Below, piece after piece: positions 1-64,000 of a stretch of DNA of 64,000 bases. Each line of letters starts with the position of its first letter. Within the stretch, counting starts at the first letter, position 1. A program made the position numbers and the translations under genes. The notes beneath the pieces were generated by a model. The model had not been told where the DNA came from and ran no database searches. It worked only from the letters and a program-made list of their open reading frames with translations. This DNA is from Streptomyces sp. NBC_00878 (GTDB taxonomy: Bacteria; Actinomycetota; Actinomycetes; Streptomycetales; Streptomycetaceae), in assembly GCF_026341515.1 (NCBI RefSeq), contig NZ_JAPEOK010000001.1:5146001-5210000 (forward strand), read 5' to 3'.

Positions 1-258
1 ACGGCGGTACAGCGCGAGAGACGACACGCATACGAGGTTATAGGCGCCCACTGACAACGGGGACCGTCCACCGGGCTCCACCGACGCCACGGGCCCACAG
101 GTCTTCCCCGAAGGCGCCCGGAAAGGGGTGCGGCAAGGGGTCCACAGCAAGGCGTCCTGTAAGAGGCCCGTTCCCCTCTGCCCATCGCCCGCCACCAGTC
201 GCCGACGGCACCGCCGCCGACCACCATCTACCGCCGCCCGAACCCCGCAAACGCAAGC
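1..258. other. chromosomal flank, no gene seen
   Basis: Short overlapping open frames exist on both strands, but they are arginine/proline-rich with no recognisable domain and look like chance frames in high-GC DNA. I see no supported gene here. The segment lies just past the 3' end of the SRP RNA and may hold its terminator. Confidence 0.5.
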
Positions 259-344
259 GCCCCTCACGCACCCGCCAGAGCCAACCTACCCTTGCTGCCT
301 TCCGGCCCTGGGGGAGTTCAGTCAGATAGCGCCACGTGAGGGGC
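259..344 (-). ncRNA. ffs: small SRP RNA (4.5S-type)
   Basis: Read on the minus strand, the segment carries the universally conserved SRP domain IV signature: CAGGGCCGGAAGGCAGCAAG with the GGAA tetraloop, where Ffh binds. The two ends, GCCCCUCAC and GUGAGGGGC, pair to close an 86-nt hairpin, the usual bacterial small SRP RNA size. It works with Ffh and FtsY in co-translational targeting of membrane proteins. In streptomycetes this RNA commonly lies near a tRNA-Ser gene, as here. The ends are set from the closing stem and may be a few bases off. Confidence 0.87.
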
Positions 345-419
345 TCCGCACAGGGTACCCGATCTGAGCGGGGGGAACGAGTTCGCGAGCACTCCTCAAC
401 GTCTTGTATTGTTTGCGGC

Positions 420-507
420 GGAGGATTCGCCTAGTGGCCTAGGGCGCACGCTTGGAAAGCGTGTTGGGGGCAACCCCTCACGAGTTCGAATCTCGTATCC
501 TCCGCCA
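420..507 (+). tRNA. tRNA-Ser (anticodon GGA), integration target
   Basis: Acceptor stem GGAGGAT (420-426) pairs with ATCCTCC (497-503), followed by discriminator G504 and encoded CCA (505-507). The anticodon stem CACGC/GCGTG holds the loop TTGGAAA with anticodon GGA at 454-456. The long variable arm (about 464-481) marks a class II tRNA. The T arm contains GTTCGAATC. From base 452 onward the gene is also the left attachment core of the adjacent AICE: integration regenerates an intact 3' half, so the tRNA stays functional. Confidence 0.96.
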
Positions 508-543
508 GTGCCTCACCGGGCACGATGTCGAAGGGCCCCACCG
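452..543 (+). repeat. att core 1 (attL), 92-bp direct repeat
   Basis: Bases 452-543 (tRNA-Ser from the anticodon loop to CCA plus 36 bp downstream) recur exactly at 15669-15760, and the first 62 bp recur again at 43274-43335. This is the usual attachment-site design of tRNA-targeted tyrosine integrases, whose crossover lies in the anticodon region. The integrase stop codon is only 27 bp past the repeat. Confidence 0.93.
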
Positions 544-563
544 CTTGCGGTGGGGCCCTTCGA
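528..563. terminator. perfect hairpin after tRNA/attL (16-bp arms)
   Basis: TCGAAGGGCCCCACCG (528-543) and its exact complement (548-563) enclose a 4-nt loop. It lies between the convergent tRNA and integrase genes and probably ends transcription of both. Near-identical hairpins follow the other two att cores, with different loops. Confidence 0.75.
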
Positions 564-569
564 CGGTTC

Positions 570-1853
570 TCAGCCCTCGTTGTCCTGGTTTTTGTCCACA
601 GCGGGTGTCTCCGGGGTTCCCCAGATGGCTTCGGCGATCTTCCGGGCAACGTCCTTGAGCATGGCGTCCGGCACGTGGAGGTACCGGGCTCGCATGCTTG
701 CGGAGGTGCCCGGCTCCCACCCCATGATCTGATCAATGACCCGGGCCGGGACACCGAGCAGCATGAGCACAGTGGCGGCCGTGTGCCGGGCGTCGTGCAG
801 CCGAGCGTTCCGAACCCTCGCGTCTTCCAGCAGTCGCTTCCAGTCGTGGTAGTCCGTGTTCGGGCTCAGCGGGCCACCCAGGGGCTTGGTGAACACGTAG
901 TCCGACTCGATCCACAGGTTGCCGGCCGCCTTGCGCTCGCGCGCTTGCGTCTCGGCATGTGCACGGAGCATGGCGACCAGCGGGCCGGGCAGGGGCACGG
1001 CGCGTCGGCCCGCTCGGGACTTGGTGTTCTTGGTCTCGCGCCGGACCTGCACCTTGTCCCGGCAGTACCCCGCCTTCCGGCCGCACGGTGAGGCTTCCGG
1101 GCACCCGTGCTCGTATCTGGGACGCAGACGGTTCCGACGCAGCTTCAGGTACTCGTTGTCCAGGTCGACGTCAGACCAGCGCAGTCCGAGTGTCTCGCCC
1201 TGCCGCAGTCCGAGCGCCAGTGCCAGCATCCAACGGGCGCTGTTCCGGCGCTTGTTGGCTTCCAGCAACAGGCACTGAACCTCTTCCACGGAGTAGGGCT
1301 CAACCTCTGATTCGTCCTCTTCCATCCGCGGCGGCTTCGCCAGCGCGGCGGCGTTCTTCGCCGCGTAGCCGCGCCGTACCGCCTCCCCCAGGGCGGTGCG
1401 GGCCGTGCGGTGAGCCTGGTGAGCGGTACCGGCCTTGCGCGCCCCTTTCGCCTGCATACGGCGATACAGACTCTCCAGGTGCTCGGGCTGCAACCGGTCA
1501 AGGCGGTGCTTGCCGACACCGGGCACGAGGTGAACGCGAACGGCGACCTCGTAGCCGTCGTAGGTGTTCTCGCTGACGGTCGGCTTCGCAATGTTCTCAA
1601 CCCAGTGCTGAAGCCACTTCTCAACCGTCCAAGCCTTGCCCGGCTGTTGCGCCGAACCCGCGTCGCGCTGCTTCTCCAGCTTCTTGACTTCCCCGACCAG
1701 GTCCTCGCGCGTCTTGCGCGTCAGGTGCCGGCGGTACGGCTCCCCGTTGTCCTTGTAGCCCATCGGGACGCGGGCGTGCCAACGGCCGTCTTTCCCGAGG
1801 TAGATCGCGGATTCGCCGTTGGCGCGGCGGGTGCCCTTCTTCTTCTCTGCCAC
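570..1853 (-). CDS. int: tyrosine integrase of the AICE
   Basis: A 427-residue tyrosine recombinase that would integrate and, with excisionase, excise the element at tRNA-Ser. The N-terminal arm/SAM-like DNA-binding region spans about residues 20-170 and the catalytic domain about 185-405. Catalytic residues visible: Arg217 (LGLRQGE), His353-x-x-Arg356 (HDAR), Gly378-Trp379 and nucleophile Tyr391 (RARYLHV). The start is GTG with AGGAG about 8 nt upstream. It lies directly inside attL with its 3' end facing the tRNA, the standard AICE arrangement, and a conserved hairpin leader separates it from the excisionase gene. A truncated relative of this gene survives at 43411-43580. Confidence 0.95.
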   Translation of the reverse strand: MAEKKKGTRRANGESAIYLGKDGRWHARVPMGYKDNGEPYRRHLTRKTREDLVGEVKKLEKQRDAGSAQQPGKAWTVEKWLQHWVENIAKPTVSENTYDGYEVAVRVHLVPGVGKHRLDRLQPEHLESLYRRMQAKGARKAGTAHQAHRTARTALGEAVRRGYAAKNAAALAKPPRMEEDESEVEPYSVEEVQCLLLEANKRRNSARWMLALALGLRQGETLGLRWSDVDLDNEYLKLRRNRLRPRYEHGCPEASPCGRKAGYCRDKVQVRRETKNTKSRAGRRAVPLPGPLVAMLRAHAETQARERKAAGNLWIESDYVFTKPLGGPLSPNTDYHDWKRLLEDARVRNARLHDARHTAATVLMLLGVPARVIDQIMGWEPGTSASMRARYLHVPDAMLKDVARKIAEAIWGTPETPAVDKNQDNEG

Positions 1854-1856
1854 AGG

Positions 1857-1936
1857 CAGGCTCCTGTTTCTTGGTGTCGGGATGGGGACCGGGGCGGCGG
1901 GCTGTCCTGTCCGGGAGTGCTGCCGCCCCGGGCGTG
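1857..1936 (-). promoter_or_regulatory. structured leader element, copy 1 (between xis and int)
   Basis: On the minus strand a CCGGGGCGGC...GCCGCCCCGG stem encloses the loop core GCACTCCCGGACAGGACAG, followed by a conserved ATCCCGACA tail just before the integrase ribosome site. The loop core and tail recur at 5293-5383 and 11150-11236 while stem bases change in compensating ways, which is evidence for a conserved RNA fold. Its place between an alpA-type gene and int recalls the int-alpA RNA motif described in Actinobacteria; I cannot run the covariance model to confirm this. Confidence 0.7.
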
Positions 1937-1937
1937 G

Positions 1938-2165
1938 TCAAGCGGCTCGTTTGGCTGCGCGTCGGCGGGCGAGGTATTCGGCGGGTGCGTCTGCGGGGAC
2001 GCGACGGAGACGGCCGATGTCGATGGACTCCAGTTCTCCAGCGCGGATGAGCGCGAAGCATGTGGTGCGGCCGATGCGGAGGCGGCGGGCGGCTTCTTCG
2101 ACGGTGAGGAGAACGAGGGTCGTGTCGTCGGCGGCGGGGGCCGTGAGGGTGCTGTGTTCGTCCAA
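1938..2165 (-). CDS. xis: excisionase / AlpA-type helix-turn-helix protein
   Basis: A 75-residue protein with a MerR/excisionase-like helix-turn-helix at about residues 19-60 (VEEAARRLRIGRTTCFALIR), followed by a basic tail (RRRAAKRA). The family bends att-site DNA to direct the integrase toward excision. It starts at TTG 2165, chosen because AGGAG lies 6 nt upstream and the coding frame begins there; no ATG fits. It sits upstream of int in the same direction, the usual xis-int pair. Confidence 0.85.
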   Translation of the reverse strand: MDEHSTLTAPAADDTTLVLLTVEEAARRLRIGRTTCFALIRAGELESIDIGRLRRVPADAPAEYLARRRAAKRAA

Positions 2166-2205
2166 GGCTCGCTCCTGTGGGGGCTGAGTTCATGGGCAGG
2201 TGCCG

Positions 2206-2470
2206 CCGCACAAACCGCAAAATCCGCAGAAAAGCCGGGAGTAGGCGTTGACCTGCGGTGATGCGGAGTGCGGGTGGTGACGGGGAGTGCTCCGCAGAAA
2301 TCCGCGATATTCCGCAAAAATCAGGGCCGGCCCCGGTGGTGGGGTGGTGCTCGGTTTTTTGCGGAATATCGCGGGATTGTGCGGCGGGCCTCCGGCCGGG
2401 ATGGGGCGGGGGTCCCGTCGCAGGTCAGCGGGGTGTCCCGGCTTTTCTGCGGATTTTGCGGTTTGTGCGG
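2206..2470. repeat. nested inverted repeats between xis and rep genes
   Basis: Outer arms 2206-2240 and 2436-2470 are a perfect 35-bp inverted repeat; inner arms 2302-2320 and 2356-2374 are a perfect 19-bp inverted repeat (CCGCGATATTCCGCAAAAA). The unit TCCGCA/TCCGCG recurs within the arms. The 330-bp segment between excisionase and the replication gene has no coding capacity I trust. It is a good candidate for the element's replication origin or an initiator/excision control region, but function is inferred from position only. Confidence 0.75.
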
Positions 2471-2495
2471 GAGGGGTTGAGGGCGCGGCCGGGGA

Positions 2496-4058
2496 TTACC
2501 GGCCGCCGTGGCGTAGGGCGGGGTGGGCCAACAGGCGGGGCGCCGGGGGCCGTCCGCGCTTGCCGGTGCGCTCGGGTTGGTAGGACCGTACGTATCCGTG
2601 GTCTTCCAGCAGCGCGAGGGCCGGTTCCAGGTCGGCGACGTTGGGGAACTCGCTGCGGGACACGGTGCTGAAGACGTCCCGCCGTTTGACGTCCGTCCAT
2701 CCCTTGTCCCGCAGTACTTCCAGAACGCTGCGGGCACGGGACACGACCGGATCGGCACCCATGGCGTCGAAGACGGCGAGGGCGTGGGCGGTGTAGTACT
2801 CCCCCAGCTCAATGGCCGCGTGCACGGTGGCCTCGGTCACCGGGTGGGCGTAGCCGTTGCCGCCGTGTTCGGCGAGGTGCAGCAACGCGGCCATGCGGGC
2901 GGTCGCTCCGACCAATTTCCCGGCCCAGTCGGTGATGTGGCCCAGCTTCCCGCCGCGTGCCTTGAGCCACGGTTCGACGCGTTCCTGATAGGCGATCAGG
3001 GCCACGTCCGCCTCGGGGGTGAGCTGGATGACGGCCGGGTCGGTCCAGTCCGCGAGGGACAGGGTGAGTTCGATGACCCGGGCGGTATAGGTGGCGGCCG
3101 TCTGTTCGGGGACCGGGTCGGTGATGACCTTCCGCTCACCGACCGTCGACACCGGCAGTGAGTACAGGAAGCGTCCCAATAGGCCGCGCCCCTTACCGCC
3201 CTTGATCTTCCCCATGTCCACGAGCACATCGGGTTGAACGGCCAAACCCATGGTCAGGGCGGGGGCGTCGACGTACTCGCGGCGGGTCTGCCGGTTCACC
3301 CGCAGGCGTCCCCCGGCATGGCCTTTGAGGAAGACCTCCATGTTGGGACTGCCTGAGTAGCGGCCGGCGATGATGTCGAAGATGCCGCCCTCATCGCTCA
3401 TCACCGACAGCCGGCCGCCCTGTTCCGCGATGAGCGAAGTGACCGTCTCGGGTGTGCAGTCGTCCGCCAACAGGAGCGGTTCGGCCGGCACGGTGAGCGT
3501 GTCGGCGGTCTGCGCGAGGCCGACGGCGGTGGCCACCATGTCATCCCGCTTGTCGCCGTCAGCGGACGCGGCCTTGGCGGTTGCCTTGTCGGCCGCTTCC
3601 TTGGCCAGCCTCGCCGTCAGCTCCGCTTCCACGATCATGGGCTTCATAGCCGCCTGAAGCTGTTTCTCCGCCTCGTACAAGGGGTCGGTGAGCAGTCCGA
3701 AGACGGCGGTCTTGCGGTTGCCGGGCGGGAGCGCGACCACGGTGAAGAGGTTGGTGGGCTCACGCCAGTTGCCGCGCACGTGGACGACCGACCGGCCGCC
3801 GGCCGCCGTGGCGAGCACGGCGAGGGCGATGGACCCGGCGAGGTCGACCGGGGTCTGTGTCTCTTCCGCGACGGCCGCCACGAACTCCCCCAACCAGGCA
3901 GGGAGGACGTGGGCAGGGAACGCGGGCCGATCGCGACGGCCGGTGAGGGGAATGGGGTCCTCCCACACGTCCGGTGCCGCGTCATCCTCGCCGGGCGGGT
4001 CTTCCAGGGTGGGCAGTCCGGCCCACAGGTCGGGGCTGTCCACAGGCTGTGGAGTCAT
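2496..4058 (-). CDS. DUF3987-type AICE replication protein
   Basis: A 520-residue protein of the DUF3987 (YfjI-like) family, common in plasmids and AICEs beside prim-pol primases and believed to act in replication. A P-loop-like segment PPGNRKT lies at residues 111-117. The C-terminal quarter (about 410-520) resembles a winged helix and ends in a basic tail (GKRGRPPAPR). Start ATG 4058 is preceded by GGGAGGG and overlaps the stop of the upstream 107-aa gene by 4 nt, so translation is coupled. The nested inverted repeats lie directly past its stop. It is the most likely initiator/helicase partner of the primase upstream. Confidence 0.8.
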   Translation of the reverse strand: MTPQPVDSPDLWAGLPTLEDPPGEDDAAPDVWEDPIPLTGRRDRPAFPAHVLPAWLGEFVAAVAEETQTPVDLAGSIALAVLATAAGGRSVVHVRGNWREPTNLFTVVALPPGNRKTAVFGLLTDPLYEAEKQLQAAMKPMIVEAELTARLAKEAADKATAKAASADGDKRDDMVATAVGLAQTADTLTVPAEPLLLADDCTPETVTSLIAEQGGRLSVMSDEGGIFDIIAGRYSGSPNMEVFLKGHAGGRLRVNRQTRREYVDAPALTMGLAVQPDVLVDMGKIKGGKGRGLLGRFLYSLPVSTVGERKVITDPVPEQTAATYTARVIELTLSLADWTDPAVIQLTPEADVALIAYQERVEPWLKARGGKLGHITDWAGKLVGATARMAALLHLAEHGGNGYAHPVTEATVHAAIELGEYYTAHALAVFDAMGADPVVSRARSVLEVLRDKGWTDVKRRDVFSTVSRSEFPNVADLEPALALLEDHGYVRSYQPERTGKRGRPPAPRLLAHPALRHGGR

Positions 4059-4378
4059 GAGACGGCCCTCCCTTCGGCGGTGGTGGTGTGGGGGCAGATG
4101 CCGACGATGACGCGGGCGGTCAGCCTGATGACGGCGGCACGGCCCCGGGCGCGTTCGTGGTGTCCACAGGCGCAGATCCAGTCCGCGACGGGTACGCCCT
4201 CGCACTGGATCTGAAGACCCGGGGTGATGCCGGTGACGGTGACCGTCTGCCGGTCAGAACCAACGGCAGAAAGGACGCCCTTACGGGCGGCGACCTTCGG
4301 TTCGCCCAAGGTCGGCCGTTGCGGGCCCTGTACGGCGCCCTGAGGGTTGTTCGCGGGGGTTCGGGATGCTTTGTTCAT
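4055..4378 (-). CDS. small AICE protein with CxCxxH motif
   Basis: A 107-residue protein of unknown function. Cysteines and histidines cluster in WICACGHHERARGR and GICPHTTT, which could bind zinc and resembles other small AICE zinc-binding proteins. It overlaps both neighbours by 4 nt (ATGA), so it is translationally coupled between the primase and the DUF3987 gene and may help replication. No recognised domain otherwise. Confidence 0.6.
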   Translation of the reverse strand: MNKASRTPANNPQGAVQGPQRPTLGEPKVAARKGVLSAVGSDRQTVTVTGITPGLQIQCEGVPVADWICACGHHERARGRAAVIRLTARVIVGICPHTTTAEGRAVS

Positions 4379-5292
4379 GCCGCGCGCTCCGCAGCCGCCT
4401 CAAGGCCGTTGGCGACCGCGCGGCGGGCGTAGGACTCCGGGACGCCCACCAAGACGGCGGCGGCCACGATCTCCTCACCGATCGCCGCGAGGCCGCACGG
4501 TCCGGGACACGCGGCGTGCTGAGCGGCGAGGAACCGTGCGACGCCGAACGCCTGTGAGCCGGCGCCGGATTCAGTGCGCGCCCGTACGAGGGCGAGGCCG
4601 CGTTCAAGGCCGGTACGGACGTAGCGCTCGGTGTGGCGGCACCCGGTGGCCACGCTCCGGTCCCAGGTGGCGCGCTCGGGGACAGAAGAGACCACCTCCC
4701 CCGGGGCGCGGGTGGTCTCTTCCTTCACCAGCAGGGCGCGCACGGCCGCCGGCAGATCGACCATGCGACCGGCGCCGGGTCCGAGCCAACGGGCGTACTG
4801 CATGAGCGACTTGATATCCACGCCCGGCCGGACCGCGTTGGACGACTGCATGACGCCCCGATAGATCCAGTGCTCGCCCCGCGTCGTCGGCACGATCCGC
4901 GTGGCGGGCAAGGTCTCACGGGCCCATACGACGGCCGTCACACTGTCGAGGTCCACCACGGTCACCCCAGCCCCACCAGGGTGGTAGGCGACGGACACGG
5001 CCTGTCGCCATGCCAGGGCCCATCCAGGCGAGGTGAGTACAGCCGGGTCGATGGTGGCCGCAGCCCACGCGTGGCAGGGGGCGAGGCACTGGCAGGGGCC
5101 CGCGTTCTTCATGTTCGGACGGCCGCCGCATGCGCCGTCCGCGCACCGGTGGCAGTTCCCGAACGGCACCTTGCCTGCCCGCAGGGGCAGCGGCGGCACA
5201 CCGGCCGCCGCAAGGTCCAGCGCGGTGCGCAGGTTACTCCCGTCCGGGTGATCCGCAGCGCTGGGGCGCCCGGTCTTGCAGTCAGGTGTCAT
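4375..5292 (-). CDS. bifunctional primase/polymerase (prim-pol) domain protein
   Basis: A 305-residue protein with an N-terminal prim-pol domain (about 20-200). Visible features are the acidic pair in VVDLDS (Asp114, Asp116) and the strand with TTRGEHWIY (His141), which match the archaeo-eukaryotic primase fold's metal and nucleotide sites. A cysteine-rich stretch at residues 47-73 may bind zinc. The family makes primers and extends DNA in plasmid and AICE replication. It is the first gene of the three-gene replication operon and sits downstream of leader element copy 2. No helicase domain is fused; that role may fall to the DUF3987 neighbour. Confidence 0.85.
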   Translation of the reverse strand: MTPDCKTGRPSAADHPDGSNLRTALDLAAAGVPPLPLRAGKVPFGNCHRCADGACGGRPNMKNAGPCQCLAPCHAWAAATIDPAVLTSPGWALAWRQAVSVAYHPGGAGVTVVDLDSVTAVVWARETLPATRIVPTTRGEHWIYRGVMQSSNAVRPGVDIKSLMQYARWLGPGAGRMVDLPAAVRALLVKEETTRAPGEVVSSVPERATWDRSVATGCRHTERYVRTGLERGLALVRARTESGAGSQAFGVARFLAAQHAACPGPCGLAAIGEEIVAAAVLVGVPESYARRAVANGLEAAAERAA

Positions 5293-5383
5293 CCTTGAGG
5301 TCTCCTGTTCTGCTACGTCGGGATACGGAGACCGAGGGCGGCGGGCTGTCCTTGTCCGGGAGTGCCGCCGCCCTCGGGCGTAG
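5293..5383 (-). promoter_or_regulatory. structured leader element, copy 2 (upstream of primase operon)
   Basis: On the minus strand an 11-bp stem CCGAGGGCGGC/GCCGCCCTCGG encloses GCACTCCCGGACAAGGACAG, followed by TATCCCGACGTA and the primase ribosome site. The loop and tail match copies 1 and 3; the stem differs but still pairs. It fills the whole gap between the genes at 5384 and 5292. Confidence 0.72.
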
Positions 5384-5842
5384 CTAGTTGAAGTGGTTGC
5401 GCTTGAAGACGGCCTTGCGGATGTGGAACGTGTTGCCGCCGCCGGAGCCGTGGCCGAAGATCTGCACGGCGATCCAGCCGCCGAAGATGACGGCGGCGAG
5501 GGTGATGAGCTGGGTGATGAACGCGGTCAGGGCGGCGATGAACGCGGTCAACAGGAACAGCCCGCCGCACACCGCGCCGAACCCGATCCCTCCGAGCGCG
5601 ATGTTCACCGCCGTGCGCGAGACGGCCGGCTTGGCCACGACCGGTTCGGGCTTGGTGGGCTCCATGGCGTAGCCGGTGACGACGCGGCCGTCCGGCAGGA
5701 CGATGCTCGCCACGGCCGGGATCGTGCCGGGCTGCACGGGCACGAGCGGCATCGTGTGCGTGGGCGCGAGGGGGGCGGGGCGGTGGACTTCAACGGCCGT
5801 GTGGTTCCCGGCCGAACGGCGGTACGCGGTCGGTTCGTTCAC
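5384..5842 (-). CDS. small AICE membrane protein
   Basis: A 152-residue protein. About 70 polar and proline-rich residues precede a long hydrophobic stretch (about 80-130, two to three helices) and a basic C-terminus (IRKAVFKRNHFN). Start GTG 5842. It lies downstream of tra and the other small membrane genes in the same direction. Proteins like this in AICEs and Streptomyces plasmids are usually assigned to intramycelial spread (Spd); that role is inferred from context. Confidence 0.6.
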   Translation of the reverse strand: MNEPTAYRRSAGNHTAVEVHRPAPLAPTHTMPLVPVQPGTIPAVASIVLPDGRVVTGYAMEPTKPEPVVAKPAVSRTAVNIALGGIGFGAVCGGLFLLTAFIAALTAFITQLITLAAVIFGGWIAVQIFGHGSGGGNTFHIRKAVFKRNHFN

Positions 5843-5858
5843 GTCCTGATCTCCCTGT

Positions 5859-6053
5859 CTATCGGCCGGTGTCGGCGAGGGCGCCGGTCACGGCGGTCAC
5901 GAGCTGGTTGACGGTGTCGCTCGCGTCGGTGGCGGCGAGGTAGAAGCCGAAGAGCGCGGCGATGACGGCCGCGCCGGCGCCGAGCGCCTTGAAGCGCAGC
6001 AGCACGGCGAGTGCGGCGGCGAGCAGCAGTACGAGCGGGATGGTGATGACCAT
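5859..6053 (-). CDS. 64-aa membrane protein (possible spread protein)
   Basis: Starts at ATG 6053 with GGAGGA just upstream. The short product is almost wholly hydrophobic from residue 2 to about 48 (two predicted helices) with a polar tail. No domain is recognised. It lies in the run of small membrane genes downstream of tra, 16 nt before the next gene, so a Spd-like role is plausible but unproven. Confidence 0.6.
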   Translation of the reverse strand: MVITIPLVLLLAAALAVLLRFKALGAGAAVIAALFGFYLAATDASDTVNQLVTAVTGALADTGR

Positions 6054-6067
6054 GGGTCCTCCGGGAA

Positions 6068-6319
6068 TCAGCGGTGGGTACAGGTGGGGTAGGCGGAGCC
6101 GTGGAAGCAGTGCTTGTAGTCGTCCCGGGTGACGCGGAAGGCGTGGGGGCGGCCGTCGGTGGTGACGGTGAGCCGGTAGTGCCAGCCGCCGGACTTGAAG
6201 TACGCGGCGCTGCGGTCGGTGACGGTGCCGGTCGGGCCGGGGGCGTAGTTGGGGCTGCACGCGCTCAGAGCCAGGACGGTCCCGACGGACACGAGGGCGG
6301 TTGCCAGGGCCTTGCGCAT
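6068..6319 (-). CDS. small secreted lipoprotein
   Basis: An 83-residue protein with a lipoprotein signal (MRKALATALVSVGTVLALSAC, lipobox LSAC, Cys21). The mature part contains two further cysteines near the C-terminus (CFHG, PTCT) that could form a disulfide. Function is unknown. It belongs to the AICE transfer region; surface exposure would fit a role in mating contact or exclusion, which is inference. Confidence 0.65.
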   Translation of the reverse strand: MRKALATALVSVGTVLALSACSPNYAPGPTGTVTDRSAAYFKSGGWHYRLTVTTDGRPHAFRVTRDDYKHCFHGSAYPTCTHR

Positions 6320-6345
6320 GGCGGGTTGCTCCTTCGGCAGGGCGG

Positions 6346-6597
6346 TCAGCGGGTGCCGGCGCGGTAGGTGCGCGCGGCGCGGTTGTAGATCCAGCGGCCG
6401 ATGCGTATGCGCTTGCCGGTCGCGTGGCAGCGGCGGCAGTCACGGCCGCGCCTGAGGCGTCCCTTGCGGTCGGTCTTGAAGTCGTGGCCCATGCCGCGGC
6501 ACTTGCGGCAGTCACCGAACGGGCTCAGCCAGCACTTACCGCCGTAACCGAGCGTGACGGTGAGTAGGCAGGCGATAGCGAGGAGGGGAAGGCTCAT
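6346..6597 (-). CDS. small zinc-ribbon membrane-anchored protein
   Basis: An 83-residue protein with an N-terminal hydrophobic helix (about 2-20) and two CxxC-type knuckles, CRKCRGMG and CRRCHATG, like half of a DnaJ cysteine-rich domain, in a strongly basic context. Similar proteins are frequent in Streptomyces AICEs and plasmids. Zinc binding is likely; the partner is unknown. It is the first gene downstream of the repeat cluster that follows tra. Confidence 0.65.
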   Translation of the reverse strand: MSLPLLAIACLLTVTLGYGGKCWLSPFGDCRKCRGMGHDFKTDRKGRLRRGRDCRRCHATGKRIRIGRWIYNRAARTYRAGTR

Positions 6598-6639
6598 CAG
6601 AGGGCCTCTCAGGCGGGTTTTGAGGGTTTCCGCAGGTGG

Positions 6640-6733
6640 GCCGCTACTTGCTAGCGACCTGATCAGGTGCCGTTTTGGTCGCTAGCAGGGTCGCTTGCGC
6701 AAGCGACGGGCGATGCTTGCGCAAGCGACCCCA
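6640..6733. repeat. inverted-repeat cluster downstream of tra (possible clt)
   Basis: A dense set of small palindromes: TTGCTAGCGACC and GGTCGCTAGCA form one inverted pair, and GCTTGCGCAAGC occurs twice within TCGCTTGCGCAAGCGAC contexts. The hexamer GTCGCT/AGCGAC appears at least five times. It lies just past the tra stop codon (6739). It could be a terminator, but the repeated short motif next to an FtsK-type Tra also fits a cis-acting locus of transfer, where TraB proteins bind direct repeats. Confidence 0.55.
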
Positions 6734-6738
6734 GAGAG

Positions 6739-8973
6739 CTATCCGGCATCCCGCTTCTCGTTGCGCTGAGTAATCGCGGTGGCGAGGTCCTCGCGCTTGA
6801 TCCCACGCTTGTTGACGGTCTTGCCGTCGATGCGGCGGCTGATCTGTTCCGTGGCCACGCCGTACGGCTTGAGCGCTGCGGTGAGCGCTTCCGCCTTCGG
6901 CTTGGCGTCCAGCTCGGCCCACGGCCCGTAGGTCTCGGGACGCAGGTCGGCGAGGCGATCGACGATGGTCTCCGACCACACCTTGACCTCACCCTTGCCG
7001 AGCACCTGCGCGACGTCGTCCAGGACCGTCGCGGACACCTCGGGTGCCGGTGCCTCGCCGGCCGCGTCGCCGGACAGCGTGCCCTCAGCCTCCCGCAGCG
7101 CGGCAGCCCTGGTGAGGATGCGCTCCGCGTCGCGGCCGTCGGCGAGGTACGTACGAACGATCCCGGCATCGTCGGACATGCCCTTGAGCAGGCCAACTCC
7201 CTTGTGGGACTTGAGCAGCTTGGACGCGTCCAACCCTTCCGAGTACGAGCCCGCACCAAGGATCGTGTCCGACACCTGATAGGCGCCCACCCGCAGCGCG
7301 AACCGCGCCTGATGCTGGTCGCGCAGCTCAGAGGGGCACGCTTTGTCGTCTGGCTTCTGCGTGGACGTCATCACGGACACGCCGACCGCCGGGGCGACCC
7401 GGGCGAGGTAGACCAGCAGAGACAGGATCTCCTTGCCGTGCTCGGGGTGCTGCAAGTACTCCTGCACCTCGTCCACGACGAACAGGGTCAGGGGCATGTT
7501 CAGCTTCGGATCCCGGCTGATCTCCGGGGTGAGCTTGCCCTCCGGGCAGATGTGCAGCGGCAGTTCCGAGAGCCGGTGGTAACGGTCCTCGACATCCGCC
7601 TTCAACTCCCGCAGCGAGGTGAGCAGGTGTCCCACCGGGTCGATGCCGTTCTTCGGGACGATGCCGAACCCGATCCGGTGCGCGACCAGCGCGAACTTGC
7701 GCCAGTCCGGCGACGCCTTCCCATCGAACACGTACAGGCGCACGTACGGGTCCAACGCCGCGGCGAGCGCGATCGTCCGCGCAGAGAACGTCTTTCCCTG
7801 CCGAGGGACGGCACCGACCAGCAGCGACAGCCACAGCATCGTGGCCATGACCGCGTTGCCGCGCTCGTCGACACCCCACGGGAACGGCTTCCAGAAGTCC
7901 ACCCGAGTCGCTCCCAGCAGCGGGGACTTGCCGGAGGGGACGGCGAGCGGGTCGCGGTCGGCGATCCAGTACGACACCCGCCGGTTGCTCGTCTCGTCCT
8001 TGTCGAGGAAGAGCTGAGTCGGGGCGATGTCCATCCCCGACGCGAGACGGCCGTGCGCCTTGAGCGCGTCGTCCCATGTCCTGCCGAACGGCAGATCCAC
8101 GATCACACGCCAGCCGTCGCCGTCGCGGCCGATCGGCCGCGGGAACGCGATGGACTGGTCTTTGCTGGTCAGTCCGGCTGCCTCGTGGGCGCGGATCACG
8201 ATGTCCGAGGACAACCGCCGCTTGCGGAACGTCACCTTCGCCAGATCGATCAGCGGACGGTCCGCCGGCGCCCCCACCGCCCCGAGCGTCGTCGTCAACG
8301 TCGCCACCGCCAGCAGCAACAGCCACGACGGCGCCATGACGAACAGCGTCAGCGCGGCGGCGAGGCCGACGAATCCGGCGAGACTCGCGACGATGCCCCG
8401 TAGCCGCACGCGGTCGTTGCGCTGCCGAGAGAGCTTCAGGTACTCGGCCGCATCCTCGTTGGCCACAGAGGCCAGGCGCAGGCCCTTGCCCTCCGCGTCG
8501 AACACCCACCGGCCGATCGCGGTCGACCAGCGCCACGCACCGCGCGGCGAGTACCAAAGGATCTTGGGGGTGTAGATGCAGGGCAGGCGCACGGCGTGGT
8601 AGCCGATCACAGTCGAGTAGTGGCGCACGGCCCACTTGCGCACGGCCGTGCGCTGGTCGGGGAGCTTGACCCAGTCCGGCAGTACCGGCAGGCGGGTCTT
8701 GTCCTTGGCCTCCATCCACTCCGCGACGGAGGGCGGGTAGACCTCGCGCGGCGGGTCGACCGGAGCGCCCTCGGAGAGCCCTTCCGCCTCGGGGTCGTCG
8801 GTGTCGGGGAGTTCGGCCTCCCACTCGCCCGGCTTCACGTCGCCCTCGGCAGGTGCCTCGGGGGCGGGGGGCGGGGTGGTGTTCTTCTTGAGCGGGAACG
8901 GCAGCACGTCGGCCGTCCGCTCGTCGGTGCCCTCCGGCTCGTTGGGGGGCGGGAACACGGGGTTCTCGGTCAC
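6739..8973 (-). CDS. tra: FtsK/SpoIIIE-type conjugal DNA translocase
   Basis: A 744-residue TraB-like protein expected to move double-stranded element DNA between mycelia. Visible parts: polar N-terminus (1-90), two transmembrane helices at about 193-235, a motor domain with Walker A GAVPRQGKT (387-395) and Walker B LFVVDEVQEY (Asp501-Glu502), and a C-terminal winged-helix-like region (about 690-735) that in TraB recognises the clt locus. Start GTG 8973 was chosen for AAGGAG 11 nt upstream; an in-frame ATG at 9060 lacks one. It is the only transfer motor in the element, as is usual for AICEs. Confidence 0.93.
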   Translation of the reverse strand: MTENPVFPPPNEPEGTDERTADVLPFPLKKNTTPPPAPEAPAEGDVKPGEWEAELPDTDDPEAEGLSEGAPVDPPREVYPPSVAEWMEAKDKTRLPVLPDWVKLPDQRTAVRKWAVRHYSTVIGYHAVRLPCIYTPKILWYSPRGAWRWSTAIGRWVFDAEGKGLRLASVANEDAAEYLKLSRQRNDRVRLRGIVASLAGFVGLAAALTLFVMAPSWLLLLAVATLTTTLGAVGAPADRPLIDLAKVTFRKRRLSSDIVIRAHEAAGLTSKDQSIAFPRPIGRDGDGWRVIVDLPFGRTWDDALKAHGRLASGMDIAPTQLFLDKDETSNRRVSYWIADRDPLAVPSGKSPLLGATRVDFWKPFPWGVDERGNAVMATMLWLSLLVGAVPRQGKTFSARTIALAAALDPYVRLYVFDGKASPDWRKFALVAHRIGFGIVPKNGIDPVGHLLTSLRELKADVEDRYHRLSELPLHICPEGKLTPEISRDPKLNMPLTLFVVDEVQEYLQHPEHGKEILSLLVYLARVAPAVGVSVMTSTQKPDDKACPSELRDQHQARFALRVGAYQVSDTILGAGSYSEGLDASKLLKSHKGVGLLKGMSDDAGIVRTYLADGRDAERILTRAAALREAEGTLSGDAAGEAPAPEVSATVLDDVAQVLGKGEVKVWSETIVDRLADLRPETYGPWAELDAKPKAEALTAALKPYGVATEQISRRIDGKTVNKRGIKREDLATAITQRNEKRDAG

Positions 8974-9052
8974 GATGTACGTACTCCTTCGGGAGTCGAA
9001 GGGTCCGGCCGGCTTGCTGTAGGAGGCGGACGGCCGGACCCGGTTCGGGTGG

Positions 9053-9436
9053 TCATGCAACGCACTGTTCTTCGGGATAAGCGCAGGTCACGCACATGCC
9101 GAGCGTCGGCGGAATGACGTATCCGGCATCCCGCCCGCACTCGGGGCAACGGCGACGGGCGCGCATCATCGCTGCGTGCGCGCGCCACCGGCCGGGCGTC
9201 ATCGGCCGCACCGGACGGGCGAGTTCGACCCGGTACAGGTAGGCGGCTAGGGGTTGGCGCCGGCGACGTGGCCGGAGTAGCTGTGCCGCGATGTCCTGGC
9301 CACCCGGTCGCAGTCCACGGATGCGGAGTTGGCGGCGGGTGGCCAAGTCGTCGGGAGCACAGCGCCACGGGTAGGTGGGGATGCCGAAGCGCTCGCCGTC
9401 CGGGTCGAAGCAGTCGGCGAGGGTCAGCCGCTTCAC
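9053..9436 (-). CDS. RRQRL-type AICE zinc-binding protein
   Basis: A 127-residue protein with TRRQLRIRG at about residue 34 and a C-terminal cysteine set (RCPECGRDAGY, MCVTCAYPEEQC), matching the small RRQRL-motif zinc-binding proteins that accompany AICE tra genes. Start GTG 9436 overlaps the stop of the upstream gene (GTGA), so the two are translationally coupled. Role in transfer is inferred from context. Confidence 0.7.
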   Translation of the reverse strand: MKRLTLADCFDPDGERFGIPTYPWRCAPDDLATRRQLRIRGLRPGGQDIAAQLLRPRRRRQPLAAYLYRVELARPVRPMTPGRWRAHAAMMRARRRCPECGRDAGYVIPPTLGMCVTCAYPEEQCVA

Positions 9437-10572
9437 GCGGCCTTGCCGCCGTCGGCGGCACGTTCGGCGAGGATCGTGTCCCGCAGCATCCGCGCGTTCG
9501 CGGGCGAGGTGTGGATCTCGCGGCGGATGCCCTCCGCCGTGATCCGGCTGTCCGGCCAATCGGCGGTCGCGGTGCGTGCCTCAGTGAGCAACTGATCTGC
9601 CGTGCGCTTGGGTCGGGGCGAGCGGGCCACGGCGGGAACCTTGCCGGTCGCCCGACGGGATCGGGGGGATTCGACCCCCACGGCCCGCCGACCGGCCGAT
9701 CCAGCCGGCGCCCGGTCGGGCTTCACCGGGGCGACCGGCGAGGCGATCGCCGGGACCGGCTTGACGGGAAGCGTCGGCTTCACGAAGTCGACCGCCACCG
9801 GATCGGGCACCGGGAATCGAGTCAGCACCACCGACGGCGCCGGGGTCGATTCCCGCAGCTCAGCCATAGACCGATTCCTCATGGTCTCGGTAGATTCCTC
9901 CGCATTCACGGCCAGGGCGGGGACCGGGTCGGTGCCGCCGAACATCGACGCGAGCGCGGCATCCGCACCGGCGGTCACCCGGTCGCGTTGGACGTCCAGC
10001 AGCCTTGATCCGAGCGTCGTGTCCCCGACTCCGACTTTGCGGGCCAGACGCCACGACGCCCGATCCGACCGCTTCCTGACCCGGTCGACCGGGTGATGCA
10101 CGGCGCGCGCCCGGTGGTAGGCGAGGGCCTGGACGATGTCGGCGGTGCGCCGCTCGTTCTCCGCGTCCCGGCCGTCGGTGTGGACGACGATCCGCCGCGC
10201 GAGGAACGCCATGCCCTCCGCCGACACCGACATGCCCATTGGGGTCAGGGCGTAGACGACGGTCCGGCCCGCGTCGGGTGCGGCCATCGCGCCCATGACG
10301 GCGGCGGCGGCCGGCAACGCCCACAGCCCGATCCGCACAACACGCGGTGAGGACTGCCCCAGCATGGTCAGGCCCAGCAACACCAGGGCGAGAACAGCCG
10401 TGGCTCCCTCACCGGCACCGAGGGCCCCGAGCGCGGTTCCCTTGCCGTAGGCGTGCCCGATGTTGCTGTAGGTGCCGATACCGCCGACCACACCCGTGGC
10501 CAGCATCGGCACGAACGCGGCCGACAGCACACCGATCTGAACCTTCGTCAGCGGCTTGCGGATCTCACTCAC
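9433..10572 (-). CDS. DUF2637/SpdB-like membrane protein
   Basis: A 379-residue protein: four hydrophobic helices at about residues 12-125, then a soluble, charged and proline-rich C-terminal half, ending in a region similar to small winged-helix tails of plasmid spread proteins (TAEGIRREIHTSPANARMLRD). Such proteins flank tra in AICEs and are thought to work in plasmid spread between hyphal compartments. Start GTG 10572 has GGAGGAG upstream and overlaps the previous stop by 4 nt. Confidence 0.75.
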   Translation of the reverse strand: MSEIRKPLTKVQIGVLSAAFVPMLATGVVGGIGTYSNIGHAYGKGTALGALGAGEGATAVLALVLLGLTMLGQSSPRVVRIGLWALPAAAAVMGAMAAPDAGRTVVYALTPMGMSVSAEGMAFLARRIVVHTDGRDAENERRTADIVQALAYHRARAVHHPVDRVRKRSDRASWRLARKVGVGDTTLGSRLLDVQRDRVTAGADAALASMFGGTDPVPALAVNAEESTETMRNRSMAELRESTPAPSVVLTRFPVPDPVAVDFVKPTLPVKPVPAIASPVAPVKPDRAPAGSAGRRAVGVESPRSRRATGKVPAVARSPRPKRTADQLLTEARTATADWPDSRITAEGIRREIHTSPANARMLRDTILAERAADGGKAA

Positions 10573-10856
10573 GCTGCTCCTCCCGTCCACTCACGCACTC
10601 GCAGGCCAGCGATCAGCTCGACCGGCGCGCCGAAACCCGCCTGGTCCTCGCTCCACTTCCACTCAGCACCCTCAACCGGCTCGAACCCGAGCTGGGCGAG
10701 CGCCGACAGCCGGGCCGCGAGCGAGGAAGCGTCCGTGACAGCGAAGTCGTGTTCGGGCCACGGGTCTGTCGTGCCCAGCACCCCCACGAACACCCGCCAC
10801 CGGCCTGTCATGGACGACACCGACAGCACCGCCTGATACGAACGGGTCTCGCTCAT
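10569..10856 (-). CDS. small conserved AICE protein (DUF6303-like)
   Basis: A 95-residue soluble protein (starts MSETRSYQAVLSVSS) with no known motif except a hydrophobic/tryptophan-rich pattern. It is coupled by 4-nt overlaps to both neighbours within the tra operon. I recall similar small proteins in many AICEs but cannot check the family name. Function unknown. Confidence 0.6.
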   Translation of the reverse strand: MSETRSYQAVLSVSSMTGRWRVFVGVLGTTDPWPEHDFAVTDASSLAARLSALAQLGFEPVEGAEWKWSEDQAGFGAPVELIAGLRVREWTGGAA

Positions 10857-11149
10857 GCCGCTTCCCCCGCCCCCGGCCGGAAGGCGCGAACGGAGCGCAG
10901 GAACGGCACCGTGTGGGTCAGCGCGTCGGCATACAGGGCGTCCCAACCGGCGATCTCGTCACCGGCCTCCGCCTCCTGCCGCAGGTCGGCGAGGATGTCA
11001 TGGGCCGCGTCCTCACGGGCAGCCCGCTCGTCGTCCGTCTCGAACTCCAGCGGGCCCCGGAACAGGTCGACGTCGATACCGAGCGCCAGTTCCGCGAACT
11101 CGATGTCGCCGTGCGCTTCCTGGCCGGCGACGAAAGTGCGCATACGCAT
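10853..11149 (-). CDS. small acidic protein, first gene of tra operon
   Basis: A 98-residue, acidic, mainly helical protein (EFETDDERAAREDAAHDILAD). No domain is recognised. It opens the operon that runs through the Spd-like genes and tra to 5384. It is preceded by leader element copy 3. ATG 11149 is used because the ribosome site AAGGAGAG lies just upstream. Confidence 0.6.
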   Translation of the reverse strand: MRMRTFVAGQEAHGDIEFAELALGIDVDLFRGPLEFETDDERAAREDAAHDILADLRQEAEAGDEIAGWDALYADALTHTVPFLRSVRAFRPGAGEAA

Positions 11150-11236
11150 AGTGGATCTCTCCTTGATACGTCGGGATAGGGAGATCCGGCGCGGCGGGCT
11201 GTCCTGTCCGGGAGTGCCGCCGCGTCCGGAAATGAG
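11150..11236 (-). promoter_or_regulatory. structured leader element, copy 3 (upstream of tra operon)
   Basis: On the minus strand TCCGG(A)CGCGGC...GCCGCGCCGGA pairs with one bulged A and encloses the same GCACTCCCGGACAGGACAG core, followed by TATCCCGACGTA and the ribosome site of the first tra-operon gene. Same architecture as copies 1 and 2. Confidence 0.72.
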
Positions 11237-11658
11237 GGCCAACACCGCACGTCACGGCGGGCCAAGTGACCCCGGGCGGAAGTCGATTCCGCGCCCTCAC
11301 GGCTGGATACCGGGGCCCGACGGTCATCACCCGGCCGCCACGGGGACGGGGTCAAGCCCCGTCAAGCTCACAACACTCTGTTGAGTTCTCAAGGAACCGG
11401 CGCTGCCTTCGTACTCACCCCCTCGGGCTTTCCTCCGGACGCTTCATGAGGAACATGTATTACGTGTTCCTCATCATGCAGAGAAGGGTTCGCCCCGTCA
11501 AGCCCTTCGGCTGTTGGAGTTCGGCGAGCCCCTCGCCTCGATGTACCTACAGATTGGCCTCGTCAGCGGCGACGCTCGACTTCGCGCCTGTACGGCCTAA
11601 GTCGTTCTTAGCTAGCGTGAAGTCGAACCAAGTCGTCCCAGCAAGGCGGAGGTTGGAT
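11237..11658. promoter_or_regulatory. divergent control region with palindrome
   Basis: About 420 bp between the tra operon (minus) and the HTH regulator (plus). It contains an inverted repeat ATGAGGAACA...TGTTCCTCAT (11446-11474), a plausible operator for the adjacent regulator. At 11365-11395 the minus strand reads TTGAGAACTCAACAGAGTG, which resembles the antitermination leader found before streptomycete rRNA genes. Reading frames crossing the region show no ribosome site or domain and I do not call them. Confidence 0.5.
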
Positions 11659-12426
11659 GTGGCGAACGAACGACTGCGCGGCGCGATAGTGGACTTGGGC
11701 TTGACGCTCGATGAGGTCGCCCAGCGGCTCGGGGTCGCGTCCAAGACGGTCGAACGCTGGATCAACGAACCTGAGCGCAAGCCATACCGCCGCTTCCAGT
11801 ACGCGACAGCCTCGCTGTTGAAGTGCGAAGTGTCGTACTTGTGGCCGGACGAACGCACATCAGCCGAGGTCACGGCCTCGGGCAACGCGGAGTTGGTCAG
11901 GCTCTATCCACACCGGTCCGTCGTGATGCAAACCCTCTGGACGAACCTCTACTCCAAGGCGACGCGACAGTTTGACCTGCTGGTGTACTCCGGGTTCTGG
12001 CTCACGGAGGACGCATCGTTCCACCGCATCGTGAAAGAGAAGTCGGCCGACGGAGTGCCCATCCGCTTCATGCTGGGAGAGCCCATGTCGCCGGCCGTTG
12101 CCATGCGGGGCGAGGACGAAGGGATCGGCGCTGCGATGGCAGGCAAGATTCGAAACGCCCTCGTCAACTACGGCCCGCTCTTCGGCCTGCCCGGTGTCGA
12201 GTTCCGCTTGCACGGCACCACGCTCTACAACTCGATCTACCGGGCCGATGACGAGATGTTGGCGAACGGCCACCTCTACGGGGTCGGCGCCTACATGGCC
12301 CCCGTGCTCCACCTTCAACGGGTCCCGGGCGGTGAACTCTTCGACGCCTACGCTGAGAGTGTTGAGAAGGTGTGGGAGTCGGCCCGTCCGATCTCCTCAC
12401 CCGCCGATTGGGAAGGCACGCGCTGA
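11659..12426 (+). CDS. HTH regulator with DUF5919-like C-terminal domain
   Basis: A 255-residue protein. The N-terminal helix-turn-helix (about 10-50, LDEVAQRLGVASKTVERWI) precedes a 170-residue domain with KATRQFDLLVYSGFWLTED and VPIRFMLGEP, similar to the phospholipase-D-like DUF5919 domain seen in AICE regulators. Start GTG 11659 was chosen for GGCGGAGG 7 nt upstream and because the HTH begins ten residues later; the open frame runs further upstream without a start signal. It overlaps the Nudix gene by one base, so the two form one operon, probably controlling transfer or replication of the AICE. Confidence 0.75.
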   Translation: MANERLRGAIVDLGLTLDEVAQRLGVASKTVERWINEPERKPYRRFQYATASLLKCEVSYLWPDERTSAEVTASGNAELVRLYPHRSVVMQTLWTNLYSKATRQFDLLVYSGFWLTEDASFHRIVKEKSADGVPIRFMLGEPMSPAVAMRGEDEGIGAAMAGKIRNALVNYGPLFGLPGVEFRLHGTTLYNSIYRADDEMLANGHLYGVGAYMAPVLHLQRVPGGELFDAYAESVEKVWESARPISSPADWEGTR

Positions 12427-12899
12427 TGAGCCGGATCGACTACTTCCGCGACCCGAACGCCCCTAAGGCCAACTCAGTGGTCCCCTCGGTGACGGCGCTG
12501 GTCCGGGACGATGCGGGACGCCTGTTGCTGATCCACAAGACGGACAACGACCTCTGGGCCCTGCCCGGTGGTGGCCACGACATCGGCGAACGCATCGCTG
12601 ACACGGTCGTTCGCGAGGTCCGGGAAGAGACCGGCATCGACGTTGAGGTCGACGACATCGTGGGGCTCTACACCGACCCTCAGCACGTGTTGGCGTACGA
12701 CGACGGCGAGGTCCGGCAACAGTTCTCCATCTGCTTCCGGGCCCATCCGGTCGGCGGTTCGCTGCGCACAAGTAGCGAGTCGAAAGAGGTCCGCTGGATC
12801 GATCCGGCGGACCTTGACGGACTGGACATCCACCCATCGATGATGCTGCGTATCCGGCACGGTCTCGATCACACGCGGCGAGGGCCCTACATCGGCTGA
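12426..12899 (+). CDS. Nudix hydrolase (Pif-like)
   Basis: A 157-residue Nudix protein. The box matches GX5EX7REUXEEXGU: GGHDIGE...REVREETGID at about residues 47-70, with all catalytic glutamates present. Family members cleave nucleoside diphosphate derivatives. In pSAM2 the Nudix protein Pif gives immunity against redundant transfer between cells carrying the element, so the same task is plausible here. It is cotranscribed with the upstream HTH regulator and overlaps the convergent HD gene by 13 nt. Confidence 0.82.
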   Translation: MSRIDYFRDPNAPKANSVVPSVTALVRDDAGRLLLIHKTDNDLWALPGGGHDIGERIADTVVREVREETGIDVEVDDIVGLYTDPQHVLAYDDGEVRQQFSICFRAHPVGGSLRTSSESKEVRWIDPADLDGLDIHPSMMLRIRHGLDHTRRGPYIG

Positions 12900-13456
12900 C
12901 CGTCACCGGAGACTTCGGCCATCCGCTCCCCGACGCGCTTCGACGCTGCATGGATCTCAGGGGCCGCGCGCTGGATAAACCGCCCGACGATCGTGTCCGC
13001 GCCGTATCGCTGCACGATCTCGTCCAGCCGCTCAGCCGCCGTCGTCTGTGTCCCGTCCGGCGTCGTCGTCATGTCGCAGTACAGCAAGGCGTCTACTAGG
13101 TCGGGACGCTCTAGGTCGAACTCGCTCTCAAGTTCCTGACGGAGTCCGCGTTCCTCTGCTTCCAGCAAGGCACAGGAGTGATGGGCCACGAGACGAACAA
13201 CCCGCTCGTCCGCGCCTTCCTGATCCCTGAGGAACCGCGCGCCGTCCAATGGATGGAAGCCGGTGGCAGCAATGGCCGGCGAGTAGCCGATGTCATGCAG
13301 TACGGCCGCCGCCTCCAACAGCTCCGCGTCGTCCCCCAGGATCGGGCTCAGGGAGCGAGCGCGCTTGGCGACCCCTAGTGAGTGCTCCCACCGGCGCGGG
13401 AGCGGTTCGGAGAGCAGCGATTCGGAGAGCGTGTACGCCCACTCAGTCAGTCCCAT
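12887..13456 (-). CDS. HD-domain phosphohydrolase
   Basis: A 189-residue HD-superfamily protein. Metal ligands are visible: His in RRWEHSLGVA, the HD pair in AVLHDIGYSP, a further His in LVAHHSC, and Asp in LLYCDMTT. The family hydrolyses phosphate bonds in nucleotides. Similar HD proteins accompany Nudix and GntR genes in Streptomyces AICEs. Start ATG 13456. It is transcribed in the same direction as, and just downstream of, the GntR gene. Confidence 0.75.
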   Translation of the reverse strand: MGLTEWAYTLSESLLSEPLPRRWEHSLGVAKRARSLSPILGDDAELLEAAAVLHDIGYSPAIAATGFHPLDGARFLRDQEGADERVVRLVAHHSCALLEAEERGLRQELESEFDLERPDLVDALLYCDMTTTPDGTQTTAAERLDEIVQRYGADTIVGRFIQRAAPEIHAASKRVGERMAEVSGDGQPM

Positions 13457-13467
13457 GGCGGCCAAGA

Positions 13468-13914
13468 CTACGGCCGGGCATCGGGAGGTGGGAGAGCCCG
13501 CACGGTCCGCCCCTTGCCATGCACGGTGGCAAGCAGGCCGTTTCCTTCCATCTGTGCCAGAACGCGGCGCACGGCGGTCCGAGACGCGTCGAACCGCTCG
13601 CACAGCTTCGCTTCGGACGGATACGTATCCCCCGCCGAGAGTGAGTCCTCAATGATCACGTCCGTCATGCGCTCCGCGAGCGACCGACGGTCACCCCCTC
13701 GGACCACGCGCCACCCGATCCCGGGGGCAGACTCGACAATCCCGTCAGCTTCGAGAACCTTGAGCGCACGACGGATCGTGTTCCTGGAGACGCTGTGCGA
13801 GTCCATCAGGTCGGCTTCCGAGGGCAAGGTGTCCCTGCCACTCTCCACCTGAATCTCGCTTCGCAGCGTCTCGGCAATGATCAGGTAGGTTCCGCGCGGA
13901 CTGGCTTCCGGCAC
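13468..13914 (-). CDS. double winged-helix GntR-type repressor
   Basis: A 148-residue regulator built from two consecutive GntR-type winged helices (about 5-70: LPSEADLMDSHSVSRNTIRR; about 75-145: YPSEAKLCERFDASRTAVRR) with no effector domain. Start GTG 13914, with AGGAG 5 nt upstream. Four tandem copies of GCTCCATT lie 19 bp before the start and look like its own operator. By position and type it is the counterpart of KorSA, the GntR repressor of pSAM2 transfer and replication. The lack of a ligand domain suggests a pure repressor. Confidence 0.78.
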   Translation of the reverse strand: MPEASPRGTYLIIAETLRSEIQVESGRDTLPSEADLMDSHSVSRNTIRRALKVLEADGIVESAPGIGWRVVRGGDRRSLAERMTDVIIEDSLSAGDTYPSEAKLCERFDASRTAVRRVLAQMEGNGLLATVHGKGRTVRALPPPDARP

Positions 13915-13932
13915 CTCAGCTCCTCTCGCATC

Positions 13933-13964
13933 GCTCCATTGCTCCATTGCTCCATTGCTCCATT
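13933..13964. promoter_or_regulatory. four tandem octamers, putative GntR operator
   Basis: GCTCCATT is repeated four times without gaps, with a fifth partial copy after it. The array lies 19 bp upstream of the GntR start codon, where an autoregulatory operator is expected. Direct-repeat operators are known for the pSAM2 repressor KorSA; the match here is by position only. Confidence 0.6.
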
Positions 13965-14175
13965 GCTCACTGCTAAGGATCGCATGCCCGCGCCACACGC
14001 GGACCGGGGCCCAACGATAGCCACCGGGATCTGGGGCATGCCCAGAGAAAACCACTCAGGTCACCGGGAGGTGCCTATTTCTTCCTTTCTCGCTTGAATG
14101 TCACGAGGTGCAGGGCGCGAAGGGCGGCCCTCTGGGGGCACTACTAGGAATAGCCGGAGCTCGCCCCTATCCGAA

Positions 14176-15420
14176 CTATATTTCCAGTTCCACGATATGC
14201 AAATAGTGCCGAAGAGCAGCGTTTTCTTGCTCAACTCTAGCCAGAGTACTCACCGCTGCCTCATATTCGGTTGACTTTCGCCTCAGATAATCCTCGGCGG
14301 TTGCCGCTTCAGCGAGAGCACTTCCACGCTCAGCATCCGAAGCCCTCATGGAATCGAATCGCTCTCGCGCCTCGGCCGCCCTCCGATTTGCCTGCCTAGT
14401 CTCGCTATTGAGTTCGCCGACCGCATGCTGAATCTCAATCATGCTTTGCTCGCTGGCCACAAGGGCGTCCCGCCGCTTCAGGATCTCGCTCTTCAAGCGG
14501 CGTCGTTCAATCGCGCCAAGCCTGTCCTTAGCCTGATCAATTGTGTCCTGACTGACTCGCACCTTGAGCACATCGGCAGCGCGAGACAGAAAGATCGCCA
14601 AGGGCAGGTGATGATATTTCACTTCGGCAGAGTCTTGCATCTCTTGTACCAGCTCGGGGCGGGGGCCGATGGAAAATCCACACTGCTCTCTCACCCAGTC
14701 CTCTTTCACGTCCGTAGAAATGAATAGGACATCCCTTTTGACTACCTTCGCATACTCAATCATTTCCCACCAAATAAAATAGTCCCCCGCCCCCTCCTCC
14801 CCCTTCTTTTGCACATCCTTGTAGCCTGGAGGAATCCCCTGCTTCCCTCGATTAAGCGCCTTTTCAATCAATCCCTTGCGCTCACCAACGGATACACCCA
14901 CCCCAACCTTCCCATCAAACAGAACGGCAAGGTGCTCCAGAATCGGATCACCGGAAAGCAGATCCGACGGCTTCAGATCGTACTCCTCAACCTCTCGCTT
15001 GATAGAGTCGACAATCCCCGAGATTGAATTGTTTAGCGGCTCCAGATAATCGGTCGCCCTTCCGTCCGCCAGCGAGTGAAGTTTAAAGAAGTCGCGCAAT
15101 GCAGATCTCAGAACGTCGGCAGCCTCGGAGACCTTGTCAGACTTACCTCTGAGTGAATTTAAGTGCGAATCTACCGTGGAGAGCCGATTCTTATGAAACT
15201 CATCCGCCACTTGCCTCGGAATCCATACTCTGTCTGCGATCCTTTGCAGCACTTGCAGATACTCGTTTCGCGCAGACGGCTTCATCCGGTAGAGATTGAG
15301 GATTGCGTTGGTATCTAGCACAACAGTGCTATTCCCGATTGCCTCATCCGCAAATTTTTGAGGTTTTCTCCAGAACTCCTCGTAGCCTTGCGTGAACGAA
15401 GCGGACTTTGGTTCAGACAT
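14176..15420 (-). CDS. PIN_8-like nuclease domain protein with coiled coil
   Basis: A 414-residue protein of clearly lower GC than its surroundings. The first 285 residues fit the PIN-like (PIN_8) nuclease fold: VVLDTNAILNLYR with Asp36, IPRQVADEFHKNR, a PPGYKD segment, GDYFIWWEM, and STDVKEDW followed by IGPRPELVQEM. Residues about 310-400 form a charged coiled coil rich in Arg and Glu. PIN_8 proteins turn up in defence islands and cut RNA or DNA. It is the last gene before the right att core, the usual slot for AICE cargo, and its codon use marks recent acquisition. ATG 15420 has GGAGG upstream. Confidence 0.75.
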   Translation of the reverse strand: MSEPKSASFTQGYEEFWRKPQKFADEAIGNSTVVLDTNAILNLYRMKPSARNEYLQVLQRIADRVWIPRQVADEFHKNRLSTVDSHLNSLRGKSDKVSEAADVLRSALRDFFKLHSLADGRATDYLEPLNNSISGIVDSIKREVEEYDLKPSDLLSGDPILEHLAVLFDGKVGVGVSVGERKGLIEKALNRGKQGIPPGYKDVQKKGEEGAGDYFIWWEMIEYAKVVKRDVLFISTDVKEDWVREQCGFSIGPRPELVQEMQDSAEVKYHHLPLAIFLSRAADVLKVRVSQDTIDQAKDRLGAIERRRLKSEILKRRDALVASEQSMIEIQHAVGELNSETRQANRRAAEARERFDSMRASDAERGSALAEAATAEDYLRRKSTEYEAAVSTLARVEQENAALRHYLHIVELEI

Positions 15421-15668
15421 TTTTCCTCCATCGCAGAAAATCTATGCTATCGCCGTGGGCATGGAAGCGTGAGCCTTCTCGTACGAACCGGCTGCGCGTA
15501 CGTTCGCGTCGTCCCTCGCGACTTAGTTGAGGTCCCGGCGCTGAGCCGCTCGTTGTCCTGGTCTTTGTCCAGTGCGCTGACAGCCGCCACCGTTCACCGT
15601 TGTACGCGCACCCCGCCCGACCTGCCGCGCGAACCCCCGCGAACGTCCCTGGACGGTCATGCGGACAG
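15421..15668. other. spacer before att core 2
   Basis: No gene is seen. Bases 15541-15576 resemble the 3' end of the integrase gene (about 31 of 36 positions matching 566-600), including the codons for DKxQDNE. This may be a relic of an older integrase copy. Confidence 0.45.
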
Positions 15669-15760
15669 TTGGAAAGCGTGTTGGGGGCAACCCCTCACGA
15701 GTTCGAATCTCGTATCCTCCGCCAGTGCCTCACCGGGCACGATGTCGAAGGGCCCCACCG
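15669..15760 (+). repeat. att core 2 (AICE attR / left end of second element)
   Basis: Exact 92-bp copy of 452-543. It restores only the tRNA-Ser 3' half (no acceptor 5' strand upstream), so it is an attachment site and not a tRNA gene. It marks the right end of the AICE and the left end of the sulfur-cargo segment. Confidence 0.93.
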
Positions 15761-15780
15761 TGAACGGTGGGGCCCTTCGA
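15745..15780. terminator. hairpin after att core 2
   Basis: Same 16-bp arms as at 528-563, with loop TGAA instead of CTTG. It ends the convergent MFS operon and was duplicated together with the att core. Confidence 0.7.
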
Positions 15781-15803
15781 CATGCGTGGTCTCAGTTTTG
15801 GTC

Positions 15804-17072
15804 TCAGTTGCCCGCCGGACCGGGCCGCGGGTGGGTTTCGTACATGCGGACGGCGACGATCAGGCCGGAGGCTGCCGTGAGGGCGGCTACGGCCCAGATG
15901 GCGGTGGTGAGTCCGTAGGCGTCGGCCAGGATGCCGGCGAGCAGGGCGCCGACTGCGAAGCCGCCGTCGCGCCACAGGCGGTAGACGCCGACTGCGCGGG
16001 CACGCCAGGCGGGGTGAGCGACGTCTCCTACGACAGCGAGGAGGGTCGGGTAGACCAGCGCGGTGCCGATGCCGAGCAGGATCTGGGCGGTGGCCCACAC
16101 GGCGAAGGTGGTCCCTTCAGCGACGAGGGCGATAGCGGCGGCCTGCAGCAGCATGCCCGCGGTGATGAGGTGTTTGCGGCCGATGTGGTCGGACCACCAG
16201 CCGGTGAGCATCTGGCCCGCGCCCCATACTGCGGGGTAGAGGGCGGCGAGGACGCCGATCTGGGCGATGGACAGGCCGTGGGCGGCGAAGAGCAGGGGGA
16301 AGATGCCCCAGGCGAGGGCGTCGTTGAGGTTGTTGACCAGGCCGGCCTGGCTGGCGGCGGACAGGGCCTTGTCGCTCAGGCTGGTAAGGCGAGCGATCTG
16401 GCCGGTGGTCAATTCGGCTTCCGATCCCGGTTGCTGGGGGTGCTGGGCGGCCTCGGCCCGGGCGTGCTCGCGGGTCTCACGGACGGCGAAGGTGGACAGG
16501 CCCAGCGCCAGGACGACATAGGCGGCGCCGAGGAGGAACGGCTCCGGCCGCAGCCCGGCGTGTTCGGCGATGGCGCCGGTGGCCATGGCGGTGGCGGCGA
16601 CGGCTCCGTAGCCGGCGGCCTCGTTGAAGCCCATGGCCAGGCCGCGGCGCTGGGGGCCGGCGAGGTCGATCTTCATGATGACGGTGGTGGACCAGGTCAG
16701 GCCCTGGTTCATGCCGAGCAGGACGTTGGCGGCGATGATCCAGGCCCAGGTCGGACCCCAGGCCAGCATGACGGGCACGGGCAGGGCGATCAGCCAGCCG
16801 GCGATCAGGACCGGCTTGCGGCCGTAGCGGTCCGACCATGTGCCTGCGAAGAAGTTGGTGATGGCCTTGGTGGTGCCGAAGGCCAGGATGTAGGTGAGGG
16901 CGGCGGTGTAGGCGGACAGGTGGAAGACGTCGTCGGCGAGCAGCGGCAGCACGGTGCGTTCCTGGCCGAGCATGCCGCCGACCAGGGCGTTGACCGCGAC
17001 GAGCAGGCTGAACTGGGCGAGGTTGGCGCGCAGCCCGAGCCGTACGCCGCCGGGGGTGGCAGTGGCTGTCAC
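15804..17072 (-). CDS. MFS transporter
   Basis: A 422-residue major facilitator protein with about 12 hydrophobic helices and the loop 2-3 signature GTWSDRYGRKPV, repeated as GWWSDHIGRKH in the second half. Substrate is unknown. Its ATG overlaps the stop of the upstream metallo-beta-lactamase/rhodanese gene by 4 nt, so they form one operon, opposite the ArsR-rhodanese gene. Export of a sulfur compound (sulfite, thiosulfate or a thiol adduct) is the contextual guess. It ends at the hairpin beside att core 2. Confidence 0.85.
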   Translation of the reverse strand: MTATATPGGVRLGLRANLAQFSLLVAVNALVGGMLGQERTVLPLLADDVFHLSAYTAALTYILAFGTTKAITNFFAGTWSDRYGRKPVLIAGWLIALPVPVMLAWGPTWAWIIAANVLLGMNQGLTWSTTVIMKIDLAGPQRRGLAMGFNEAAGYGAVAATAMATGAIAEHAGLRPEPFLLGAAYVVLALGLSTFAVRETREHARAEAAQHPQQPGSEAELTTGQIARLTSLSDKALSAASQAGLVNNLNDALAWGIFPLLFAAHGLSIAQIGVLAALYPAVWGAGQMLTGWWSDHIGRKHLITAGMLLQAAAIALVAEGTTFAVWATAQILLGIGTALVYPTLLAVVGDVAHPAWRARAVGVYRLWRDGGFAVGALLAGILADAYGLTTAIWAVAALTAASGLIVAVRMYETHPRPGPAGN

Positions 17073-18427
17073 GCGCCTGTCTCCAGCGTGCGGCCGGTGG
17101 CCTTGGCCCAGTCGCCCGGTCCGCCGTCCAGGACGGCGAGGTCGTCGTGTCCGGCACGCGCGAGGAGGCTGGCGGCGGTCATCGCGCGCTCGCCGTGCCC
17201 GCAGGCGACCACGGCCCCGGCTGGTGCTTCGTCGCTACGGGCGGTCAGTTCGGCAAGTTCGATGCCGACGGCGCCGGGGATGTGTCCCGTTGCGTGCTCG
17301 GCCTGCTGCCGGATGTCGAGGACCGGGCGGTCGGCGATGCGGTCGGCGGTGAGCAGATCGATGGTCTGCTGCTCTCCGCCGTCCGCCTGCCAGGCGTCCC
17401 AGTCCAGGTGTCCGGCCAGCCGCTCGTATCCGATCTTCAGTGCCTGCCAGGTGAGTTCAGCGAGGTCCTGGCCCGGCGCGGTGACGAAGACCATCGGGGT
17501 GGCGTCGGGCAGCAGCCAGCCGAGCCAGGTGGCGAACTGGTCGCGCAGCGGGATGGAGATCGCGCCAGGGATGTGGCCATGGGCGAAGTCCGCGACAGGG
17601 CGTACGTCGATGATCTGGGCGCCTTCGCCCAGCAGTTGGCGCGTCTCGGCCGCTGTGAGGGCGGCGAGCGTGGGGGCGGTGCCGAGGACCGCGGGCCCGC
17701 GCCGGTTGATCTCGCCCAGGCGGTCGAAGTACGCCGGGTAGGATCCGAGGCTGCCCAGCAGCTGCCGTACGAAGGTGTCCTCGTCCGGTGCGGTAAGCAG
17801 GGCGTTGGCCCGCCGCTGGGCGCCGATGGTGGTCGTGCGCTCGGCGCCGGGCGGGGCGGAGCAGAAGGAGCCGGCGCCGTGGGTGGGCCACACGGCGGTC
17901 GTGTCCGGCAGCTGGGTCAGGCGCCGTAGTGAGTGGTACTGGGCGCGGGCGAGTTCGTCCGCGCGGTCGGCGCCGAGCAGGTCGGTGCGGGCGGCGGAGC
18001 CGACGATGAGGGATCCGCCGGTGAAGACGCCCAGCTCGCGGGTGCCGTCCAGGAGGAGGAAGGACAGGTGCTCGTCAGTGTGTCCGGGGGTGGCCAAAGC
18101 CCGCAGGGTCAGCCCGCCCAGGTCGGTCTCGTCGCCGTCGGCGAGCGCGGTGTGCGGAAAGTCGCGGTGTCCGGCGGTGGAGGCCAGGACGGTCGCGCCG
18201 TCGTCGGCTGCGAGTTGGAGCGCACCGGTGAGGAAGTCGGCATGCAGGTGGGTGTCGGCGGCGTAAGCCACGCTCAGCCCGCGCCGCCCGGCGGCAGTGC
18301 GCAGGGCGCGTAGATCCCGGCTCGCGTCCACTGCCAGGGCGTGCCCTTCGCCCAGGTCGACGAGGTAGGCGCTGTTGCCAAGACCCTCGTCGACCAGCGG
18401 TATCAGGTGATCGTCGGCGAAGCCCAT
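17069..18427 (-). CDS. CstB-like MBL-fold/double rhodanese protein, atypical metal site
   Basis: 452 residues: metallo-beta-lactamase domain (1-240), inactive rhodanese-like domain (about 260-350, no catalytic Cys) and a C-terminal rhodanese (about 360-445) with active loop CGHGER, Cys409. The architecture matches persulfide dioxygenase-sulfurtransferase CstB. Iron-ligand positions His60 (THLHAD) and His116 are present, but the loop that reads TGDALF in persulfide dioxygenases reads TGGSLI here (residues 136-141), so the third ligand Asp is missing. It may be catalytically altered. ATG 18427 has AGGAGGA upstream. Divergent from the ArsR-rhodanese gene, its probable regulator. Confidence 0.82.
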   Translation of the reverse strand: MGFADDHLIPLVDEGLGNSAYLVDLGEGHALAVDASRDLRALRTAAGRRGLSVAYAADTHLHADFLTGALQLAADDGATVLASTAGHRDFPHTALADGDETDLGGLTLRALATPGHTDEHLSFLLLDGTRELGVFTGGSLIVGSAARTDLLGADRADELARAQYHSLRRLTQLPDTTAVWPTHGAGSFCSAPPGAERTTTIGAQRRANALLTAPDEDTFVRQLLGSLGSYPAYFDRLGEINRRGPAVLGTAPTLAALTAAETRQLLGEGAQIIDVRPVADFAHGHIPGAISIPLRDQFATWLGWLLPDATPMVFVTAPGQDLAELTWQALKIGYERLAGHLDWDAWQADGGEQQTIDLLTADRIADRPVLDIRQQAEHATGHIPGAVGIELAELTARSDEAPAGAVVACGHGERAMTAASLLARAGHDDLAVLDGGPGDWAKATGRTLETGA

Positions 18428-18482
18428 CAGGTCCTCCTGGTGTCACGGTAGGTGCTGGATGGTCATAGCGCCCACCTGCAGA

Positions 18483-18505
18483 TACAATATTCCATGGATT
18501 TATGG
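18483..18505. promoter_or_regulatory. AT-rich divergent promoter / ArsR operator candidate
   Basis: ATACAATATTCCATGGAT and the following TTAT make an AT-rich imperfect palindrome centred on CCATGG, between the divergent metallo-beta-lactamase and ArsR genes. ArsR proteins bind such sites over their own promoters. It does not match the ATACCCC operators further right. Confidence 0.45.
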
Positions 18506-18513
18506 AGGATGCC

Positions 18514-19182
18514 ATGGGAGACCCCGCGCGCAAGTCGGCGCTGTACGACGCCTTCGCCCGCACCGGTAAGGCGCTGAGCAGTGGCAAGCGTCTGGAACTG
18601 CTCGATCTGCTGGCCCAGGGCGAGCGCACCGTCGACGCCCTCGCCAAGGCGGCCGGGCTGAACCTGACCACCGCCTCGGCCCACCTGCAGACCCTCAAGC
18701 AGGCCGGGCTCGTGGCCACCCGCCGTGAGGGTGTGCGCATCCACTACCGGCTGGCCGGAGACGACGTCGCCGCTCTCTACGCCCTGTTGCGCCGGGTCGC
18801 CCAGACCCATCAGGCAGGTGTCGAGGCCGCCCGTACTGCCTACCTCGGGGAGGACCGGTCGGAGGGTGTCGGGCGCGAGGAGTTGCTGGCCCGAGCGCAG
18901 GCGGGCGAGGTCGTCGTCCTGGACGTGCGGCCTGCCGAGGAGTACGCCGCCGGGCACATTCCCGGCGCGCTCTCCATCCCGGTCGAGGAACTCGCCGACC
19001 GTATCGCCGAGTTGCCCGCCGATACCGAGGTCGTCGCCTACTGCCGTGGCGAGTACTGCGTCCTGGCCCACGACGCCGTACGGCTGCTCGCCTCCCGCGG
19101 GCGGCGGGCCGTGCGGCTGTCCGACGGCATGCTGGAGTGGCGCCTCGCCGACCTGCCGGTGGCCACCGGAGAAGCCGCGTGA
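18514..19182 (+). CDS. ArsR-family regulator fused to rhodanese
   Basis: A 222-residue fusion. Residues about 8-85 are an ArsR winged helix (LTTASAHLQTLKQAGLVATRREG); residues about 120-215 are a rhodanese domain with active loop CRGEYC (Cys177, Cys182). Such fusions are thought to sense sulfane sulfur through the rhodanese cysteine. ATG 18514 follows GGAGG by 5 nt; an in-frame ATG at 18502 lacks a site. The stop overlaps the GTG of the cysteine desulfurase gene, so they are coupled. Confidence 0.87.
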   Translation: MGDPARKSALYDAFARTGKALSSGKRLELLDLLAQGERTVDALAKAAGLNLTTASAHLQTLKQAGLVATRREGVRIHYRLAGDDVAALYALLRRVAQTHQAGVEAARTAYLGEDRSEGVGREELLARAQAGEVVVLDVRPAEEYAAGHIPGALSIPVEELADRIAELPADTEVVAYCRGEYCVLAHDAVRLLASRGRRAVRLSDGMLEWRLADLPVATGEAA

Positions 19183-20344
19183 TCCCCGCGCACTCCGCGC
19201 TGCAGGGCGGGCCGGTCTACCTGGACTACAACGCCACCACTCCGGTGGACCCGAGGGTGTTCGACGCGATGCTGCCTCACCTGGGGCATCACTTCGGCAA
19301 CCCGTCCAGCAGCCATTCCTACGGCGACCAGCCCCGCCACGCGCTCGATCAGGCACGCGCGCAGGTCGCGGCCCTGATCGGGGCCCGGCCCGACGAGATC
19401 GCCTCACCGGCTCCGGCTCCGAGGCCGACAACCTCGCCCTACGCGGCGCCGTACTGTCCGCCAGGACCGACCGCCCCCATGTGATCACCCAGGTCACCGA
19501 GCACCCGGCCATCCTGGAGACCTGCCGCTCCCTGGAACGCCACCACGGCACCGAGGTGACGTACCTGCCCGTCGGCGGCGACGACGGCCTGGTCGACCCG
19601 GCGGCGCTCGCCGCCGCCCTCACCGAACGCACCGTCCTGGTCTCGCTCATGGCTGCGAACAACGAGACCGGCGCTCTCCAGCCCATCTTCGAACTGGCCC
19701 GCATCACCCGCGCCCACGGGGCGCTCTTCCACTGCGACGCCGCCCAGGCCGCCGGGAAAATCCCCTTGGGCGTACAGGAGTGGGGCGTCGACCTGCTGAC
19801 GGTCGTCGGCCACAAGATGTACGCGCCGAAGGGCATCGCCGCCCTGTACGTCCGCCAGGGCGTCGCCCTCGAACCGCTCGTCCACGGCGGAGGGCAGGAA
19901 AGGGGCCTGCGCGCCGGCACCGAGAACGTCGCGTTCGCCATCGCGCTGGGCACGGCCGCCGAACTCGCCGCCACCGAACTGGCCGACGGGACACCGGGCC
20001 GTATCGCGGGACTCCGGGACAGCCTGCACCGGCGCCTGGCCGATGCCCTGCCCGGCCGCGTCCACCTCAACGGGCCCGACACGGGACGCCTGCCCAACAC
20101 GCTGAACGTCAGCATCGACGGCACGCTCGGGCACGAACTCCTCGCCGCCGCACCCGGCCTCGCGGCCTCCACCGGCTCGGCCTGCCACAGCGGCACCCAC
20201 ACCCCCTCCCCCGTCCTGACCGCCATGGGCCTCGACGCGGACCGCGCGCTCGGGGCTCTGCGGCTGTCCCTGGGCCGCCGGAGCACGCCCGAGGACATCG
20301 AGACGGCGGCAACCGCGCTGCTCAAGGCGGCTGCCGCGCTGTGA
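19179..20344 (+). pseudogene. cysteine desulfurase (IscS/NifS type), frameshifted
   Basis: The first part, from GTG 19179, encodes a class V aminotransferase start (VYLDYNATTPVDPRVFDAM ... HFGNPSSSHSYG). At about 19402 one base is missing in the codons for the expected DEIxFTGSGSEADN, and the rest continues in another frame to 20344. That part has the PLP lysine (VVGHKMYAPKG) and catalytic Cys loop (TGSACHSG). The full family length is otherwise present, so a single-base deletion broke the gene, or it is a read error. Cysteine desulfurases supply persulfide sulfur to Tus-type carriers, which fits the neighbours. Confidence 0.85.
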
Positions 20345-20408
20345 GAACGGGGCCATCGGCCCCTACGTGAGAGCGACGACCGTGAGAGCGACGACGAGCA
20401 GGAGAGGT

Positions 20409-20546
20409 ATGACCGACACCACCGCTCAGGGGATGTCCACCCGCAGTGTGCACGCCGGCGAGAGCCGCGATCCCGAGGGAGCGATCCACACCCCGCTGTA
20501 CACGCACTCGACGTTCGCGTTCGACACCACCGCGAGCAGCCGATGA
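20409..20546 (+). pseudogene. truncated N-terminus of Cys/Met-metabolism PLP enzyme
   Basis: Only 45 codons: MSTRSVHAGESRDPEG, then IHTPLYTHSTFAFDT, the typical start of cystathionine gamma-synthase/O-acetylhomoserine sulfhydrylase enzymes (about 390 residues). The rest is gone and the frame stops at 20546, overlapping the start of the TusA-like gene. GGAGAGG precedes the ATG. It probably marks a deletion, although the stub may still drive coupled translation of the next gene. Confidence 0.75.
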
Positions 20547-20848
20547 ACAGCCCCTCCACCTCTACCGCCGCCGCCATCACGGTCGACGGCACCGGCCTGC
20601 TCTGCGTCACTCTCCTACTGAAGCTGCGCGCCCACATCGCCGACGCCGAGCCCAGCTCGATCGTCCACGTCATCGCCACAGACCCGGCCGCCCCGCTCGA
20701 CCTGCCCGCCTGGTGCCACAGGACAGGCCACACCTATCTCGGGCCCGTCCCCGACTCCGACCGGGATGTGTACGCGCTCCGTCCGACGGCCGGCGCCCTG
20801 CCCACCCGGCCCGACGCCCCGTGGCACTCCGACGGCCGACAGGACTGA
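20543..20848 (+). CDS. TusA/SirA-like sulfur carrier
   Basis: A 101-residue protein with the TusA fold pattern: VDGTGLLCVTLLLKLRAHI places the sulfur-carrying Cys at about residue 21, followed by SSIVHVIATDPAAPLDLPAWCHRTGHTYLG, the usual beta-alpha-beta end. It would receive persulfide from a rhodanese or cysteine desulfurase and pass it on. The conserved CPxP is reduced to CVTL. The ATG overlaps the stop of the truncated PLP gene. Confidence 0.75.
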   Translation: MNSPSTSTAAAITVDGTGLLCVTLLLKLRAHIADAEPSSIVHVIATDPAAPLDLPAWCHRTGHTYLGPVPDSDRDVYALRPTAGALPTRPDAPWHSDGRQD

Positions 20849-20932
20849 GAACAGGACGTGGTGCCGCACTGCCCCAGCCAGGTCACGCAGTGCCTAGCCA
20901 GTCACCTCCGTTGACGACGACATCCGGCACGC

Positions 20933-21373
20933 TCACCCCATCGCCCGCAACCGCTCGATCACGACCTCCAGCCCGCCCTGGAACGCCTCCAGTTGCGCGG
21001 CTGGCATGTCGCCGAACAGCTCGGCGGCCATGGAGTCGCGGCCGCCCCGCAGGGTCGCCGTGACCGTACGGCCCTTCACGGTCAGGGACACCAGGGTCGC
21101 GCGCCGGTCGGTCGGGTGTGCCTCGCGGACCACCAGCCCGTCAGCCTGCAGTGCGTCCAGCAGCCCGGTGACATTGCGCGGGGTGACCCCCAGCCGCGCG
21201 GCCAGCGCCCGCTGGGTCATCGGCCCGTCGTGCAGCAGAGCCCACAGCAGCCCCGCCCGGGCCGTCGTCAGCCCACGCTCGGCGACGCCGCGCGCCATCA
21301 TCGCGCCGAGCACCTCGGCGAGCTCGAAGAGCCGGTTCAGCGAGACGCTGGCGGAAGCGGTCCCCTCGGGCAT
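20933..21373 (-). CDS. MarR-family regulator
   Basis: A 146-residue MarR winged-helix protein (QRALAARLGVTPRNVTGLLDAL, wing DRRATLVSLTVKG). No cysteine-based sensor is visible. ATG 21373 lies just after a perfect palindrome that probably is its operator; a GTG at 21391 is an alternative start. It is divergent from a SAM-dependent methyltransferase gene, its likely target. Confidence 0.85.
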   Translation of the reverse strand: MPEGTASASVSLNRLFELAEVLGAMMARGVAERGLTTARAGLLWALLHDGPMTQRALAARLGVTPRNVTGLLDALQADGLVVREAHPTDRRATLVSLTVKGRTVTATLRGGRDSMAAELFGDMPAAQLEAFQGGLEVVIERLRAMG

Positions 21374-21376
21374 ATC

Positions 21377-21391
21377 GTGAAGTGACTTCAC
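21377..21391. promoter_or_regulatory. palindromic MarR operator candidate
   Basis: GTGAAGTGACTTCAC is a perfect 7-1-7 palindrome immediately upstream of the MarR start and within the divergent promoter region shared with the methyltransferase gene. Confidence 0.65.
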
Positions 21392-21457
21392 TATGTAGTA
21401 CCTCCGCAAAACATCGTAGCCCCAAGGCACTGCTGTCGAGCAGGACGGTGACCAGCC

Positions 21458-22141
21458 ATGGCCCAACAGATCGCTACACCCACCAGGCGCCATCCGGTAT
21501 TCGCCCGCTTCTACGCGAAGGTCGCCGGCCCCGCCCTGGACAAGGCCGGCATCACGGAACACCGCACCCGTCTGCTGTCCGGCCTGTCCGGCCTGGCCGG
21601 CGAGGTCGTCGAGATCGGCGCGGGCAACGGGCTGAACTTCGCCCACTACCCGGCGGAGGTAAAGCGGGTGCTGGCCGTCGAGCCCGAGCCGCGCCTGCGC
21701 GCCCTGGCCGAGGAGAGCGCCCGCACGACGTCGGTCCAGATGGATGTGATCGACGGGATCGCCGAGCAACTGCCGGTCCCGAACGGCTCGTTCGACGCCG
21801 CGGTCGTCTGCCTCACTCTGTGCTCGGTGGCCGACCCGCACGCCGCCCTCGCCGAACTCCACCGCCTCCTGCGGCCCGGCGGACAGCTCCGCTTCTTCGA
21901 GCACGTACGCGCCGACTCACCCGCGATGCGCCGCGTGCAGCGCGTCGTGGACGCCACCGTCTGGCCCTTGCTGATGGGCGGCTGCCACACCGGCCGCGAC
22001 ACCCAGGCGGCCATCACCGCCGCCGGGTTCACGCTCACCTCGCTGGAGAAGTTCGCCTCCCCCGAGACCCGCGCCCCCTCCCCGGCGGCCACCCACATCC
22101 TCGGCACCGCCGAGCGCCCCCGGCCCGGCGGCACCTCGTGA
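21458..22141 (+). CDS. class I SAM-dependent methyltransferase
   Basis: A 227-residue methyltransferase (type 11 fold): motif I VVEIGAGNGLNF at about residues 50-61, the acidic end of strand 2 (AVEPEP), the motif II/III region SFDAAVVCLTLCSV, and LLRPGGQLRFFEHV. Family members methylate small molecules or lipids; some related proteins act on thiols or metalloids, but the substrate cannot be read here. Divergent from the MarR gene. Confidence 0.85.
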   Translation: MAQQIATPTRRHPVFARFYAKVAGPALDKAGITEHRTRLLSGLSGLAGEVVEIGAGNGLNFAHYPAEVKRVLAVEPEPRLRALAEESARTTSVQMDVIDGIAEQLPVPNGSFDAAVVCLTLCSVADPHAALAELHRLLRPGGQLRFFEHVRADSPAMRRVQRVVDATVWPLLMGGCHTGRDTQAAITAAGFTLTSLEKFASPETRAPSPAATHILGTAERPRPGGTS

Positions 22142-22348
22142 CCACCCCTGAGAACGAGACGGCGCCGACGCGTGTCGACGATCGCGTTTTCCCCAGCTCG
22201 GGTGGTTTGAGCACTTCGTTATTCCTCATCCTGAATTCTCCTAATTGGCCATGGGTACGGCGGAGTTCGGGATCGAGGGACCTGGTCATCGCGGAGTTCG
22301 CGTGAGCGGCCCTCGGCCTGTGGGTGGGAAGGCCGATGGGCAGCCCCG
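22142..22348. other. AT-rich spacer, likely left part of IS21 remnant
   Basis: No gene is seen. The stretch 22196-22250 is AT-rich compared with its neighbours and lies just upstream of the transposase start, as the terminal region of an IS21 element would. I could not identify terminal repeats. Confidence 0.4.
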
Positions 22349-22945
22349 ATGGCGAGGAGAACGTTCGTCGTGGTCGATGTCACCGAGATCTACGTCCACT
22401 GGTACGCGGGCCGCTCGAAGAGCGCGCTGGCCGCGTCGCTGGGCGTGGACCGCAAAACGGTCAGAAAGTATCTGGCGCCGGCGGAGGCGGCCGGAATCAC
22501 GCCGGGCGGCCCTCCGATGAGTGAGGCCGACTGGGCCGGACTGTTCAAGGGCTGGTTCCCGGAACTGGCCAACTCCCGCCTGAGGCAGATCACTTGGGCG
22601 GACATCGACCAGCACCGTGACTACATCGAGAGCCTGCTGGGGACGGTGACGGTCACCACGATCCACCAGCGGCTGCGGGACGAGCACAAGCTTCAGGTGT
22701 CGATCTCCGCGTTCCGCCGCTGGGTCCACGCCACGCTGCCCGACGAAGTGAAGAGGTCGCAGGTCACCGTCCTGCGCGAGGACATCGAGCCAGGCGAGGA
22801 AGCGCAGATCGACTACGGCTTCCTGGGCCAGTGGATCAACCCGCGCACCGGCAAACGGCACCGGATCTGGGCCTTAGTGATGGTGCTGCCGTGCTCGCGG
22901 CACATGTTCGTCCGCCCCGTCCGCCATCAGGTGACCCTTGATGCC
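22349..22945 (+). pseudogene. IS21-family transposase (IstA) 5' fragment
   Basis: About 195 codons of an IstA-type transposase: N-terminal helix-turn-helix (KSALAASLGVDRKTVRKYL), a second HTH region (RLRDEHKLQVSISAFRRWV) and the first part of the DDE domain with the first Asp (EEAQIDYGFLGQW) and ALVMVLPCSRHMFVRPV. A complete IstA has about 400-500 residues. Similarity stops near 22940 where the sensor kinase gene begins. No IstB helper is present, so the element is dead. Confidence 0.8.
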
Positions 22946-22949
22946 AGGA

Positions 22950-24386
22950 TCAAAGGTGCGCCAGCCGGTCACCGGACGACCGGGCGGCGCCGTCGCGCGG
23001 CAGCCGGATGACGATCCGTGTCCCTGCGGCGGGTTCGGAGAGGGCCGTGACGGTGCCGCCGTGCGCGGTGATCAGTTCTTTCACCACGGCGAGGCCGATG
23101 CCGCTGCCGCCGCTGCGGTTCCGGGCGGCGCTGCCGCGCCAGAGCCGGTCGAAGACGTGCGGGAGTTCGTCGGCGGGAATGCCGGGGCCGTCGTCGGTGA
23201 CCTGCACGAGTACCGCGTCGCCTTCGGCGGACGCGGTGACGGTGACGGTGTCGCCGGGGCGGCAGTAGCGGGCCGCGTTGCTCAGCAGGTTGCCCAGGGC
23301 CTGGTGGATGCGGTCGGCGTCGGCTCGGACGGGCAGCGCCTCGGTTGCGATGCGGGTGCGGACGGTGAGTCCGGCGGCACGCAGTTCGGCCTCCCGGTCG
23401 GTCACGGCATGGCGTACGAGGTGGGCGAGTTCGACCGGAACCGTGTTCAGGGACAGCCGGGCCGATTCGGCCTCGGACAGTTCGGCCAGGTCACCGACGA
23501 CGCGGCCCAGGCGCAGGGTCTGGTCGTGGAGTGCGGCCAGGCGTGCCGGTGAGGGGGTGGCGTATCCGTCGCGCAGTTCCTCGAGGCCGGCCTGCAGCGC
23601 GGCCAGCGGGGTGCGCAGCTCGTGGGCGACGTCGGCCGAGAGGCGGCGGCGGGCCTGCTCGGTGTGGGTGACGTCGTCGGCCATGGTGTCGAAGGCGCGG
23701 GAGAGGTCACCCAGTTCGCCGGGCGCGTCCACCCGGGCGCGAGCGGTGTGGTCACCGGCGGCGAGTGCGCGGGCGGTGCGGGCGACCCGTACGACCGGGT
23801 CGGTGAGGCGGCGGGTCACGTACCAGCTCACGGCCAGGGCCAGTGCCAGGGCGGCCAGCGCCGCGCCGCCGACCCAGCCCCAGGCGATGTTCCGACCTGC
23901 CGTTCCGGATCCGTGGGGGAAGCGCAGTTGGACGGAGCCCACGGTGCTGCCGCCGGACACGACGTCGGCGCTTGCGCTGCGGCCGGAGGCAGCGGCGCCA
24001 CCGTGTCCCATACCGTGCCCCGAACCGGGCATCTCCGCGTCGAGTTCCGTGCCGTCCGAGGAAGCGGCCGTGGACAGGATCACCCCGTCGTCGGCGTCCC
24101 ACAGGGTGAGCACCGCGCCGGCCCCGTCCGCGATCGTACGGGTGGGCCCGAGATCTGCCGCGCTCCAGCCGCCCGCCCTGCGGTAGGCGGCCCCGGCCGC
24201 GGCGGCCGTGCGATCGGCGATGCGCTGGCGGTCGGCCTGCTGCGCCGTGCTGATGCCCCGGTCGGTGCCGACCAGGGCTGCCGCCGTCAGGAGGGCCACC
24301 GAGGACAGGGCGACCACGGCGAAGGCCGCGAACAGGCGCCTGCCCAGCGGCCCGAGTCCCAGGCGACGTCCTGATTCACTGGTCAC
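22950..24386 (-). CDS. sensor histidine kinase
   Basis: 478 residues: helix at about 20-40, extracytoplasmic sensor (about 42-165) containing a Met/His-rich stretch (MPGSGHGMGHGG), second helix (about 172-190), HAMP, the H box DVAHELRTPLAAL, and an ATPase with N box (GNLLSNAARYC), DDGPGIP and GGSGIGLAVV. The His/Met-rich sensor suggests a metal such as copper as the signal; this is inference. It overlaps the partner response regulator gene by 11 nt. Its 3' end abuts the IS21 fragment. Confidence 0.9.
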   Translation of the reverse strand: MTSESGRRLGLGPLGRRLFAAFAVVALSSVALLTAAALVGTDRGISTAQQADRQRIADRTAAAAGAAYRRAGGWSAADLGPTRTIADGAGAVLTLWDADDGVILSTAASSDGTELDAEMPGSGHGMGHGGAAASGRSASADVVSGGSTVGSVQLRFPHGSGTAGRNIAWGWVGGAALAALALALAVSWYVTRRLTDPVVRVARTARALAAGDHTARARVDAPGELGDLSRAFDTMADDVTHTEQARRRLSADVAHELRTPLAALQAGLEELRDGYATPSPARLAALHDQTLRLGRVVGDLAELSEAESARLSLNTVPVELAHLVRHAVTDREAELRAAGLTVRTRIATEALPVRADADRIHQALGNLLSNAARYCRPGDTVTVTASAEGDAVLVQVTDDGPGIPADELPHVFDRLWRGSAARNRSGGSGIGLAVVKELITAHGGTVTALSEPAAGTRIVIRLPRDGAARSSGDRLAHL

Positions 24387-25071
24387 GGGTCAGCCCCAGC
24401 CGGTAGCCGACACCGAGCACCGTTTCGACGACGCCGGAGCCGTCGGACCCCAGCTTGTGCCGCAGGTTCTTCACGTGCGAGTCGATGGTGCGCTCGTAGC
24501 CGGTGAACTCATAGCCCTGGACCCGGTTGACCAGTTCGTAGCGCGAGTACACCCGTCCCGGCACCGAGGCGAGCGCGGTGAGCAGACCCCATTCGGTGGG
24601 CGTCAGATCCACCACCGAGCCGTCCCATGCCGCCTCATGCCGTACCTCGTCGATCCGCAGCCGGCCTCCGCCGTAGGCCGCCGGAGCTCCCGGGGCTCCG
24701 GACGCCGCCCCGGCCCGGTGCAGCACCGCCTGAACGCGCAGCACCACCTCGGTGGGGCTGAACGGTTTGGTCACGTAGTCGTCGGCGCCCAGCCGCAGCC
24801 CGTGGATCCGGTCCTCGACCGCGCTGCGCGCCGTGAGCACCACGACCGGGATCCCGCCACGGGCGTGCGCCTCCCGCAGCACCTCTTCGCCGTCCACGTC
24901 CGGCAGACCGAGGTCCAGGACCGCGAGGTCCACCGACCCGTCGCCGAGCAGCCGGATCGCCTCAGCGCCCGAGCCGGTCGTCACCACCGCGTACCCCGCC
25001 CGCTCCATGTAGCGGCGCAGCAGTTCGCGTATCTCCTTCTCGTCCTCGACGACGAGCACGGTGGTGGCCAT
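24376..25071 (-). CDS. OmpR/PhoB-type response regulator
   Basis: 231 residues: receiver domain (1-120) with acidic pair in VVEDEKE, phospho-acceptor Asp in LAVLDLGLPD and Lys in VTKPFSP, then a winged-helix DNA-binding domain (about 135-228) ending GVGYRLG. Forms an operon with the downstream kinase. Divergent from the secreted DUF2202 protein gene across 188 bp, which is the likely target. Confidence 0.92.
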   Translation of the reverse strand: MATTVLVVEDEKEIRELLRRYMERAGYAVVTTGSGAEAIRLLGDGSVDLAVLDLGLPDVDGEEVLREAHARGGIPVVVLTARSAVEDRIHGLRLGADDYVTKPFSPTEVVLRVQAVLHRAGAASGAPGAPAAYGGGRLRIDEVRHEAAWDGSVVDLTPTEWGLLTALASVPGRVYSRYELVNRVQGYEFTGYERTIDSHVKNLRHKLGSDGSGVVETVLGVGYRLGLTRDQ

Positions 25072-25259
25072 GCACCCAGGTGTACGGGCCGCGGACCCCC
25101 TCTGCCAGGGCCGAACAGCCCCCGTGGACACGTCCAGTGGGCTCCATACCGCCTCCACACCACCGCCACGCCGTCTGCGACGCCCGGCGGGACGGTGAAA
25201 GCGCATCAAAGAAGAGCAGTCAGCGCAAGAACCGGAGAACAGACCCGAGAAGGTGCGTC

Positions 25260-25946
25260 ATGAAGCGCAACACCAAACTCGCCACCGCGATCGCCGCGGC
25301 AGCGGCCGTCGTGACCGGCGGCATCCTCATCGCCGGTCCGGCCACCGCCGGCGCGGCTGGAGAGCAGACGCCGTCCGCGCGGTCCACCACGCAGAGCTCG
25401 ATGATGAACGGTCAGCAGCACACCCACCGCCACGGCGACGGGACGGGAGTCGGGGACGGCAACGGCCCCTGCTCACTCACCGGTACCGCCACCACGGCAC
25501 CCAGCGGCACCCTGAGCGCGGCTCAGAAGACCACGCTCGCCCGCATGGCCGAGGAGGAGAAGCTCGCCCACGACCTCTACACCGTGTTCGCCGCCCGGTA
25601 CGACGCCCGGGTCTTCGACCGGATCGCTGCCGCCGAGACCCATCACCTCGATGCGGTCCGCACACTCCTCGACCGCTACGACGTGACCGACCCCACCACG
25701 GGCAAGGCGACGGGCGACTTCGCCGACACCACCGTCCAGGCCACGTACGACCGGCTGCTGAAGCAGGGCACCGCAAACGTGGACGGCGCCCTCAAGGCCG
25801 GCCTCACGTTCGAGACCGACGACATCGCCGCCCTCACGAAGGCGCAGTCCGGGCTCGACGCCCCGGACGTCGAGCAGATGTACGCCAACCTGCTCGCCGC
25901 CTCCCGGATGCACCAGGCCGCCTTCGAATCGTGGCTGGTCCGGTGA
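25260..25946 (+). CDS. secreted DUF2202 (ferritin-like) protein
   Basis: A 228-residue exported protein: signal peptide (1-33, cut near AGAAG), a His-rich linker (QQHTHRHGDG), then the helical DUF2202 domain (about 85-228) with EEEKLAHDLY and ETHHLDAV, which place Glu and His as ferritin-like metal ligands. ATG 25260 follows GAGAAGG. It lies opposite the two-component system whose sensor is also His-rich, hinting at an extracytoplasmic metal response. Substrate unknown. Confidence 0.8.
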   Translation: MKRNTKLATAIAAAAAVVTGGILIAGPATAGAAGEQTPSARSTTQSSMMNGQQHTHRHGDGTGVGDGNGPCSLTGTATTAPSGTLSAAQKTTLARMAEEEKLAHDLYTVFAARYDARVFDRIAAAETHHLDAVRTLLDRYDVTDPTTGKATGDFADTTVQATYDRLLKQGTANVDGALKAGLTFETDDIAALTKAQSGLDAPDVEQMYANLLAASRMHQAAFESWLVR

Positions 25947-25980
25947 TCCCTCCCGATCGGTGTCCTTACCCGGGAGGCAA

Positions 25981-25996
25981 ATACCCCAGGGGGTAT
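25981..25996. promoter_or_regulatory. CstR-type operator A
   Basis: ATACCCCAGGGGGTAT, flanked by AA and TT, is a 16-bp near-palindrome 75 bp upstream of the rhodanese start. First of eight such sites in the segment. Confidence 0.75.
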
Positions 25997-26037
25997 TTGA
26001 CAGCGCTTCGACGGGCACTCTACCCTCACTGTCATTG

Positions 26038-26053
26038 ATACCCCCTAGGGTAT
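26038..26053. promoter_or_regulatory. CstR-type operator B
   Basis: ATACCCCCTAGGGTAT, 18 bp upstream of the rhodanese ATG and just before its GAGGAGG ribosome site. With site A it brackets the promoter, an arrangement suited to tight repression. The core is identical to site H. Confidence 0.78.
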
Positions 26054-26071
26054 TTTGAGGAGGTTCCGAAC

Positions 26072-26398
26072 ATGGCTCGCGAAGTGGATCTGGAAGCGTT
26101 CGCCGCGGCTCTGGCAGCCGGCGGGGTCGTCGTGGACGTCCGGGAGCCGGGCGAATACCTGGCCGGCCATGTACCGGGCGCACGGCTGATGCCGCTCAGC
26201 GTGCTGGCGGGCCGGATCGGTGAACTGCCCGTCGGCCGGCCGGTGTACGTGATCTGCGCCAGCGGCAACCGCAGCCTGACCGCCGCCGACCGCATGAGCG
26301 GGTTCGGCATCGACGCGTACTCCGTGGCGGGCGGCACCAGCGGCTGGGCCCGAACCGGGCGCCCGCTGGTGACCGGACCCCACGCCACCGCGGCCTGA
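26072..26398 (+). CDS. single-domain rhodanese
   Basis: A 108-residue rhodanese: VVVDVREPGEYLAGHVPGA, then active loop CASGNRS with Cys62, and GGTSGW at the end. Transfers sulfane sulfur between thiols. Start ATG 26072 with GAGGAGG. First gene of the unit controlled by operators A and B, followed 86 nt later by an SQR-like gene, a common pairing in sulfide oxidation. Confidence 0.9.
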   Translation: MAREVDLEAFAAALAAGGVVVDVREPGEYLAGHVPGARLMPLSVLAGRIGELPVGRPVYVICASGNRSLTAADRMSGFGIDAYSVAGGTSGWARTGRPLVTGPHATAA

Positions 26399-26484
26399 CC
26401 GGGCACGCCCCCTTTGGCCGCCCCTGGCCCCGGCCCGGTTCATCGGGCACCGCATCCGCACCCACATCCGATGGGAGTCCTCCC

Positions 26485-27699
<1,215 letters not shown>

Positions 27700-27701
27700 C
27701 C

Positions 27702-27735
27702 GACCGGCCCGGGCCTCCCCCGACCCGGGCCGGTC
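27702..27735 (+). terminator. hairpin after SQR gene
   Basis: GACCGGCCCGGG (27702-27713) pairs perfectly with CCCGGGCCGGTC (27724-27735). Directly past the stop codon, it likely ends the rhodanese-SQR operon. Confidence 0.7.
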
Positions 27736-27775
27736 ATCTCACCGCCCCGCACAAGGGCCAACCCTGACCATTTAA

Positions 27776-27791
27776 ATACCCCCCGGGGTAT
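27776..27791. promoter_or_regulatory. CstR-type operator C
   Basis: ATACCCCCCGGGGTAT, a perfect palindrome with flanking A/T, 32 bp upstream of the persulfide dioxygenase start. Confidence 0.78.
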
Positions 27792-27823
27792 TAAGTCTCA
27801 TCGATCCGCTACGGAGGTCATCC

Positions 27824-29209
27824 GTGTTCTTCGCCCAGCACTACCTCGACTGCCTCTCCCAGGCGTCCTACCTGATCGCCGACGAGTCCACCGGCAAGGC
27901 CGTCGTCGTCGACCCGCGCCGCGACGTCTCGGAGTACCTCGCCGACGCCGAGGCCCATGGCTTCACCATCGAAGCCGTCATCAACACCCACTTCCACGCC
28001 GACTTCCTCGCCGGCCACCTCGAACTCGCCGCCCGCACCGGCGCCTGGATCGGCTACGGACACCGCGCCGAGACGGAGTACCCGATCCGCAAGCTCACCG
28101 ACGGCGAGCGCATCAGCCTCGGCGACGTCACCCTGGAGATACTGGAAACCCCCGGCCACACCCCGGAGTCCATCAGCGTCCTGGTCTACGAGCACGCGGC
28201 CGACGCGGTCCCGTACGGCGTGCTGACCGGCGACGCGCTGTTCATCGGCGACGTCGGCCGCCCCGACCTGCTCGCCTCCCTCGGCGCCACCGCCGACGAA
28301 CTCGGCCACATGCTCTACGACAGCATCCAGCACAAACTCATGGCCCTGCCCGACCCGGTCCGCGTCTTCCCGGCCCACGGCGCCGGATCCTCCTGCGGCA
28401 AGAACCTCTCCACCGAACGCCAGTCGACCATCGGACAGCAGCGCACCACCAACTACGCCTGCGCGCCCATGAGCGAGCAGGAGTTCGTCGCCCTCGTCAC
28501 CGCCGGACAGCCCTCCGCGCCCGGCTACTTCGTCTACGACGCCATCCTCAACCGCAAGGACCACGGCCTGTTCGACGCTGCCGCCACCCAACAGCCGCTG
28601 TCCGCCGCCGAGTTCCTCAGCCGTCGGGCCGCCGGCGCGCTGGTACTGGACGCCCGCGACCCGCAGGAGTTCGCCGCCGGCCATCTGCGCGGCTCCGTGA
28701 ACGTGCCCGCCGACGGGCGGTTCGCCGAGCAGGCCGGAACGGTCGTCGCCCCCGACCAGGAGGTCGTCGTCATCGCACCGCAGGACCGTGAGGAGGAGAT
28801 CGTCACCCGGCTCGCCCGGATCGGATTCGACAAGGTCGGCGGTTACCTGCGCGAGCCCGAGGGCGCCTTCCCGGACATGGCCGAGGAGATGCGGCAGGCA
28901 AGCCGCCTGACCGCCCACCAGCTCCGCCGGGCGCTCGACAGCGAGCAGCCCCCGCTCGTCCTCGACGTCCGCAACACCGCCGAACGCGAGGAAGGCTTCA
29001 TCGAGGGGTCCGCGCACGTCCCGCTCGCCGAACTCCCCCGCCGTCTCGACGAGATCCCCGTCGGCCGGCCCCTGGTCGTGCACTGCGCGGGCGGCCACCG
29101 CTCCTCCATCGCGGCCAGCCTGCTCCGCCACAACGGCCTCGACGACGTCTCCGACCTCCTCGGGGGTTACGGCGCCTGGCTCGCCGAGACCGCGACAGCC
29201 GACGCCTGA
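27824..29209 (+). CDS. CstB-like persulfide dioxygenase-rhodanese
   Basis: 461 residues: metallo-beta-lactamase/ETHE1-type domain with complete iron site (His56 in THFHAD, His112, Asp137 in TGDALF), an inactive rhodanese domain (about 260-350) and a C-terminal rhodanese with loop CAGGHRS, Cys421. CstB-type enzymes oxidise persulfide to sulfite and convert it to thiosulfate. Start GTG 27824 with GGAGG. Unlike its paralogue at 17069 it keeps all iron ligands. Controlled by operator C and followed by a strong hairpin. Confidence 0.88.
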   Translation: MFFAQHYLDCLSQASYLIADESTGKAVVVDPRRDVSEYLADAEAHGFTIEAVINTHFHADFLAGHLELAARTGAWIGYGHRAETEYPIRKLTDGERISLGDVTLEILETPGHTPESISVLVYEHAADAVPYGVLTGDALFIGDVGRPDLLASLGATADELGHMLYDSIQHKLMALPDPVRVFPAHGAGSSCGKNLSTERQSTIGQQRTTNYACAPMSEQEFVALVTAGQPSAPGYFVYDAILNRKDHGLFDAAATQQPLSAAEFLSRRAAGALVLDARDPQEFAAGHLRGSVNVPADGRFAEQAGTVVAPDQEVVVIAPQDREEEIVTRLARIGFDKVGGYLREPEGAFPDMAEEMRQASRLTAHQLRRALDSEQPPLVLDVRNTAEREEGFIEGSAHVPLAELPRRLDEIPVGRPLVVHCAGGHRSSIAASLLRHNGLDDVSDLLGGYGAWLAETATADA

Positions 29210-29225
29210 TCCCTCGCTCGGTCCC

Positions 29226-29264
29226 GCCGGGCGGCGGCCATCTCCATGGCCACCGCCGCCCGGC
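29226..29264 (+). terminator. hairpin after persulfide dioxygenase
   Basis: GCCGGGCGGCGG and CCGCCGCCCGGC form a long GC-rich stem around a short loop. It separates the dioxygenase gene from the rhodanese/TauE unit and is probably a terminator. Confidence 0.65.
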
Positions 29265-29327
29265 GCCCCACCCGCATTTCCCTGTCCTCTGTTCCGGCGG
29301 CTCCGTCCGCCCCCTGAAGGAGATTCC

Positions 29328-31125
<1,798 letters not shown>

Positions 31126-31443
31126 ACCGCATCTCGGCAGTCGAGCGTCCTGGACTCCTGTGCAGTTGTGACGCCGGGCGGCCGGCAGCACTTGGGGCAC
31201 CCCGGCAACCGTCCGGTGAAGCAGACGGGCCGCTGCGCGACGGCGAGGCCGAGGCCCGCACAATCCGGCCGCAGCCCCCGGCAGCAAGGGCGTGCGGTGC
31301 GGCCCCGCTCGAACGTGAGGCGGACCACCCTCGGGCCCGGGCCCCGGCCCTCCGCCGCACACCCGGCCCACGGCTCCGCCGCCGCCCGGGCCAAAGCCCG
31401 TGAATCCATGCGCCCCGCCGATATGGACCGGACGCCCAATGAC
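31126..31443. other. intergenic stretch, no gene seen
   Basis: 318 bp between the first CstR-like gene and the TauE fragment. Open frames here have no ribosome site and no recognisable domain. I see no repeat or clear hairpin worth calling. Confidence 0.5.
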
Positions 31444-32397
<954 letters not shown>

Positions 32398-32429
32398 GAC
32401 CGAGTCAACGGCGTGGAGCGCCCGCCGCC

Positions 32430-32470
32430 TCCCGGAAACGCGGGGCGGCGGGCGCCCCGCGTTTCCGGGA
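32430..32470 (+). terminator. perfect 18-bp hairpin after cstR
   Basis: The arms 32430-32447 and 32453-32470 (TCCCGGAAACGCGGGGCG and its complement) enclose a 5-nt loop, 32 bp past the cstR stop and before operator F. A strong terminator candidate. Confidence 0.8.
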
Positions 32471-32500
32471 ACATTCCGAGCCTGCGCGACGCTGCCCCTA

Positions 32501-32516
32501 ATACCCCACCGGGTAT
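32501..32516. promoter_or_regulatory. CstR-type operator F
   Basis: ATACCCCACCGGGTAT, 13 bp upstream of the GTG of the next small gene, so it overlaps that gene's leader or ribosome site region. Confidence 0.72.
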
Positions 32517-32529
32517 CCAGGGAGAGGAC

Positions 32530-32841
32530 GTGGGCAGGATGGCGGAGTCAGAGCACATGCAGCTTGGTCCGGCTGGCGAGGCGCCACTGGTGACCTCCTG
32601 CAGCCGGCGGATCGACGTGAAGTTCCTGCGACTGGCCGCCGCCACGGACCGGCCGATCAGCCGGGTCGCGCTCGATGTGGGCCCCGTCCGCAGCGGCGAA
32701 CCGGGAACCTGGGCCTCGCTGACCATGGGCGAGGCACTCGACCTGGCCCGTCGGCTCATGGCGCAAGTCTGCGTCGCCGAAGCAGAGTCAGCACCGGTCG
32801 ATGCGCCTGCGTCCACGCCGCCTCGTGCTCCCTCCGCCTGA
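32530..32841 (+). CDS. small protein of the CstR regulon, unknown function
   Basis: A 103-residue protein from GTG 32530 (ATG 32539 is an alternative; GGAGAGG at 32521 fits the latter better). One Cys pair region (TSCSRR; AQVCVAE) and a mixed alpha/beta pattern RIDVKFLRLAAATDRPISRV. I do not recognise the family. Its own operator F and place inside the sulfur segment suggest a role in sulfide/persulfide stress. Confidence 0.6.
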   Translation: MGRMAESEHMQLGPAGEAPLVTSCSRRIDVKFLRLAAATDRPISRVALDVGPVRSGEPGTWASLTMGEALDLARRLMAQVCVAEAESAPVDAPASTPPRAPSA

Positions 32842-32861
32842 CAACGAGCCGTTCCCCAAGG

Positions 32862-33542
32862 TCACAGCAAGCGACGCAGGTACTCGCTCTCCCCCAGGAG
32901 TTCGAGGCGACGCCACAGCACTGGGTTGTCGGTCGACTGGCTTGCGTGACAGGCGATGGCGCGGTGCTGCCGGGCCCGCGGGACCGACCTGGTCTCATGG
33001 CATTCACCCGGCTCACGTCCCTCGAACGAGGCTCCGAACTCCCTGTTCATGGTCTCCGCGACCGCCCTCGGCAGGGTCCAGCCGAGGACCTGGATTCCCC
33101 TTTCACGGGCGGCGGCAAGAGCCGCCTCGGTGGCCCGCCGGTGATCACGGTGTCCGGTGACGCCGGTGGTGTCGAACACCAGCAGATGACTGGGGCGCCG
33201 TTCGGTGACGAGACGGCCGACCCGCGCGGCGAGCCTGCTCAGCGGGACGGAGGCAAGATCGCCGTCCGGATATGCGGCCAGCTCCACGCGTTCCACGCCC
33301 AGTTACCGTGCGGCGCAAGCCAGTTCGTCCGCCCGCAGCGTGCGCAGGTCGCCGGGGCCGGCGTGCAGCGTGGACGCCTCGCCGTGGGTGAAGCAGAGCA
33401 CCGTGGCGGGCACGCCGTGAGCGGACAGCAGTGCCAGGAGGCCGCCGAGGACGAACGACTCGTCGTCGGGGTGGGCGACCACCGCCAGCACACGGCGCAG
33501 GTCGTCGGGCAGTCCCGCGCCGCCGGGCCGGGGGCCGGTCAT
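32862..33542 (-). pseudogene. PIG-L (MshB/Mca-like) deacetylase with in-frame stop
   Basis: 226 codons in one frame matching the PIG-L/LmbE family: zinc motif AHPDDE (about residue 22), HGEAS, YPDG and the HRDH motif in TGHRDHRRA. A TAA codon at 33303-33305 interrupts the frame in CAAR(stop)LGVERV, where Glu is common, so one G-to-T change explains it. The family includes the mycothiol enzymes MshB and Mca, which would suit a thiol/persulfide operon. Without readthrough it is dead. Overlaps the DsrE gene by 4 nt. Confidence 0.83.
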
Positions 33543-34012
33543 GTGTAGATGATCTGGCCGCCGGCCGCGTGCTCGTAGAACTCGCCGACCGTGATGATGC
33601 CCTGGACCTGCTCGATGAGGTCGTCCTTGTCGAGTTCGAAGAGGTCCACGGACGCCTTGCAGGCGTAGATGCCGGCGCCGGTGTCGGAGATCATCTCGAT
33701 GAACTCGGGGATCGGCGGGATGTCGAGCTTCTCCATCTTGCGTTCCATGTACCGGGTGATCAGGTCCGGGACGCCGGGCAGTCCACCCAGAAGGGTGGGC
33801 AGGTGCAGGCCGGGGTTGCCGACGGTGGCGAGTTTGATGTGGTCGTACTGCTTCTTCGTAATGGCGTCGAGGCCGAAGAAGGTGAAGAACAGGTCGGCCT
33901 CGATGCCTTCGGCGCGGGCGCCGTTGGCCATGATCAGGGCCGGGTAGATCCCTTCCAGGGACCCCTTGGAAACGATGATCGAGACCTTCTCGATGGTGGC
34001 GCTGGCGGTCAT
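33539..34012 (-). CDS. DsrE-family sulfur relay protein
   Basis: 157 residues with the DsrE/DsrF fold: KVSIIVSKGSLEGIYPALIMA at the start and a conserved Cys in GIYACKASVDLF (about residue 117). It resembles DsrE2-type proteins, which carry sulfane sulfur between rhodanese and TusA in sulfur oxidisers. Third gene of the operon SQR-TusE-DsrE-PIG-L under operator G. Confidence 0.85.
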   Translation of the reverse strand: MTASATIEKVSIIVSKGSLEGIYPALIMANGARAEGIEADLFFTFFGLDAITKKQYDHIKLATVGNPGLHLPTLLGGLPGVPDLITRYMERKMEKLDIPPIPEFIEMISDTGAGIYACKASVDLFELDKDDLIEQVQGIITVGEFYEHAAGGQIIYT

Positions 34013-34049
34013 GTCGGACGCTCCTTCGGGTGGCGGTCGGCGGGTGGGG

Positions 34050-34367
34050 TCAGATGCAGCCGCGGGGCTTGGGGATTCCGGCGATCCTGGCGGCGGTCTT
34101 CGCCGGGCCCTTCGGGAAGAGCTGGTAGAGCTCCTTGACGCTCACGCCGGAGGTCTTGCCGAGGATCCGCACGGTGGGGCCGGTGCCCTTGGCGGCGTAT
34201 TCGGCGCGCATGAAGTGGATGACCGTCCAGTGGCGGTCGGTCAGCGTCTCGATGTCCTGTTCGCGGGCGATCTGCTCGGCCATCGGCTCGGTCCACTGGC
34301 CGGGGTCGGTGAAGAAGCCTTCGTCGTCGACGGTCACGGACGTGTCGGCGTAGGTGGCGGTGGTCAT
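34050..34367 (-). CDS. TusE/DsrC-like sulfur carrier
   Basis: 105 residues ending LFPKGPAKTAARIAGIPKPRGCI: the penultimate Cys104 is the DsrC CysA. The CysB of dissimilatory DsrC, 11 residues earlier, is Ala93, so this is the TusE-like, single-cysteine type. In E. coli TusE takes sulfur from TusBCD for tRNA thiolation; here no TusBC is seen, and the partner is probably the adjacent DsrE-like protein. Such a gene is uncommon in Streptomyces. Confidence 0.87.
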   Translation of the reverse strand: MTTATYADTSVTVDDEGFFTDPGQWTEPMAEQIAREQDIETLTDRHWTVIHFMRAEYAAKGTGPTVRILGKTSGVSVKELYQLFPKGPAKTAARIAGIPKPRGCI

Positions 34368-34404
34368 GGCGGTCTGTCTCCGTTCAGGCGGGGTGTGGGT
34401 CTCG

Positions 34405-35646
34405 TCAGGCGGGGGTATGGGTCTTGCCGTGCTCGGGCATCGCCGAACCGATGCCGGGCAGTTCCCGGCCGGGCAGCAGGCTGTGCCAGTACAGCCACTC
34501 GAAGGCGAGCTTGCCGAGGTGGTTGGCGCGCGACTCCTTCAGCAGCGGCAGCCCCAGCGCGCCCGGGAAGTGACCGGGCAGCGGCTCGGTGTCGTAATTG
34601 AAGTCGATGAGCAGCGCCTTGTGGAAGCCGGTCTCGATGAAGCAGTTGGTGTGCCCGTCGAAGGAGGCGTCCAGCGGCTTCCCGGCCAGGAAGCGGCCGA
34701 TGTTGTGCGCGAGCACCTCGCCCTCGAAGTGGGCCACCGAGCCGGCCTTGGACGCCGGCAGACCCGCCGCGTCACCGATGGCGAACACCTCGGGGTGGTC
34801 CGGGTGTTGCAGCGTGTGCCGGTCCACGGGGACGAACCCGAGCTCGTCACCCAGGCCCGGCGAGCGTTCAACGTACTCGGCGCCGCCGTGCAGCGGTACG
34901 ACCACGGCCAGGTCGAACGGCACCTCACGCTCGTCGTACGACACCAGCCTGCCACCGGTGCCGTCGACCTCACCGAGCGCGAACTCGGTGACCAGCTCGA
35001 TGCCCTTCTCCTTCAGCAGGCCGCCCAGCGCCTTCGCGGCGACCGGCTTGGTGAAGGCGCCGTCCAGCGGGGTGACGTAGGTCAGCTCGACGCGGTCGCG
35101 GATACCCCGGCGCTGGAAGTACCAGTCCGCGAGGAAGGCGAACTCCAGGGGCGCGACCGGGCACTTGATCGGCAGGTCCACCACGTCGATCACGACGCGG
35201 CCGCCCTCGAAGCGCTCCAGCGCCTGATGGAGGGCGACCGCGCCGGGCAGGTCGTAGAAGGTGTGGACCTTCTCGCCCCAGCCCGGCCCGGTCAGGCCCT
35301 CGGTCTCCTCCCGCAGCAGGCTCGCGCCGGTGGCCACCACCAGTACGTCGTAGCCCAGCGAGGTGCCGTCGGTGAAGTGCACCTGCTCGGCGGTCAGGTC
35401 CACCCGGTCGATCTCGGCGCTCCGGTAGGCGATCCCGTTCAGGAGCTGCCGCGGGCGCGGGCGGACCAGGGCGTGAGGTTCGGCCAGGCCGAAGGGAACG
35501 AACAGCAGTCCGGGCTGGTAAACGTGGTCGTCGTTCTGGTCGACCACGGTGATCCGGCACTCGCGCTCGTCGTACGTCCGCCGCAGCCGGTTGGCCGTCA
35601 GCGTGCCGGCGGTGCCGCTTCCGAGAATCACGATGCTCTTGTCCAT
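34405..35646 (-). CDS. sulfide:quinone oxidoreductase-like flavoprotein 2
   Basis: 413 residues: FAD motif VILGSGTAGTLTANRL (6-21), second FAD motif FAIGDAAGLP (288-297), and cysteines Cys162 (PIKCPVAP) and Cys335 (HTNCFIETG) at the SQR redox positions. The C-terminal amphipathic part (EFDYDTEP-like NYDTEPLPGHFPG) would bind the membrane. Different subfamily from the SQR at 26485. First gene of the operator G operon with TusE and DsrE. Confidence 0.83.
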   Translation of the reverse strand: MDKSIVILGSGTAGTLTANRLRRTYDERECRITVVDQNDDHVYQPGLLFVPFGLAEPHALVRPRPRQLLNGIAYRSAEIDRVDLTAEQVHFTDGTSLGYDVLVVATGASLLREETEGLTGPGWGEKVHTFYDLPGAVALHQALERFEGGRVVIDVVDLPIKCPVAPLEFAFLADWYFQRRGIRDRVELTYVTPLDGAFTKPVAAKALGGLLKEKGIELVTEFALGEVDGTGGRLVSYDEREVPFDLAVVVPLHGGAEYVERSPGLGDELGFVPVDRHTLQHPDHPEVFAIGDAAGLPASKAGSVAHFEGEVLAHNIGRFLAGKPLDASFDGHTNCFIETGFHKALLIDFNYDTEPLPGHFPGALGLPLLKESRANHLGKLAFEWLYWHSLLPGRELPGIGSAMPEHGKTHTPA

Positions 35647-35703
35647 GCCCCCACTCTCGGCGGCGGGGTGAGGCATCGTCATGGGCCGTTGGTCCCGGAA
35701 GGG

Positions 35704-35719
35704 GTACCCGTGGGGGTAT
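35704..35719. promoter_or_regulatory. CstR-type operator G
   Basis: Read on the minus strand ATACCCCCACGGGTAC, 57 bp upstream of the SQR 2 start. The core equals site E. Confidence 0.75.
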
Positions 35720-35735
35720 ACCTTCGACCCCGGGC

Positions 35736-36407
35736 TCAGCCGGGAGTGCCGGGCTTCGTCGCGAGATACCAGTCGGCGAGCTTGACGGTCTCGTCCGCGA
35801 GCCTGGCGTCGAGTTCGGCCTGGGTCTTCGGGGCGCCGAGGACGACGTCGTCGTCGGGGCGCCAGTTGGCCGGGCAGGAGACGCCGTCGCGGTCGGAGAT
35901 CTGCAGGGCGTCCACGAGCCGCAGGATCTCGGGGATCATCCGCCCGGCGTTCATCGGGTAGTAGAGCACCGCCCGTACGGTCTGCTCCGGGTCGATGAGG
36001 AAGACGGCGCGGACGGCGGCGGTGCCGGAGGTGTTCGGGTGGAGCATGCCGTAGGCGCGCGCGACCCGGGTGTCGAGGTCGGCGATGATCGGGAACGGGA
36101 TGCGTACGCCGAGCTTCTCCTGAATGGACCGGGTCCAGGCCAGGTGGCTGTGGACGGAGTCCACGGAGTTGCCCAGCAGGGCCACGTTCCGGGCGGTGAA
36201 CTCGTCGGCGAGTTCGGTGAAGGCGATGAACTCGGTGGTGCACACCGGGGTGAAGTCGGCCGGGTGACTGAAGAGCACCAGCCAGCGCCCGGTGTAGTCG
36301 GTCAGGCTGACCGGGCCGTGGGTGGACTCGGCCTCGAAGTCCGGCGCCTTGTCGCCGATGAGGGGAGGCCGGGTGGGAGTGATGGTCGGCTGTTCGGCAA
36401 CGGTCAT
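35736..36407 (-). CDS. 1-Cys peroxiredoxin (Prx6-like)
   Basis: 223 residues with peroxidatic Cys56 in PADFTPVCTTEF, and the long C-terminal arm of the Prx6 group (GVSCPANWRPDDDVV). It would reduce peroxides or react with persulfides. ATG 36407 with GAGGAG upstream. Under operator H, divergent from OsmC. Confidence 0.88.
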   Translation of the reverse strand: MTVAEQPTITPTRPPLIGDKAPDFEAESTHGPVSLTDYTGRWLVLFSHPADFTPVCTTEFIAFTELADEFTARNVALLGNSVDSVHSHLAWTRSIQEKLGVRIPFPIIADLDTRVARAYGMLHPNTSGTAAVRAVFLIDPEQTVRAVLYYPMNAGRMIPEILRLVDALQISDRDGVSCPANWRPDDDVVLGAPKTQAELDARLADETVKLADWYLATKPGTPG

Positions 36408-36435
36408 GGGGCACTCTCCTCGAAGGTGAACTCGA

Positions 36436-36451
36436 ATACCCCCTAGGGTAT
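36436..36451. promoter_or_regulatory. CstR-type operator H
   Basis: ATACCCCCTAGGGTAT, identical to site B, 28 bp upstream of the peroxiredoxin start and within the divergent region shared with the OsmC gene 129 bp to the right. Confidence 0.78.
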
Positions 36452-36579
36452 TTCGGTCCATGAGGTTCGCCCCAGGGCCGAACGGCCCTCTCTCCGATCC
36501 CCTCGGCCTCTCGCGAAGACGCACCGGGCGCGGTGCACTGGATACCGGAGCGACTGATCGGACCCGAGGAGACGCGGCC

Positions 36580-37032
36580 ATGACCCACACCGCACCTGAC
36601 ACCGCCGCCCCCGCCCGTCCGCCGGTAGCGGATGTGCACCGGCTGGAGGTCGCCCATGTCGACGGGGACGTGTACGCCGTCGAGGTACGCGGCCACCGGC
36701 TGCTGGTCGACCAGCCCGAGGACGCCGGCGGGCAGGACACCGCCCCCACGCCCACCGAGCTGTTCGCCGCGTCCCTGGCTTCCTGTGTCGCCTTCTACGC
36801 CGGCCGTTACCTGCACCGTCACGGCCTGGACCGCACCGGGCTGCGGGTGCGGACCGAGTTCACGATGTCCACCGACCGCCCGGCCAGGATCGACACGGTC
36901 CACGTGAGGGTCCTGCCGCCTCCCGGCCTGCCCGAGCAGCGCCGCGCCGCTCTCCTCGCCGTCGCCTCGCACTGCACCGTCCACAACACCCTGCACCAGC
37001 CGCCGGAGATCGTCATCAGGCTGGAGCCCTGA
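36580..37032 (+). CDS. OsmC/Ohr-family peroxidase
   Basis: 150 residues with the two family cysteines, Cys69 (SLASCVAFYA) and Cys132 (ASHCTVHNTL). OsmC proteins reduce organic peroxides and also react with persulfides. ATG 36580, after GAGGAG. Divergent from the peroxiredoxin and followed after 2 nt by the class V aminotransferase remnant. Confidence 0.85.
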   Translation: MTHTAPDTAAPARPPVADVHRLEVAHVDGDVYAVEVRGHRLLVDQPEDAGGQDTAPTPTELFAASLASCVAFYAGRYLHRHGLDRTGLRVRTEFTMSTDRPARIDTVHVRVLPPPGLPEQRRAALLAVASHCTVHNTLHQPPEIVIRLEP

Positions 37033-37034
37033 CG

Positions 37035-37580
37035 ATGTCCGCCCGTCCGGTGACCGGCCAGGCGCCGCCCGCGCTTCCCCTCCTGGAACGCATCCGCCAG
37101 GGGATCATCGGCGACGACGAGGTGATGGACGGCCCCTACGGGCCCCGGCGCGTCGTCTACGCCGACTACACGGCCTCGGGACGCTCGCTGGACTTCGTCG
37201 AGGACTTCGTCCGCGACCACGTCCTGCCGCGCTACGCCAACACCCACACCGAGAGCTCCAGTACCGGACTGCAGACCACCCGGCTGCGGGAGGACGCCCG
37301 CCGGATCATCGGCGACGCGGTCGGCGGCACCGTCTCCTTCGTCGGCCCGCTCGGCCACCGCTATCTGGACGACCCGGTCGCCCGCGAGGAGGGCGGCACC
37401 CCGGCCATCGTGGAGTCCATCCGCGCCGGTCTGGTCGTCGCCCTCAAACAGGCCGTCGGCACCGACACCATCCAGACCGCGGAGGAACGCCACTGGCGCC
37501 ATGCCCTGCGCAGCTGGGACCGCAACCCCGCCATCGAGATCCTCGGCAACCACGAAGCCCGCCGACTGTCGATCGTCTCA
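37035..37580 (+). pseudogene. class V aminotransferase (cysteine desulfurase-like), deleted
   Basis: The first 97 codons match the start of a large class V PLP enzyme (VVYADYTASGRSLDFVEDFV; YANTHTESSSTGLQTTR). At about 37325 it jumps directly to a late part of the same family (LDDPVAREEGGTPAIVESIR ... NPAIEILGN) and similarity ends near 37580, although the frame stays open to 37745. The central PLP-lysine region and the C-terminus are missing, so it cannot be active. Second broken desulfurase-type gene in the segment. Confidence 0.78.
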
Positions 37581-37657
37581 TCACGGGTTGGCATGCGGCG
37601 ACTCTGGTCTCGGCGGATCCACGCGGATCTGTCCATGGTCCCGGGACGATGTCGCGG

Positions 37658-38059
37658 TCATAGCCCGATCATCCGGACCTTGCTGCCGCACAGCCGGGTC
37701 ATGTCATCGACATCCGACGTGAGGATGGCGACCGGGCCAGGCTGACGCAAGGCCGCTTCCGCGACGGTGGCGTCGATCGCGTACTTGTGTCCGTGCAGAC
37801 CGGCGCCCTTGAGCAATTGGGCCGCCGCCTTGGCCGCTGCCTCCGTGATCGCCTCCACCTTGACCCGGGAGAGCGCCCATTGCAGTCGGGGCAGGTTCAC
37901 CCTGGCGTGGCTCACCTCCACGATGGTGTTGGCGCTGACGACAAGGTCCGCTCCCATGTCGTGGAACACCTGGAACATCGCCAGAATTTTCCGGTCCTGC
38001 GCCACCCAGGCCGACAGCCCCTCACTGTCCAGGACGACGGTCTCAATGTGCCCGCTCAC
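37658..38059 (-). CDS. VapC-like PIN-domain toxin
   Basis: 133 residues of PIN fold: VVLDSEGLSAW gives Asp10, SANTIVEVSHAR the central Glu, and AIDATVAEAAL plus ILTSDVDDM the C-terminal aspartates. VapC toxins are ribonucleases held inactive by the partner. Its start overlaps the stop of the antitoxin gene by 4 nt. The 3' end faces the aminotransferase remnant. Confidence 0.82.
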   Translation of the reverse strand: MSGHIETVVLDSEGLSAWVAQDRKILAMFQVFHDMGADLVVSANTIVEVSHARVNLPRLQWALSRVKVEAITEAAAKAAAQLLKGAGLHGHKYAIDATVAEAALRQPGPVAILTSDVDDMTRLCGSKVRMIGL

Positions 38060-38304
38060 ACGGCGCTCGCGCCGCCGGCGGCCGACGTCGTACCGAAGAT
38101 CCGCGCCCGCGCCTCGGCCAGCTCTTCCTCACTGAAGGCCCCATGCTCGTCCGTGTGGCTGCGCAGGTCGGCCCCCAGGAGCTGGTGCCGGATCTGCCTG
38201 GCGACCGCTTCGGCCACGTAGCCGGAGATGTTGTCCGTGATCTTCTTCAGCTCCGCCACCTGCTCAGTGGGGAGTGTCACCGTGATGCGTGTGGTGTCAG
38301 CCAT
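38056..38304 (-). CDS. VapB-like antitoxin (ribbon-helix-helix)
   Basis: 82 residues from ATG 38304; a start at 38316 adds four residues. The N-terminus TTRITVTLPTEQVAELKKI is a ribbon-helix-helix DNA-binding motif and the acidic C-terminal part would wrap the toxin. Coupled to the VapC gene. A palindrome directly upstream is its probable operator. Confidence 0.8.
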   Translation of the reverse strand: MADTTRITVTLPTEQVAELKKITDNISGYVAEAVARQIRHQLLGADLRSHTDEHGAFSEEELAEARARIFGTTSAAGGASAV

Positions 38305-38312
38305 AGCCGCAA

Positions 38313-38328
38313 GCATACTGCGGTATGC
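38313..38328. promoter_or_regulatory. VapB operator candidate
   Basis: GCATACTGCGGTATGC: 6-bp arms around TGCG, overlapping the antitoxin start region, where the VapBC complex normally represses its own operon. Confidence 0.6.
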
Positions 38329-38433
38329 GCGCTACGTGCTGTCCGTTTCCTCGCAGTCGGTCCGGTCAACGGCAGTCGGGGCGGCTGTCCGATCGAGCTG
38401 GGGCTCAGCTGGGCAGTTCTACGACGCGCCAGT

Positions 38434-38745
38434 TCAGCGGGCCCAGTAGCGGTATGCCTCGATCCACTGCCAGCCCTCGGGGGCGGGTTCCGGCAGCGGC
38501 AGATCCAGAATTCCGATGTCCTGTCGGACCGACCCCCGGGCGCAGCGTGCGACCACGCGTCCGTCCTCGGCCAGATCGACACCGACCACGCTCACCTCGA
38601 CGCCGAGAACAGTCGTGGTGAACGGCATGGCAAGACTTTCCTCGATCATCGTGAAGAAGCCGGTGAGCTGCTCATCCTCGCCGTAGGCGTCGACGGTGGC
38701 CTCTTCGATCAACGCCTCCAGCGCGGCTGGGGTCCAGGTGCTCAT
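38434..38745 (-). CDS. small conserved actinobacterial protein
   Basis: 103 residues, acidic, starting MSTWTPAALEALIEEATVDAYG, ending EGWQWIEAYRYWAR. I recognise this as a widespread Streptomyces protein often labelled calcium-binding, but no EF-hand is evident. Divergent from the SNF2 helicase gene; the two may share a promoter region (38746-38928). Confidence 0.7.
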   Translation of the reverse strand: MSTWTPAALEALIEEATVDAYGEDEQLTGFFTMIEESLAMPFTTTVLGVEVSVVGVDLAEDGRVVARCARGSVRQDIGILDLPLPEPAPEGWQWIEAYRYWAR

Positions 38746-38928
38746 GGCCTCACCGTAGCGCTGCACCGTACGGTTGAGGACCGGTGTGTTCAGCAGCGGC
38801 GTATCCGTCGCGGCGCCGTCGCCGGCAGTCAAGCCAAGGCTCGCGGTTGCCAGCGTGTGACGTTGCCTGGTGGGGTTCGGTAGTGCGCGGCCCAGGGGAG
38901 GGCCCGGCAAGCGACAGGGCGGAAGAGA

Positions 38929-41856
38929 GTGGCACGAGTCGTCGTACGAGAGCCGAGTACGGGCGCGAGGAGCGCGCCGCCGCTGGCCCGGCAGGAAACA
39001 TCCGCCTTCGTGAGGGAGCTGCTCGGCGCCGGCTGGGCGGCGGTGTTCCTGCCCGGTGAGCCCGCCCGCCTTGGACGGCTGCTGCTGTGGAAGCCGACCG
39101 GGGCAGCAGCCGGAGACAGTACGGCACCCACCGGCCTCGAGACCGAGGCGGTGGACCTGGTCCTGCCGCACGGCCGCTCGGTCAGGCGGCGCAGGGTCGA
39201 GGGTTACGCGCTGCCTGTCGCCGTCGCTGTCTCCGCCCTGGCCAATGCGGAGCCGACGCATCCCTCCGGCGCCGCCTGGCAGGCCGCCACTCGCTTCGCG
39301 CTGCGGCTGCTCGCCGACGGCCGCCTGCACCCGGCCATCACCCCCGCCGGTTACGACACCTGGCAGGTGGGTCCCTGCACCGCCGCCCAGCGCCAGACGC
39401 TGGACGCCCTGGCCGCCGCCTTCCCGCCACACGCCCACTGCCTGCCCGAGCCAGGTCCTGCGCCGGTGCGCATCGCCGAACCGGCTGCGCTGGTACGCCA
39501 GTTCTGCGACGCGGTCGCCGACGATCTGGTCCGTACACCGGCCGCGCCGCTCGCCATGGGAGCGCTGCCGTACGCCTGGCGCGAGGCCCGTGCCGTGCCC
39601 ACCTTGCGTGAATGGGCCGAGGAAACCCAGGCGGCGCTCACCGCCGAGGTCAGTGTCTCCCTGCGCGTCGACGTACCCGAAGGACGCCGACGGCAGTTCC
39701 GGGCCGTCCTGCAACTGCACACCGCGGCGGACCCGGCGCTCGTCATCGAAGCCGCACAGCTGTGGAGCGAGCCGGCCGAAGTGGAGCGGCTGCTCGGCCC
39801 GCGGGCCGAGACCGAGACCCTGCTCGCCCTGCGCCGCGGCGCCCGCGCCTGGCCCCCGCTGCGGAGGCTGCTCGACGATGCCGCTCCCGATCAGCTCCGG
39901 TTGACCGACGACGAAGCCTTCGAACTCCTGGGGGACGCCACGGACGCGCTGCGCGCGGCCGGTGTCGACGTGCACTGGCCGCGCGACCTGGTCAAGGCGC
40001 TCACCGCGACCGCGGAGATCGGGCAGCGCACCGCCCCCGGTTCCACCGCGGGCGGCCTGCTGGACACCGAGGCCCTCCTCGACTTCCGCTGGCAGGTCTC
40101 CCTGGGTGGCGAGCCGCTCACCGAGGCCGAGATGGATGCCCTCGCAGAGTCACGCCGTCCCCTCGTCCGGCTTCGCGACCAGTGGGTGGTCGCCGACCCG
40201 AAGCTGGTGGCCCGCGCCAAGCGCCGCCGGATGGAACCGCTCACCCCCATGGAGGCGTTGAGCGCCGCGCTGACCGGCGAGGCCGAGCGAAGCGAGATGG
40301 GGGTCCCCCCGGCCGGAGGCTGGGGGAGGGACGGTGACCGGGTCCCCTGTGCGGCGGTCGGTGCGCTCGGCGACTTGGTCGCTCGTATCCGCGACCCCGA
40401 GTCCCGCACCCCCGTGCCCCAGCCCGCCGCGCTCAAGGCCACGTTGCGCGAGTACCAGAAGCGGGGCCTGGCCTGGCTGGCCGAGATGTGCTCACTCGGC
40501 CTCGGCGGCTGCCTCGCCGACGACATGGGTCTGGGCAAGACCATCACCCTGCTCGCGCTGCACCTGCACCGCCAGACCGACCCCGCCACCGCCGGCCCCA
40601 CGCTCGTCGTCTGCCCCACCTCTCTGCTCGGCAACTGGCAGCGCGAGGCCGCCAGGTTCGCCCCTTCCATCCCCGTGCGCCGCTACCACGGCGGCGACCG
40701 CCACCTGAAGGACCTCGCCGATGACGAGATCGTCCTGGTCACCTACGGCGTCCTGCGCCGCGACCGGGAGACCCTCACCGAGCACGACTGGTCGCTGATC
40801 GCCGCCGACGAGGCACAGCACGTCAAGAACCCCTACGCCGTCACCGCCCGTGAGCTGCGTGCCCTGCCCGCCCGCGCCCGCGTCGCCCTCACCGGCACCC
40901 CCGTGGAGAACAACCTCTCCGAACTGTGGGCGCTCCTCGACTGGACCACCCCCGGGCTCCTCGGCTCACTCACCGCCTTCCGTGACCGGCATGCCCGCGC
41001 CATCGAGGCGGGCGAGGATCCCGAGGCGGCCGAGCGCCTGTCCCGTCTCGTACGTCCCTTCCTGTTGCGCCGCAAGAAGTCCGACCCCGGCATCGCACCG
41101 GAACTGCCGCCCAAGACCGAGACCGACCACGTCGTCCCGCTGACGGCCGAGCAGACCAGCCTGTACGAGGCACAGGTCCGCGAGACCATGGCGAAGATCG
41201 CGGAGTCGGAGGGCATCGCCCGGCGCGGTCTGGTACTCAAGCTGCTCACCGCGCTGAAGCAGATCTGCAACCACCCCGCCCAGTATTTGAGAGAGCACAG
41301 CCTGCGCCAGTCCACTCCCCTGCGGGGCCGCTCCGGCAAGCTCGACCTGCTCGACGAACTTCTCGACACCATCACCGCGGAAGGCGAATCCGTGCTGGTC
41401 TTCACGCAGTACAAACAGATGGCGGCTCTGCTGGAGAAGCATCTCGCCGAGCGCGGCGTCCCCACTCTCTTCCTGCACGGCGGCACCCCCGTCGCGCGGC
41501 GTGAGGAGATGGTGGACCGCTTCCAGCGCGGTGAAGTGCCGGTGTTCCTGCTGTCGTTGAAGGCGGCGGGCACCGGACTCAACCTCACCCGCGCCACTCA
41601 CGTCGTGCACTACGACCGCTGGTGGAACCCGGCCGTCGAGGAGCAGGCCACCGACCGCGCCTACCGCATCGGCCAGGACAAACCCGTCCAGGTACACAAG
41701 CTCCTCGCGGAGGGAACCGTGGAGGACAAGGTGGCGAAGCTACTCGAAGCCAAGCGCGCCCTCGCCGACGCCGTCGTCAGCTCCGGCGAGGCAGCCCTGA
41801 CCGAACTGTCCGACGCCGACCTCGCCGAACTCGTCGCCCTGGGAAGGCAGTCATGA
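38929..41856 (+). CDS. SNF2-family DEAD/DEAH helicase
   Basis: 975 residues. N-terminal bacterial SNF2-associated domains (about 1-480), then the SNF2 ATPase: Walker A DDMGLGKT (about 531-538), motif II AADEAQH (about 625), and helicase C region with SLKAAGTGLNLTRAT and QATDRAYRIGQ. Start GTG 38929. A 50-bp dispersed repeat at 40279-40328 adds the in-frame stretch EAERSEMGVPPAGGWGR ahead of the ATPase. Translationally coupled (ATGA) to the SWIM protein gene, a pairing widespread in actinobacteria and probably acting on DNA or in chromatin-like remodelling. Confidence 0.9.
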   Translation: MARVVVREPSTGARSAPPLARQETSAFVRELLGAGWAAVFLPGEPARLGRLLLWKPTGAAAGDSTAPTGLETEAVDLVLPHGRSVRRRRVEGYALPVAVAVSALANAEPTHPSGAAWQAATRFALRLLADGRLHPAITPAGYDTWQVGPCTAAQRQTLDALAAAFPPHAHCLPEPGPAPVRIAEPAALVRQFCDAVADDLVRTPAAPLAMGALPYAWREARAVPTLREWAEETQAALTAEVSVSLRVDVPEGRRRQFRAVLQLHTAADPALVIEAAQLWSEPAEVERLLGPRAETETLLALRRGARAWPPLRRLLDDAAPDQLRLTDDEAFELLGDATDALRAAGVDVHWPRDLVKALTATAEIGQRTAPGSTAGGLLDTEALLDFRWQVSLGGEPLTEAEMDALAESRRPLVRLRDQWVVADPKLVARAKRRRMEPLTPMEALSAALTGEAERSEMGVPPAGGWGRDGDRVPCAAVGALGDLVARIRDPESRTPVPQPAALKATLREYQKRGLAWLAEMCSLGLGGCLADDMGLGKTITLLALHLHRQTDPATAGPTLVVCPTSLLGNWQREAARFAPSIPVRRYHGGDRHLKDLADDEIVLVTYGVLRRDRETLTEHDWSLIAADEAQHVKNPYAVTARELRALPARARVALTGTPVENNLSELWALLDWTTPGLLGSLTAFRDRHARAIEAGEDPEAAERLSRLVRPFLLRRKKSDPGIAPELPPKTETDHVVPLTAEQTSLYEAQVRETMAKIAESEGIARRGLVLKLLTALKQICNHPAQYLREHSLRQSTPLRGRSGKLDLLDELLDTITAEGESVLVFTQYKQMAALLEKHLAERGVPTLFLHGGTPVARREEMVDRFQRGEVPVFLLSLKAAGTGLNLTRATHVVHYDRWWNPAVEEQATDRAYRIGQDKPVQVHKLLAEGTVEDKVAKLLEAKRALADAVVSSGEAALTELSDADLAELVALGRQS
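40279..40328. repeat. dispersed Streptomyces repeat inside helicase gene
   Basis: The segment contains GAGCGAAGCGAGATGGGGG, then TCCCCCCGGCCGGAGGCTGG and GGGAG, a sequence I recall as a common intergenic repeat in Streptomyces genomes that can fold into a hairpin (GGGGGTCCCCCC and CCGGCCGG parts). Here it is inside a coding frame and keeps it open. Confidence 0.55.
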
Positions 41857-43088
41857 GCCCCGCTGTCCCCGGCCCGCGCCGTGCGCCCGCCCGCGGCAAG
41901 CGAGCCTTCGCCGCGACATGGTGGGGCCAGGCATGGGTGGCCGCCCTGGAGGACTCCACCCTGGACGCCGGACGGCTCTCGCGCGGACGCACCTACGCCC
42001 GCAAAGGCATGGTCGGCCCGGTCACCGTCGCTCCGGGCAAGGTCACCGCCGCTGTCCAGGGCAGCCGCCCGCGCCCGTACCGCTCCTCAGTCCACCTGCC
42101 CGTCCTCACCGACCCTCAGTGGGACACCCTGCTCGACACGATCGCGGCCCGCGCCGGACATCTCGCAGCACTTCTCGACGACGAGATGCCCGCCGAACTC
42201 GTGGACGACGCCCGGCACGCAGGCGTCCCACTGCTCCCACTGCCCACCGAGCTCGATCCGGAGTGTTCCTGCCCCGACTGGGGATACCCCTGCAAGCACG
42301 CCGCCGCGCTCTGCTACGCCATCGCCGCCACCATCGACACCGACCCGTTCGTGCTCTTCGCGCTGCGCGGCCGCGGTCGCGAGGAGGTCTTCGCCCAGCT
42401 ACGCGTACGCCGTACGGCAGCACAGGAGACCGCAGCCCAACCGGCACCTGCCGGCATCCCGGCCGCCGCCGCGTACGCCCACTGGGCCGAAGAGCCCCCC
42501 GCACTGCCCGAACTCCCGGAACCCGCTGCCCACACCACAGCACTGCCCGTCGCCCCGCCACCCGGCACCGGCCTGGCCGCCGCGGACCTGGAACGCCTCA
42601 TGGCCGACGCCACCGCGCGCGCCGCCCGGCTCCTCGCGGGCGACACCGCCGACCTGCACCTGACCCAGCACCAGGACGCCGTCCGCATCGCCGCGAGCAA
42701 CCCCGGACCCGAGTGGTTCCACCACCTGATCCAGAACACCGGCACCAAACCCACTGTCTTCGCACGCCTCACCCGCGCCTGGCGCCACGGCGGCCCCACG
42801 GGAATCACCGTCGCCGAACAGCCCTACGCCCCCGACCCGACGGTGATGAAGACCGCCCGCACCGCCCTGGACACGGCCCTCGCCGAGATGACCGACTCCC
42901 CCACACACCTCAGAGCCTGGCGCAACCGCCTCACCCTCACCCACCACGGCATCCAGCTGCGTCTGGGCCCCGACGCCCGCTGGTACCCCTACCTCCAGGA
43001 CGACGACGGCGAATGGTGGCCCGCGGCACCAGCCGACAGCGACCCGGTCACCGCGCTCACCGCGGCCTGGTCGCAGAACGGGGAGTAA
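41853..43088 (+). CDS. SWIM zinc-finger protein
   Basis: 411 residues with a SWIM motif CSCPDWGYPCKHAAALCY (CxCx6CxH) at about residues 131-149. The N-terminus (FAATWWGQAWVAALE) and the long C-terminal half are typical of the SWIM partner of bacterial SNF2 helicases. Likely binds DNA or the helicase. ATG 41853 overlaps the helicase stop by 4 nt. Last gene before att core 3. Confidence 0.87.
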   Translation: MSPAVPGPRRAPARGKRAFAATWWGQAWVAALEDSTLDAGRLSRGRTYARKGMVGPVTVAPGKVTAAVQGSRPRPYRSSVHLPVLTDPQWDTLLDTIAARAGHLAALLDDEMPAELVDDARHAGVPLLPLPTELDPECSCPDWGYPCKHAAALCYAIAATIDTDPFVLFALRGRGREEVFAQLRVRRTAAQETAAQPAPAGIPAAAAYAHWAEEPPALPELPEPAAHTTALPVAPPPGTGLAAADLERLMADATARAARLLAGDTADLHLTQHQDAVRIAASNPGPEWFHHLIQNTGTKPTVFARLTRAWRHGGPTGITVAEQPYAPDPTVMKTARTALDTALAEMTDSPTHLRAWRNRLTLTHHGIQLRLGPDARWYPYLQDDDGEWWPAAPADSDPVTALTAAWSQNGE

Positions 43089-43273
43089 AGAGGCGATTCC
43101 CTGCCGAGCAGGAACCACGAGCAGAAGCTGGACACATTCACGCTGCTCCCATTTCCATGGTTGCAGTTCTGGTTGCATTCACCGGCGTACAGAACCGTTC
43201 AGAACCCTCGCCGGGACCAGCTGCACCGCAGGTCAGGACGTTGCCGTACGCCCCAGAACCCCCGGACGAACAT

Positions 43274-43335
43274 TTGGAAAGCGTGTTGGGGGCAACCCCT
43301 CACGAGTTCGAATCTCGTATCCTCCGCCAGTGCCT
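43274..43335 (+). repeat. att core 3 (62-bp tRNA-Ser 3' repeat)
   Basis: Identical to 452-513 and 15669-15730, then diverging. It has the anticodon loop to CCA of tRNA-Ser but no 5' half, so it is an attachment site. It closes the sulfur segment; an integrase remnant follows on its right. Confidence 0.92.
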
Positions 43336-43362
43336 GCAGGACAACGAGGTCTGAAGACAACG

Positions 43363-43396
43363 TCGAAGGGCCCCACCTCGCGGTGGGGCCCTTCGA
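43363..43396. terminator. hairpin after att core 3
   Basis: TCGAAGGGCCCCACC and GGTGGGGCCCTTCGA with a 4-nt loop: the third copy of the hairpin that follows each att core. It extends outward into a longer GACATCGTGCCC palindrome-like part. Confidence 0.7.
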
Positions 43397-43410
43397 CATC
43401 GTGCCCGGTG

Positions 43411-43580
43411 ACATCCTTGACCATGGCGTCCGGCACGTGGAGGTACCGCGCCCGCATGCTCACGGACGTGCCCGGCTCCCATCCCATCATCTGATCGATG
43501 ACGCGGGCCGGGACTCCGAGCAGCATGAGCACGGTGGCGGCTGTGTACCGAGCGTCGTGCAGCCGAGCGTTCCGGACCCC
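43411..43580 (-). pseudogene. int: integrase 3'-end remnant of a third element
   Basis: About 55 codons on the minus strand closely match residues 346-402 of the AICE integrase: VRNARLHDAR, then VLMLLGVPARVIDQMMGWEP and SMRARYLHVPDAM, including the catalytic His, Arg and Tyr. The last 25 codons of the normal C-terminus are replaced by the att-side hairpin, and everything upstream of the remnant is lost. It lies right of att core 3, exactly where the integrase of another tandem element would be. Confidence 0.88.
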
Positions 43581-43762
43581 CGGACGACGGCAGACAGTGA
43601 CGCGCGAGTACGACCGTAGTCATTGGACAGTGACCTCGCTCGCCAGCACCTTCGCCACCGTTATGAGAATGGGCCGATGTCACACCCTGTGGATCTGGGA
43701 CGCGGCCGAAGCGAAGGGTGCGGGCTGGATTGTTGGCTCCAGCCCTGATACATCACTTTGTC

Positions 43763-44563
43763 ATGACCATGAGTGCGATCGAACTGCACAGCATAAATCG
43801 TTGGGAGGCGTCCTTCCTCCGCGAGGAGGTGGACGGCTACTTCACCCACGGCATCAAGTGCACGCCGGGCGCGACGGTACTCGACGTGGGCGCCAACATC
43901 GGTGTGTTCTCGGCCGCCGTCTATGAGCGGCTGGACGGGGACGTGCGGATCTACGCCTTCGAGCCGATGCCGCCACTCCACGCCACACTCGAACGCAATG
44001 CTCGCGAGTTCTTCAACGGACGTCTGACCGCGCTCCCTTACGGCCTGGCGTCCCGTGACGACGAGCTCGATTTCAGCTACGTTCCGGCCGCCACGATCTT
44101 CTCGTCCTCCTCGCGGGATCAGGGGAACATCGAGGATGAGCGGCGCCGGGTCACCGCCAGCGTTGTCGAAATGATCCGCCAGGGCGGCCTGGGACCGGTC
44201 CTGCGCCGCGTACCCGCCTCCATCCTCACTCTTCTCATCAGCCGCAAGCTGCGGGTGCTGCGGCGACTTGAGACGCACCGGGTGAAGGTCAGGCCCCTGT
44301 CATCGGTGCTCGACGAGCAGGGCATCGACCACATCGACCTGCTCAAGGTCGATGTGGAAGGCGCCGAACTCGAGGTACTCAAAGGCATCGAGGAACGGCA
44401 TTGGCCGCTGGTCCGCCAGGCCGTCGTCGAGGTGGAGGGCTGGCAGCAGAACCGCGACACAGTCTGCGAGGTCCTCCTCACACACGGCTTCACAGTCAGC
44501 ACCGAGCAGGACTCGGTGCAGCGGGCCGGCGACATCGGCATGGTGTTCGCGATCAGGCCCTGA
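43763..44563 (+). CDS. FkbM-family methyltransferase
   Basis: 266 residues: SAM motif ATVLDVGANIGVFSAAVYE, YAFEPMPPLHATLERN and the FkbM signature IDLLKVDVEGAELEVLKGI. Family members O-methylate sugars or secondary metabolites. ATG 43763 is taken as the start; an in-frame GTG at 43718 is possible. It is the first intact gene past the island and may have lost upstream neighbours in the deletion that removed the third element. Confidence 0.85.
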   Translation: MTMSAIELHSINRWEASFLREEVDGYFTHGIKCTPGATVLDVGANIGVFSAAVYERLDGDVRIYAFEPMPPLHATLERNAREFFNGRLTALPYGLASRDDELDFSYVPAATIFSSSSRDQGNIEDERRRVTASVVEMIRQGGLGPVLRRVPASILTLLISRKLRVLRRLETHRVKVRPLSSVLDEQGIDHIDLLKVDVEGAELEVLKGIEERHWPLVRQAVVEVEGWQQNRDTVCEVLLTHGFTVSTEQDSVQRAGDIGMVFAIRP

Positions 44564-44864
44564 CCACGCGCAGCACCCGGCACTCAAGGCGGTAAGGGAC
44601 CGTGGAATCGATCCATTACCGGGCGATCCAGTGGTGCCGGCTCACCGCACGACGTGCGACCCCGACTGACGCATGTCCTGCTCCGCACCGCGGATGACGC
44701 GATCAAGGTGACCATCTCCGAGTTCCCCGACATCGCCGTCAGCCCCGACTATCCGGACTCCGACGGCACCGTGATCTCGCAGTCGACCTGTCCACGTCCG
44801 GCGTTCGCTCACGCTGTTTGGAACCGCAACCACCACACCGCGGCCGGTCGGCAGGTCGGCAGGA
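44564..44864. other. intergenic stretch with possible gene debris
   Basis: A plus-strand frame (44654-44917) begins MRPRLTHVLLRTADDAIKV and could be debris of a larger gene, but it has no ribosome site and no clear domain. Nothing else seen. Confidence 0.4.
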
Positions 44865-45239
44865 TCAGGCGCCCAGCGCCACGCATTCCGACGCGACCCA
44901 GCCGTCGCGGCCGTTGATTCGCACGGTCTTCCAGTCATTGGAAGTTCCGCCGCAAGCCGTGTAGGTCTGGCCGTTCACGTCGGCCTCCCCAAGGCTTCCG
45001 CAGGGCAGGCGGCCCCCGGCAGCGATGGTCCCCACGACCGAGTAGCTGGTACCGGCTCCACCCCGTACGTTCAGGGTCGTTCCGGACCGGTTGTAGGCAT
45101 AGCAGCTGACCGCCGTCACGGAAGCCTTCTGGGCGACCTCGACCTGGGTCGCGGGTGCGGCGTCGGCAGGGCCGATCATGGCACCCATCGCGCCGAGAGC
45201 AGCTACGGCGACAGCTGTGGCCTTCAGAGACAGACGCAT
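44865..45239 (-). CDS. secreted SH3b-domain protein
   Basis: 124 residues: signal peptide (1-27, cut after ADA) and a bacterial SH3 domain (about 43-122) with TTLNVRGGAGTSYSVVGTI and DGWVASECV; four cysteines could make two disulfides. SH3b domains bind cell-wall peptides. Function of this family of small Streptomyces proteins is unknown. Confidence 0.82.
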   Translation of the reverse strand: MRLSLKATAVAVAALGAMGAMIGPADAAPATQVEVAQKASVTAVSCYAYNRSGTTLNVRGGAGTSYSVVGTIAAGGRLPCGSLGEADVNGQTYTACGGTSNDWKTVRINGRDGWVASECVALGA

Positions 45240-45419
45240 GACTTCCCATCTTTCACCTGGCTAGATCGCCTCATCCAAGCCCGGCGGCACCGCTACAGAA
45301 AGATCATTTCTGGTCATGGTCATGGTCATGGTCGCGGCCGTGGCCGCCGTAGCCATGGCCGCTTCAGCCGTGGCCGTGGACGGCTGCCCCACCGTCTCCA
45401 TCGCCACCGCTCCAGAACG

Positions 45420-46610
45420 TCATGGTTCGCCCCTCTGCATGACGTCCCCGTCCTGGCGAATTGCCGTGCAGACCACGATGTGCGTGCCGGAGCTCCAAGC
45501 GCCCTGGCCCACCCAGGAGGCGGCCTTGTACAACTTCGGGTCGTAGGCGTAGGCCTTGGGCGGTACGTTCTTCGCGCAGGCCTCGTTGGCCTGGTTCCGC
45601 GCCTGGGCCAGGGTCGTATCCGGGCTCATCCGAAAGAAATCGAGCACCTGCTCGTCGTGCGGGCCGTTGCACGAGACCAGCTTGACGCTCTCGGCGGAGA
45701 CCCCGTCGAGGCAGTCCCCCTTCTGCATGGTGGCCGTGTCGGTGAACACCATGCCCAGCCTGCGGTAGTCCCCGAGCGGGCCGTACAACACTTCGCCACG
45801 TGCGCCCAGCAGCAGACAGGCCGTACGCCGTCCGGCAGCCTCGAAGCCCTTCCAGGTCGGGACAACGGCGTACGAGCGTACGTCCGCGAGCTTGGCGCGG
45901 GTTCCCTCAGTCCGTTGCTCACACCGCTTGGGGCCCGTCAGTTGCGCCTCCGCGGCGGTTCCGGCCTCGACCATCGCCATCACCTGCCCGGACGTCTGGC
46001 CGCTGAGGCACTGCACGACCTCGAGTCCGAGTTCGCTCGTGAAGGAGGTGCCCTCCCAGTTGGCGTGGACGCAGTCGCCGGCCTTGAGCGGCTCGGTGAG
46101 AGTGGCGACCTCCCCGTACGGTGTCCCGTCGCCCGATCGCTGGTGCGGCACGGCGAACCAGACACCGCCAAGCGTCAGGGCCACTCCGAGCGCCGCCGCC
46201 ACAACGCCCCGCCACATGGCAGTCCATTCGAGGGGGAGTTCGGGCCGGGCGGGTGCGCGGCCCAGGGTCTCAGCGCCGCTGCACGGCCGCGGCTCCGAGA
46301 TCTCGGCATATGGCCGCCGAAGCATTTCGGGAACCAAAGGCGGCTCTTGATACTCGCGATAGTCGTGATACTCGTGTTCTTCGAGCGCCTCATGTGGGGA
46401 GGTGGCCCAGTCGATTCCGACTGCGGGCTTTCCCTCTGGAAGTGGCCGCGCCGCCGCTTTGAACGAGTCTTCACTCGGCAGGGCAAAAGGGCGGTTCAAG
46501 TCCACGCCCAACAGGCCCGCCGCTACACGGCGATGCAAAGGAAATTTATCGAACTGCCTTGCTGGGACGGGAAGATGGACTTCGCCTTCGGGCACACCGA
46601 GGAGATTCAT
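45420..46610 (-). CDS. septum-formation-like membrane-anchored protein
   Basis: 396 residues: a cytoplasmic, proline-rich first part (1-150), one transmembrane helix (about 155-172, VVAAALGVALTLGGVWF), and an extracellular domain with paired repeats (AGDCVHANW ... KGDCLDGVS), each with conserved Cys, as in actinobacterial septum formation family proteins. ATG 46610 is chosen because the frame upstream overlaps the next membrane gene. Downstream of 46637 in the same direction, so probably one operon. Confidence 0.65.
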   Translation of the reverse strand: MNLLGVPEGEVHLPVPARQFDKFPLHRRVAAGLLGVDLNRPFALPSEDSFKAAARPLPEGKPAVGIDWATSPHEALEEHEYHDYREYQEPPLVPEMLRRPYAEISEPRPCSGAETLGRAPARPELPLEWTAMWRGVVAAALGVALTLGGVWFAVPHQRSGDGTPYGEVATLTEPLKAGDCVHANWEGTSFTSELGLEVVQCLSGQTSGQVMAMVEAGTAAEAQLTGPKRCEQRTEGTRAKLADVRSYAVVPTWKGFEAAGRRTACLLLGARGEVLYGPLGDYRRLGMVFTDTATMQKGDCLDGVSAESVKLVSCNGPHDEQVLDFFRMSPDTTLAQARNQANEACAKNVPPKAYAYDPKLYKAASWVGQGAWSSGTHIVVCTAIRQDGDVMQRGEP

Positions 46611-46636
46611 CAGTACTCGTCGCCGCAGGTTCGTCT

Positions 46637-47059
46637 TCACTGGCCGCCTCCGGGACCAGTCGTTTCGAGGGCGGTTCCTTGCGCGGGGGAGTTGCCGGTT
46701 TCGGGGGCGGGCATCGTTGGGCCGGTGACAAGCCGCGCGACTTGAGGGGAAGCACCCAGCTGAGCCAGCATCGCTGGGGCGCAGACGCCCAGTGCCACCG
46801 CCGCGTAGGCTCCGCTGATCTGTCCACTGGTTCCGAAGAGCAATGCCGCGCCGGCTCCGATGGCAGAGCGTAGGACGGCAAGGCATGTGTGGGCGGCTGC
46901 GTCCAAGTAAAGCCGCAGAGTCGGGGGCTTTGCGCGGCGTCGGCCACTTGGAGTGCGGCGTGCCGCTTGCCATTCCGTGCATCTGCGGAACACGGCGAGC
47001 ATTTCGACACTCAGGCCTCCCGCAGCACCGAACATGGCAAATTGCCACCAACTCATCAT
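46637..47059 (-). CDS. small membrane protein, unknown
   Basis: 140 residues with hydrophobic helices at about 5-22, 53-75 and 80-100, and a polar tail. No family recognised. Its stop is 27 nt before the start of the septum-formation-like gene, so they may be functionally linked. Start MMSWWQFAMFG at 47059; the second Met is equally possible. Confidence 0.6.
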   Translation of the reverse strand: MMSWWQFAMFGAAGGLSVEMLAVFRRCTEWQAARRTPSGRRRAKPPTLRLYLDAAAHTCLAVLRSAIGAGAALLFGTSGQISGAYAAVALGVCAPAMLAQLGASPQVARLVTGPTMPAPETGNSPAQGTALETTGPGGGQ

Positions 47060-47143
47060 GACCCCCGCTACTGACAGGTGCTCAGATGCCCCGCTATCTG
47101 GTCGCCGTACAGCATCCCTACTCGGTCGGCGGATCGAGCGCCA

Positions 47144-47226
47144 GCCCTAAACGGCCACCGGCCCCAAATGGCCGCCAGCCCTAAACGGCGGCCAGCCCTG
47201 AGCGGCCGCCAGCCCTGAGCGGCTCG
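47144..47226. repeat. short imperfect tandem repeats
   Basis: A unit of about 18 bp, CAGCCCTGAGCGGCCGC with variants (CCCTAAACGGC, CCCAAATGGCCGC), is repeated four to five times upstream of the small membrane gene and past the sensor kinase stop. It could form alternative hairpins and act as a terminator. No coding. Confidence 0.55.
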
Positions 47227-47290
47227 GAGACCGCAGCTGTGGAATCGCCCGAATGAAATGGCCGGGGTCCACCAGGATCCCCGTCCGACG

Positions 47291-49055
47291 TCACCGTTGT
47301 GGCAGTCGGACCGTGAACACCGAGCCGAGGCCCGGGGCGCTTGCCGCCGAGACCGTTCCGTCGTGCGCCTCCGTCAGTTTGCGGGCGATGGCCAGGCCGA
47401 GGCCGCTTCCGCCGGTCTGCCGGTTGCGGGACTTGTCGGCCCGCCAGAAACGGTCGAAGACATGGTCCAGGTCCGCCGGATCGATTCCGGTCCCGGAGTC
47501 GGCGACCTCCACGACCAGGTCGTCGCCCTCCATGCGGGACCGCAGAACGACGGAGCCACCGTCCGGCGTGTGCCTGACCGCGTTGGACACGAGGTTGCCG
47601 ATCACCTGGCGCAGCCGCACCCGGTCGGCACGCACTTCAAGTTTCTCGACGGCCTCGATCGTCAGGCCTACGCCGGCCAGGTCGGCGGTACCGCGGTGGG
47701 CCGCCGTCACCTGTTCGAGCAGCTCAGCGACGTGCAGCGGTTCACAGTGCAGCACGAGCCTCCCGGCATCGGCGGCCGCGAGATCGCGCAGGTCGTCGAT
47801 GACGTGCTGCAGCAGTACCGCCTCGTCCAGGAGGAGCGCCAGCAGTTCCGGGTTCGCCGGGGTGAGGCCGTCCTGGGCCGCCTCCAGCCAGCTGCGGATG
47901 TTGGTCAGCGGGGTGCGCAGCTCGTGCGCCACGTCGTTGACCATCGACTTGCGCAGCTGTTCGAGCTCCTGTCTGCGTTCGGCGAGGTCGTTGAACGCCG
48001 CGGAGAGAAGGCCGATCTCGTCGTTCGCCGTCACCGGGACCCGTACGGCCTCGTCGGCGGGGCGCTGGGCCGCCCGGATCAGGGCGCGCAGCGGACGGAC
48101 CAGCCGTCTGCCCACGAGCGTGGTCACGGTGGCGGCGACGGCGAGGACCAGAGCCGCGGCCCCGACGATCCGCAGGGTGCTCCCCGTGGACAGCCGCAGA
48201 CCCGACGCCTCCGGAGCGCTGCGGTCACCGACGAACAGCAGCGCAGGGGGCGAGACGTAGGACCGGAGCTGCTGGCGCCGGGCGTCGTTGACGCACTCCT
48301 GGGCCGCGCGCTCCGAGTTCTCGGGACCGGTTCCGTGGGAGAACCAGGAAAAGTCCGCGTAGACGTCGAGCTCCGCTCTGCCCTGCTGCCTCATGCACTT
48401 CGTGGCGAGGTCGCTCACCTGCTCCACCGCCAGCGACTCCGACCGCAGGGGTATCGCCAGAGTGGAGGGATCGCATGACTTGTCCCCCCTGTGGTCGGTG
48501 ACGAGGCGGGCCGGCAGGACTTTGGGGCGCCCGCTGGGCAGCTTGGTGATCTTGGCGTCGATTCCCTTCCCGCGCAGGCACCGGACGATCATGTCGGCCG
48601 TCCGCCGCAGTTCCTCCCGGTCCTTCGCCTCCAGGAGGTACGGGCCCACGGCGCGCGGATCGATCGGGCCGGCGTCGGACAGGACAGGGTCGAGCCGCAG
48701 CGGGTCGACCTGCGCGGTCGGCCGGTACGGAAGCCGGACGGCCTTTCCGTCTCTGTCCGAACCGGAACCGGCGATGCGGGTGCGTGCCTGGGTGGTCACC
48801 GTAACGGGCCTGCCGGTGCGTTTCGCGAGGGCGGCGACGAGTTCCTGCACTCCGCCCCAGTCGGAGTGTGTCGCCGCGTAGCCGATCAGGGCGTCGTAGA
48901 CCCGGGTGTCGTCCTCCAGGGACTGCCCCTGTTGCGTGCGGATCGCCCGCGTCGTGGTCGTGACGGCGAGCCAGGTCGTGGCGGCCACCGCGCAGACGGC
49001 GACCAGCAGCGAGGCGGTGAGCAGGCGGGTGAACAGGCTGCCGCGCAGCGGGACC

Positions 49056-49069
<14 letters not shown>
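47291..49069 (-). CDS. sensor histidine kinase
   Basis: 592 residues: helix about 12-35, large extracytoplasmic domain (36-310) with four to five Cys including RCLRGKG and KCMRQQG, second helix (about 315-335), HAMP, H box MVNDVAHELRTPLTNI, N box GNLVSNAVRHTP and GGSGLGLAI. The paired Cys motifs resemble those in the lipoprotein at 53566 (YQECQAQHG; KCMRSHG), hinting that both belong to one sensing/export system. Overlaps the response regulator gene by 14 nt. Confidence 0.9.
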
Positions 49070-49778
<709 letters not shown>

Positions 49779-50087
49779 GGCGGCGACTATAGGTCGGGCG
49801 TCCGGTCGTGCCCGCCACGCTGACAATCCCGATACATCTTCCTGAAGCCGCTCTGATCGCGGTCCGGCATCGTCGGCTCCGTTCGCAAGGGAGGCCCTCG
49901 GCTTCCTCCGGCTGCCAGGACGCGTCCTGCTTCCGGCAACCCGTATCGATCCGGAGTCATCACCCATGATCCGAGTCACCCAGCACGCCGCCGCGGCACG
50001 CGCCGTGCCGACTCATGCCCAGCGCGCCGTTCAGGGTCCCGTACACCTCGTCGTCGACCTGCCCCACCCCGCCTCGGAGTCCCGCCG
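49779..50087. promoter_or_regulatory. divergent promoter region, regulator versus exporter
   Basis: 309 bp between the response regulator and the MacA-like gene. No gene is supported. Response-regulator sites are expected here, but I found no convincing direct repeat by eye. Confidence 0.4.
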
Positions 50088-51449
50088 GTGACCGGCGGCG
50101 AGCCGGAGCCCGTGTCCACCACGGCCGACGCGGCCCCGCGGGGGCGCCGACGGCGCGCCCGGATCGCACTTGCCGTGGGCGCGGTGGTGCTGGTGGGAGC
50201 GGGCGTCGCCATGTCGGTTCCATGGAACTCCGGAGCCGGTACAGCGCGTTCCACGTCCGAACCGGCCGCGCGGACGGTCAAGGTGGTCCGTACCGACCTG
50301 ACCGACCGGCAGTCCCTCGACGGCACACTCGGCTACGGGACCCCGCGGCCGGTCAAGGGGGCCGGCGAAGGCACGGTGACGTGGCTGGCGCCGAGCGGCA
50401 GCACGGTCTCCCGCGGCAAGCCGCTGTACCGCGTCGACGACCTGCCCGTACCGGTCTTCTACGGCACCGTCCCGCTGTACCGGCGGCTGGAGACCCCGAA
50501 CACGGTGGGACGCGACGTCCGCGTGATCGCCGACAACCTGCGGGCCCTGGGCTACGACATCGGCAGTCAGCCCACGCCGGGGCAGAGGGTCACCGTCACG
50601 ACTCCGGCGTCCGGCACGGAAGGACAATCGTCATCCGATTCAGCCGGTTCATCTGGTTCGTCCGCGTCCGGCTCCGCGTCGCCGTCCGCCGCATCGAAGT
50701 CGAATTCGGAAGCGAATTCGGAAGCGGACCCGAAATCGGAATCGGCTACGGAGACGGCGAGGCCGGGTGGGAAGGACCCCGCCGATCCGGCTTCCACGAT
50801 CAGCCGGGTACAAGTGGTGCACTCCGGTGACGGTGTGCTCACGGATTCCCTGATGAGGGCGGTCAAGCGCTGGCAGACCGCTCGCGGTATCCCGGCCACG
50901 GGTGTACTGGAGGCCGGTGACGTGGCGGTGCTCCGCGGAGCCGTCCGTGTGGAAGGCGCCGACGTCCAGCCCGGCGACCCCGCCGACGGGACCCTGATGC
51001 GGGTCACCCCCACCACCAAGGCAGTGACACTCGAGGTGGACGCCCCCCAGGTGGGCACCGTCAAGCGCGGGGACGCGGTGACCGTACGGCTCCCGGACGA
51101 CGCCAAGGCCGCGGGCAAGGTGGCCGCCATCGGCACCGCGGCCAGGGCCGCGGAGGGTCAGGACGCCACCGGGGCGCTGAAGGTGACGGTCACGGTCACC
51201 TTCACGAACCCCGCGAAGGCGAAGAAGTTCAACTCCGCGCCGGTCGAGGTCGACTTCGGCTCCGAGACCCGTACCGGAGTGCTCGCGGTCCCGGTCACCG
51301 CCCTGCTCGCGCTGCGCGAAGGCGGTTACGGGCTGCGGCTGGCCGACGGTCGGCTGGTACCCGTGGAGACCGGACTGTACGCCGGGGGGATGGTGGAGGT
51401 CAGCGGCGCCGGTATCGCCGAAGGAGCTCGGGTGGTGACCGCGTCGTGA
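50088..51449 (+). CDS. MacA/HlyD-like membrane fusion protein with PG-binding domain
   Basis: 453 residues: one N-terminal helix (about 25-45), a split biotinyl-lipoyl-like/barrel region, a peptidoglycan-binding-type domain ([20 protein letters not shown]) and a C-terminal beta domain ([20 protein letters not shown]). An acidic, Ser/Glu-rich linker (about 175-225) is expanded. Adaptor of the ABC exporter encoded next. GTG 50088. Overlaps the ATPase gene by 4 nt. Confidence 0.83.
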
Positions 51450-52228
51450 CGGCGGTGTTGTCGGTCCAGGACGTGACGGTCGAGTATCCCGGCGGGGTCA
51501 TGGCACTCGCCGGCGTGTCCATGGAGATCCAGGAGGGGGAATTCCTGGCGATCGTCGGACCGTCCGGCTCGGGCAAGTCGACTCTGCTGAACGTCATGGG
51601 AACCCTCGATCAGCCGAGCAGCGGCGCCATCGTCATCGCCGGTCACGACGTGACCACCATGCCCGACCGGAAACTGTCCGCACTGCGTGGGCGCTGGCTC
51701 GGTTTCGTCTTCCAGCAGTTCCACCTGTCCGAGGGCCTGACCGCCACCGAAAACGTGTCCACCGGGCTGCTCTACGCCGGAGTGGCGAAGAGACACCGCG
51801 GGCCCCTCGCCCTGGCGGCGCTGGAACGGGTCGGTCTGGCCCACCGCGCCGGCCACCGGCCGCACCAGCTCTCCGGCGGCGAACGGCAGCGGGTGGCCAT
51901 CGCAAGAGCCCTCGTCCACGAACCCGCGCTGGTACTCGCGGACGAGCCGACCGGCGCGCTGGACACCGCGAACGGGCTCGCGGTGCTCGAACTGCTCACC
52001 CGGCTCAACAAGGAGGGGACCACCATCGCGCTCATCACCCACGATCGCGACATCGCGGCGCGGCTGCCCCGGCAGGTGGAGATGCAGGACGGGCGCATCG
52101 TCGCCGACAGGGTCGCGGCCGACCGGGTCATGTCCGACCGGGTCACGTCCGATCAGATCGCGGACGAACGGATGGCGGACGAACGGATGGCAGCGGACAC
52201 GATCGCGACCGAAGGGGTAGTGCGGTGA
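51446..52228 (+). CDS. MacB/LolD-like ABC transporter ATPase
   Basis: 260 residues with Walker [10 protein letters not shown] loop [18 protein letters not shown], signature LSGGERQR, and Walker [13 protein letters not shown] followed by the H loop THD. The C-terminal tail (about 225-260) is a repetitive charged run ([17 protein letters not shown]). Energises the permease encoded next; overlapping GTG/TGA codons couple all three genes. Confidence 0.92.
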
Positions 52229-53505
52229 GGGCGGGCTCCCGGCTTCGGTCCACGGTCCTACGGGAGTCCACGACCCCGCAGGCCCGGACGACGCCCCCGT
52301 GGCTCCGCCCGGTACGGCTCTCACCGGCCGACCTGCTGCGCCTCGGCCTGGTCGGTATCCGATCACGGCGGATGCGAGCGGCGCTGTCGGCCATCGGCAT
52401 CTCCATCGGTATCGCCACCATGATCGTGGTCACCGGTATCCCGGCCTCCAGCCAGCGGGCGCTCAACGCGGAACTGACCGCGCTGGGCACCGACCGGCTC
52501 CAGGCGGTCGCGGACGCCAACGCGAGCGGCGGGGAGGGGCCGGTCTCGTTCCCGGCCGAGTCGGTGTCGATGGTGGACCGTATCGGCGCCGTCGAAGCCG
52601 TGGCCGCAGTGGCCAACACCCATGCGACGGTGCGGCGTTCGGACCGGCTCGGACCGCTCGACGCCTCGGGCCTGACGGTACTGGCCGCCCGGAAGGACTT
52701 GCTCGACGTGATCAACGCGAAGGTCCGCTCGGGCCAGTACTTCACCGCGGCCACCGAACGGTTTCCGAGCGTCGTCCTCGGCGCGGTCGCCGCGGCCCGC
52801 CTGGGCTTTCCCGACCTGCGCCCCGGCGAACCGCCGCCCCTCGTGCTGATCGGAGACCAGTGGTTCGGCGTGATCGGGATTCTGCGCACCGTACCGCTGG
52901 CTCCGGACATCGATCGGTCGGTGCTGGTCGGCTGGCAGGCCGCGCACAGCAAGCTCGGCTTCGACGGCAGGCCGACGCAGTTGTTCATCCAGGCGGACGA
53001 GCCGGCGGTCGAGGACGTACGCGCGGTGCTTCCCGCCACCGTCAACCCGCAGTCCCCGAGCGTTGTCCTGGTCAGCCGGCCGTCGGACGCGCTGGCTGCC
53101 AAGCGCTCCGCCGAGGCCACGTTCTCCGGGCTGTTCGTCGGCCTGGCCGGCCTCGCCCTGCTGGTCGGCGGCATCGGAGTCGCCAACACCATGGTGATCT
53201 CCGTACTCGAACGCCGCCGCGAGATCGGACTGCGCCGTGCCCTGGGCGCCAACCGGGGCCAGATCCGAGGCCAGTTCCTCACCGAATCGATCGCTCTGTC
53301 TTGTTTGGGCGGCATCGCCGGTATCGGCGTCGGCGTGCTGGCGACCATGGGCTACGCGGCCTACAAGGACTGGCCGCCGGTGATCCCGCTGCAAGCGGTG
53401 ACCGGAGGATTCTGCGGCGCGGTACTCATCGGCGTCATGGCCGGCGTGTACCCGGCCGTCCGCGCTTCCCGCCTGTCCCCGACGGCGGCACTGACCACCA
53501 CCTGA
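52225..53505 (+). CDS. MacB/FtsX-type ABC permease
   Basis: 426 residues: a helix at about 48-70 ([20 protein letters not shown]), the large extracytoplasmic MacB core domain (70-300), and three C-terminal helices with the FtsX signature [18 protein letters not shown]. Would drive mechanotransmission export of a peptide, lipid or drug with the upstream adaptor. Confidence 0.9.
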
Positions 53506-53565
53506 AGACATACCTGAACACGGAAACCCTGACAAATTCCCCTACACCCACAGGAGATGACCACT

Positions 53566-54159
53566 GTGATGCGTACATTCACTGGGTCCCGCCCGGCACA
53601 TTTCGGCCGCTGCCTCACCACGGTCACCGCGCTGGCCTCGTTGGCTCTGATCACGGCCTGCAGCGGCGAATCCGGGTCGGCCAAGTCCGCCGAGGACAAG
53701 GGCGTCGCGAGCGTGACCGAACCCAGCGGCAAGTCGTCGCAGGCACCGGCGCAGGCGGAACGGCCCCTCATTCGCCCCGACACCACGGAAGAGGAGGAAA
53801 CGCGGCTGGGCCAGCTGTACCAGGAATGTCAGGCTCAGCACGGCCTGGCGAAGTACATGATCAAGAACGAGGACGGCACCTGGAAGGGGTATAAGGGCGG
53901 GAACGACGAGCTGTGGGAGAAGGCCAAGAAAGCCTGCGCGTCGAAGGAGCCGGAAACCCTTCCCCAGCGGGCCGCCAGGGAGGATCCCGAGTTCCAGGAC
54001 AAGAACGAGAAGTGGCTCAAGTGCATGCGGTCCCACGGCCTCAAGGTCTCGGCCGCGGCTGACAACCCCGGCATGATCGCCTTCGACGACGGCCTTCCCC
54101 CGGACAGCCAGATGAAGTGGATCAAAAAGTGCGAGGCCGACGCGTTCGTCGCGAAATAG
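53566..54159 (+). CDS. secreted lipoprotein linked to the ABC exporter
   Basis: 197 residues from GTG 53566 (ATG 53569 or 53557 possible; AGGAG at 53551). Lipoprotein signal with lipobox LITAC. Mature part is charged with Cys in YQECQAQHG, AKKACAS, LKCMRSHG and KKCEAD, similar to the Cys-xx-GMPD-type motifs of the kinase sensor domain. Downstream of the permease in the same direction. It may present the signal or substrate to the exporter/kinase system; function unknown. Confidence 0.75.
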   Translation: MMRTFTGSRPAHFGRCLTTVTALASLALITACSGESGSAKSAEDKGVASVTEPSGKSSQAPAQAERPLIRPDTTEEEETRLGQLYQECQAQHGLAKYMIKNEDGTWKGYKGGNDELWEKAKKACASKEPETLPQRAAREDPEFQDKNEKWLKCMRSHGLKVSAAADNPGMIAFDDGLPPDSQMKWIKKCEADAFVAK

Positions 54160-54171
54160 CCGGCCACACGC

Positions 54172-54248
54172 CGTCACACCGGGTACGCACCCGCTTGGGT
54201 GCGTACCCGCTTGGGTGCGTACCCGCTTGGGTGCGTACCCGGTGTGAC
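54172..54248. terminator. long hairpin built from tandem 16-18-bp palindromes
   Basis: Outer arms CGTCACACCGGGTACGCACC and GGTGCGTACCCGGTGTGACG enclose three tandem units of GGGTGCGTACCCGCTT, each itself palindromic. It lies just past the lipoprotein stop codon and likely terminates the exporter operon. The repeat number probably varies between strains. Confidence 0.8.
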
Positions 54249-54337
54249 GCTCGGGGTCCCACAGGCCGACTCCGAGCCGGGTGGGCGCTCGGCGCTGGAG
54301 CGGGGACCGTTGCGAGGCGCTACTACGATGACCGGTC

Positions 54338-55246
54338 ATGGACTGGCTTGAGCGCGCCGCGAAGTTGAGGCAGTGGAACAGGAACGGGACCCGCGCTCCG
54401 CACAAGCCGCTGTTGTTCCTGTACGCGCTCGGCCGGTTTCAGCAGGATGCCGACGGCGAGCTGCGATACAGCGCCGTGGAGGAGGATCTGAAGCAGCTGC
54501 TGGCCGAGTTCGGTCCGCCGAACAAGACCTCGCCCGCCTACCCGTTCCACCATCTGGTGAGCGACGGGGTCTGGGAGGTACGCACCGATCACGGGCCGGG
54601 CAGCCCGGGAAGCGGGGTGCGGGAGCTGCGCGCGGCCGGGGCCGGCGGACGGCTCGCGCCCGAACTGCGGACAGCGCTGCGGCGCGAGCCCTCGCTGCTC
54701 GGCCGGTTGGCACGGGTCCTGCTCGACCTGAACTTCCCGCCCTCGCTCCACGGCGAACTGTGCGAAGCCGTCGGCCTCGGGCTGGAGCCCGCCGAGACCG
54801 AACAGCTCTCGGCCGTACGGCAATCGCGGGACCCGCGGATGCGGGAGCGGGTACTGACCGCCTACGAGTACCGGTGCGCCTTCTGCGGTTACGACGGCAG
54901 GATCGGCGCGGTGCCGGTCGGGCTGGAGGCCGCGCACGTGCGCTGGTGGGCGTTCGACGGCCCGGACGACGTCGACAACGGCCTGTGCCTGTGCTCGCTG
55001 CACCACAGGCTCTTCGACAAGGGAGTCCTCGGCATCGGCAAGAGTCACCGCATCCTGGTCTCGCAGGGCTTCGTCGGCCACAGCCGTGCCGCCCGCGAGT
55101 ACGTCGTCGCGCTCGCCGACCGCCCGCTCATCGGACCTCAACCCGGTGCCGACCCCGTCGCGCAGGCTCACCGCACCTGGCACACCAGCCAGGTCTTCCA
55201 CGGCAGCCCACGACCCGCCTCGGCCCCTGACCGCGGAAGCCGCTGA
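54338..55246 (+). CDS. phosphorothioate-dependent HNH restriction enzyme (SBD-HNH)
   Basis: 302 residues. The N-terminal region (APHKPLLFLYALGRF; YPFHHLVSDGVWEV) matches the sulfur-binding domain of ScoMcrA-type type IV enzymes, which grips phosphorothioate-modified DNA. The C-terminal HNH nuclease (about 180-250) has CAFCGYDG, LEAAHVRWW and NGLCLCSLHHRLFDKG, i.e. zinc Cys and the catalytic His. It would cut foreign DNA made by dnd-type modification; no dnd genes are present here. ATG 54338, single gene. Confidence 0.8.
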   Translation: MDWLERAAKLRQWNRNGTRAPHKPLLFLYALGRFQQDADGELRYSAVEEDLKQLLAEFGPPNKTSPAYPFHHLVSDGVWEVRTDHGPGSPGSGVRELRAAGAGGRLAPELRTALRREPSLLGRLARVLLDLNFPPSLHGELCEAVGLGLEPAETEQLSAVRQSRDPRMRERVLTAYEYRCAFCGYDGRIGAVPVGLEAAHVRWWAFDGPDDVDNGLCLCSLHHRLFDKGVLGIGKSHRILVSQGFVGHSRAAREYVVALADRPLIGPQPGADPVAQAHRTWHTSQVFHGSPRPASAPDRGSR

Positions 55247-55257
55247 AAGGACCGCCC

Positions 55258-56880
55258 GTGACCAAGGCTCTCCCCGGCCCGCCACAGGACACCCGCACCG
55301 CGCAGACGTCACCGGCACCAGCACCAGCACCAGCACCAGCACCAGCACCAGCATCGGCATCGATGCCAGAACCCATACCCGGACCCGGACCCGCACCCGC
55401 ACCCGCACCCGTACCCGCACCGATACCCTCGCGGACCGGACCCCCGTCGGCGTCCGCGTCCCCCTCCCCGCCCCCCTCCCCGTCCGCGACACCCGAGCCG
55501 GTCCCGCCCTCCCCGCGTGACCGGCGCCCCCGCCCTCCCGGCCGATTCGACCCGTATCTCCTCGCGGTCACCCTCTTCACCGCCTACACGGCTGTTTCCG
55601 TCGCCCGCTACCGCTACCTGGCCACCCGTTCCTGGGATCTCGGCATCTTCGAGCAGGCCGTCCGCGCGTACGCGCACCTCCAGGCGCCCGTCGTCGATCT
55701 GAAGGGGCCGGGAACCAACATCCTGGGCGATCACTTCAGCCCGGTCATCGCTCTCCTCGCCCCCGTCTACCGGGTCTTCCCCTCTCCCCTCACGCTGCTC
55801 GTCGCGCAGGCCGCGCTGTTCGCGCTGTCGGCCGTGCCGGTGACCCGGGCGGCCGCCGGGCTCCTGGGCCGCGGACGCGGACTCGCGCTCGGTATCGCGT
55901 ACGGCCTGTCCTGGGGCATCCAGCGTGCCGTCGACTTCGACTTCCACGAGATCTGCTTCGCCGTGCCCCTGATCGCCTTCAGCCTGGAGGCACTCCTGGC
56001 CCGGCGGTGGCGCCGGGCGCTGCTGTGGGCGTTACCGCTGGTGCTGGTCAAGGAGGACCTCGGTGCGACAGTGGCGGCCATCGCCCTCGTCGTCGCCGTG
56101 CGATGCCGCCGCACCTCCCGGCGCACGATCCCGTACGCCCTCGTCGTGGCGGCCGCGGGCATCGCCGCCACGCTGGTCACCCTCGTCCTCGTCGTCCCGG
56201 CCTTCAACACGACCGGCGGCTACGACTACTGGAACAAGGTCGACGGCGGCTTCTCGCTCTTCGACGGTACAGGTACCAAACTCCGCACCCTCGCCTGGCT
56301 GTTGCTGCCGACCAGCGGGCTACTGGCCCTGCGCTCCCCGCTGTTCGCCGTCGCCCTGCCCACGCTCGGGTGGCGGTTCTTCTCCTCCGAGGACCATTAC
56401 TGGGGGACCGACTGGCACTACAGCGCGGTGCTGATGCCCGTCGTCACACTCGCCCTCGCCGACGCTCTCACCGGCGCCCGGTACAGCCCGCGCCCCTGGC
56501 TGCGTTCGTACGCGCACCACCTGCCCGCGGCCGTCGCCGCGGCGGCGCTCTCGCTCACGACCACGCTCCCGATGTCCGTGCTGGCCGAGCCCGCCGCCTA
56601 CCGCAAGCCCGCGCGGGTCGCCGCGGTCGAACGCCTCCTGAACCGGATCCCGGACGGCGCGACCGTCGAGGCCGACATCCGCCCCATCAGCCGCCTCACC
56701 TCCCGCTGCCGCGTCCTGTGGGTCGGCAACACCCGCGGAATCACCCCCGACTACATCGCCCTGCGGAACCCCCGCGACCGGATCCGCGACGTCGAGGACC
56801 GCGCCCGCCGGTACCACCCCCACGCCAGCTACTCGCTCGCCGGCGCCGTCAAGGGGTACGTCGTCCTCAAGCGGGACTGA
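55258..56880 (+). CDS. DUF2079 membrane protein with Ala-Pro-rich N-terminus
   Basis: 540 residues. Residues 15-95 are low-complexity (APAPAPAPAPA, SPSPPPSPS), encoded by tandem CACCAG/CACCCG repeats; then about ten helices typical of DUF2079 integral membrane proteins of unknown function, possibly glycosyltransferase-like. DNA motifs FDFHEICFAVPL and DYWNKVDGG are typical. GTG 55258. Follows the HNH gene by 11 nt. Confidence 0.8.
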   Translation: MTKALPGPPQDTRTAQTSPAPAPAPAPAPAPASASMPEPIPGPGPAPAPAPVPAPIPSRTGPPSASASPSPPPSPSATPEPVPPSPRDRRPRPPGRFDPYLLAVTLFTAYTAVSVARYRYLATRSWDLGIFEQAVRAYAHLQAPVVDLKGPGTNILGDHFSPVIALLAPVYRVFPSPLTLLVAQAALFALSAVPVTRAAAGLLGRGRGLALGIAYGLSWGIQRAVDFDFHEICFAVPLIAFSLEALLARRWRRALLWALPLVLVKEDLGATVAAIALVVAVRCRRTSRRTIPYALVVAAAGIAATLVTLVLVVPAFNTTGGYDYWNKVDGGFSLFDGTGTKLRTLAWLLLPTSGLLALRSPLFAVALPTLGWRFFSSEDHYWGTDWHYSAVLMPVVTLALADALTGARYSPRPWLRSYAHHLPAAVAAAALSLTTTLPMSVLAEPAAYRKPARVAAVERLLNRIPDGATVEADIRPISRLTSRCRVLWVGNTRGITPDYIALRNPRDRIRDVEDRARRYHPHASYSLAGAVKGYVVLKRD

Positions 56881-56954
56881 CCCGGCCAACTCGGCCACTC
56901 GGTCAACTCGACCAGCCCAGCCGGCCCGGCCGAGCCGACCAGCACCGGGGCCCG

Positions 56955-59051
56955 TCAGCGGAGGATCTTGACCCGCCGGGTCTCCGACACCTGGTCGATG
57001 TCCGACGTGCGGATCGTGACCTTCATCGTCCAGGTGCCCGGGATGGGGAGGTTGAGGGACGAAGTGCCCCAGTAGCCGCCCTTGTTGGTGAGGCCGGCGT
57101 CGATGGGGCCGATCTTCTGGGCAGCGAGGGTGAAGGAGAGGCGGATCTCGGGGACGGTGGCGATGCCTCCGTCGGGGCCGATGATGACCGCCTCGACGGT
57201 GTTCTCGCCGACGCGGCCCGGTTCCAGGACGATCTGGACCTTGCCGTGGCCGCCCGGGGTGCCGACGTCGAAGGGGATCAGGGTCGTCGACGCGGCCCGC
57301 TGACCGACCGCCGCGGACTCCTCGGCCGCCGCCGTCTCGATCTCGGCGCGCCCCGGCTGGGTACCGGTGAGAACCGTCGTGACGACCAACACGACCACGC
57401 CCACGACGACTTCGGCCAGGACCGAGCGGCGCAGGGAGTTCCGGCGACGGCCGGCGCCGCCGGGTCCCAGGGCCGGTTCGGGCTCGTCGCCGCCGTCGGC
57501 GGTGGCCGAAGTGGACTCCCCGGCGTCCGAACCCAGGCCGTCTGCCCCAGACCCAGACCCGGACCCAGACCCGGACCCGGACCCGGAGCCGGAATCCGCG
57601 CCCCCACCCGCTCCCGCCCCCGCACTCGCACTCGCACTCGCACTCGCACTCGCACTCGCACCCACCGTCTCCAGCACCGGAACCCGCACCGGCTCCTCCG
57701 CGTCCGTCAGCCGGCTCGTCCAGCGGCGCGAGAAACCCGCCGCCGCCAGCAGGACGACCACCGCGCACACCTTGGCGACCAGGATCCGGCCGTACGACGT
57801 GTCGAACACCGCGTCCCACGAGCCGAGCCCCCGCCAGGACTGGTAGACGCCGGTCAGCACCAGAACGCAGACAGAGGCGAACGCGAGCCGGGAGAAACGG
57901 GCCACGGAGACCGCCGAAAGCGGGGCCTCCGAGCGGTGGAGCGTGGTGAGGAGCGCCGCGAGTCCGCCCAGCCAGACCGCCATCGCCAGCAGGTGCAGTA
58001 CGGAGGAGGTCATCGCCACGGGGACCTGAATCCCGGCGGACGCGTGCTCGGCGGCGGCCCAGGTGCCCGCCAGTCCGACGGCGAGGAGCCCGCCGACCGC
58101 GAGAACGACCGCCTTCGGCCGCTGCCGCTCTGCCGCCAGGCCCTCCTTCTCCGGTGCTCCACGCATGCCCCGAACCCGTAGGACCCGCACCCGTAGGACC
58201 CGCACCCGTAGGACCCGCACCCGTAGGACCCGTACGAGGAAGACCGCCGCCCCCGCCAGCAGCGCGAGCCGCGCCAACAGGGCCCAACCCGGCCTGCTGG
58301 TCAGCGTGTTCTCGATGAGTTCGGGGTCGAAGAGGGTCGAGGGGCCGGTGCCGCGCTCGTACGGGCCGCGTACCAGGAGGAGTGCGGCCGTGGAGACGAC
58401 GAGGACCCACCAGCCGGCCCGGACGAGTCCGCGCAGCGGCTCGGCGGAGGGCGGACGGCAGACCAGGACGAAGGTGGCCGCGCCGATGAGCAGGGCGACG
58501 GCGGCGTACGCGGCGTAGCGGGCGATGTCGTAGAACGCGCCCGAGGCGGGGTTCACGGCCGGTTCGACGGAGACGGCCGCCATGGTCTCGGACGGTTTGC
58601 CGATGGAGAAGGTGAAGGCGCCTGAGATGGGGTGGCTGTCCGCCGAGACCACCCGCCAGGCCACGGTGTACGTGCCGTCGGCCAGGCCGCCGTCGAGCGG
58701 CACCCGGACGCTGTCGGAACTGCCGGACACGTGCTTCGTGTCACCCGCGTTCACCCGGCGGTTCTCCGGGCTGAGGACGCGCAACGAGTCGTCGGTGATG
58801 CCGACCGCCTCGGTGAAGGTCATGGTGACCTGCTTCGGCGCGGACTTGAGGACGGTTCCCTCGCCCGGGTTCGTGTCACGCACGGCCGAGTGGGCGGACA
58901 CCGGGCCCGCGCCGCCGAGCAGGAACAGCGCGCCCAGCAGGGCGACGAGGGCCACTGCCCGGTGTATGCGGCGCACTCGGCCCACGTGGCCTCTCCCTAC
59001 GGCTCGTCCTGACTGCCCGTCCTGCATGTCCTGCTCGCACCGCACGTTCAT
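56955..59051 (-). CDS. CopC-CopD fusion copper protein with YtkA-like tail
   Basis: 698 residues: signal segment (about 28-52, ending VSA), CopC domain (about 54-150) with mature N-terminal His (AHSAV), eight-helix CopD domain (about 170-460), then a low-complexity linker and a C-terminal beta domain (about 590-695). In-frame repeats: VLRVR four times (about 272-292), SASASASA and GSGSGSGS runs (about 470-510). Expected role: copper binding at the surface and uptake/resistance. Start 59051 is uncertain; a later start nearer the signal is possible. Confidence 0.85.
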   Translation of the reverse strand: MNVRCEQDMQDGQSGRAVGRGHVGRVRRIHRAVALVALLGALFLLGGAGPVSAHSAVRDTNPGEGTVLKSAPKQVTMTFTEAVGITDDSLRVLSPENRRVNAGDTKHVSGSSDSVRVPLDGGLADGTYTVAWRVVSADSHPISGAFTFSIGKPSETMAAVSVEPAVNPASGAFYDIARYAAYAAVALLIGAATFVLVCRPPSAEPLRGLVRAGWWVLVVSTAALLLVRGPYERGTGPSTLFDPELIENTLTSRPGWALLARLALLAGAAVFLVRVLRVRVLRVRVLRVRVLRVRGMRGAPEKEGLAAERQRPKAVVLAVGGLLAVGLAGTWAAAEHASAGIQVPVAMTSSVLHLLAMAVWLGGLAALLTTLHRSEAPLSAVSVARFSRLAFASVCVLVLTGVYQSWRGLGSWDAVFDTSYGRILVAKVCAVVVLLAAAGFSRRWTSRLTDAEEPVRVPVLETVGASASASASASASAGAGAGGGADSGSGSGSGSGSGSGSGADGLGSDAGESTSATADGGDEPEPALGPGGAGRRRNSLRRSVLAEVVVGVVVLVVTTVLTGTQPGRAEIETAAAEESAAVGQRAASTTLIPFDVGTPGGHGKVQIVLEPGRVGENTVEAVIIGPDGGIATVPEIRLSFTLAAQKIGPIDAGLTNKGGYWGTSSLNLPIPGTWTMKVTIRTSDIDQVSETRRVKILR

Positions 59052-59164
59052 GTACGCGCGTCTGCATACGCGGTTGCATACGCGTCTGCGTCTGTCGCTG
59101 CGGCCTCAGTGGGAGTACGGATGTACGCGGCACCTTGTTCACGGTGCCGCGCGGCACCGTGCCC

Positions 59165-60055
59165 TCACCACGTCGGCCGCGCCGACACCCCGCCGTCCAC
59201 GACCAGGTCGTGCCCGGTGATCCAGGAGGCCATCGGCGAGGCGAGGAACACACAGGCGTCGGCCACGTCCTCGGGCCGCCCCAGCCTTCCGGTGGGAACC
59301 GCCTGTCGCCAGCGCCGTACGCCGTCGGGCCATGCCTCCGCGAGACCCTCGCGGTCGATCAGCCCCGGGGAGACGGTGTTCACCCGGATTCCGTAGGGAC
59401 CGTACTCCAGGGCCGCCGAGCGCGCGTGCATGACGACGGCGGCCTTGGACGCGGAGTAGTGGGCGTGGAGCGGCGCGGGGTGGGTGGCCTCGATGGACGC
59501 GATGTGCGTGATGCTGCCCACAGGCCCGCCGGGCGAGCCCCTCCGGTCATTCCCATCCCTCTCATCCCTCTCATCGCTCTCATCCCTCTCATCGCTCTGC
59601 TCACTCAGATCGTTCGGGGCGCTCTGCTCGCTGCCGTCGCGCATCACCTCCGCCGCCACCTGCGTGCACGCGAACACGCTCGACACATTGGCGTCGACCA
59701 CCGCCCGCCAGTCCGCCGCCGTCATCCCGGGCAGCTCCTGGACGGGCTGTACGCCCGCGTTGTTGACCAGGGCCGTCAGGCGGCCGCCACCCCAGTCGGC
59801 CGCCTCGCGCACCAGGCGGTGGCACTCGTCCTCGACGGTCAGGTCGGCCCGCAGGGCGACCGCGCGACCCCCCAACTCGGCGATGGCGTCGACGACTTCA
59901 CGCGCCGCCTCCGGATGCGTACGGAAGTGGACGGCCACCGCCGCCCCCGCCGCCGCGAACCGCAGGGCGATCCCCCGCCCGATACCGCCCGAGGCGCCGG
60001 TGACCAGGGCCACCTGTCCGACCAGGAGCCCACCGGCGGACGGGCCGCCGCTCAC
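59165..60055 (-). CDS. SDR-family oxidoreductase with repetitive insert
   Basis: 296 residues: cofactor motif TGASGGIG (about 19-26), NNAGVQ, catalytic Ser/Tyr/Lys in ITHIASIEA and YSASK, and the C-terminal VDGGVS. An insert of about 26 residues (SEQSDERDESDERDERDG) before the catalytic Ser comes from tandem CATCCCTCT/CATCGCTCT DNA repeats and is not normal for the family. GTG 60055, overlapping the cupin gene stop by 4 nt. Confidence 0.88.
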   Translation of the reverse strand: MSGGPSAGGLLVGQVALVTGASGGIGRGIALRFAAAGAAVAVHFRTHPEAAREVVDAIAELGGRAVALRADLTVEDECHRLVREAADWGGGRLTALVNNAGVQPVQELPGMTAADWRAVVDANVSSVFACTQVAAEVMRDGSEQSAPNDLSEQSDERDESDERDERDGNDRRGSPGGPVGSITHIASIEATHPAPLHAHYSASKAAVVMHARSAALEYGPYGIRVNTVSPGLIDREGLAEAWPDGVRRWRQAVPTGRLGRPEDVADACVFLASPMASWITGHDLVVDGGVSARPTW

Positions 60056-60543
60056 GGGCGGCTCAGCGCGGCGATCCGCGCGGCCTGAACCGGGTAGCGG
60101 GCGGTGAGTTCAGCCGCGTCCCCGTGCTCGTATCCCTCGTACGTGAACCCGGGCGCCATCGTGCACCCGAAGAACGACCAGCCGGAGGTGGCGGCGACCC
60201 GCGCGCCCATCCAGGTGCGTGCGGGCACGGTGTACTGGAGGTGCTGGCCGCCGAGGACGTCGGGGCCGAGCAGGACCGTACGGGACGTGCCGTCGGGGGA
60301 CAGGAGCAGCATCTCCAGCGGATCCCCCAGGTAGAAGTGCCAGGTCTCGTCGGCGGGGAGCCGGTGCAGTGCGGAGAAGTCACCGGGTTCCGCGGTCAGA
60401 AGGACCACTATCGCGGACCCCTCGGGGCGGCCGTCGGGCCGTTCGGGACCCGCCCAGGTACGGCGGAAGAGTCCACCCTCCTGGGGAATGGGCTCCAGTT
60501 GGTAATGGGCGACAAGGGCTTCGGGAGTGATGTCATGGACCAC
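60052..60543 (-). CDS. cupin (DUF985) protein
   Basis: About 163 residues matching the DUF985 cupin family: LEPIPQEGGLFRRTW, SALHRLPADETWHFYLG, LGPDVLGGQHLQYTVPARTWMGA and FTYEGYEHGD. The fold holds a metal or small ligand; role unknown. Start GTG 60543 gives about ten residues before the domain; GTG 60579 is an alternative. Coupled to the SDR gene. Confidence 0.8.
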   Translation of the reverse strand: MVHDITPEALVAHYQLEPIPQEGGLFRRTWAGPERPDGRPEGSAIVVLLTAEPGDFSALHRLPADETWHFYLGDPLEMLLLSPDGTSRTVLLGPDVLGGQHLQYTVPARTWMGARVAATSGWSFFGCTMAPGFTYEGYEHGDAAELTARYPVQAARIAALSRP

Positions 60544-60603
60544 CTCCCGACCATGCCCCAAAGGGAGTTGTCGATGCACCAACCGGCTCCCGACGCGCGG
60601 AAA

Positions 60604-60877
60604 CCAGGTGGACGCCGATGTCGCCCGGCTCGACAAGGGCGCACACCTCGTGGCCCAGGTGAAGGCGGCCGTGCCGGAACTTCTCAAGGCCGCGCCCGAC
60701 CCGTACGTCTGGATCGCCTGCGACACGGCGACGACCCGGTCGCTCGCGGCCTGCTTCCGCAAGGAGCCGGCGCTGCCGAAGCAGCGGGTGAACGCGCTGG
60801 GGTACTGGCGCGCGGCCCGAGCGCTCGCTCGGCACCCAATCGCGATGACGCGCGGCCCGGACACTCACTTGCGATGA
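60604..60877 (+). pseudogene. fragment resembling siderophore-interacting protein C-terminus
   Basis: The frame ending at 60877 reads DPYVWIACDTATTRSLAACF ... VNALGYWRAARA, close to the last part of FAD-binding siderophore-interacting (ferric reductase) proteins, which end with a VW(A/V)AGE ... GYWR pattern. The N-terminal FAD domain is absent and no start with a ribosome site is seen. Probably a leftover of a degraded gene; the assignment is by eye. Confidence 0.4.
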
Positions 60878-60884
60878 TCGGGGC

Positions 60885-61496
60885 ATGGACGCCACGCTTC
60901 ACCTGGCCCAGCAGCCCGAGGCCGACGAACTGCTCGGCCGCAGCCCGCTCGCCGCGCTCGTCGGCATGCTGCTCGACCAGCAGGTTCCGATGGAGTGGGC
61001 CTTCGCGGGCCCGTACACGATCGCGCAGCGGCTCGCCGCCGACGATCTCGACGCGCACGAGATCGCGCAGTACGAACCGGAGGCCTTCGCCGCCCTGCTC
61101 TCGCAAAAGCCCGCCGTGCACCGCTATCCGGGCTCGATGGCGAAGCGGATCCAGCAGCTGTGCCAGTACCTCGTCGAGCACTACGACGGGGACGCGGCGA
61201 AGGTCTGGGAGGGCGTGGAGACGGGCGAGGAGCTGCTGCGGCGCCTCAAGGAGCTGCCCGGCTTCGGCACGCAGAAGGCGCAGATCTTCCTCGCCCTGCT
61301 GGGCAAGCAGCTCGGCGCCCGCCCGAACGGCTGGCGCGAGGCGGCCGGTGCGTACGGGGAGGAGCAGTCCTTCCGCTCGGTCGCCGACATCACGGGGCCG
61401 GAGTCGCTCGCGAAGGTGCGGGCGCACAAGCAGGAGATGAAGGCGGCGGCGAAGGCGGCGAAGACCGCGAAGACGCCGAAGGCCTCCGGCAGGTGA
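60885..61496 (+). CDS. HhH-GPD-type DNA repair protein
   Basis: 203 residues: helix-hairpin-helix-GPD fold with MLLDQQVPMEWAF (about 28-40) and the hairpin LKELPGFGTQKAQIFLALLG (about 122-141), plus a basic Lys/Ala tail. Members remove damaged bases from DNA; the catalytic Asp is not evident at the usual place, so activity is uncertain. ATG 60885. Confidence 0.82.
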   Translation: MDATLHLAQQPEADELLGRSPLAALVGMLLDQQVPMEWAFAGPYTIAQRLAADDLDAHEIAQYEPEAFAALLSQKPAVHRYPGSMAKRIQQLCQYLVEHYDGDAAKVWEGVETGEELLRRLKELPGFGTQKAQIFLALLGKQLGARPNGWREAAGAYGEEQSFRSVADITGPESLAKVRAHKQEMKAAAKAAKTAKTPKASGR

Positions 61497-61628
61497 AGGC
61501 TTCCTAGCCAAAGCCTCCAGCCAGCCAGCCAGCCGGCCCGTGCCGTGACTGGCCTACGGCCGGCCGGTCCGTCAGTCGGTCAGCCGTCCCAAGTGGCGGG
61601 GTGTCGGCCGCCGGTCCGAGCATGGGGC

Positions 61629-62327
61629 ATGGCCGAGGTACCGAGCGGAGGCCCCTGGGGGCCGGAATACGACGACCGGCGCGTCCACGCGTCCCGCGAC
61701 CCGCACAGGGCGGAACGGCCCGGCAGACCCGGCGGACCGGGGGGAATCGGCGGCCCCGGCGGACCCGAGCATCCCCTCTTCCTCCTCACGCGTACCGCCT
61801 GGCAGGCCGTACTGGCCGCCGGGATCGCGACACTGACTCTCGGGATCATGATCCTGGTGTGGCCCGAGGCGACGCTGCTCGCGGCGGGGGTGCTCTTCGG
61901 GCTCTACCTGCTCTTCAGCGGCATCCTCCAACTGGTCTCCGCCTTCGGTACGCACGCGGCGACCTCCCTTCGGGTCATGGCCTTCATCAGCGGCGCCCTG
62001 TCGATCCTGCTCGGACTGTTCTGCTTCCGCGGGGAGATGCAGTCGATCCTGCTGCTCGCGCTGTGGATCGGCATCGGCTGGCTGTTCCGGGGCGTGACGC
62101 AGACCCTGGCCGCGGTGTCCGACCCGTCCGCTCCCGCCCGCGGCTGGCAGATCCTGCTCGGCGTCCTCAGTTTCCTCGCCGGCGTCGTGCTGATCGTCTC
62201 GCCGTTCGAGTCGGTCGCGGTTCTCACCGTGGTCGGCGGCTGCTGGCTCCTCGCGCTCGGCATCACGGAGCTCATCACGGCCCTGCACCTGCGTAAACGG
62301 GCCCGGTACGCGCCGCGGGCGCTGTGA
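61629..62327 (+). CDS. HdeD/DUF308 membrane protein
   Basis: 232 residues: polar Gly/Pro-rich N-terminus (about 1-55) and six helices in three DUF308 pairs (VLFGLYLLFSGILQLVSAF; GVLSFLAGVVLIVSPFESV). Relatives include the acid-resistance protein HdeD; function in Streptomyces unknown. ATG 61629. Confidence 0.85.
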   Translation: MAEVPSGGPWGPEYDDRRVHASRDPHRAERPGRPGGPGGIGGPGGPEHPLFLLTRTAWQAVLAAGIATLTLGIMILVWPEATLLAAGVLFGLYLLFSGILQLVSAFGTHAATSLRVMAFISGALSILLGLFCFRGEMQSILLLALWIGIGWLFRGVTQTLAAVSDPSAPARGWQILLGVLSFLAGVVLIVSPFESVAVLTVVGGCWLLALGITELITALHLRKRARYAPRAL

Positions 62328-62342
62328 GGAACCCGTTCCGTT

Positions 62343-62792
62343 TCAGACGCTCCCGCTCGCTTTCTCGCTCGCTGTCCCGCTCACTGTCTTCAGGAGCGCG
62401 GCGAGGCCGTCGGCGTAGATGCCGTGGAAGAGCTCCTCGGCGTCGGTGTCGCTAACGCCGACCGGGATGAACGTGCCGGACCATTCGACGCGCGAGGCGT
62501 CGGGGCGGCCGGGGACGGCGTGCACGCGGAGCGTGGAGAGGTAGCCGGTCACCGGGAACAGCGCCTGTTCGATGGCGTAGGAGTAGCTGCGCGCCTCGTG
62601 GTCGAAGGCCTGGAGGCGTTCGACGATGATGCCGCCGTCCTGGTTGGTCAGGCGGCGTACGCGACCGCCTTCGCTCAACTCGCTCTCGGGGATGTAGGGG
62701 AGCCAGTCGGGCAGGGATCCGAACCCGCCGATGAGCCGCCAGACGCGGTCGGGGCTCCGCGGGATGTCGAGGGATGCGGTGGTCTTGGCCAT
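62343..62792 (-). CDS. SRPBCC-family protein (polyketide cyclase-like)
   Basis: 149 residues of START/SRPBCC fold: DIPRSPDRVWRLIGGFGSLPDW at the N-terminus, and SRVEWSGTFIPVG, followed by a long C-terminal helix (IYADGLAALLKTV). Binds a hydrophobic ligand in a deep pocket; ligand unknown. In the same direction as, and downstream of, the aldo-keto reductase gene. Confidence 0.85.
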   Translation of the reverse strand: MAKTTASLDIPRSPDRVWRLIGGFGSLPDWLPYIPESELSEGGRVRRLTNQDGGIIVERLQAFDHEARSYSYAIEQALFPVTGYLSTLRVHAVPGRPDASRVEWSGTFIPVGVSDTDAEELFHGIYADGLAALLKTVSGTASEKASGSV

Positions 62793-62869
62793 GGTGAGTG
62801 CTTCCGAACTTCCGTACTTCCGAACTTCCGGGTTTCCTGCGGTGCGCGGTCTGCGGTGCGCGGTGAGTG

Positions 62870-63886
62870 TCAGACGGTGGGAGTGGGAGTGGGCGCATCG
62901 GCGGCGATGAGCTTCTCGTCGCGCAGGGCGGTCCAGAAGGCGGCCGGGACGCTCTCGGCGAGGGCGGCGACGTCCTCGCCGATCCGGCTGGGCCGGGTGG
63001 CGCCGGGTACGACGGCGGCCGTGGCGGGGTGGGCCAGGGCGAACTGCAGGGCGGCCGCCTTGACGCTCACACCGTGCTCGGCGGCGAGTGCCTTGATCCG
63101 TCCGACCTTGGCGACGATCTCCGCCGGGGCCTCCTGGTACTCGAAGTGCCGGCCGCCGGCGAGGATGCCCGAGCTGTACGGGCCGCCGACGACCATGTCG
63201 ACGCCCTGCTCGGCCGCGGCGGGCAGCAGGCGCTGGAGCGACCGGTCGTGGTCGAGGAGGGTGTAGCGGCCGGCCAGAAGAAACGCGTCGGGCCGGGGCT
63301 CGTCCAGGTCGAGGGTGAGCTCGATCGGTTCCACCCGGTTGACGCCCAGGCCCCAGGCCTTGATGACACCTTCGTCGCGGAGCCGCTGCAGGACGCGGAA
63401 GGCGCCGGTGCGCGCGGTCTCGTACGCGGCCAGCCAGCCGTCGCCGTGGAAGTCCTGGGCGACGTCGTGCACCCAGACGATGTCGAGGCGGTCCGTCCTC
63501 AGGCGCTTCAGGCTGTCCTCGATGGAGCGCAGGGTGGCGTCCGCCGTGTAGTCGTCGACCATCTTGTTCGGGCGGCCGTGCTCGAACAGTCCGCCCTTCT
63601 CGCCCAGGTCCCGGGCCGCGGGGTCCTCCAGCTCGTCGAGGATGACCCGGCCGACCTTGGTGCTGAGTACGAACTCGTCGCGCGGCCGGTCGGCCAGCAC
63701 CTCGCCCAGGCGGATCTCGGACAGCCCGGCTCCGTAGAACGGGGCGGTGTCGAAGTAGCGGACGCCCTGGTCCCAGGCGGCCTCGACAGTGGCCGCGGCC
63801 TCCTCGTCCGGGATACCGCGGAACATGTTGCCCAGCGGTGCGGTACCGAAGCCGAGGGTGCCCGGCAGAAGCGGCTTGATGCCCAT
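62870..63886 (-). CDS. aldo/keto reductase
   Basis: 338 residues from ATG 63886 (AAGGA upstream; a further ATG at 63907 is weaker). TIM-barrel oxidoreductase with FDTAPFYGAGLSEIRLG (Asp, Tyr), Lys in LSTKVGR and His in DIVWVHDVAQD as catalytic tetrad, and the NADP-binding C-terminus VVPGATRPSRIGE. Most similar in outline to D-threo-aldose 1-dehydrogenase/pyridoxal 4-dehydrogenase types. Confidence 0.88.
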   Translation of the reverse strand: MGIKPLLPGTLGFGTAPLGNMFRGIPDEEAAATVEAAWDQGVRYFDTAPFYGAGLSEIRLGEVLADRPRDEFVLSTKVGRVILDELEDPAARDLGEKGGLFEHGRPNKMVDDYTADATLRSIEDSLKRLRTDRLDIVWVHDVAQDFHGDGWLAAYETARTGAFRVLQRLRDEGVIKAWGLGVNRVEPIELTLDLDEPRPDAFLLAGRYTLLDHDRSLQRLLPAAAEQGVDMVVGGPYSSGILAGGRHFEYQEAPAEIVAKVGRIKALAAEHGVSVKAAALQFALAHPATAAVVPGATRPSRIGEDVAALAESVPAAFWTALRDEKLIAADAPTPTPTV

Positions 63887-64000
63887 GAGAAAGATCCTTC
63901 CCTCCATGACGTGACGCGGCGTGACGCGGAGTTTCGGGAGGTATCGGGAGACTTTTCCGCTCCGCGGCTCTTGCTCTGCCGAGGTTAGGATCGAGGAATA

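Follow-up and report, generated by a model that had tools for sequence, protein, structure and literature searches.

An AICE and an adjoining integrase-less segment with different terminal repeats, probably stacked at a Streptomyces tRNA-Ser(GGA) gene

Introduction

In streptococcal ICEs, CIMEs are att-flanked, recombinase-less elements stacked beside an integrative element, and their cis-mobilisation has been demonstrated. In Streptomyces ambofaciens ATCC 23877, the 42-kb CIME XSAM1 is described as directly adjoining the AICE pSAM2 (PMC4891641), and at a tRNA-Arg gene in a Streptomyces population, AICEs and defective AICEs are reported to have accreted, with a proposal of composite mobilisation (PMC9513070). 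The Frankia AICE Fean6303 is reported to have three direct repeats and to be excised in two forms, and tandem AICEs to be excised both singly and together (PMC3218068). Integrase-less satellites at tRNA-Ser in Streptomyces were not found in the open-licence literature, and no title on this site was among the matches listed for open-licence work on CIME trans-mobilisation and arm types.

We analysed a window of 64,000 nucleotides from Streptomyces sp. NBC_00878, in which three att cores at a tRNA-Ser(GGA) gene delimit an AICE (segment 1) and a segment without integrase (segment 2). The locus differs from streptococcal CIMEs in that the neighbour of segment 2 has a different class of arm repeat. 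It resembles XSAM1 as a CIME directly beside an AICE, but segment 2 is a fusion of a widespread small unit with sulfur genes, and the comparison of arm classes is made here. In line with the tRNA-Arg system, several integrases share one tRNA, with identical direct repeats and a remnant; however, the tRNA is a different one, and the defective AICEs described there retain traB (PMC9513070), whereas in segment 2 we recognised no gene for transfer, replication or integration. Three att copies are also shared with Fean6303, for which excision was shown (PMC3218068); for the present locus, excision is predicted. Where the cores in a stack are identical, they give no clue to the integrase that acts on each element; if repeats of a class tracking integrase clade, at a near-fixed spacing, mark the elements, the mover would become predictable from sequence and the prediction testable.

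Results

The tRNA gene spans 420-507 according to ARAGORN and 420-504 according to Rfam. The three direct cores proposed in the sequence-only reading, 92 bp long for the first two and 62 bp for all, were recovered exactly: a Hamming scan of the window placed the 62-mer at 452, 15669 and 43274 with 0 mismatches each and no further copy with <=26 mismatches, 92 bp being common to att1 and att2 (452-543 and 15669-15760) while att3 shares 62 bp with either. No fourth core was found near the right edge: apart from the three cores, a 30-mer at <=11 mismatches hit the window at a single position, 34989, with 11 mismatches. A strong hairpin follows every core (fold z -7.1, -7.9 and -4.4) and is read as the native terminator of the tRNA because it is also present 3' of the tRNA in a nearly empty site (genome G095, locus L048). 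The earlier idea that each core has its own hairpin copy was thus right about a strong hairpin at all three, but this is taken to be the terminator of the tRNA itself, and the third copy is inverted.

420..507, + strand: tRNA-Ser(GGA), attB gene, whose 3' part is restored by the first core (ARAGORN, Rfam)
452..513, + strand: att core 1, 62 bp; 92 bp identical to att2
527..564, + strand: hairpin, taken as native tRNA terminator (fold; also in L048)
15669..15730, + strand: att core 2
43274..43335, + strand: att core 3

Segment 1 (508-15,668) is an AICE in which most expected genes are recognisable, with a tyrosine integrase and att repeats at the 3' end of a tRNA gene.

570..1853, - strand: AICE tyrosine integrase, clade A (PF00589, tree)
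1938..2165, - strand: putative excisionase, 75-aa HTH-like protein (ORF, by eye, without family call)
2496..4205, - strand: DUF3987 protein, probable replication gene (Pfam; relative in L186)
4375..5292, - strand: conserved AICE protein, possibly prim-pol by position, no family match
6739..9060, - strand: TraB/FtsK-like DNA translocase, Walker A GAVPRQGKT (motif, conserved relatives)
9433..10590, - strand: conserved AICE protein, spread-like by position, no family match
11266..13603, mixed strands: trio of HTH (+, weak match), Nudix (+) and HD (-)
14176..15420, - strand: PIN_8 protein, AICE cargo

We take the DUF3987 gene to act in replication from its position and from known AICE gene sets. 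The translocase gave no Pfam match in the first scan and a weak FtsK match (E 0.045), and the HTH-Nudix-HD trio resembles described AICE xre-nud-mdp clusters. The AICE had been called complete; segment 1 has Int, an Xis-like ORF and DUF3987, FtsK-like and HTH-Nudix-HD genes, the HTH and FtsK matches being weak. ARAGORN also proposed a tRNA-Ala at 3903-3992, which was rejected, as it lies inside the DUF3987 gene and is absent from the Rfam result.

Segment 2 (15,731-43,273, 27.6 kb) joins sulfur genes to a unit with SNF2 and SWIM genes.

15804..20848, no strand assigned: left sulfur genes (MFS, MBL-rhodanese, ArsR-rhodanese, cysteine desulfurase, TusA), with plasmid relatives
22921..37579, no strand assigned: two-component system, rhodaneses, SQR-like, MBL-rhodanese and TauE
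Within 22921..37579: also CsoR-like repressor, DsrE2, DsrC, second SQR-like, peroxiredoxin and OsmC
Within 22921..37579: truncated class V aminotransferase of the sulfur block
37579..37582, no strand assigned: junction between sulfur block and SNF2/SWIM unit
37658..38259, - strand: PIN-domain toxin-like gene (weak match) and small partner gene
38929..41856, + strand: SNF2-family helicase with DUF3670
41937..43088, + strand: SWIM zinc-finger protein

Neither a tyrosine nor a serine recombinase was detected between att2 and att3 (no PF00589 and no PF00239 match), and no transfer gene was present among the 29 Pfam-scanned proteins of the segment, some small ORFs lying outside the scan (a 30th scanned protein sits right of att3, thus outside segment 2). 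As in a CIME, att sites of an integrative element stand on both sides, and the scanned proteins include no recombinase or conjugation genes of its own. The description as an integrase-less sulfur island therefore holds as to the recombinase, but the segment is composite, its sulfur genes being joined to a smaller widespread unit. The left-block cysteine desulfurase is split over two reading frames. Much of 22921..37579 is 91-98% identical to a chromosome-arm locus of genome G068, compared with which the class V aminotransferase is missing its end and a piece of its interior. In plasmid searches, neither half of segment 2 was covered to 80% by any record. For the right-hand sulfur block, the closest copy sits elsewhere, on that chromosome arm of G068.

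The right 5.7 kb of segment 2 (PIN-type pair, SNF2 and SWIM) recur at 92-96% identity in 21 named loci, defined by matches >2500 bp, so that L250, with cores and pieces of the unit, is not among them. The genes might have stood in the same place in relatives without att repeats; for the SNF2/SWIM genes, 20 of the 21 high-identity loci hold the tRNA-Ser core, L195 alone carrying the unit without it. The unit is 94-95% identical where the copC-like flank is only 70-74% identical, in 5/5 loci holding both. It runs from core to core over 5.5-6.1 kb in 9 genomes, and its position in the array varies among loci. Two relatives (L200, L225) show the loss of a core ahead of the unit, which is not directly visible in the window.

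At the att3 joint, a 75-bp block (43337-43411) has the opposite orientation to 513-587; when the loci of the arm-distance survey were compared with a near-exact pattern of this joint, the window was the sole match. The broken integrase noticed earlier right of the third core was confirmed at 43391-43582, 86% identical to 629-820 in the AICE int region, with a PF00589 match under the curated cut-off. Beyond the range of the earlier reading (~43.6 kb), foreign DNA goes on to ~56.95 kb, where the sequence that adjoins this tRNA in relatives starts, and no att core is detectable within 43600..56950.

43337..43411, - strand: inverted terminator and arm block
43391..43582, - strand: remnant of clade A-like integrase
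43600..56950, no strand assigned: further accreted DNA, ending at a conserved copC-like gene

Accretion of elements at this one tRNA, as previously suggested, is supported by parallel arrays in relatives and by the nearly empty tRNA-Ser site which the comparison of related genomes yielded in G095; in G024, an integrase scar alone separates the tRNA from copC. Stacking is common at this tRNA: among sites of relatives, two or more cores were counted in 30/80 and three or more in 6/80, these being lower bounds because L046 and L131 are short. Rank and contig quality, rather than random sampling, decided which 80 sites were drawn from the 150 genomes.

Three classes of repeat (A, B and C/D) lie beside the cores at near-fixed distances and are probably arm-binding sites of the integrases.

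580..596, + strand: class A repeat TTGTCCTGGTTTTTGTC, overlapping int at the 3' end of that gene; distance from the start of the 30-mer core 102 bp to the right
15553..15569, + strand: class A repeat, 142 bp left of core 2 (AICE right end)
15788..15806, + strand: class C/D repeat GGTCTCAGTTTTGGTCTCA, 93 bp right of core 2
43159..43177, + strand: class C/D repeat GGTTGCAGTTCTGGTTGCA, 141 bp left of core 3

By its repeats, segment 2 is a member of the C/D family at both ends and at the usual distances (93 and 141 bp). C/D repeats lie 93-94 bp right of the core in 43/46 cases and 140-142 bp left of it in 36/45, A repeats at 101-104 bp (15/15) and 142 bp (7/7), and B repeats at 92 bp (17/18) and 163 bp (7/8), respectively. 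The 67 segments between neighbouring cores (those <400 bp left out of this count) included 41 with a class at both ends, identical in 39, which are not 41 independent cases because the motifs derive from 20 of the same loci (the first 20, to which they were later applied too) and because 10 of the 28 C/D-C/D segments share the SNF2/SWIM unit; the two exceptions pair B with C/D, and the remaining 26 segments have at least one end without a class. Shuffled flanks, as a control, were given a class 1/2680 times. The C/D repeats are kept at the ends of nine segments without PF00589/PF00239 match (G000, G128, G107, G141, G097, G136, G047, G096 and G094; hand-picked from the 28 and hand-placed).

Repeat class was in line with integrase phylogeny. 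In a tree of 20 integrases, the 8 with A arms cluster together, as do the 4 with B arms and the 3 with C/D arms; the other 5 form a fourth group whose arms are not assigned to a class. In further genomes, the predicted class was nearest on the integrase's own core side for 9/9 integrases of clade A, B or C/D outside the tree with an arm in reach; two of five C/D integrases there have no arm or core in reach, and for one remaining C/D integrase the nearest arm is 9.2 kb off. Because three clade-less integrases away from this core have B-like repeats (scores 0.90-0.95) 83-1133 bp off, such repeats are not exclusive to clade B. The tie between C/D integrase and C/D arms is made by three complete elements and three further loci only. 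No C/D integrase is present in this genome, the best match being the AICE's own at 59%. Among SNF2/SWIM unit carriers, a C/D integrase at 75-83% was found in 5/20, two of these with a stop inside the match, and none at >=75% in the other 15; this check covered 20 of the 22 core-holding loci, L211 and L250 being left out. Integrases in L040 and L043, from an iterated profile, were rejected, as the genes are on the other strand and the hits had entered via the long L049 frame; with the profile rebuilt from trimmed domains, these two loci were no longer found.

Discussion

We consider it quite likely that a class A AICE, then an integrase-less C/D element, then remnants have piled up at a tRNA-Ser(GGA) hotspot, the movement of these elements being predicted. 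This tRNA gene would serve as integration hotspot for four or more related integrase clades, of which three are paired here with repeats of their own. The class A AICE (508-15,668) adjoins the tRNA; the C/D element (15,731-43,273) would have arisen from sulfur genes and the widespread 6-kb SNF2/SWIM unit, an att core between them presumably having been lost at joining; and beyond it come the broken class A-like integrase, then remnants to ~56.95 kb. From a mechanistic point of view, the AICE is predicted to leave via att1 x att2 using its own Int and Xis, while exit of segment 2 via att2 x att3 would need a C/D integrase from an incoming element, the segment otherwise being stranded.

Mobilisation of segment 2 by the AICE, whose Int and Xis would act in trans (att2 x att3) or carry both elements together (att1 x att3), was suggested by the sequence-only reading and is consistent with the identical cores, with precedents reported for Frankia (PMC3218068) and proposed for Streptomyces AICE-DAICE tandems (PMC9513070), and with the occurrence in L141 and L154 of elements whose left end is class A and whose next core has a C/D arm directly behind it. 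We nevertheless regard it as rather unlikely, and do not favour the AICE integrase as mover: the arm classes of the two segments differ, class follows integrase clade with a near-fixed geometry, the cognate integrase is absent from the genome, and in an att1 x att3 exit the right end would bear a C/D arm. Since segment 2 carries the end signals of another integrase family, the AICE is probably not its natural mover. The repeats might instead be conserved 3' ends of integrase genes, or copies from a single ancestor, rather than functional arm sites, as the overlap of the left class A repeat with the int 3' end and the relatedness of many C/D segments might suggest. Such an origin appears improbable, however, with the same class at the opposite end, away from int and at another near-fixed distance, and with C/D repeats persisting in the nine segments without recombinase match.

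Segment 2 might also be a decayed AICE with its integrase deleted, now immobile cargo in a family without trans-mobilisation. This is a real possibility, although we would not expect it to prove correct: the divided cysteine desulfurase, the aminotransferase incomplete relative to G068, the lack of a helper integrase in the genome and in most unit carriers, and the decay of AICE cargo described elsewhere (PMC9513070) are in line with it, but the core-to-core unit recurs in 9 genomes at high identity beside divergent flanks, and independent decay is hardly plausible because the same unit recurs with the same ends. If the unit had spread through transfer of chromosomal DNA and its homologous recombination at the tRNA flanks, instead of site-specific recombination, no integrase would have been needed. 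Conjugative chromosome transfer is known in Streptomyces; the divergence of the flanks from the unit they border, ends at att cores and a varying place in the array nevertheless make this route very improbable.

Within the stacking favoured here, we tentatively suggest, as a reading with somewhat less than an even chance, that integrase-less C/D units are att satellites of AICEs, which would keep only cores and arms, be moved in trans, fuse and collect cargo. Some of these small cassettes would then combine a toxin-antitoxin-like pair with a single cargo module, SNF2/SWIM for example; the units would be excised and inserted by the C/D integrases that passing AICEs bring with them, they would stack at tRNA-Ser, and the sulfur genes would be collected cargo. 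If true, integrase specificity in a stack could be read from the arm code, and integrase-less segments, easily filed as debris, could be recurrent mobile cargo units. With regard to the SNF2/SWIM cargo, a scan of ten proteins revealed no complete defence system, and we do not propose a function in defence; the SNF2 protein itself matches the helicase parts of the DpdE and ZorD models.

The tRNA-Ser(GGA) site and the extent of foreign DNA

The window lies at C1:5146001-5210000 of its own 11.1-Mb genome (G000) and holds, among other features:

420-507: tRNA-Ser(GGA) gene
43391-43582: integrase piece, a short remnant behind an inverted block at the third core

The final 56 bases of the tRNA gene and the next six are repeated exactly at 15669 and 43274, giving three att cores (att1, att2 and att3); att1 and att2 are identical over 92 bp, while att3 matches each over 62 bp. 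A strong hairpin stands downstream of every one of the three. In the relative G095, the same hairpin follows the tRNA, and about 77 bp further on stands a copC-like gene whose match to the window starts at about 56,955. From this layout, the hairpin was taken as the native one of the tRNA, and the foreign DNA in the window spans 508 to about 56.95 kb. At att3, the hairpin block (43337-43411), a terminator-plus-arm block, runs in the opposite orientation to that at att1; no other locus of the arm-distance scan matched a near-exact pattern built for the joint, and a hairpin-mediated flip is our guess at its origin. A similar integrase scar stands alone between tRNA and copC in G024.

Immediately upstream of the tRNA lies a small SRP RNA gene (250-348, minus strand), within that portion of the left flank which relatives conserve, and the copC-like gene contains 15-bp tandem repeats (58162-58236). 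An HNH-endonuclease gene (54338-55246) is found again close to the tRNA of several relatives (77-88% DNA identity), directly right of a core in some (loci L135, L165, L190, L197 and L202).

In segment 1, the AICE (508-15,668), the tyrosine integrase is accompanied by an HTH-like protein of 75 aa in an excisionase-like position, a DUF3987 protein and an FtsK-like protein, whose Walker A motif is clear and whose database match is weak. The segment also encodes an HTH-Nudix-HD trio in which the HTH match is weak; a trio of this type is described as a known AICE cluster (PMC3218068). At the same tRNA, G058 and G088 carry relatives with piecewise matches to window 0.4-11.4 kb at 75-88%.

Putative arm classes and integrase clades

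Repeats beside the cores are putative integrase arm sites, and three patterns were built from paired ones: A (TTGTCCTGGTYTTTGTC), B (CCGTCTCAGTTTCCGTCTCA) and C/D (GGTYKCAGTTNTGGTYKCA). Applied to data from part of which they had been derived, they assigned a class at both ends of 41 of 67 segments between neighbouring cores (28 C/D-C/D, 6 B-B, 5 A-A and 2 B-C/D); in a shuffled-flank control, a class was assigned in 1 of 2680. Arm-to-core distances are nearly fixed per class: relative to the start of the 30-mer core, the C/D arm lies 93-94 bp right (43/46) and 140-142 bp left (36/45), the A arm 101-104 bp right (15/15) and 142 bp left (7/7), and the B arm 92 bp right (17/18) and 163 bp left (7/8). 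The AICE carries class A at both ends and segment 2 (15,731-43,273) class C/D at both ends. The exact C/D pattern occurs in the whole G000 genome only at these two ends of segment 2, with five more occurrences at one mismatch. Nine hand-picked C/D segments from nine genomes, segment 2 among them, gave no PF00589 (tyrosine recombinase) or PF00239 (serine recombinase) match.

Elsewhere in G000, a second C/D-type scar (L005, C1:4435518-4435685) has a 93% partial core copy with an arm-like repeat (one mismatch) 115 bp to its left and hairpin-like sequence after it; ARAGORN found no tRNA at this locus. Four overlapping one-mismatch C/D matches in 12-bp steps lie at C1:5495167-5495223 (minus strand). 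Very small C/D core-to-core segments, L141:16731-18005 and L154:9562-12045, have in common an antitoxin-like ORF, recognized by eye.

In a tree of 20 integrases, those with A arms (8), B arms (4) and C/D arms (3) formed separate groups, the remaining five being integrases with unassigned arms. A fresh test on few cases drew 17 integrases from carrier genomes of the SNF2/SWIM unit (see below), one of them already in the tree. For two integrases of the clade with unassigned arms, no A, B or C/D arm lay nearby, which was expected, and two C/D integrases had neither core nor arm in reach. Three others, outside all clades and away from the tRNA-Ser core, had B-like repeats (0.90-0.95) 83-1133 bp off, so that repeats of this kind are not confined to clade B. 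For the other nine (3 A, 3 B and 3 C/D), the arm on the integrase's side of the core was of the predicted class, any second class lying beyond the core; the arm of one C/D integrase was 9.2 kb away. The G000 genome contained no C/D integrase, the best match being the AICE's own (59%) and the next 57%. A C/D integrase at 75-83% was found in 5 of 20 carriers of the unit.

Composition of segment 2

Segment 2 is a mosaic. Window 22,921-30,268 and 31,443-37,579 match a locus in one chromosome arm of G068 at 91-98%, and the join at 37,579 between the sulfur block and the SNF2/SWIM unit is clean. Among plasmid records, those that covered most of the left sulfur genes (15.8-20.8 kb) came from Streptomyces and Rhodococcus (72-78% identity). 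Two sulfur-block genes appear damaged, the cysteine desulfurase being split over two frames and the class V aminotransferase lacking an inner stretch and its end. The block also holds an 83% direct repeat (30861-31125 and 32133-32397), its second copy within a CsoR-like repressor gene, and outside the window, at G000:C1:1603034-1605222, lies a second DsrE2-DsrC-SQR-like stretch, which has 86% identity to the one in the window.

The SNF2/SWIM unit (37,579-43,327) shares 94.8% identity with the greater part of a 6.1-kb core-to-core segment found in G096. A SWIM protein scan of named genomes gave 77 loci, 60 of them named Streptomyces, and the tRNA-Ser core was present in 22 of the 77; among the 21 named loci with the unit at ≥91% over >2500 bp, the core was present in 20, L195 being the exception. 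In nine genomes, the unit sits between two cores spaced 5.5-6.1 kb, and it lies inside 10 of the 28 C/D-C/D segments. Five loci also show the copC flank; there the identity is 94-95% for the unit and 70-74% for the flank. A conserved, core-bounded unit beside a divergent flank is good evidence for a defined unit that spread horizontally. Among relatives of its SNF2/DUF3670 helicase and SWIM protein pair (38929-43088) below 88% identity, the core was present in only one listed locus (L211); a defence role of this pair is only a thought.

Proposed history and accretion at the site

Newly entering elements would restore the tRNA and displace older ones outward. With newcomers entering at the tRNA, the AICE is probably the youngest element of the array, as judged from this order. 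It is predicted to leave by att1 x att2, and segment 2 would depend on a C/D integrase supplied from outside. Units could fuse when the core between neighbours is lost: in L225, a right-end C/D arm lies 108 bp from the left arm of the unit and the core is missing, and L200 has likewise lost the core before the unit. In the window, the unit is without its usual left end, where ten carriers have GGTTGCAGTTTCGGTTGCA, and the left arm of segment 2 is of the GGTCTC form, a combination that fits the fusion of two C/D elements. The C/D family may be moved in trans, or may be decaying debris that travels at times.

Accretion at tRNA-Ser(GGA) is ordinary, since among the sites retrieved from 80 of 150 relatives searched, 30 had at least two cores and 6 at least three within the stretch taken. 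Earlier papers record a CIME adjoining pSAM2 (PMC4891641) and describe accretion in Streptomyces (PMC9513070), where, as in the window, elements accreted at one tRNA, there tRNA-Arg. The highest core count among the 80 sites was four, in G141.
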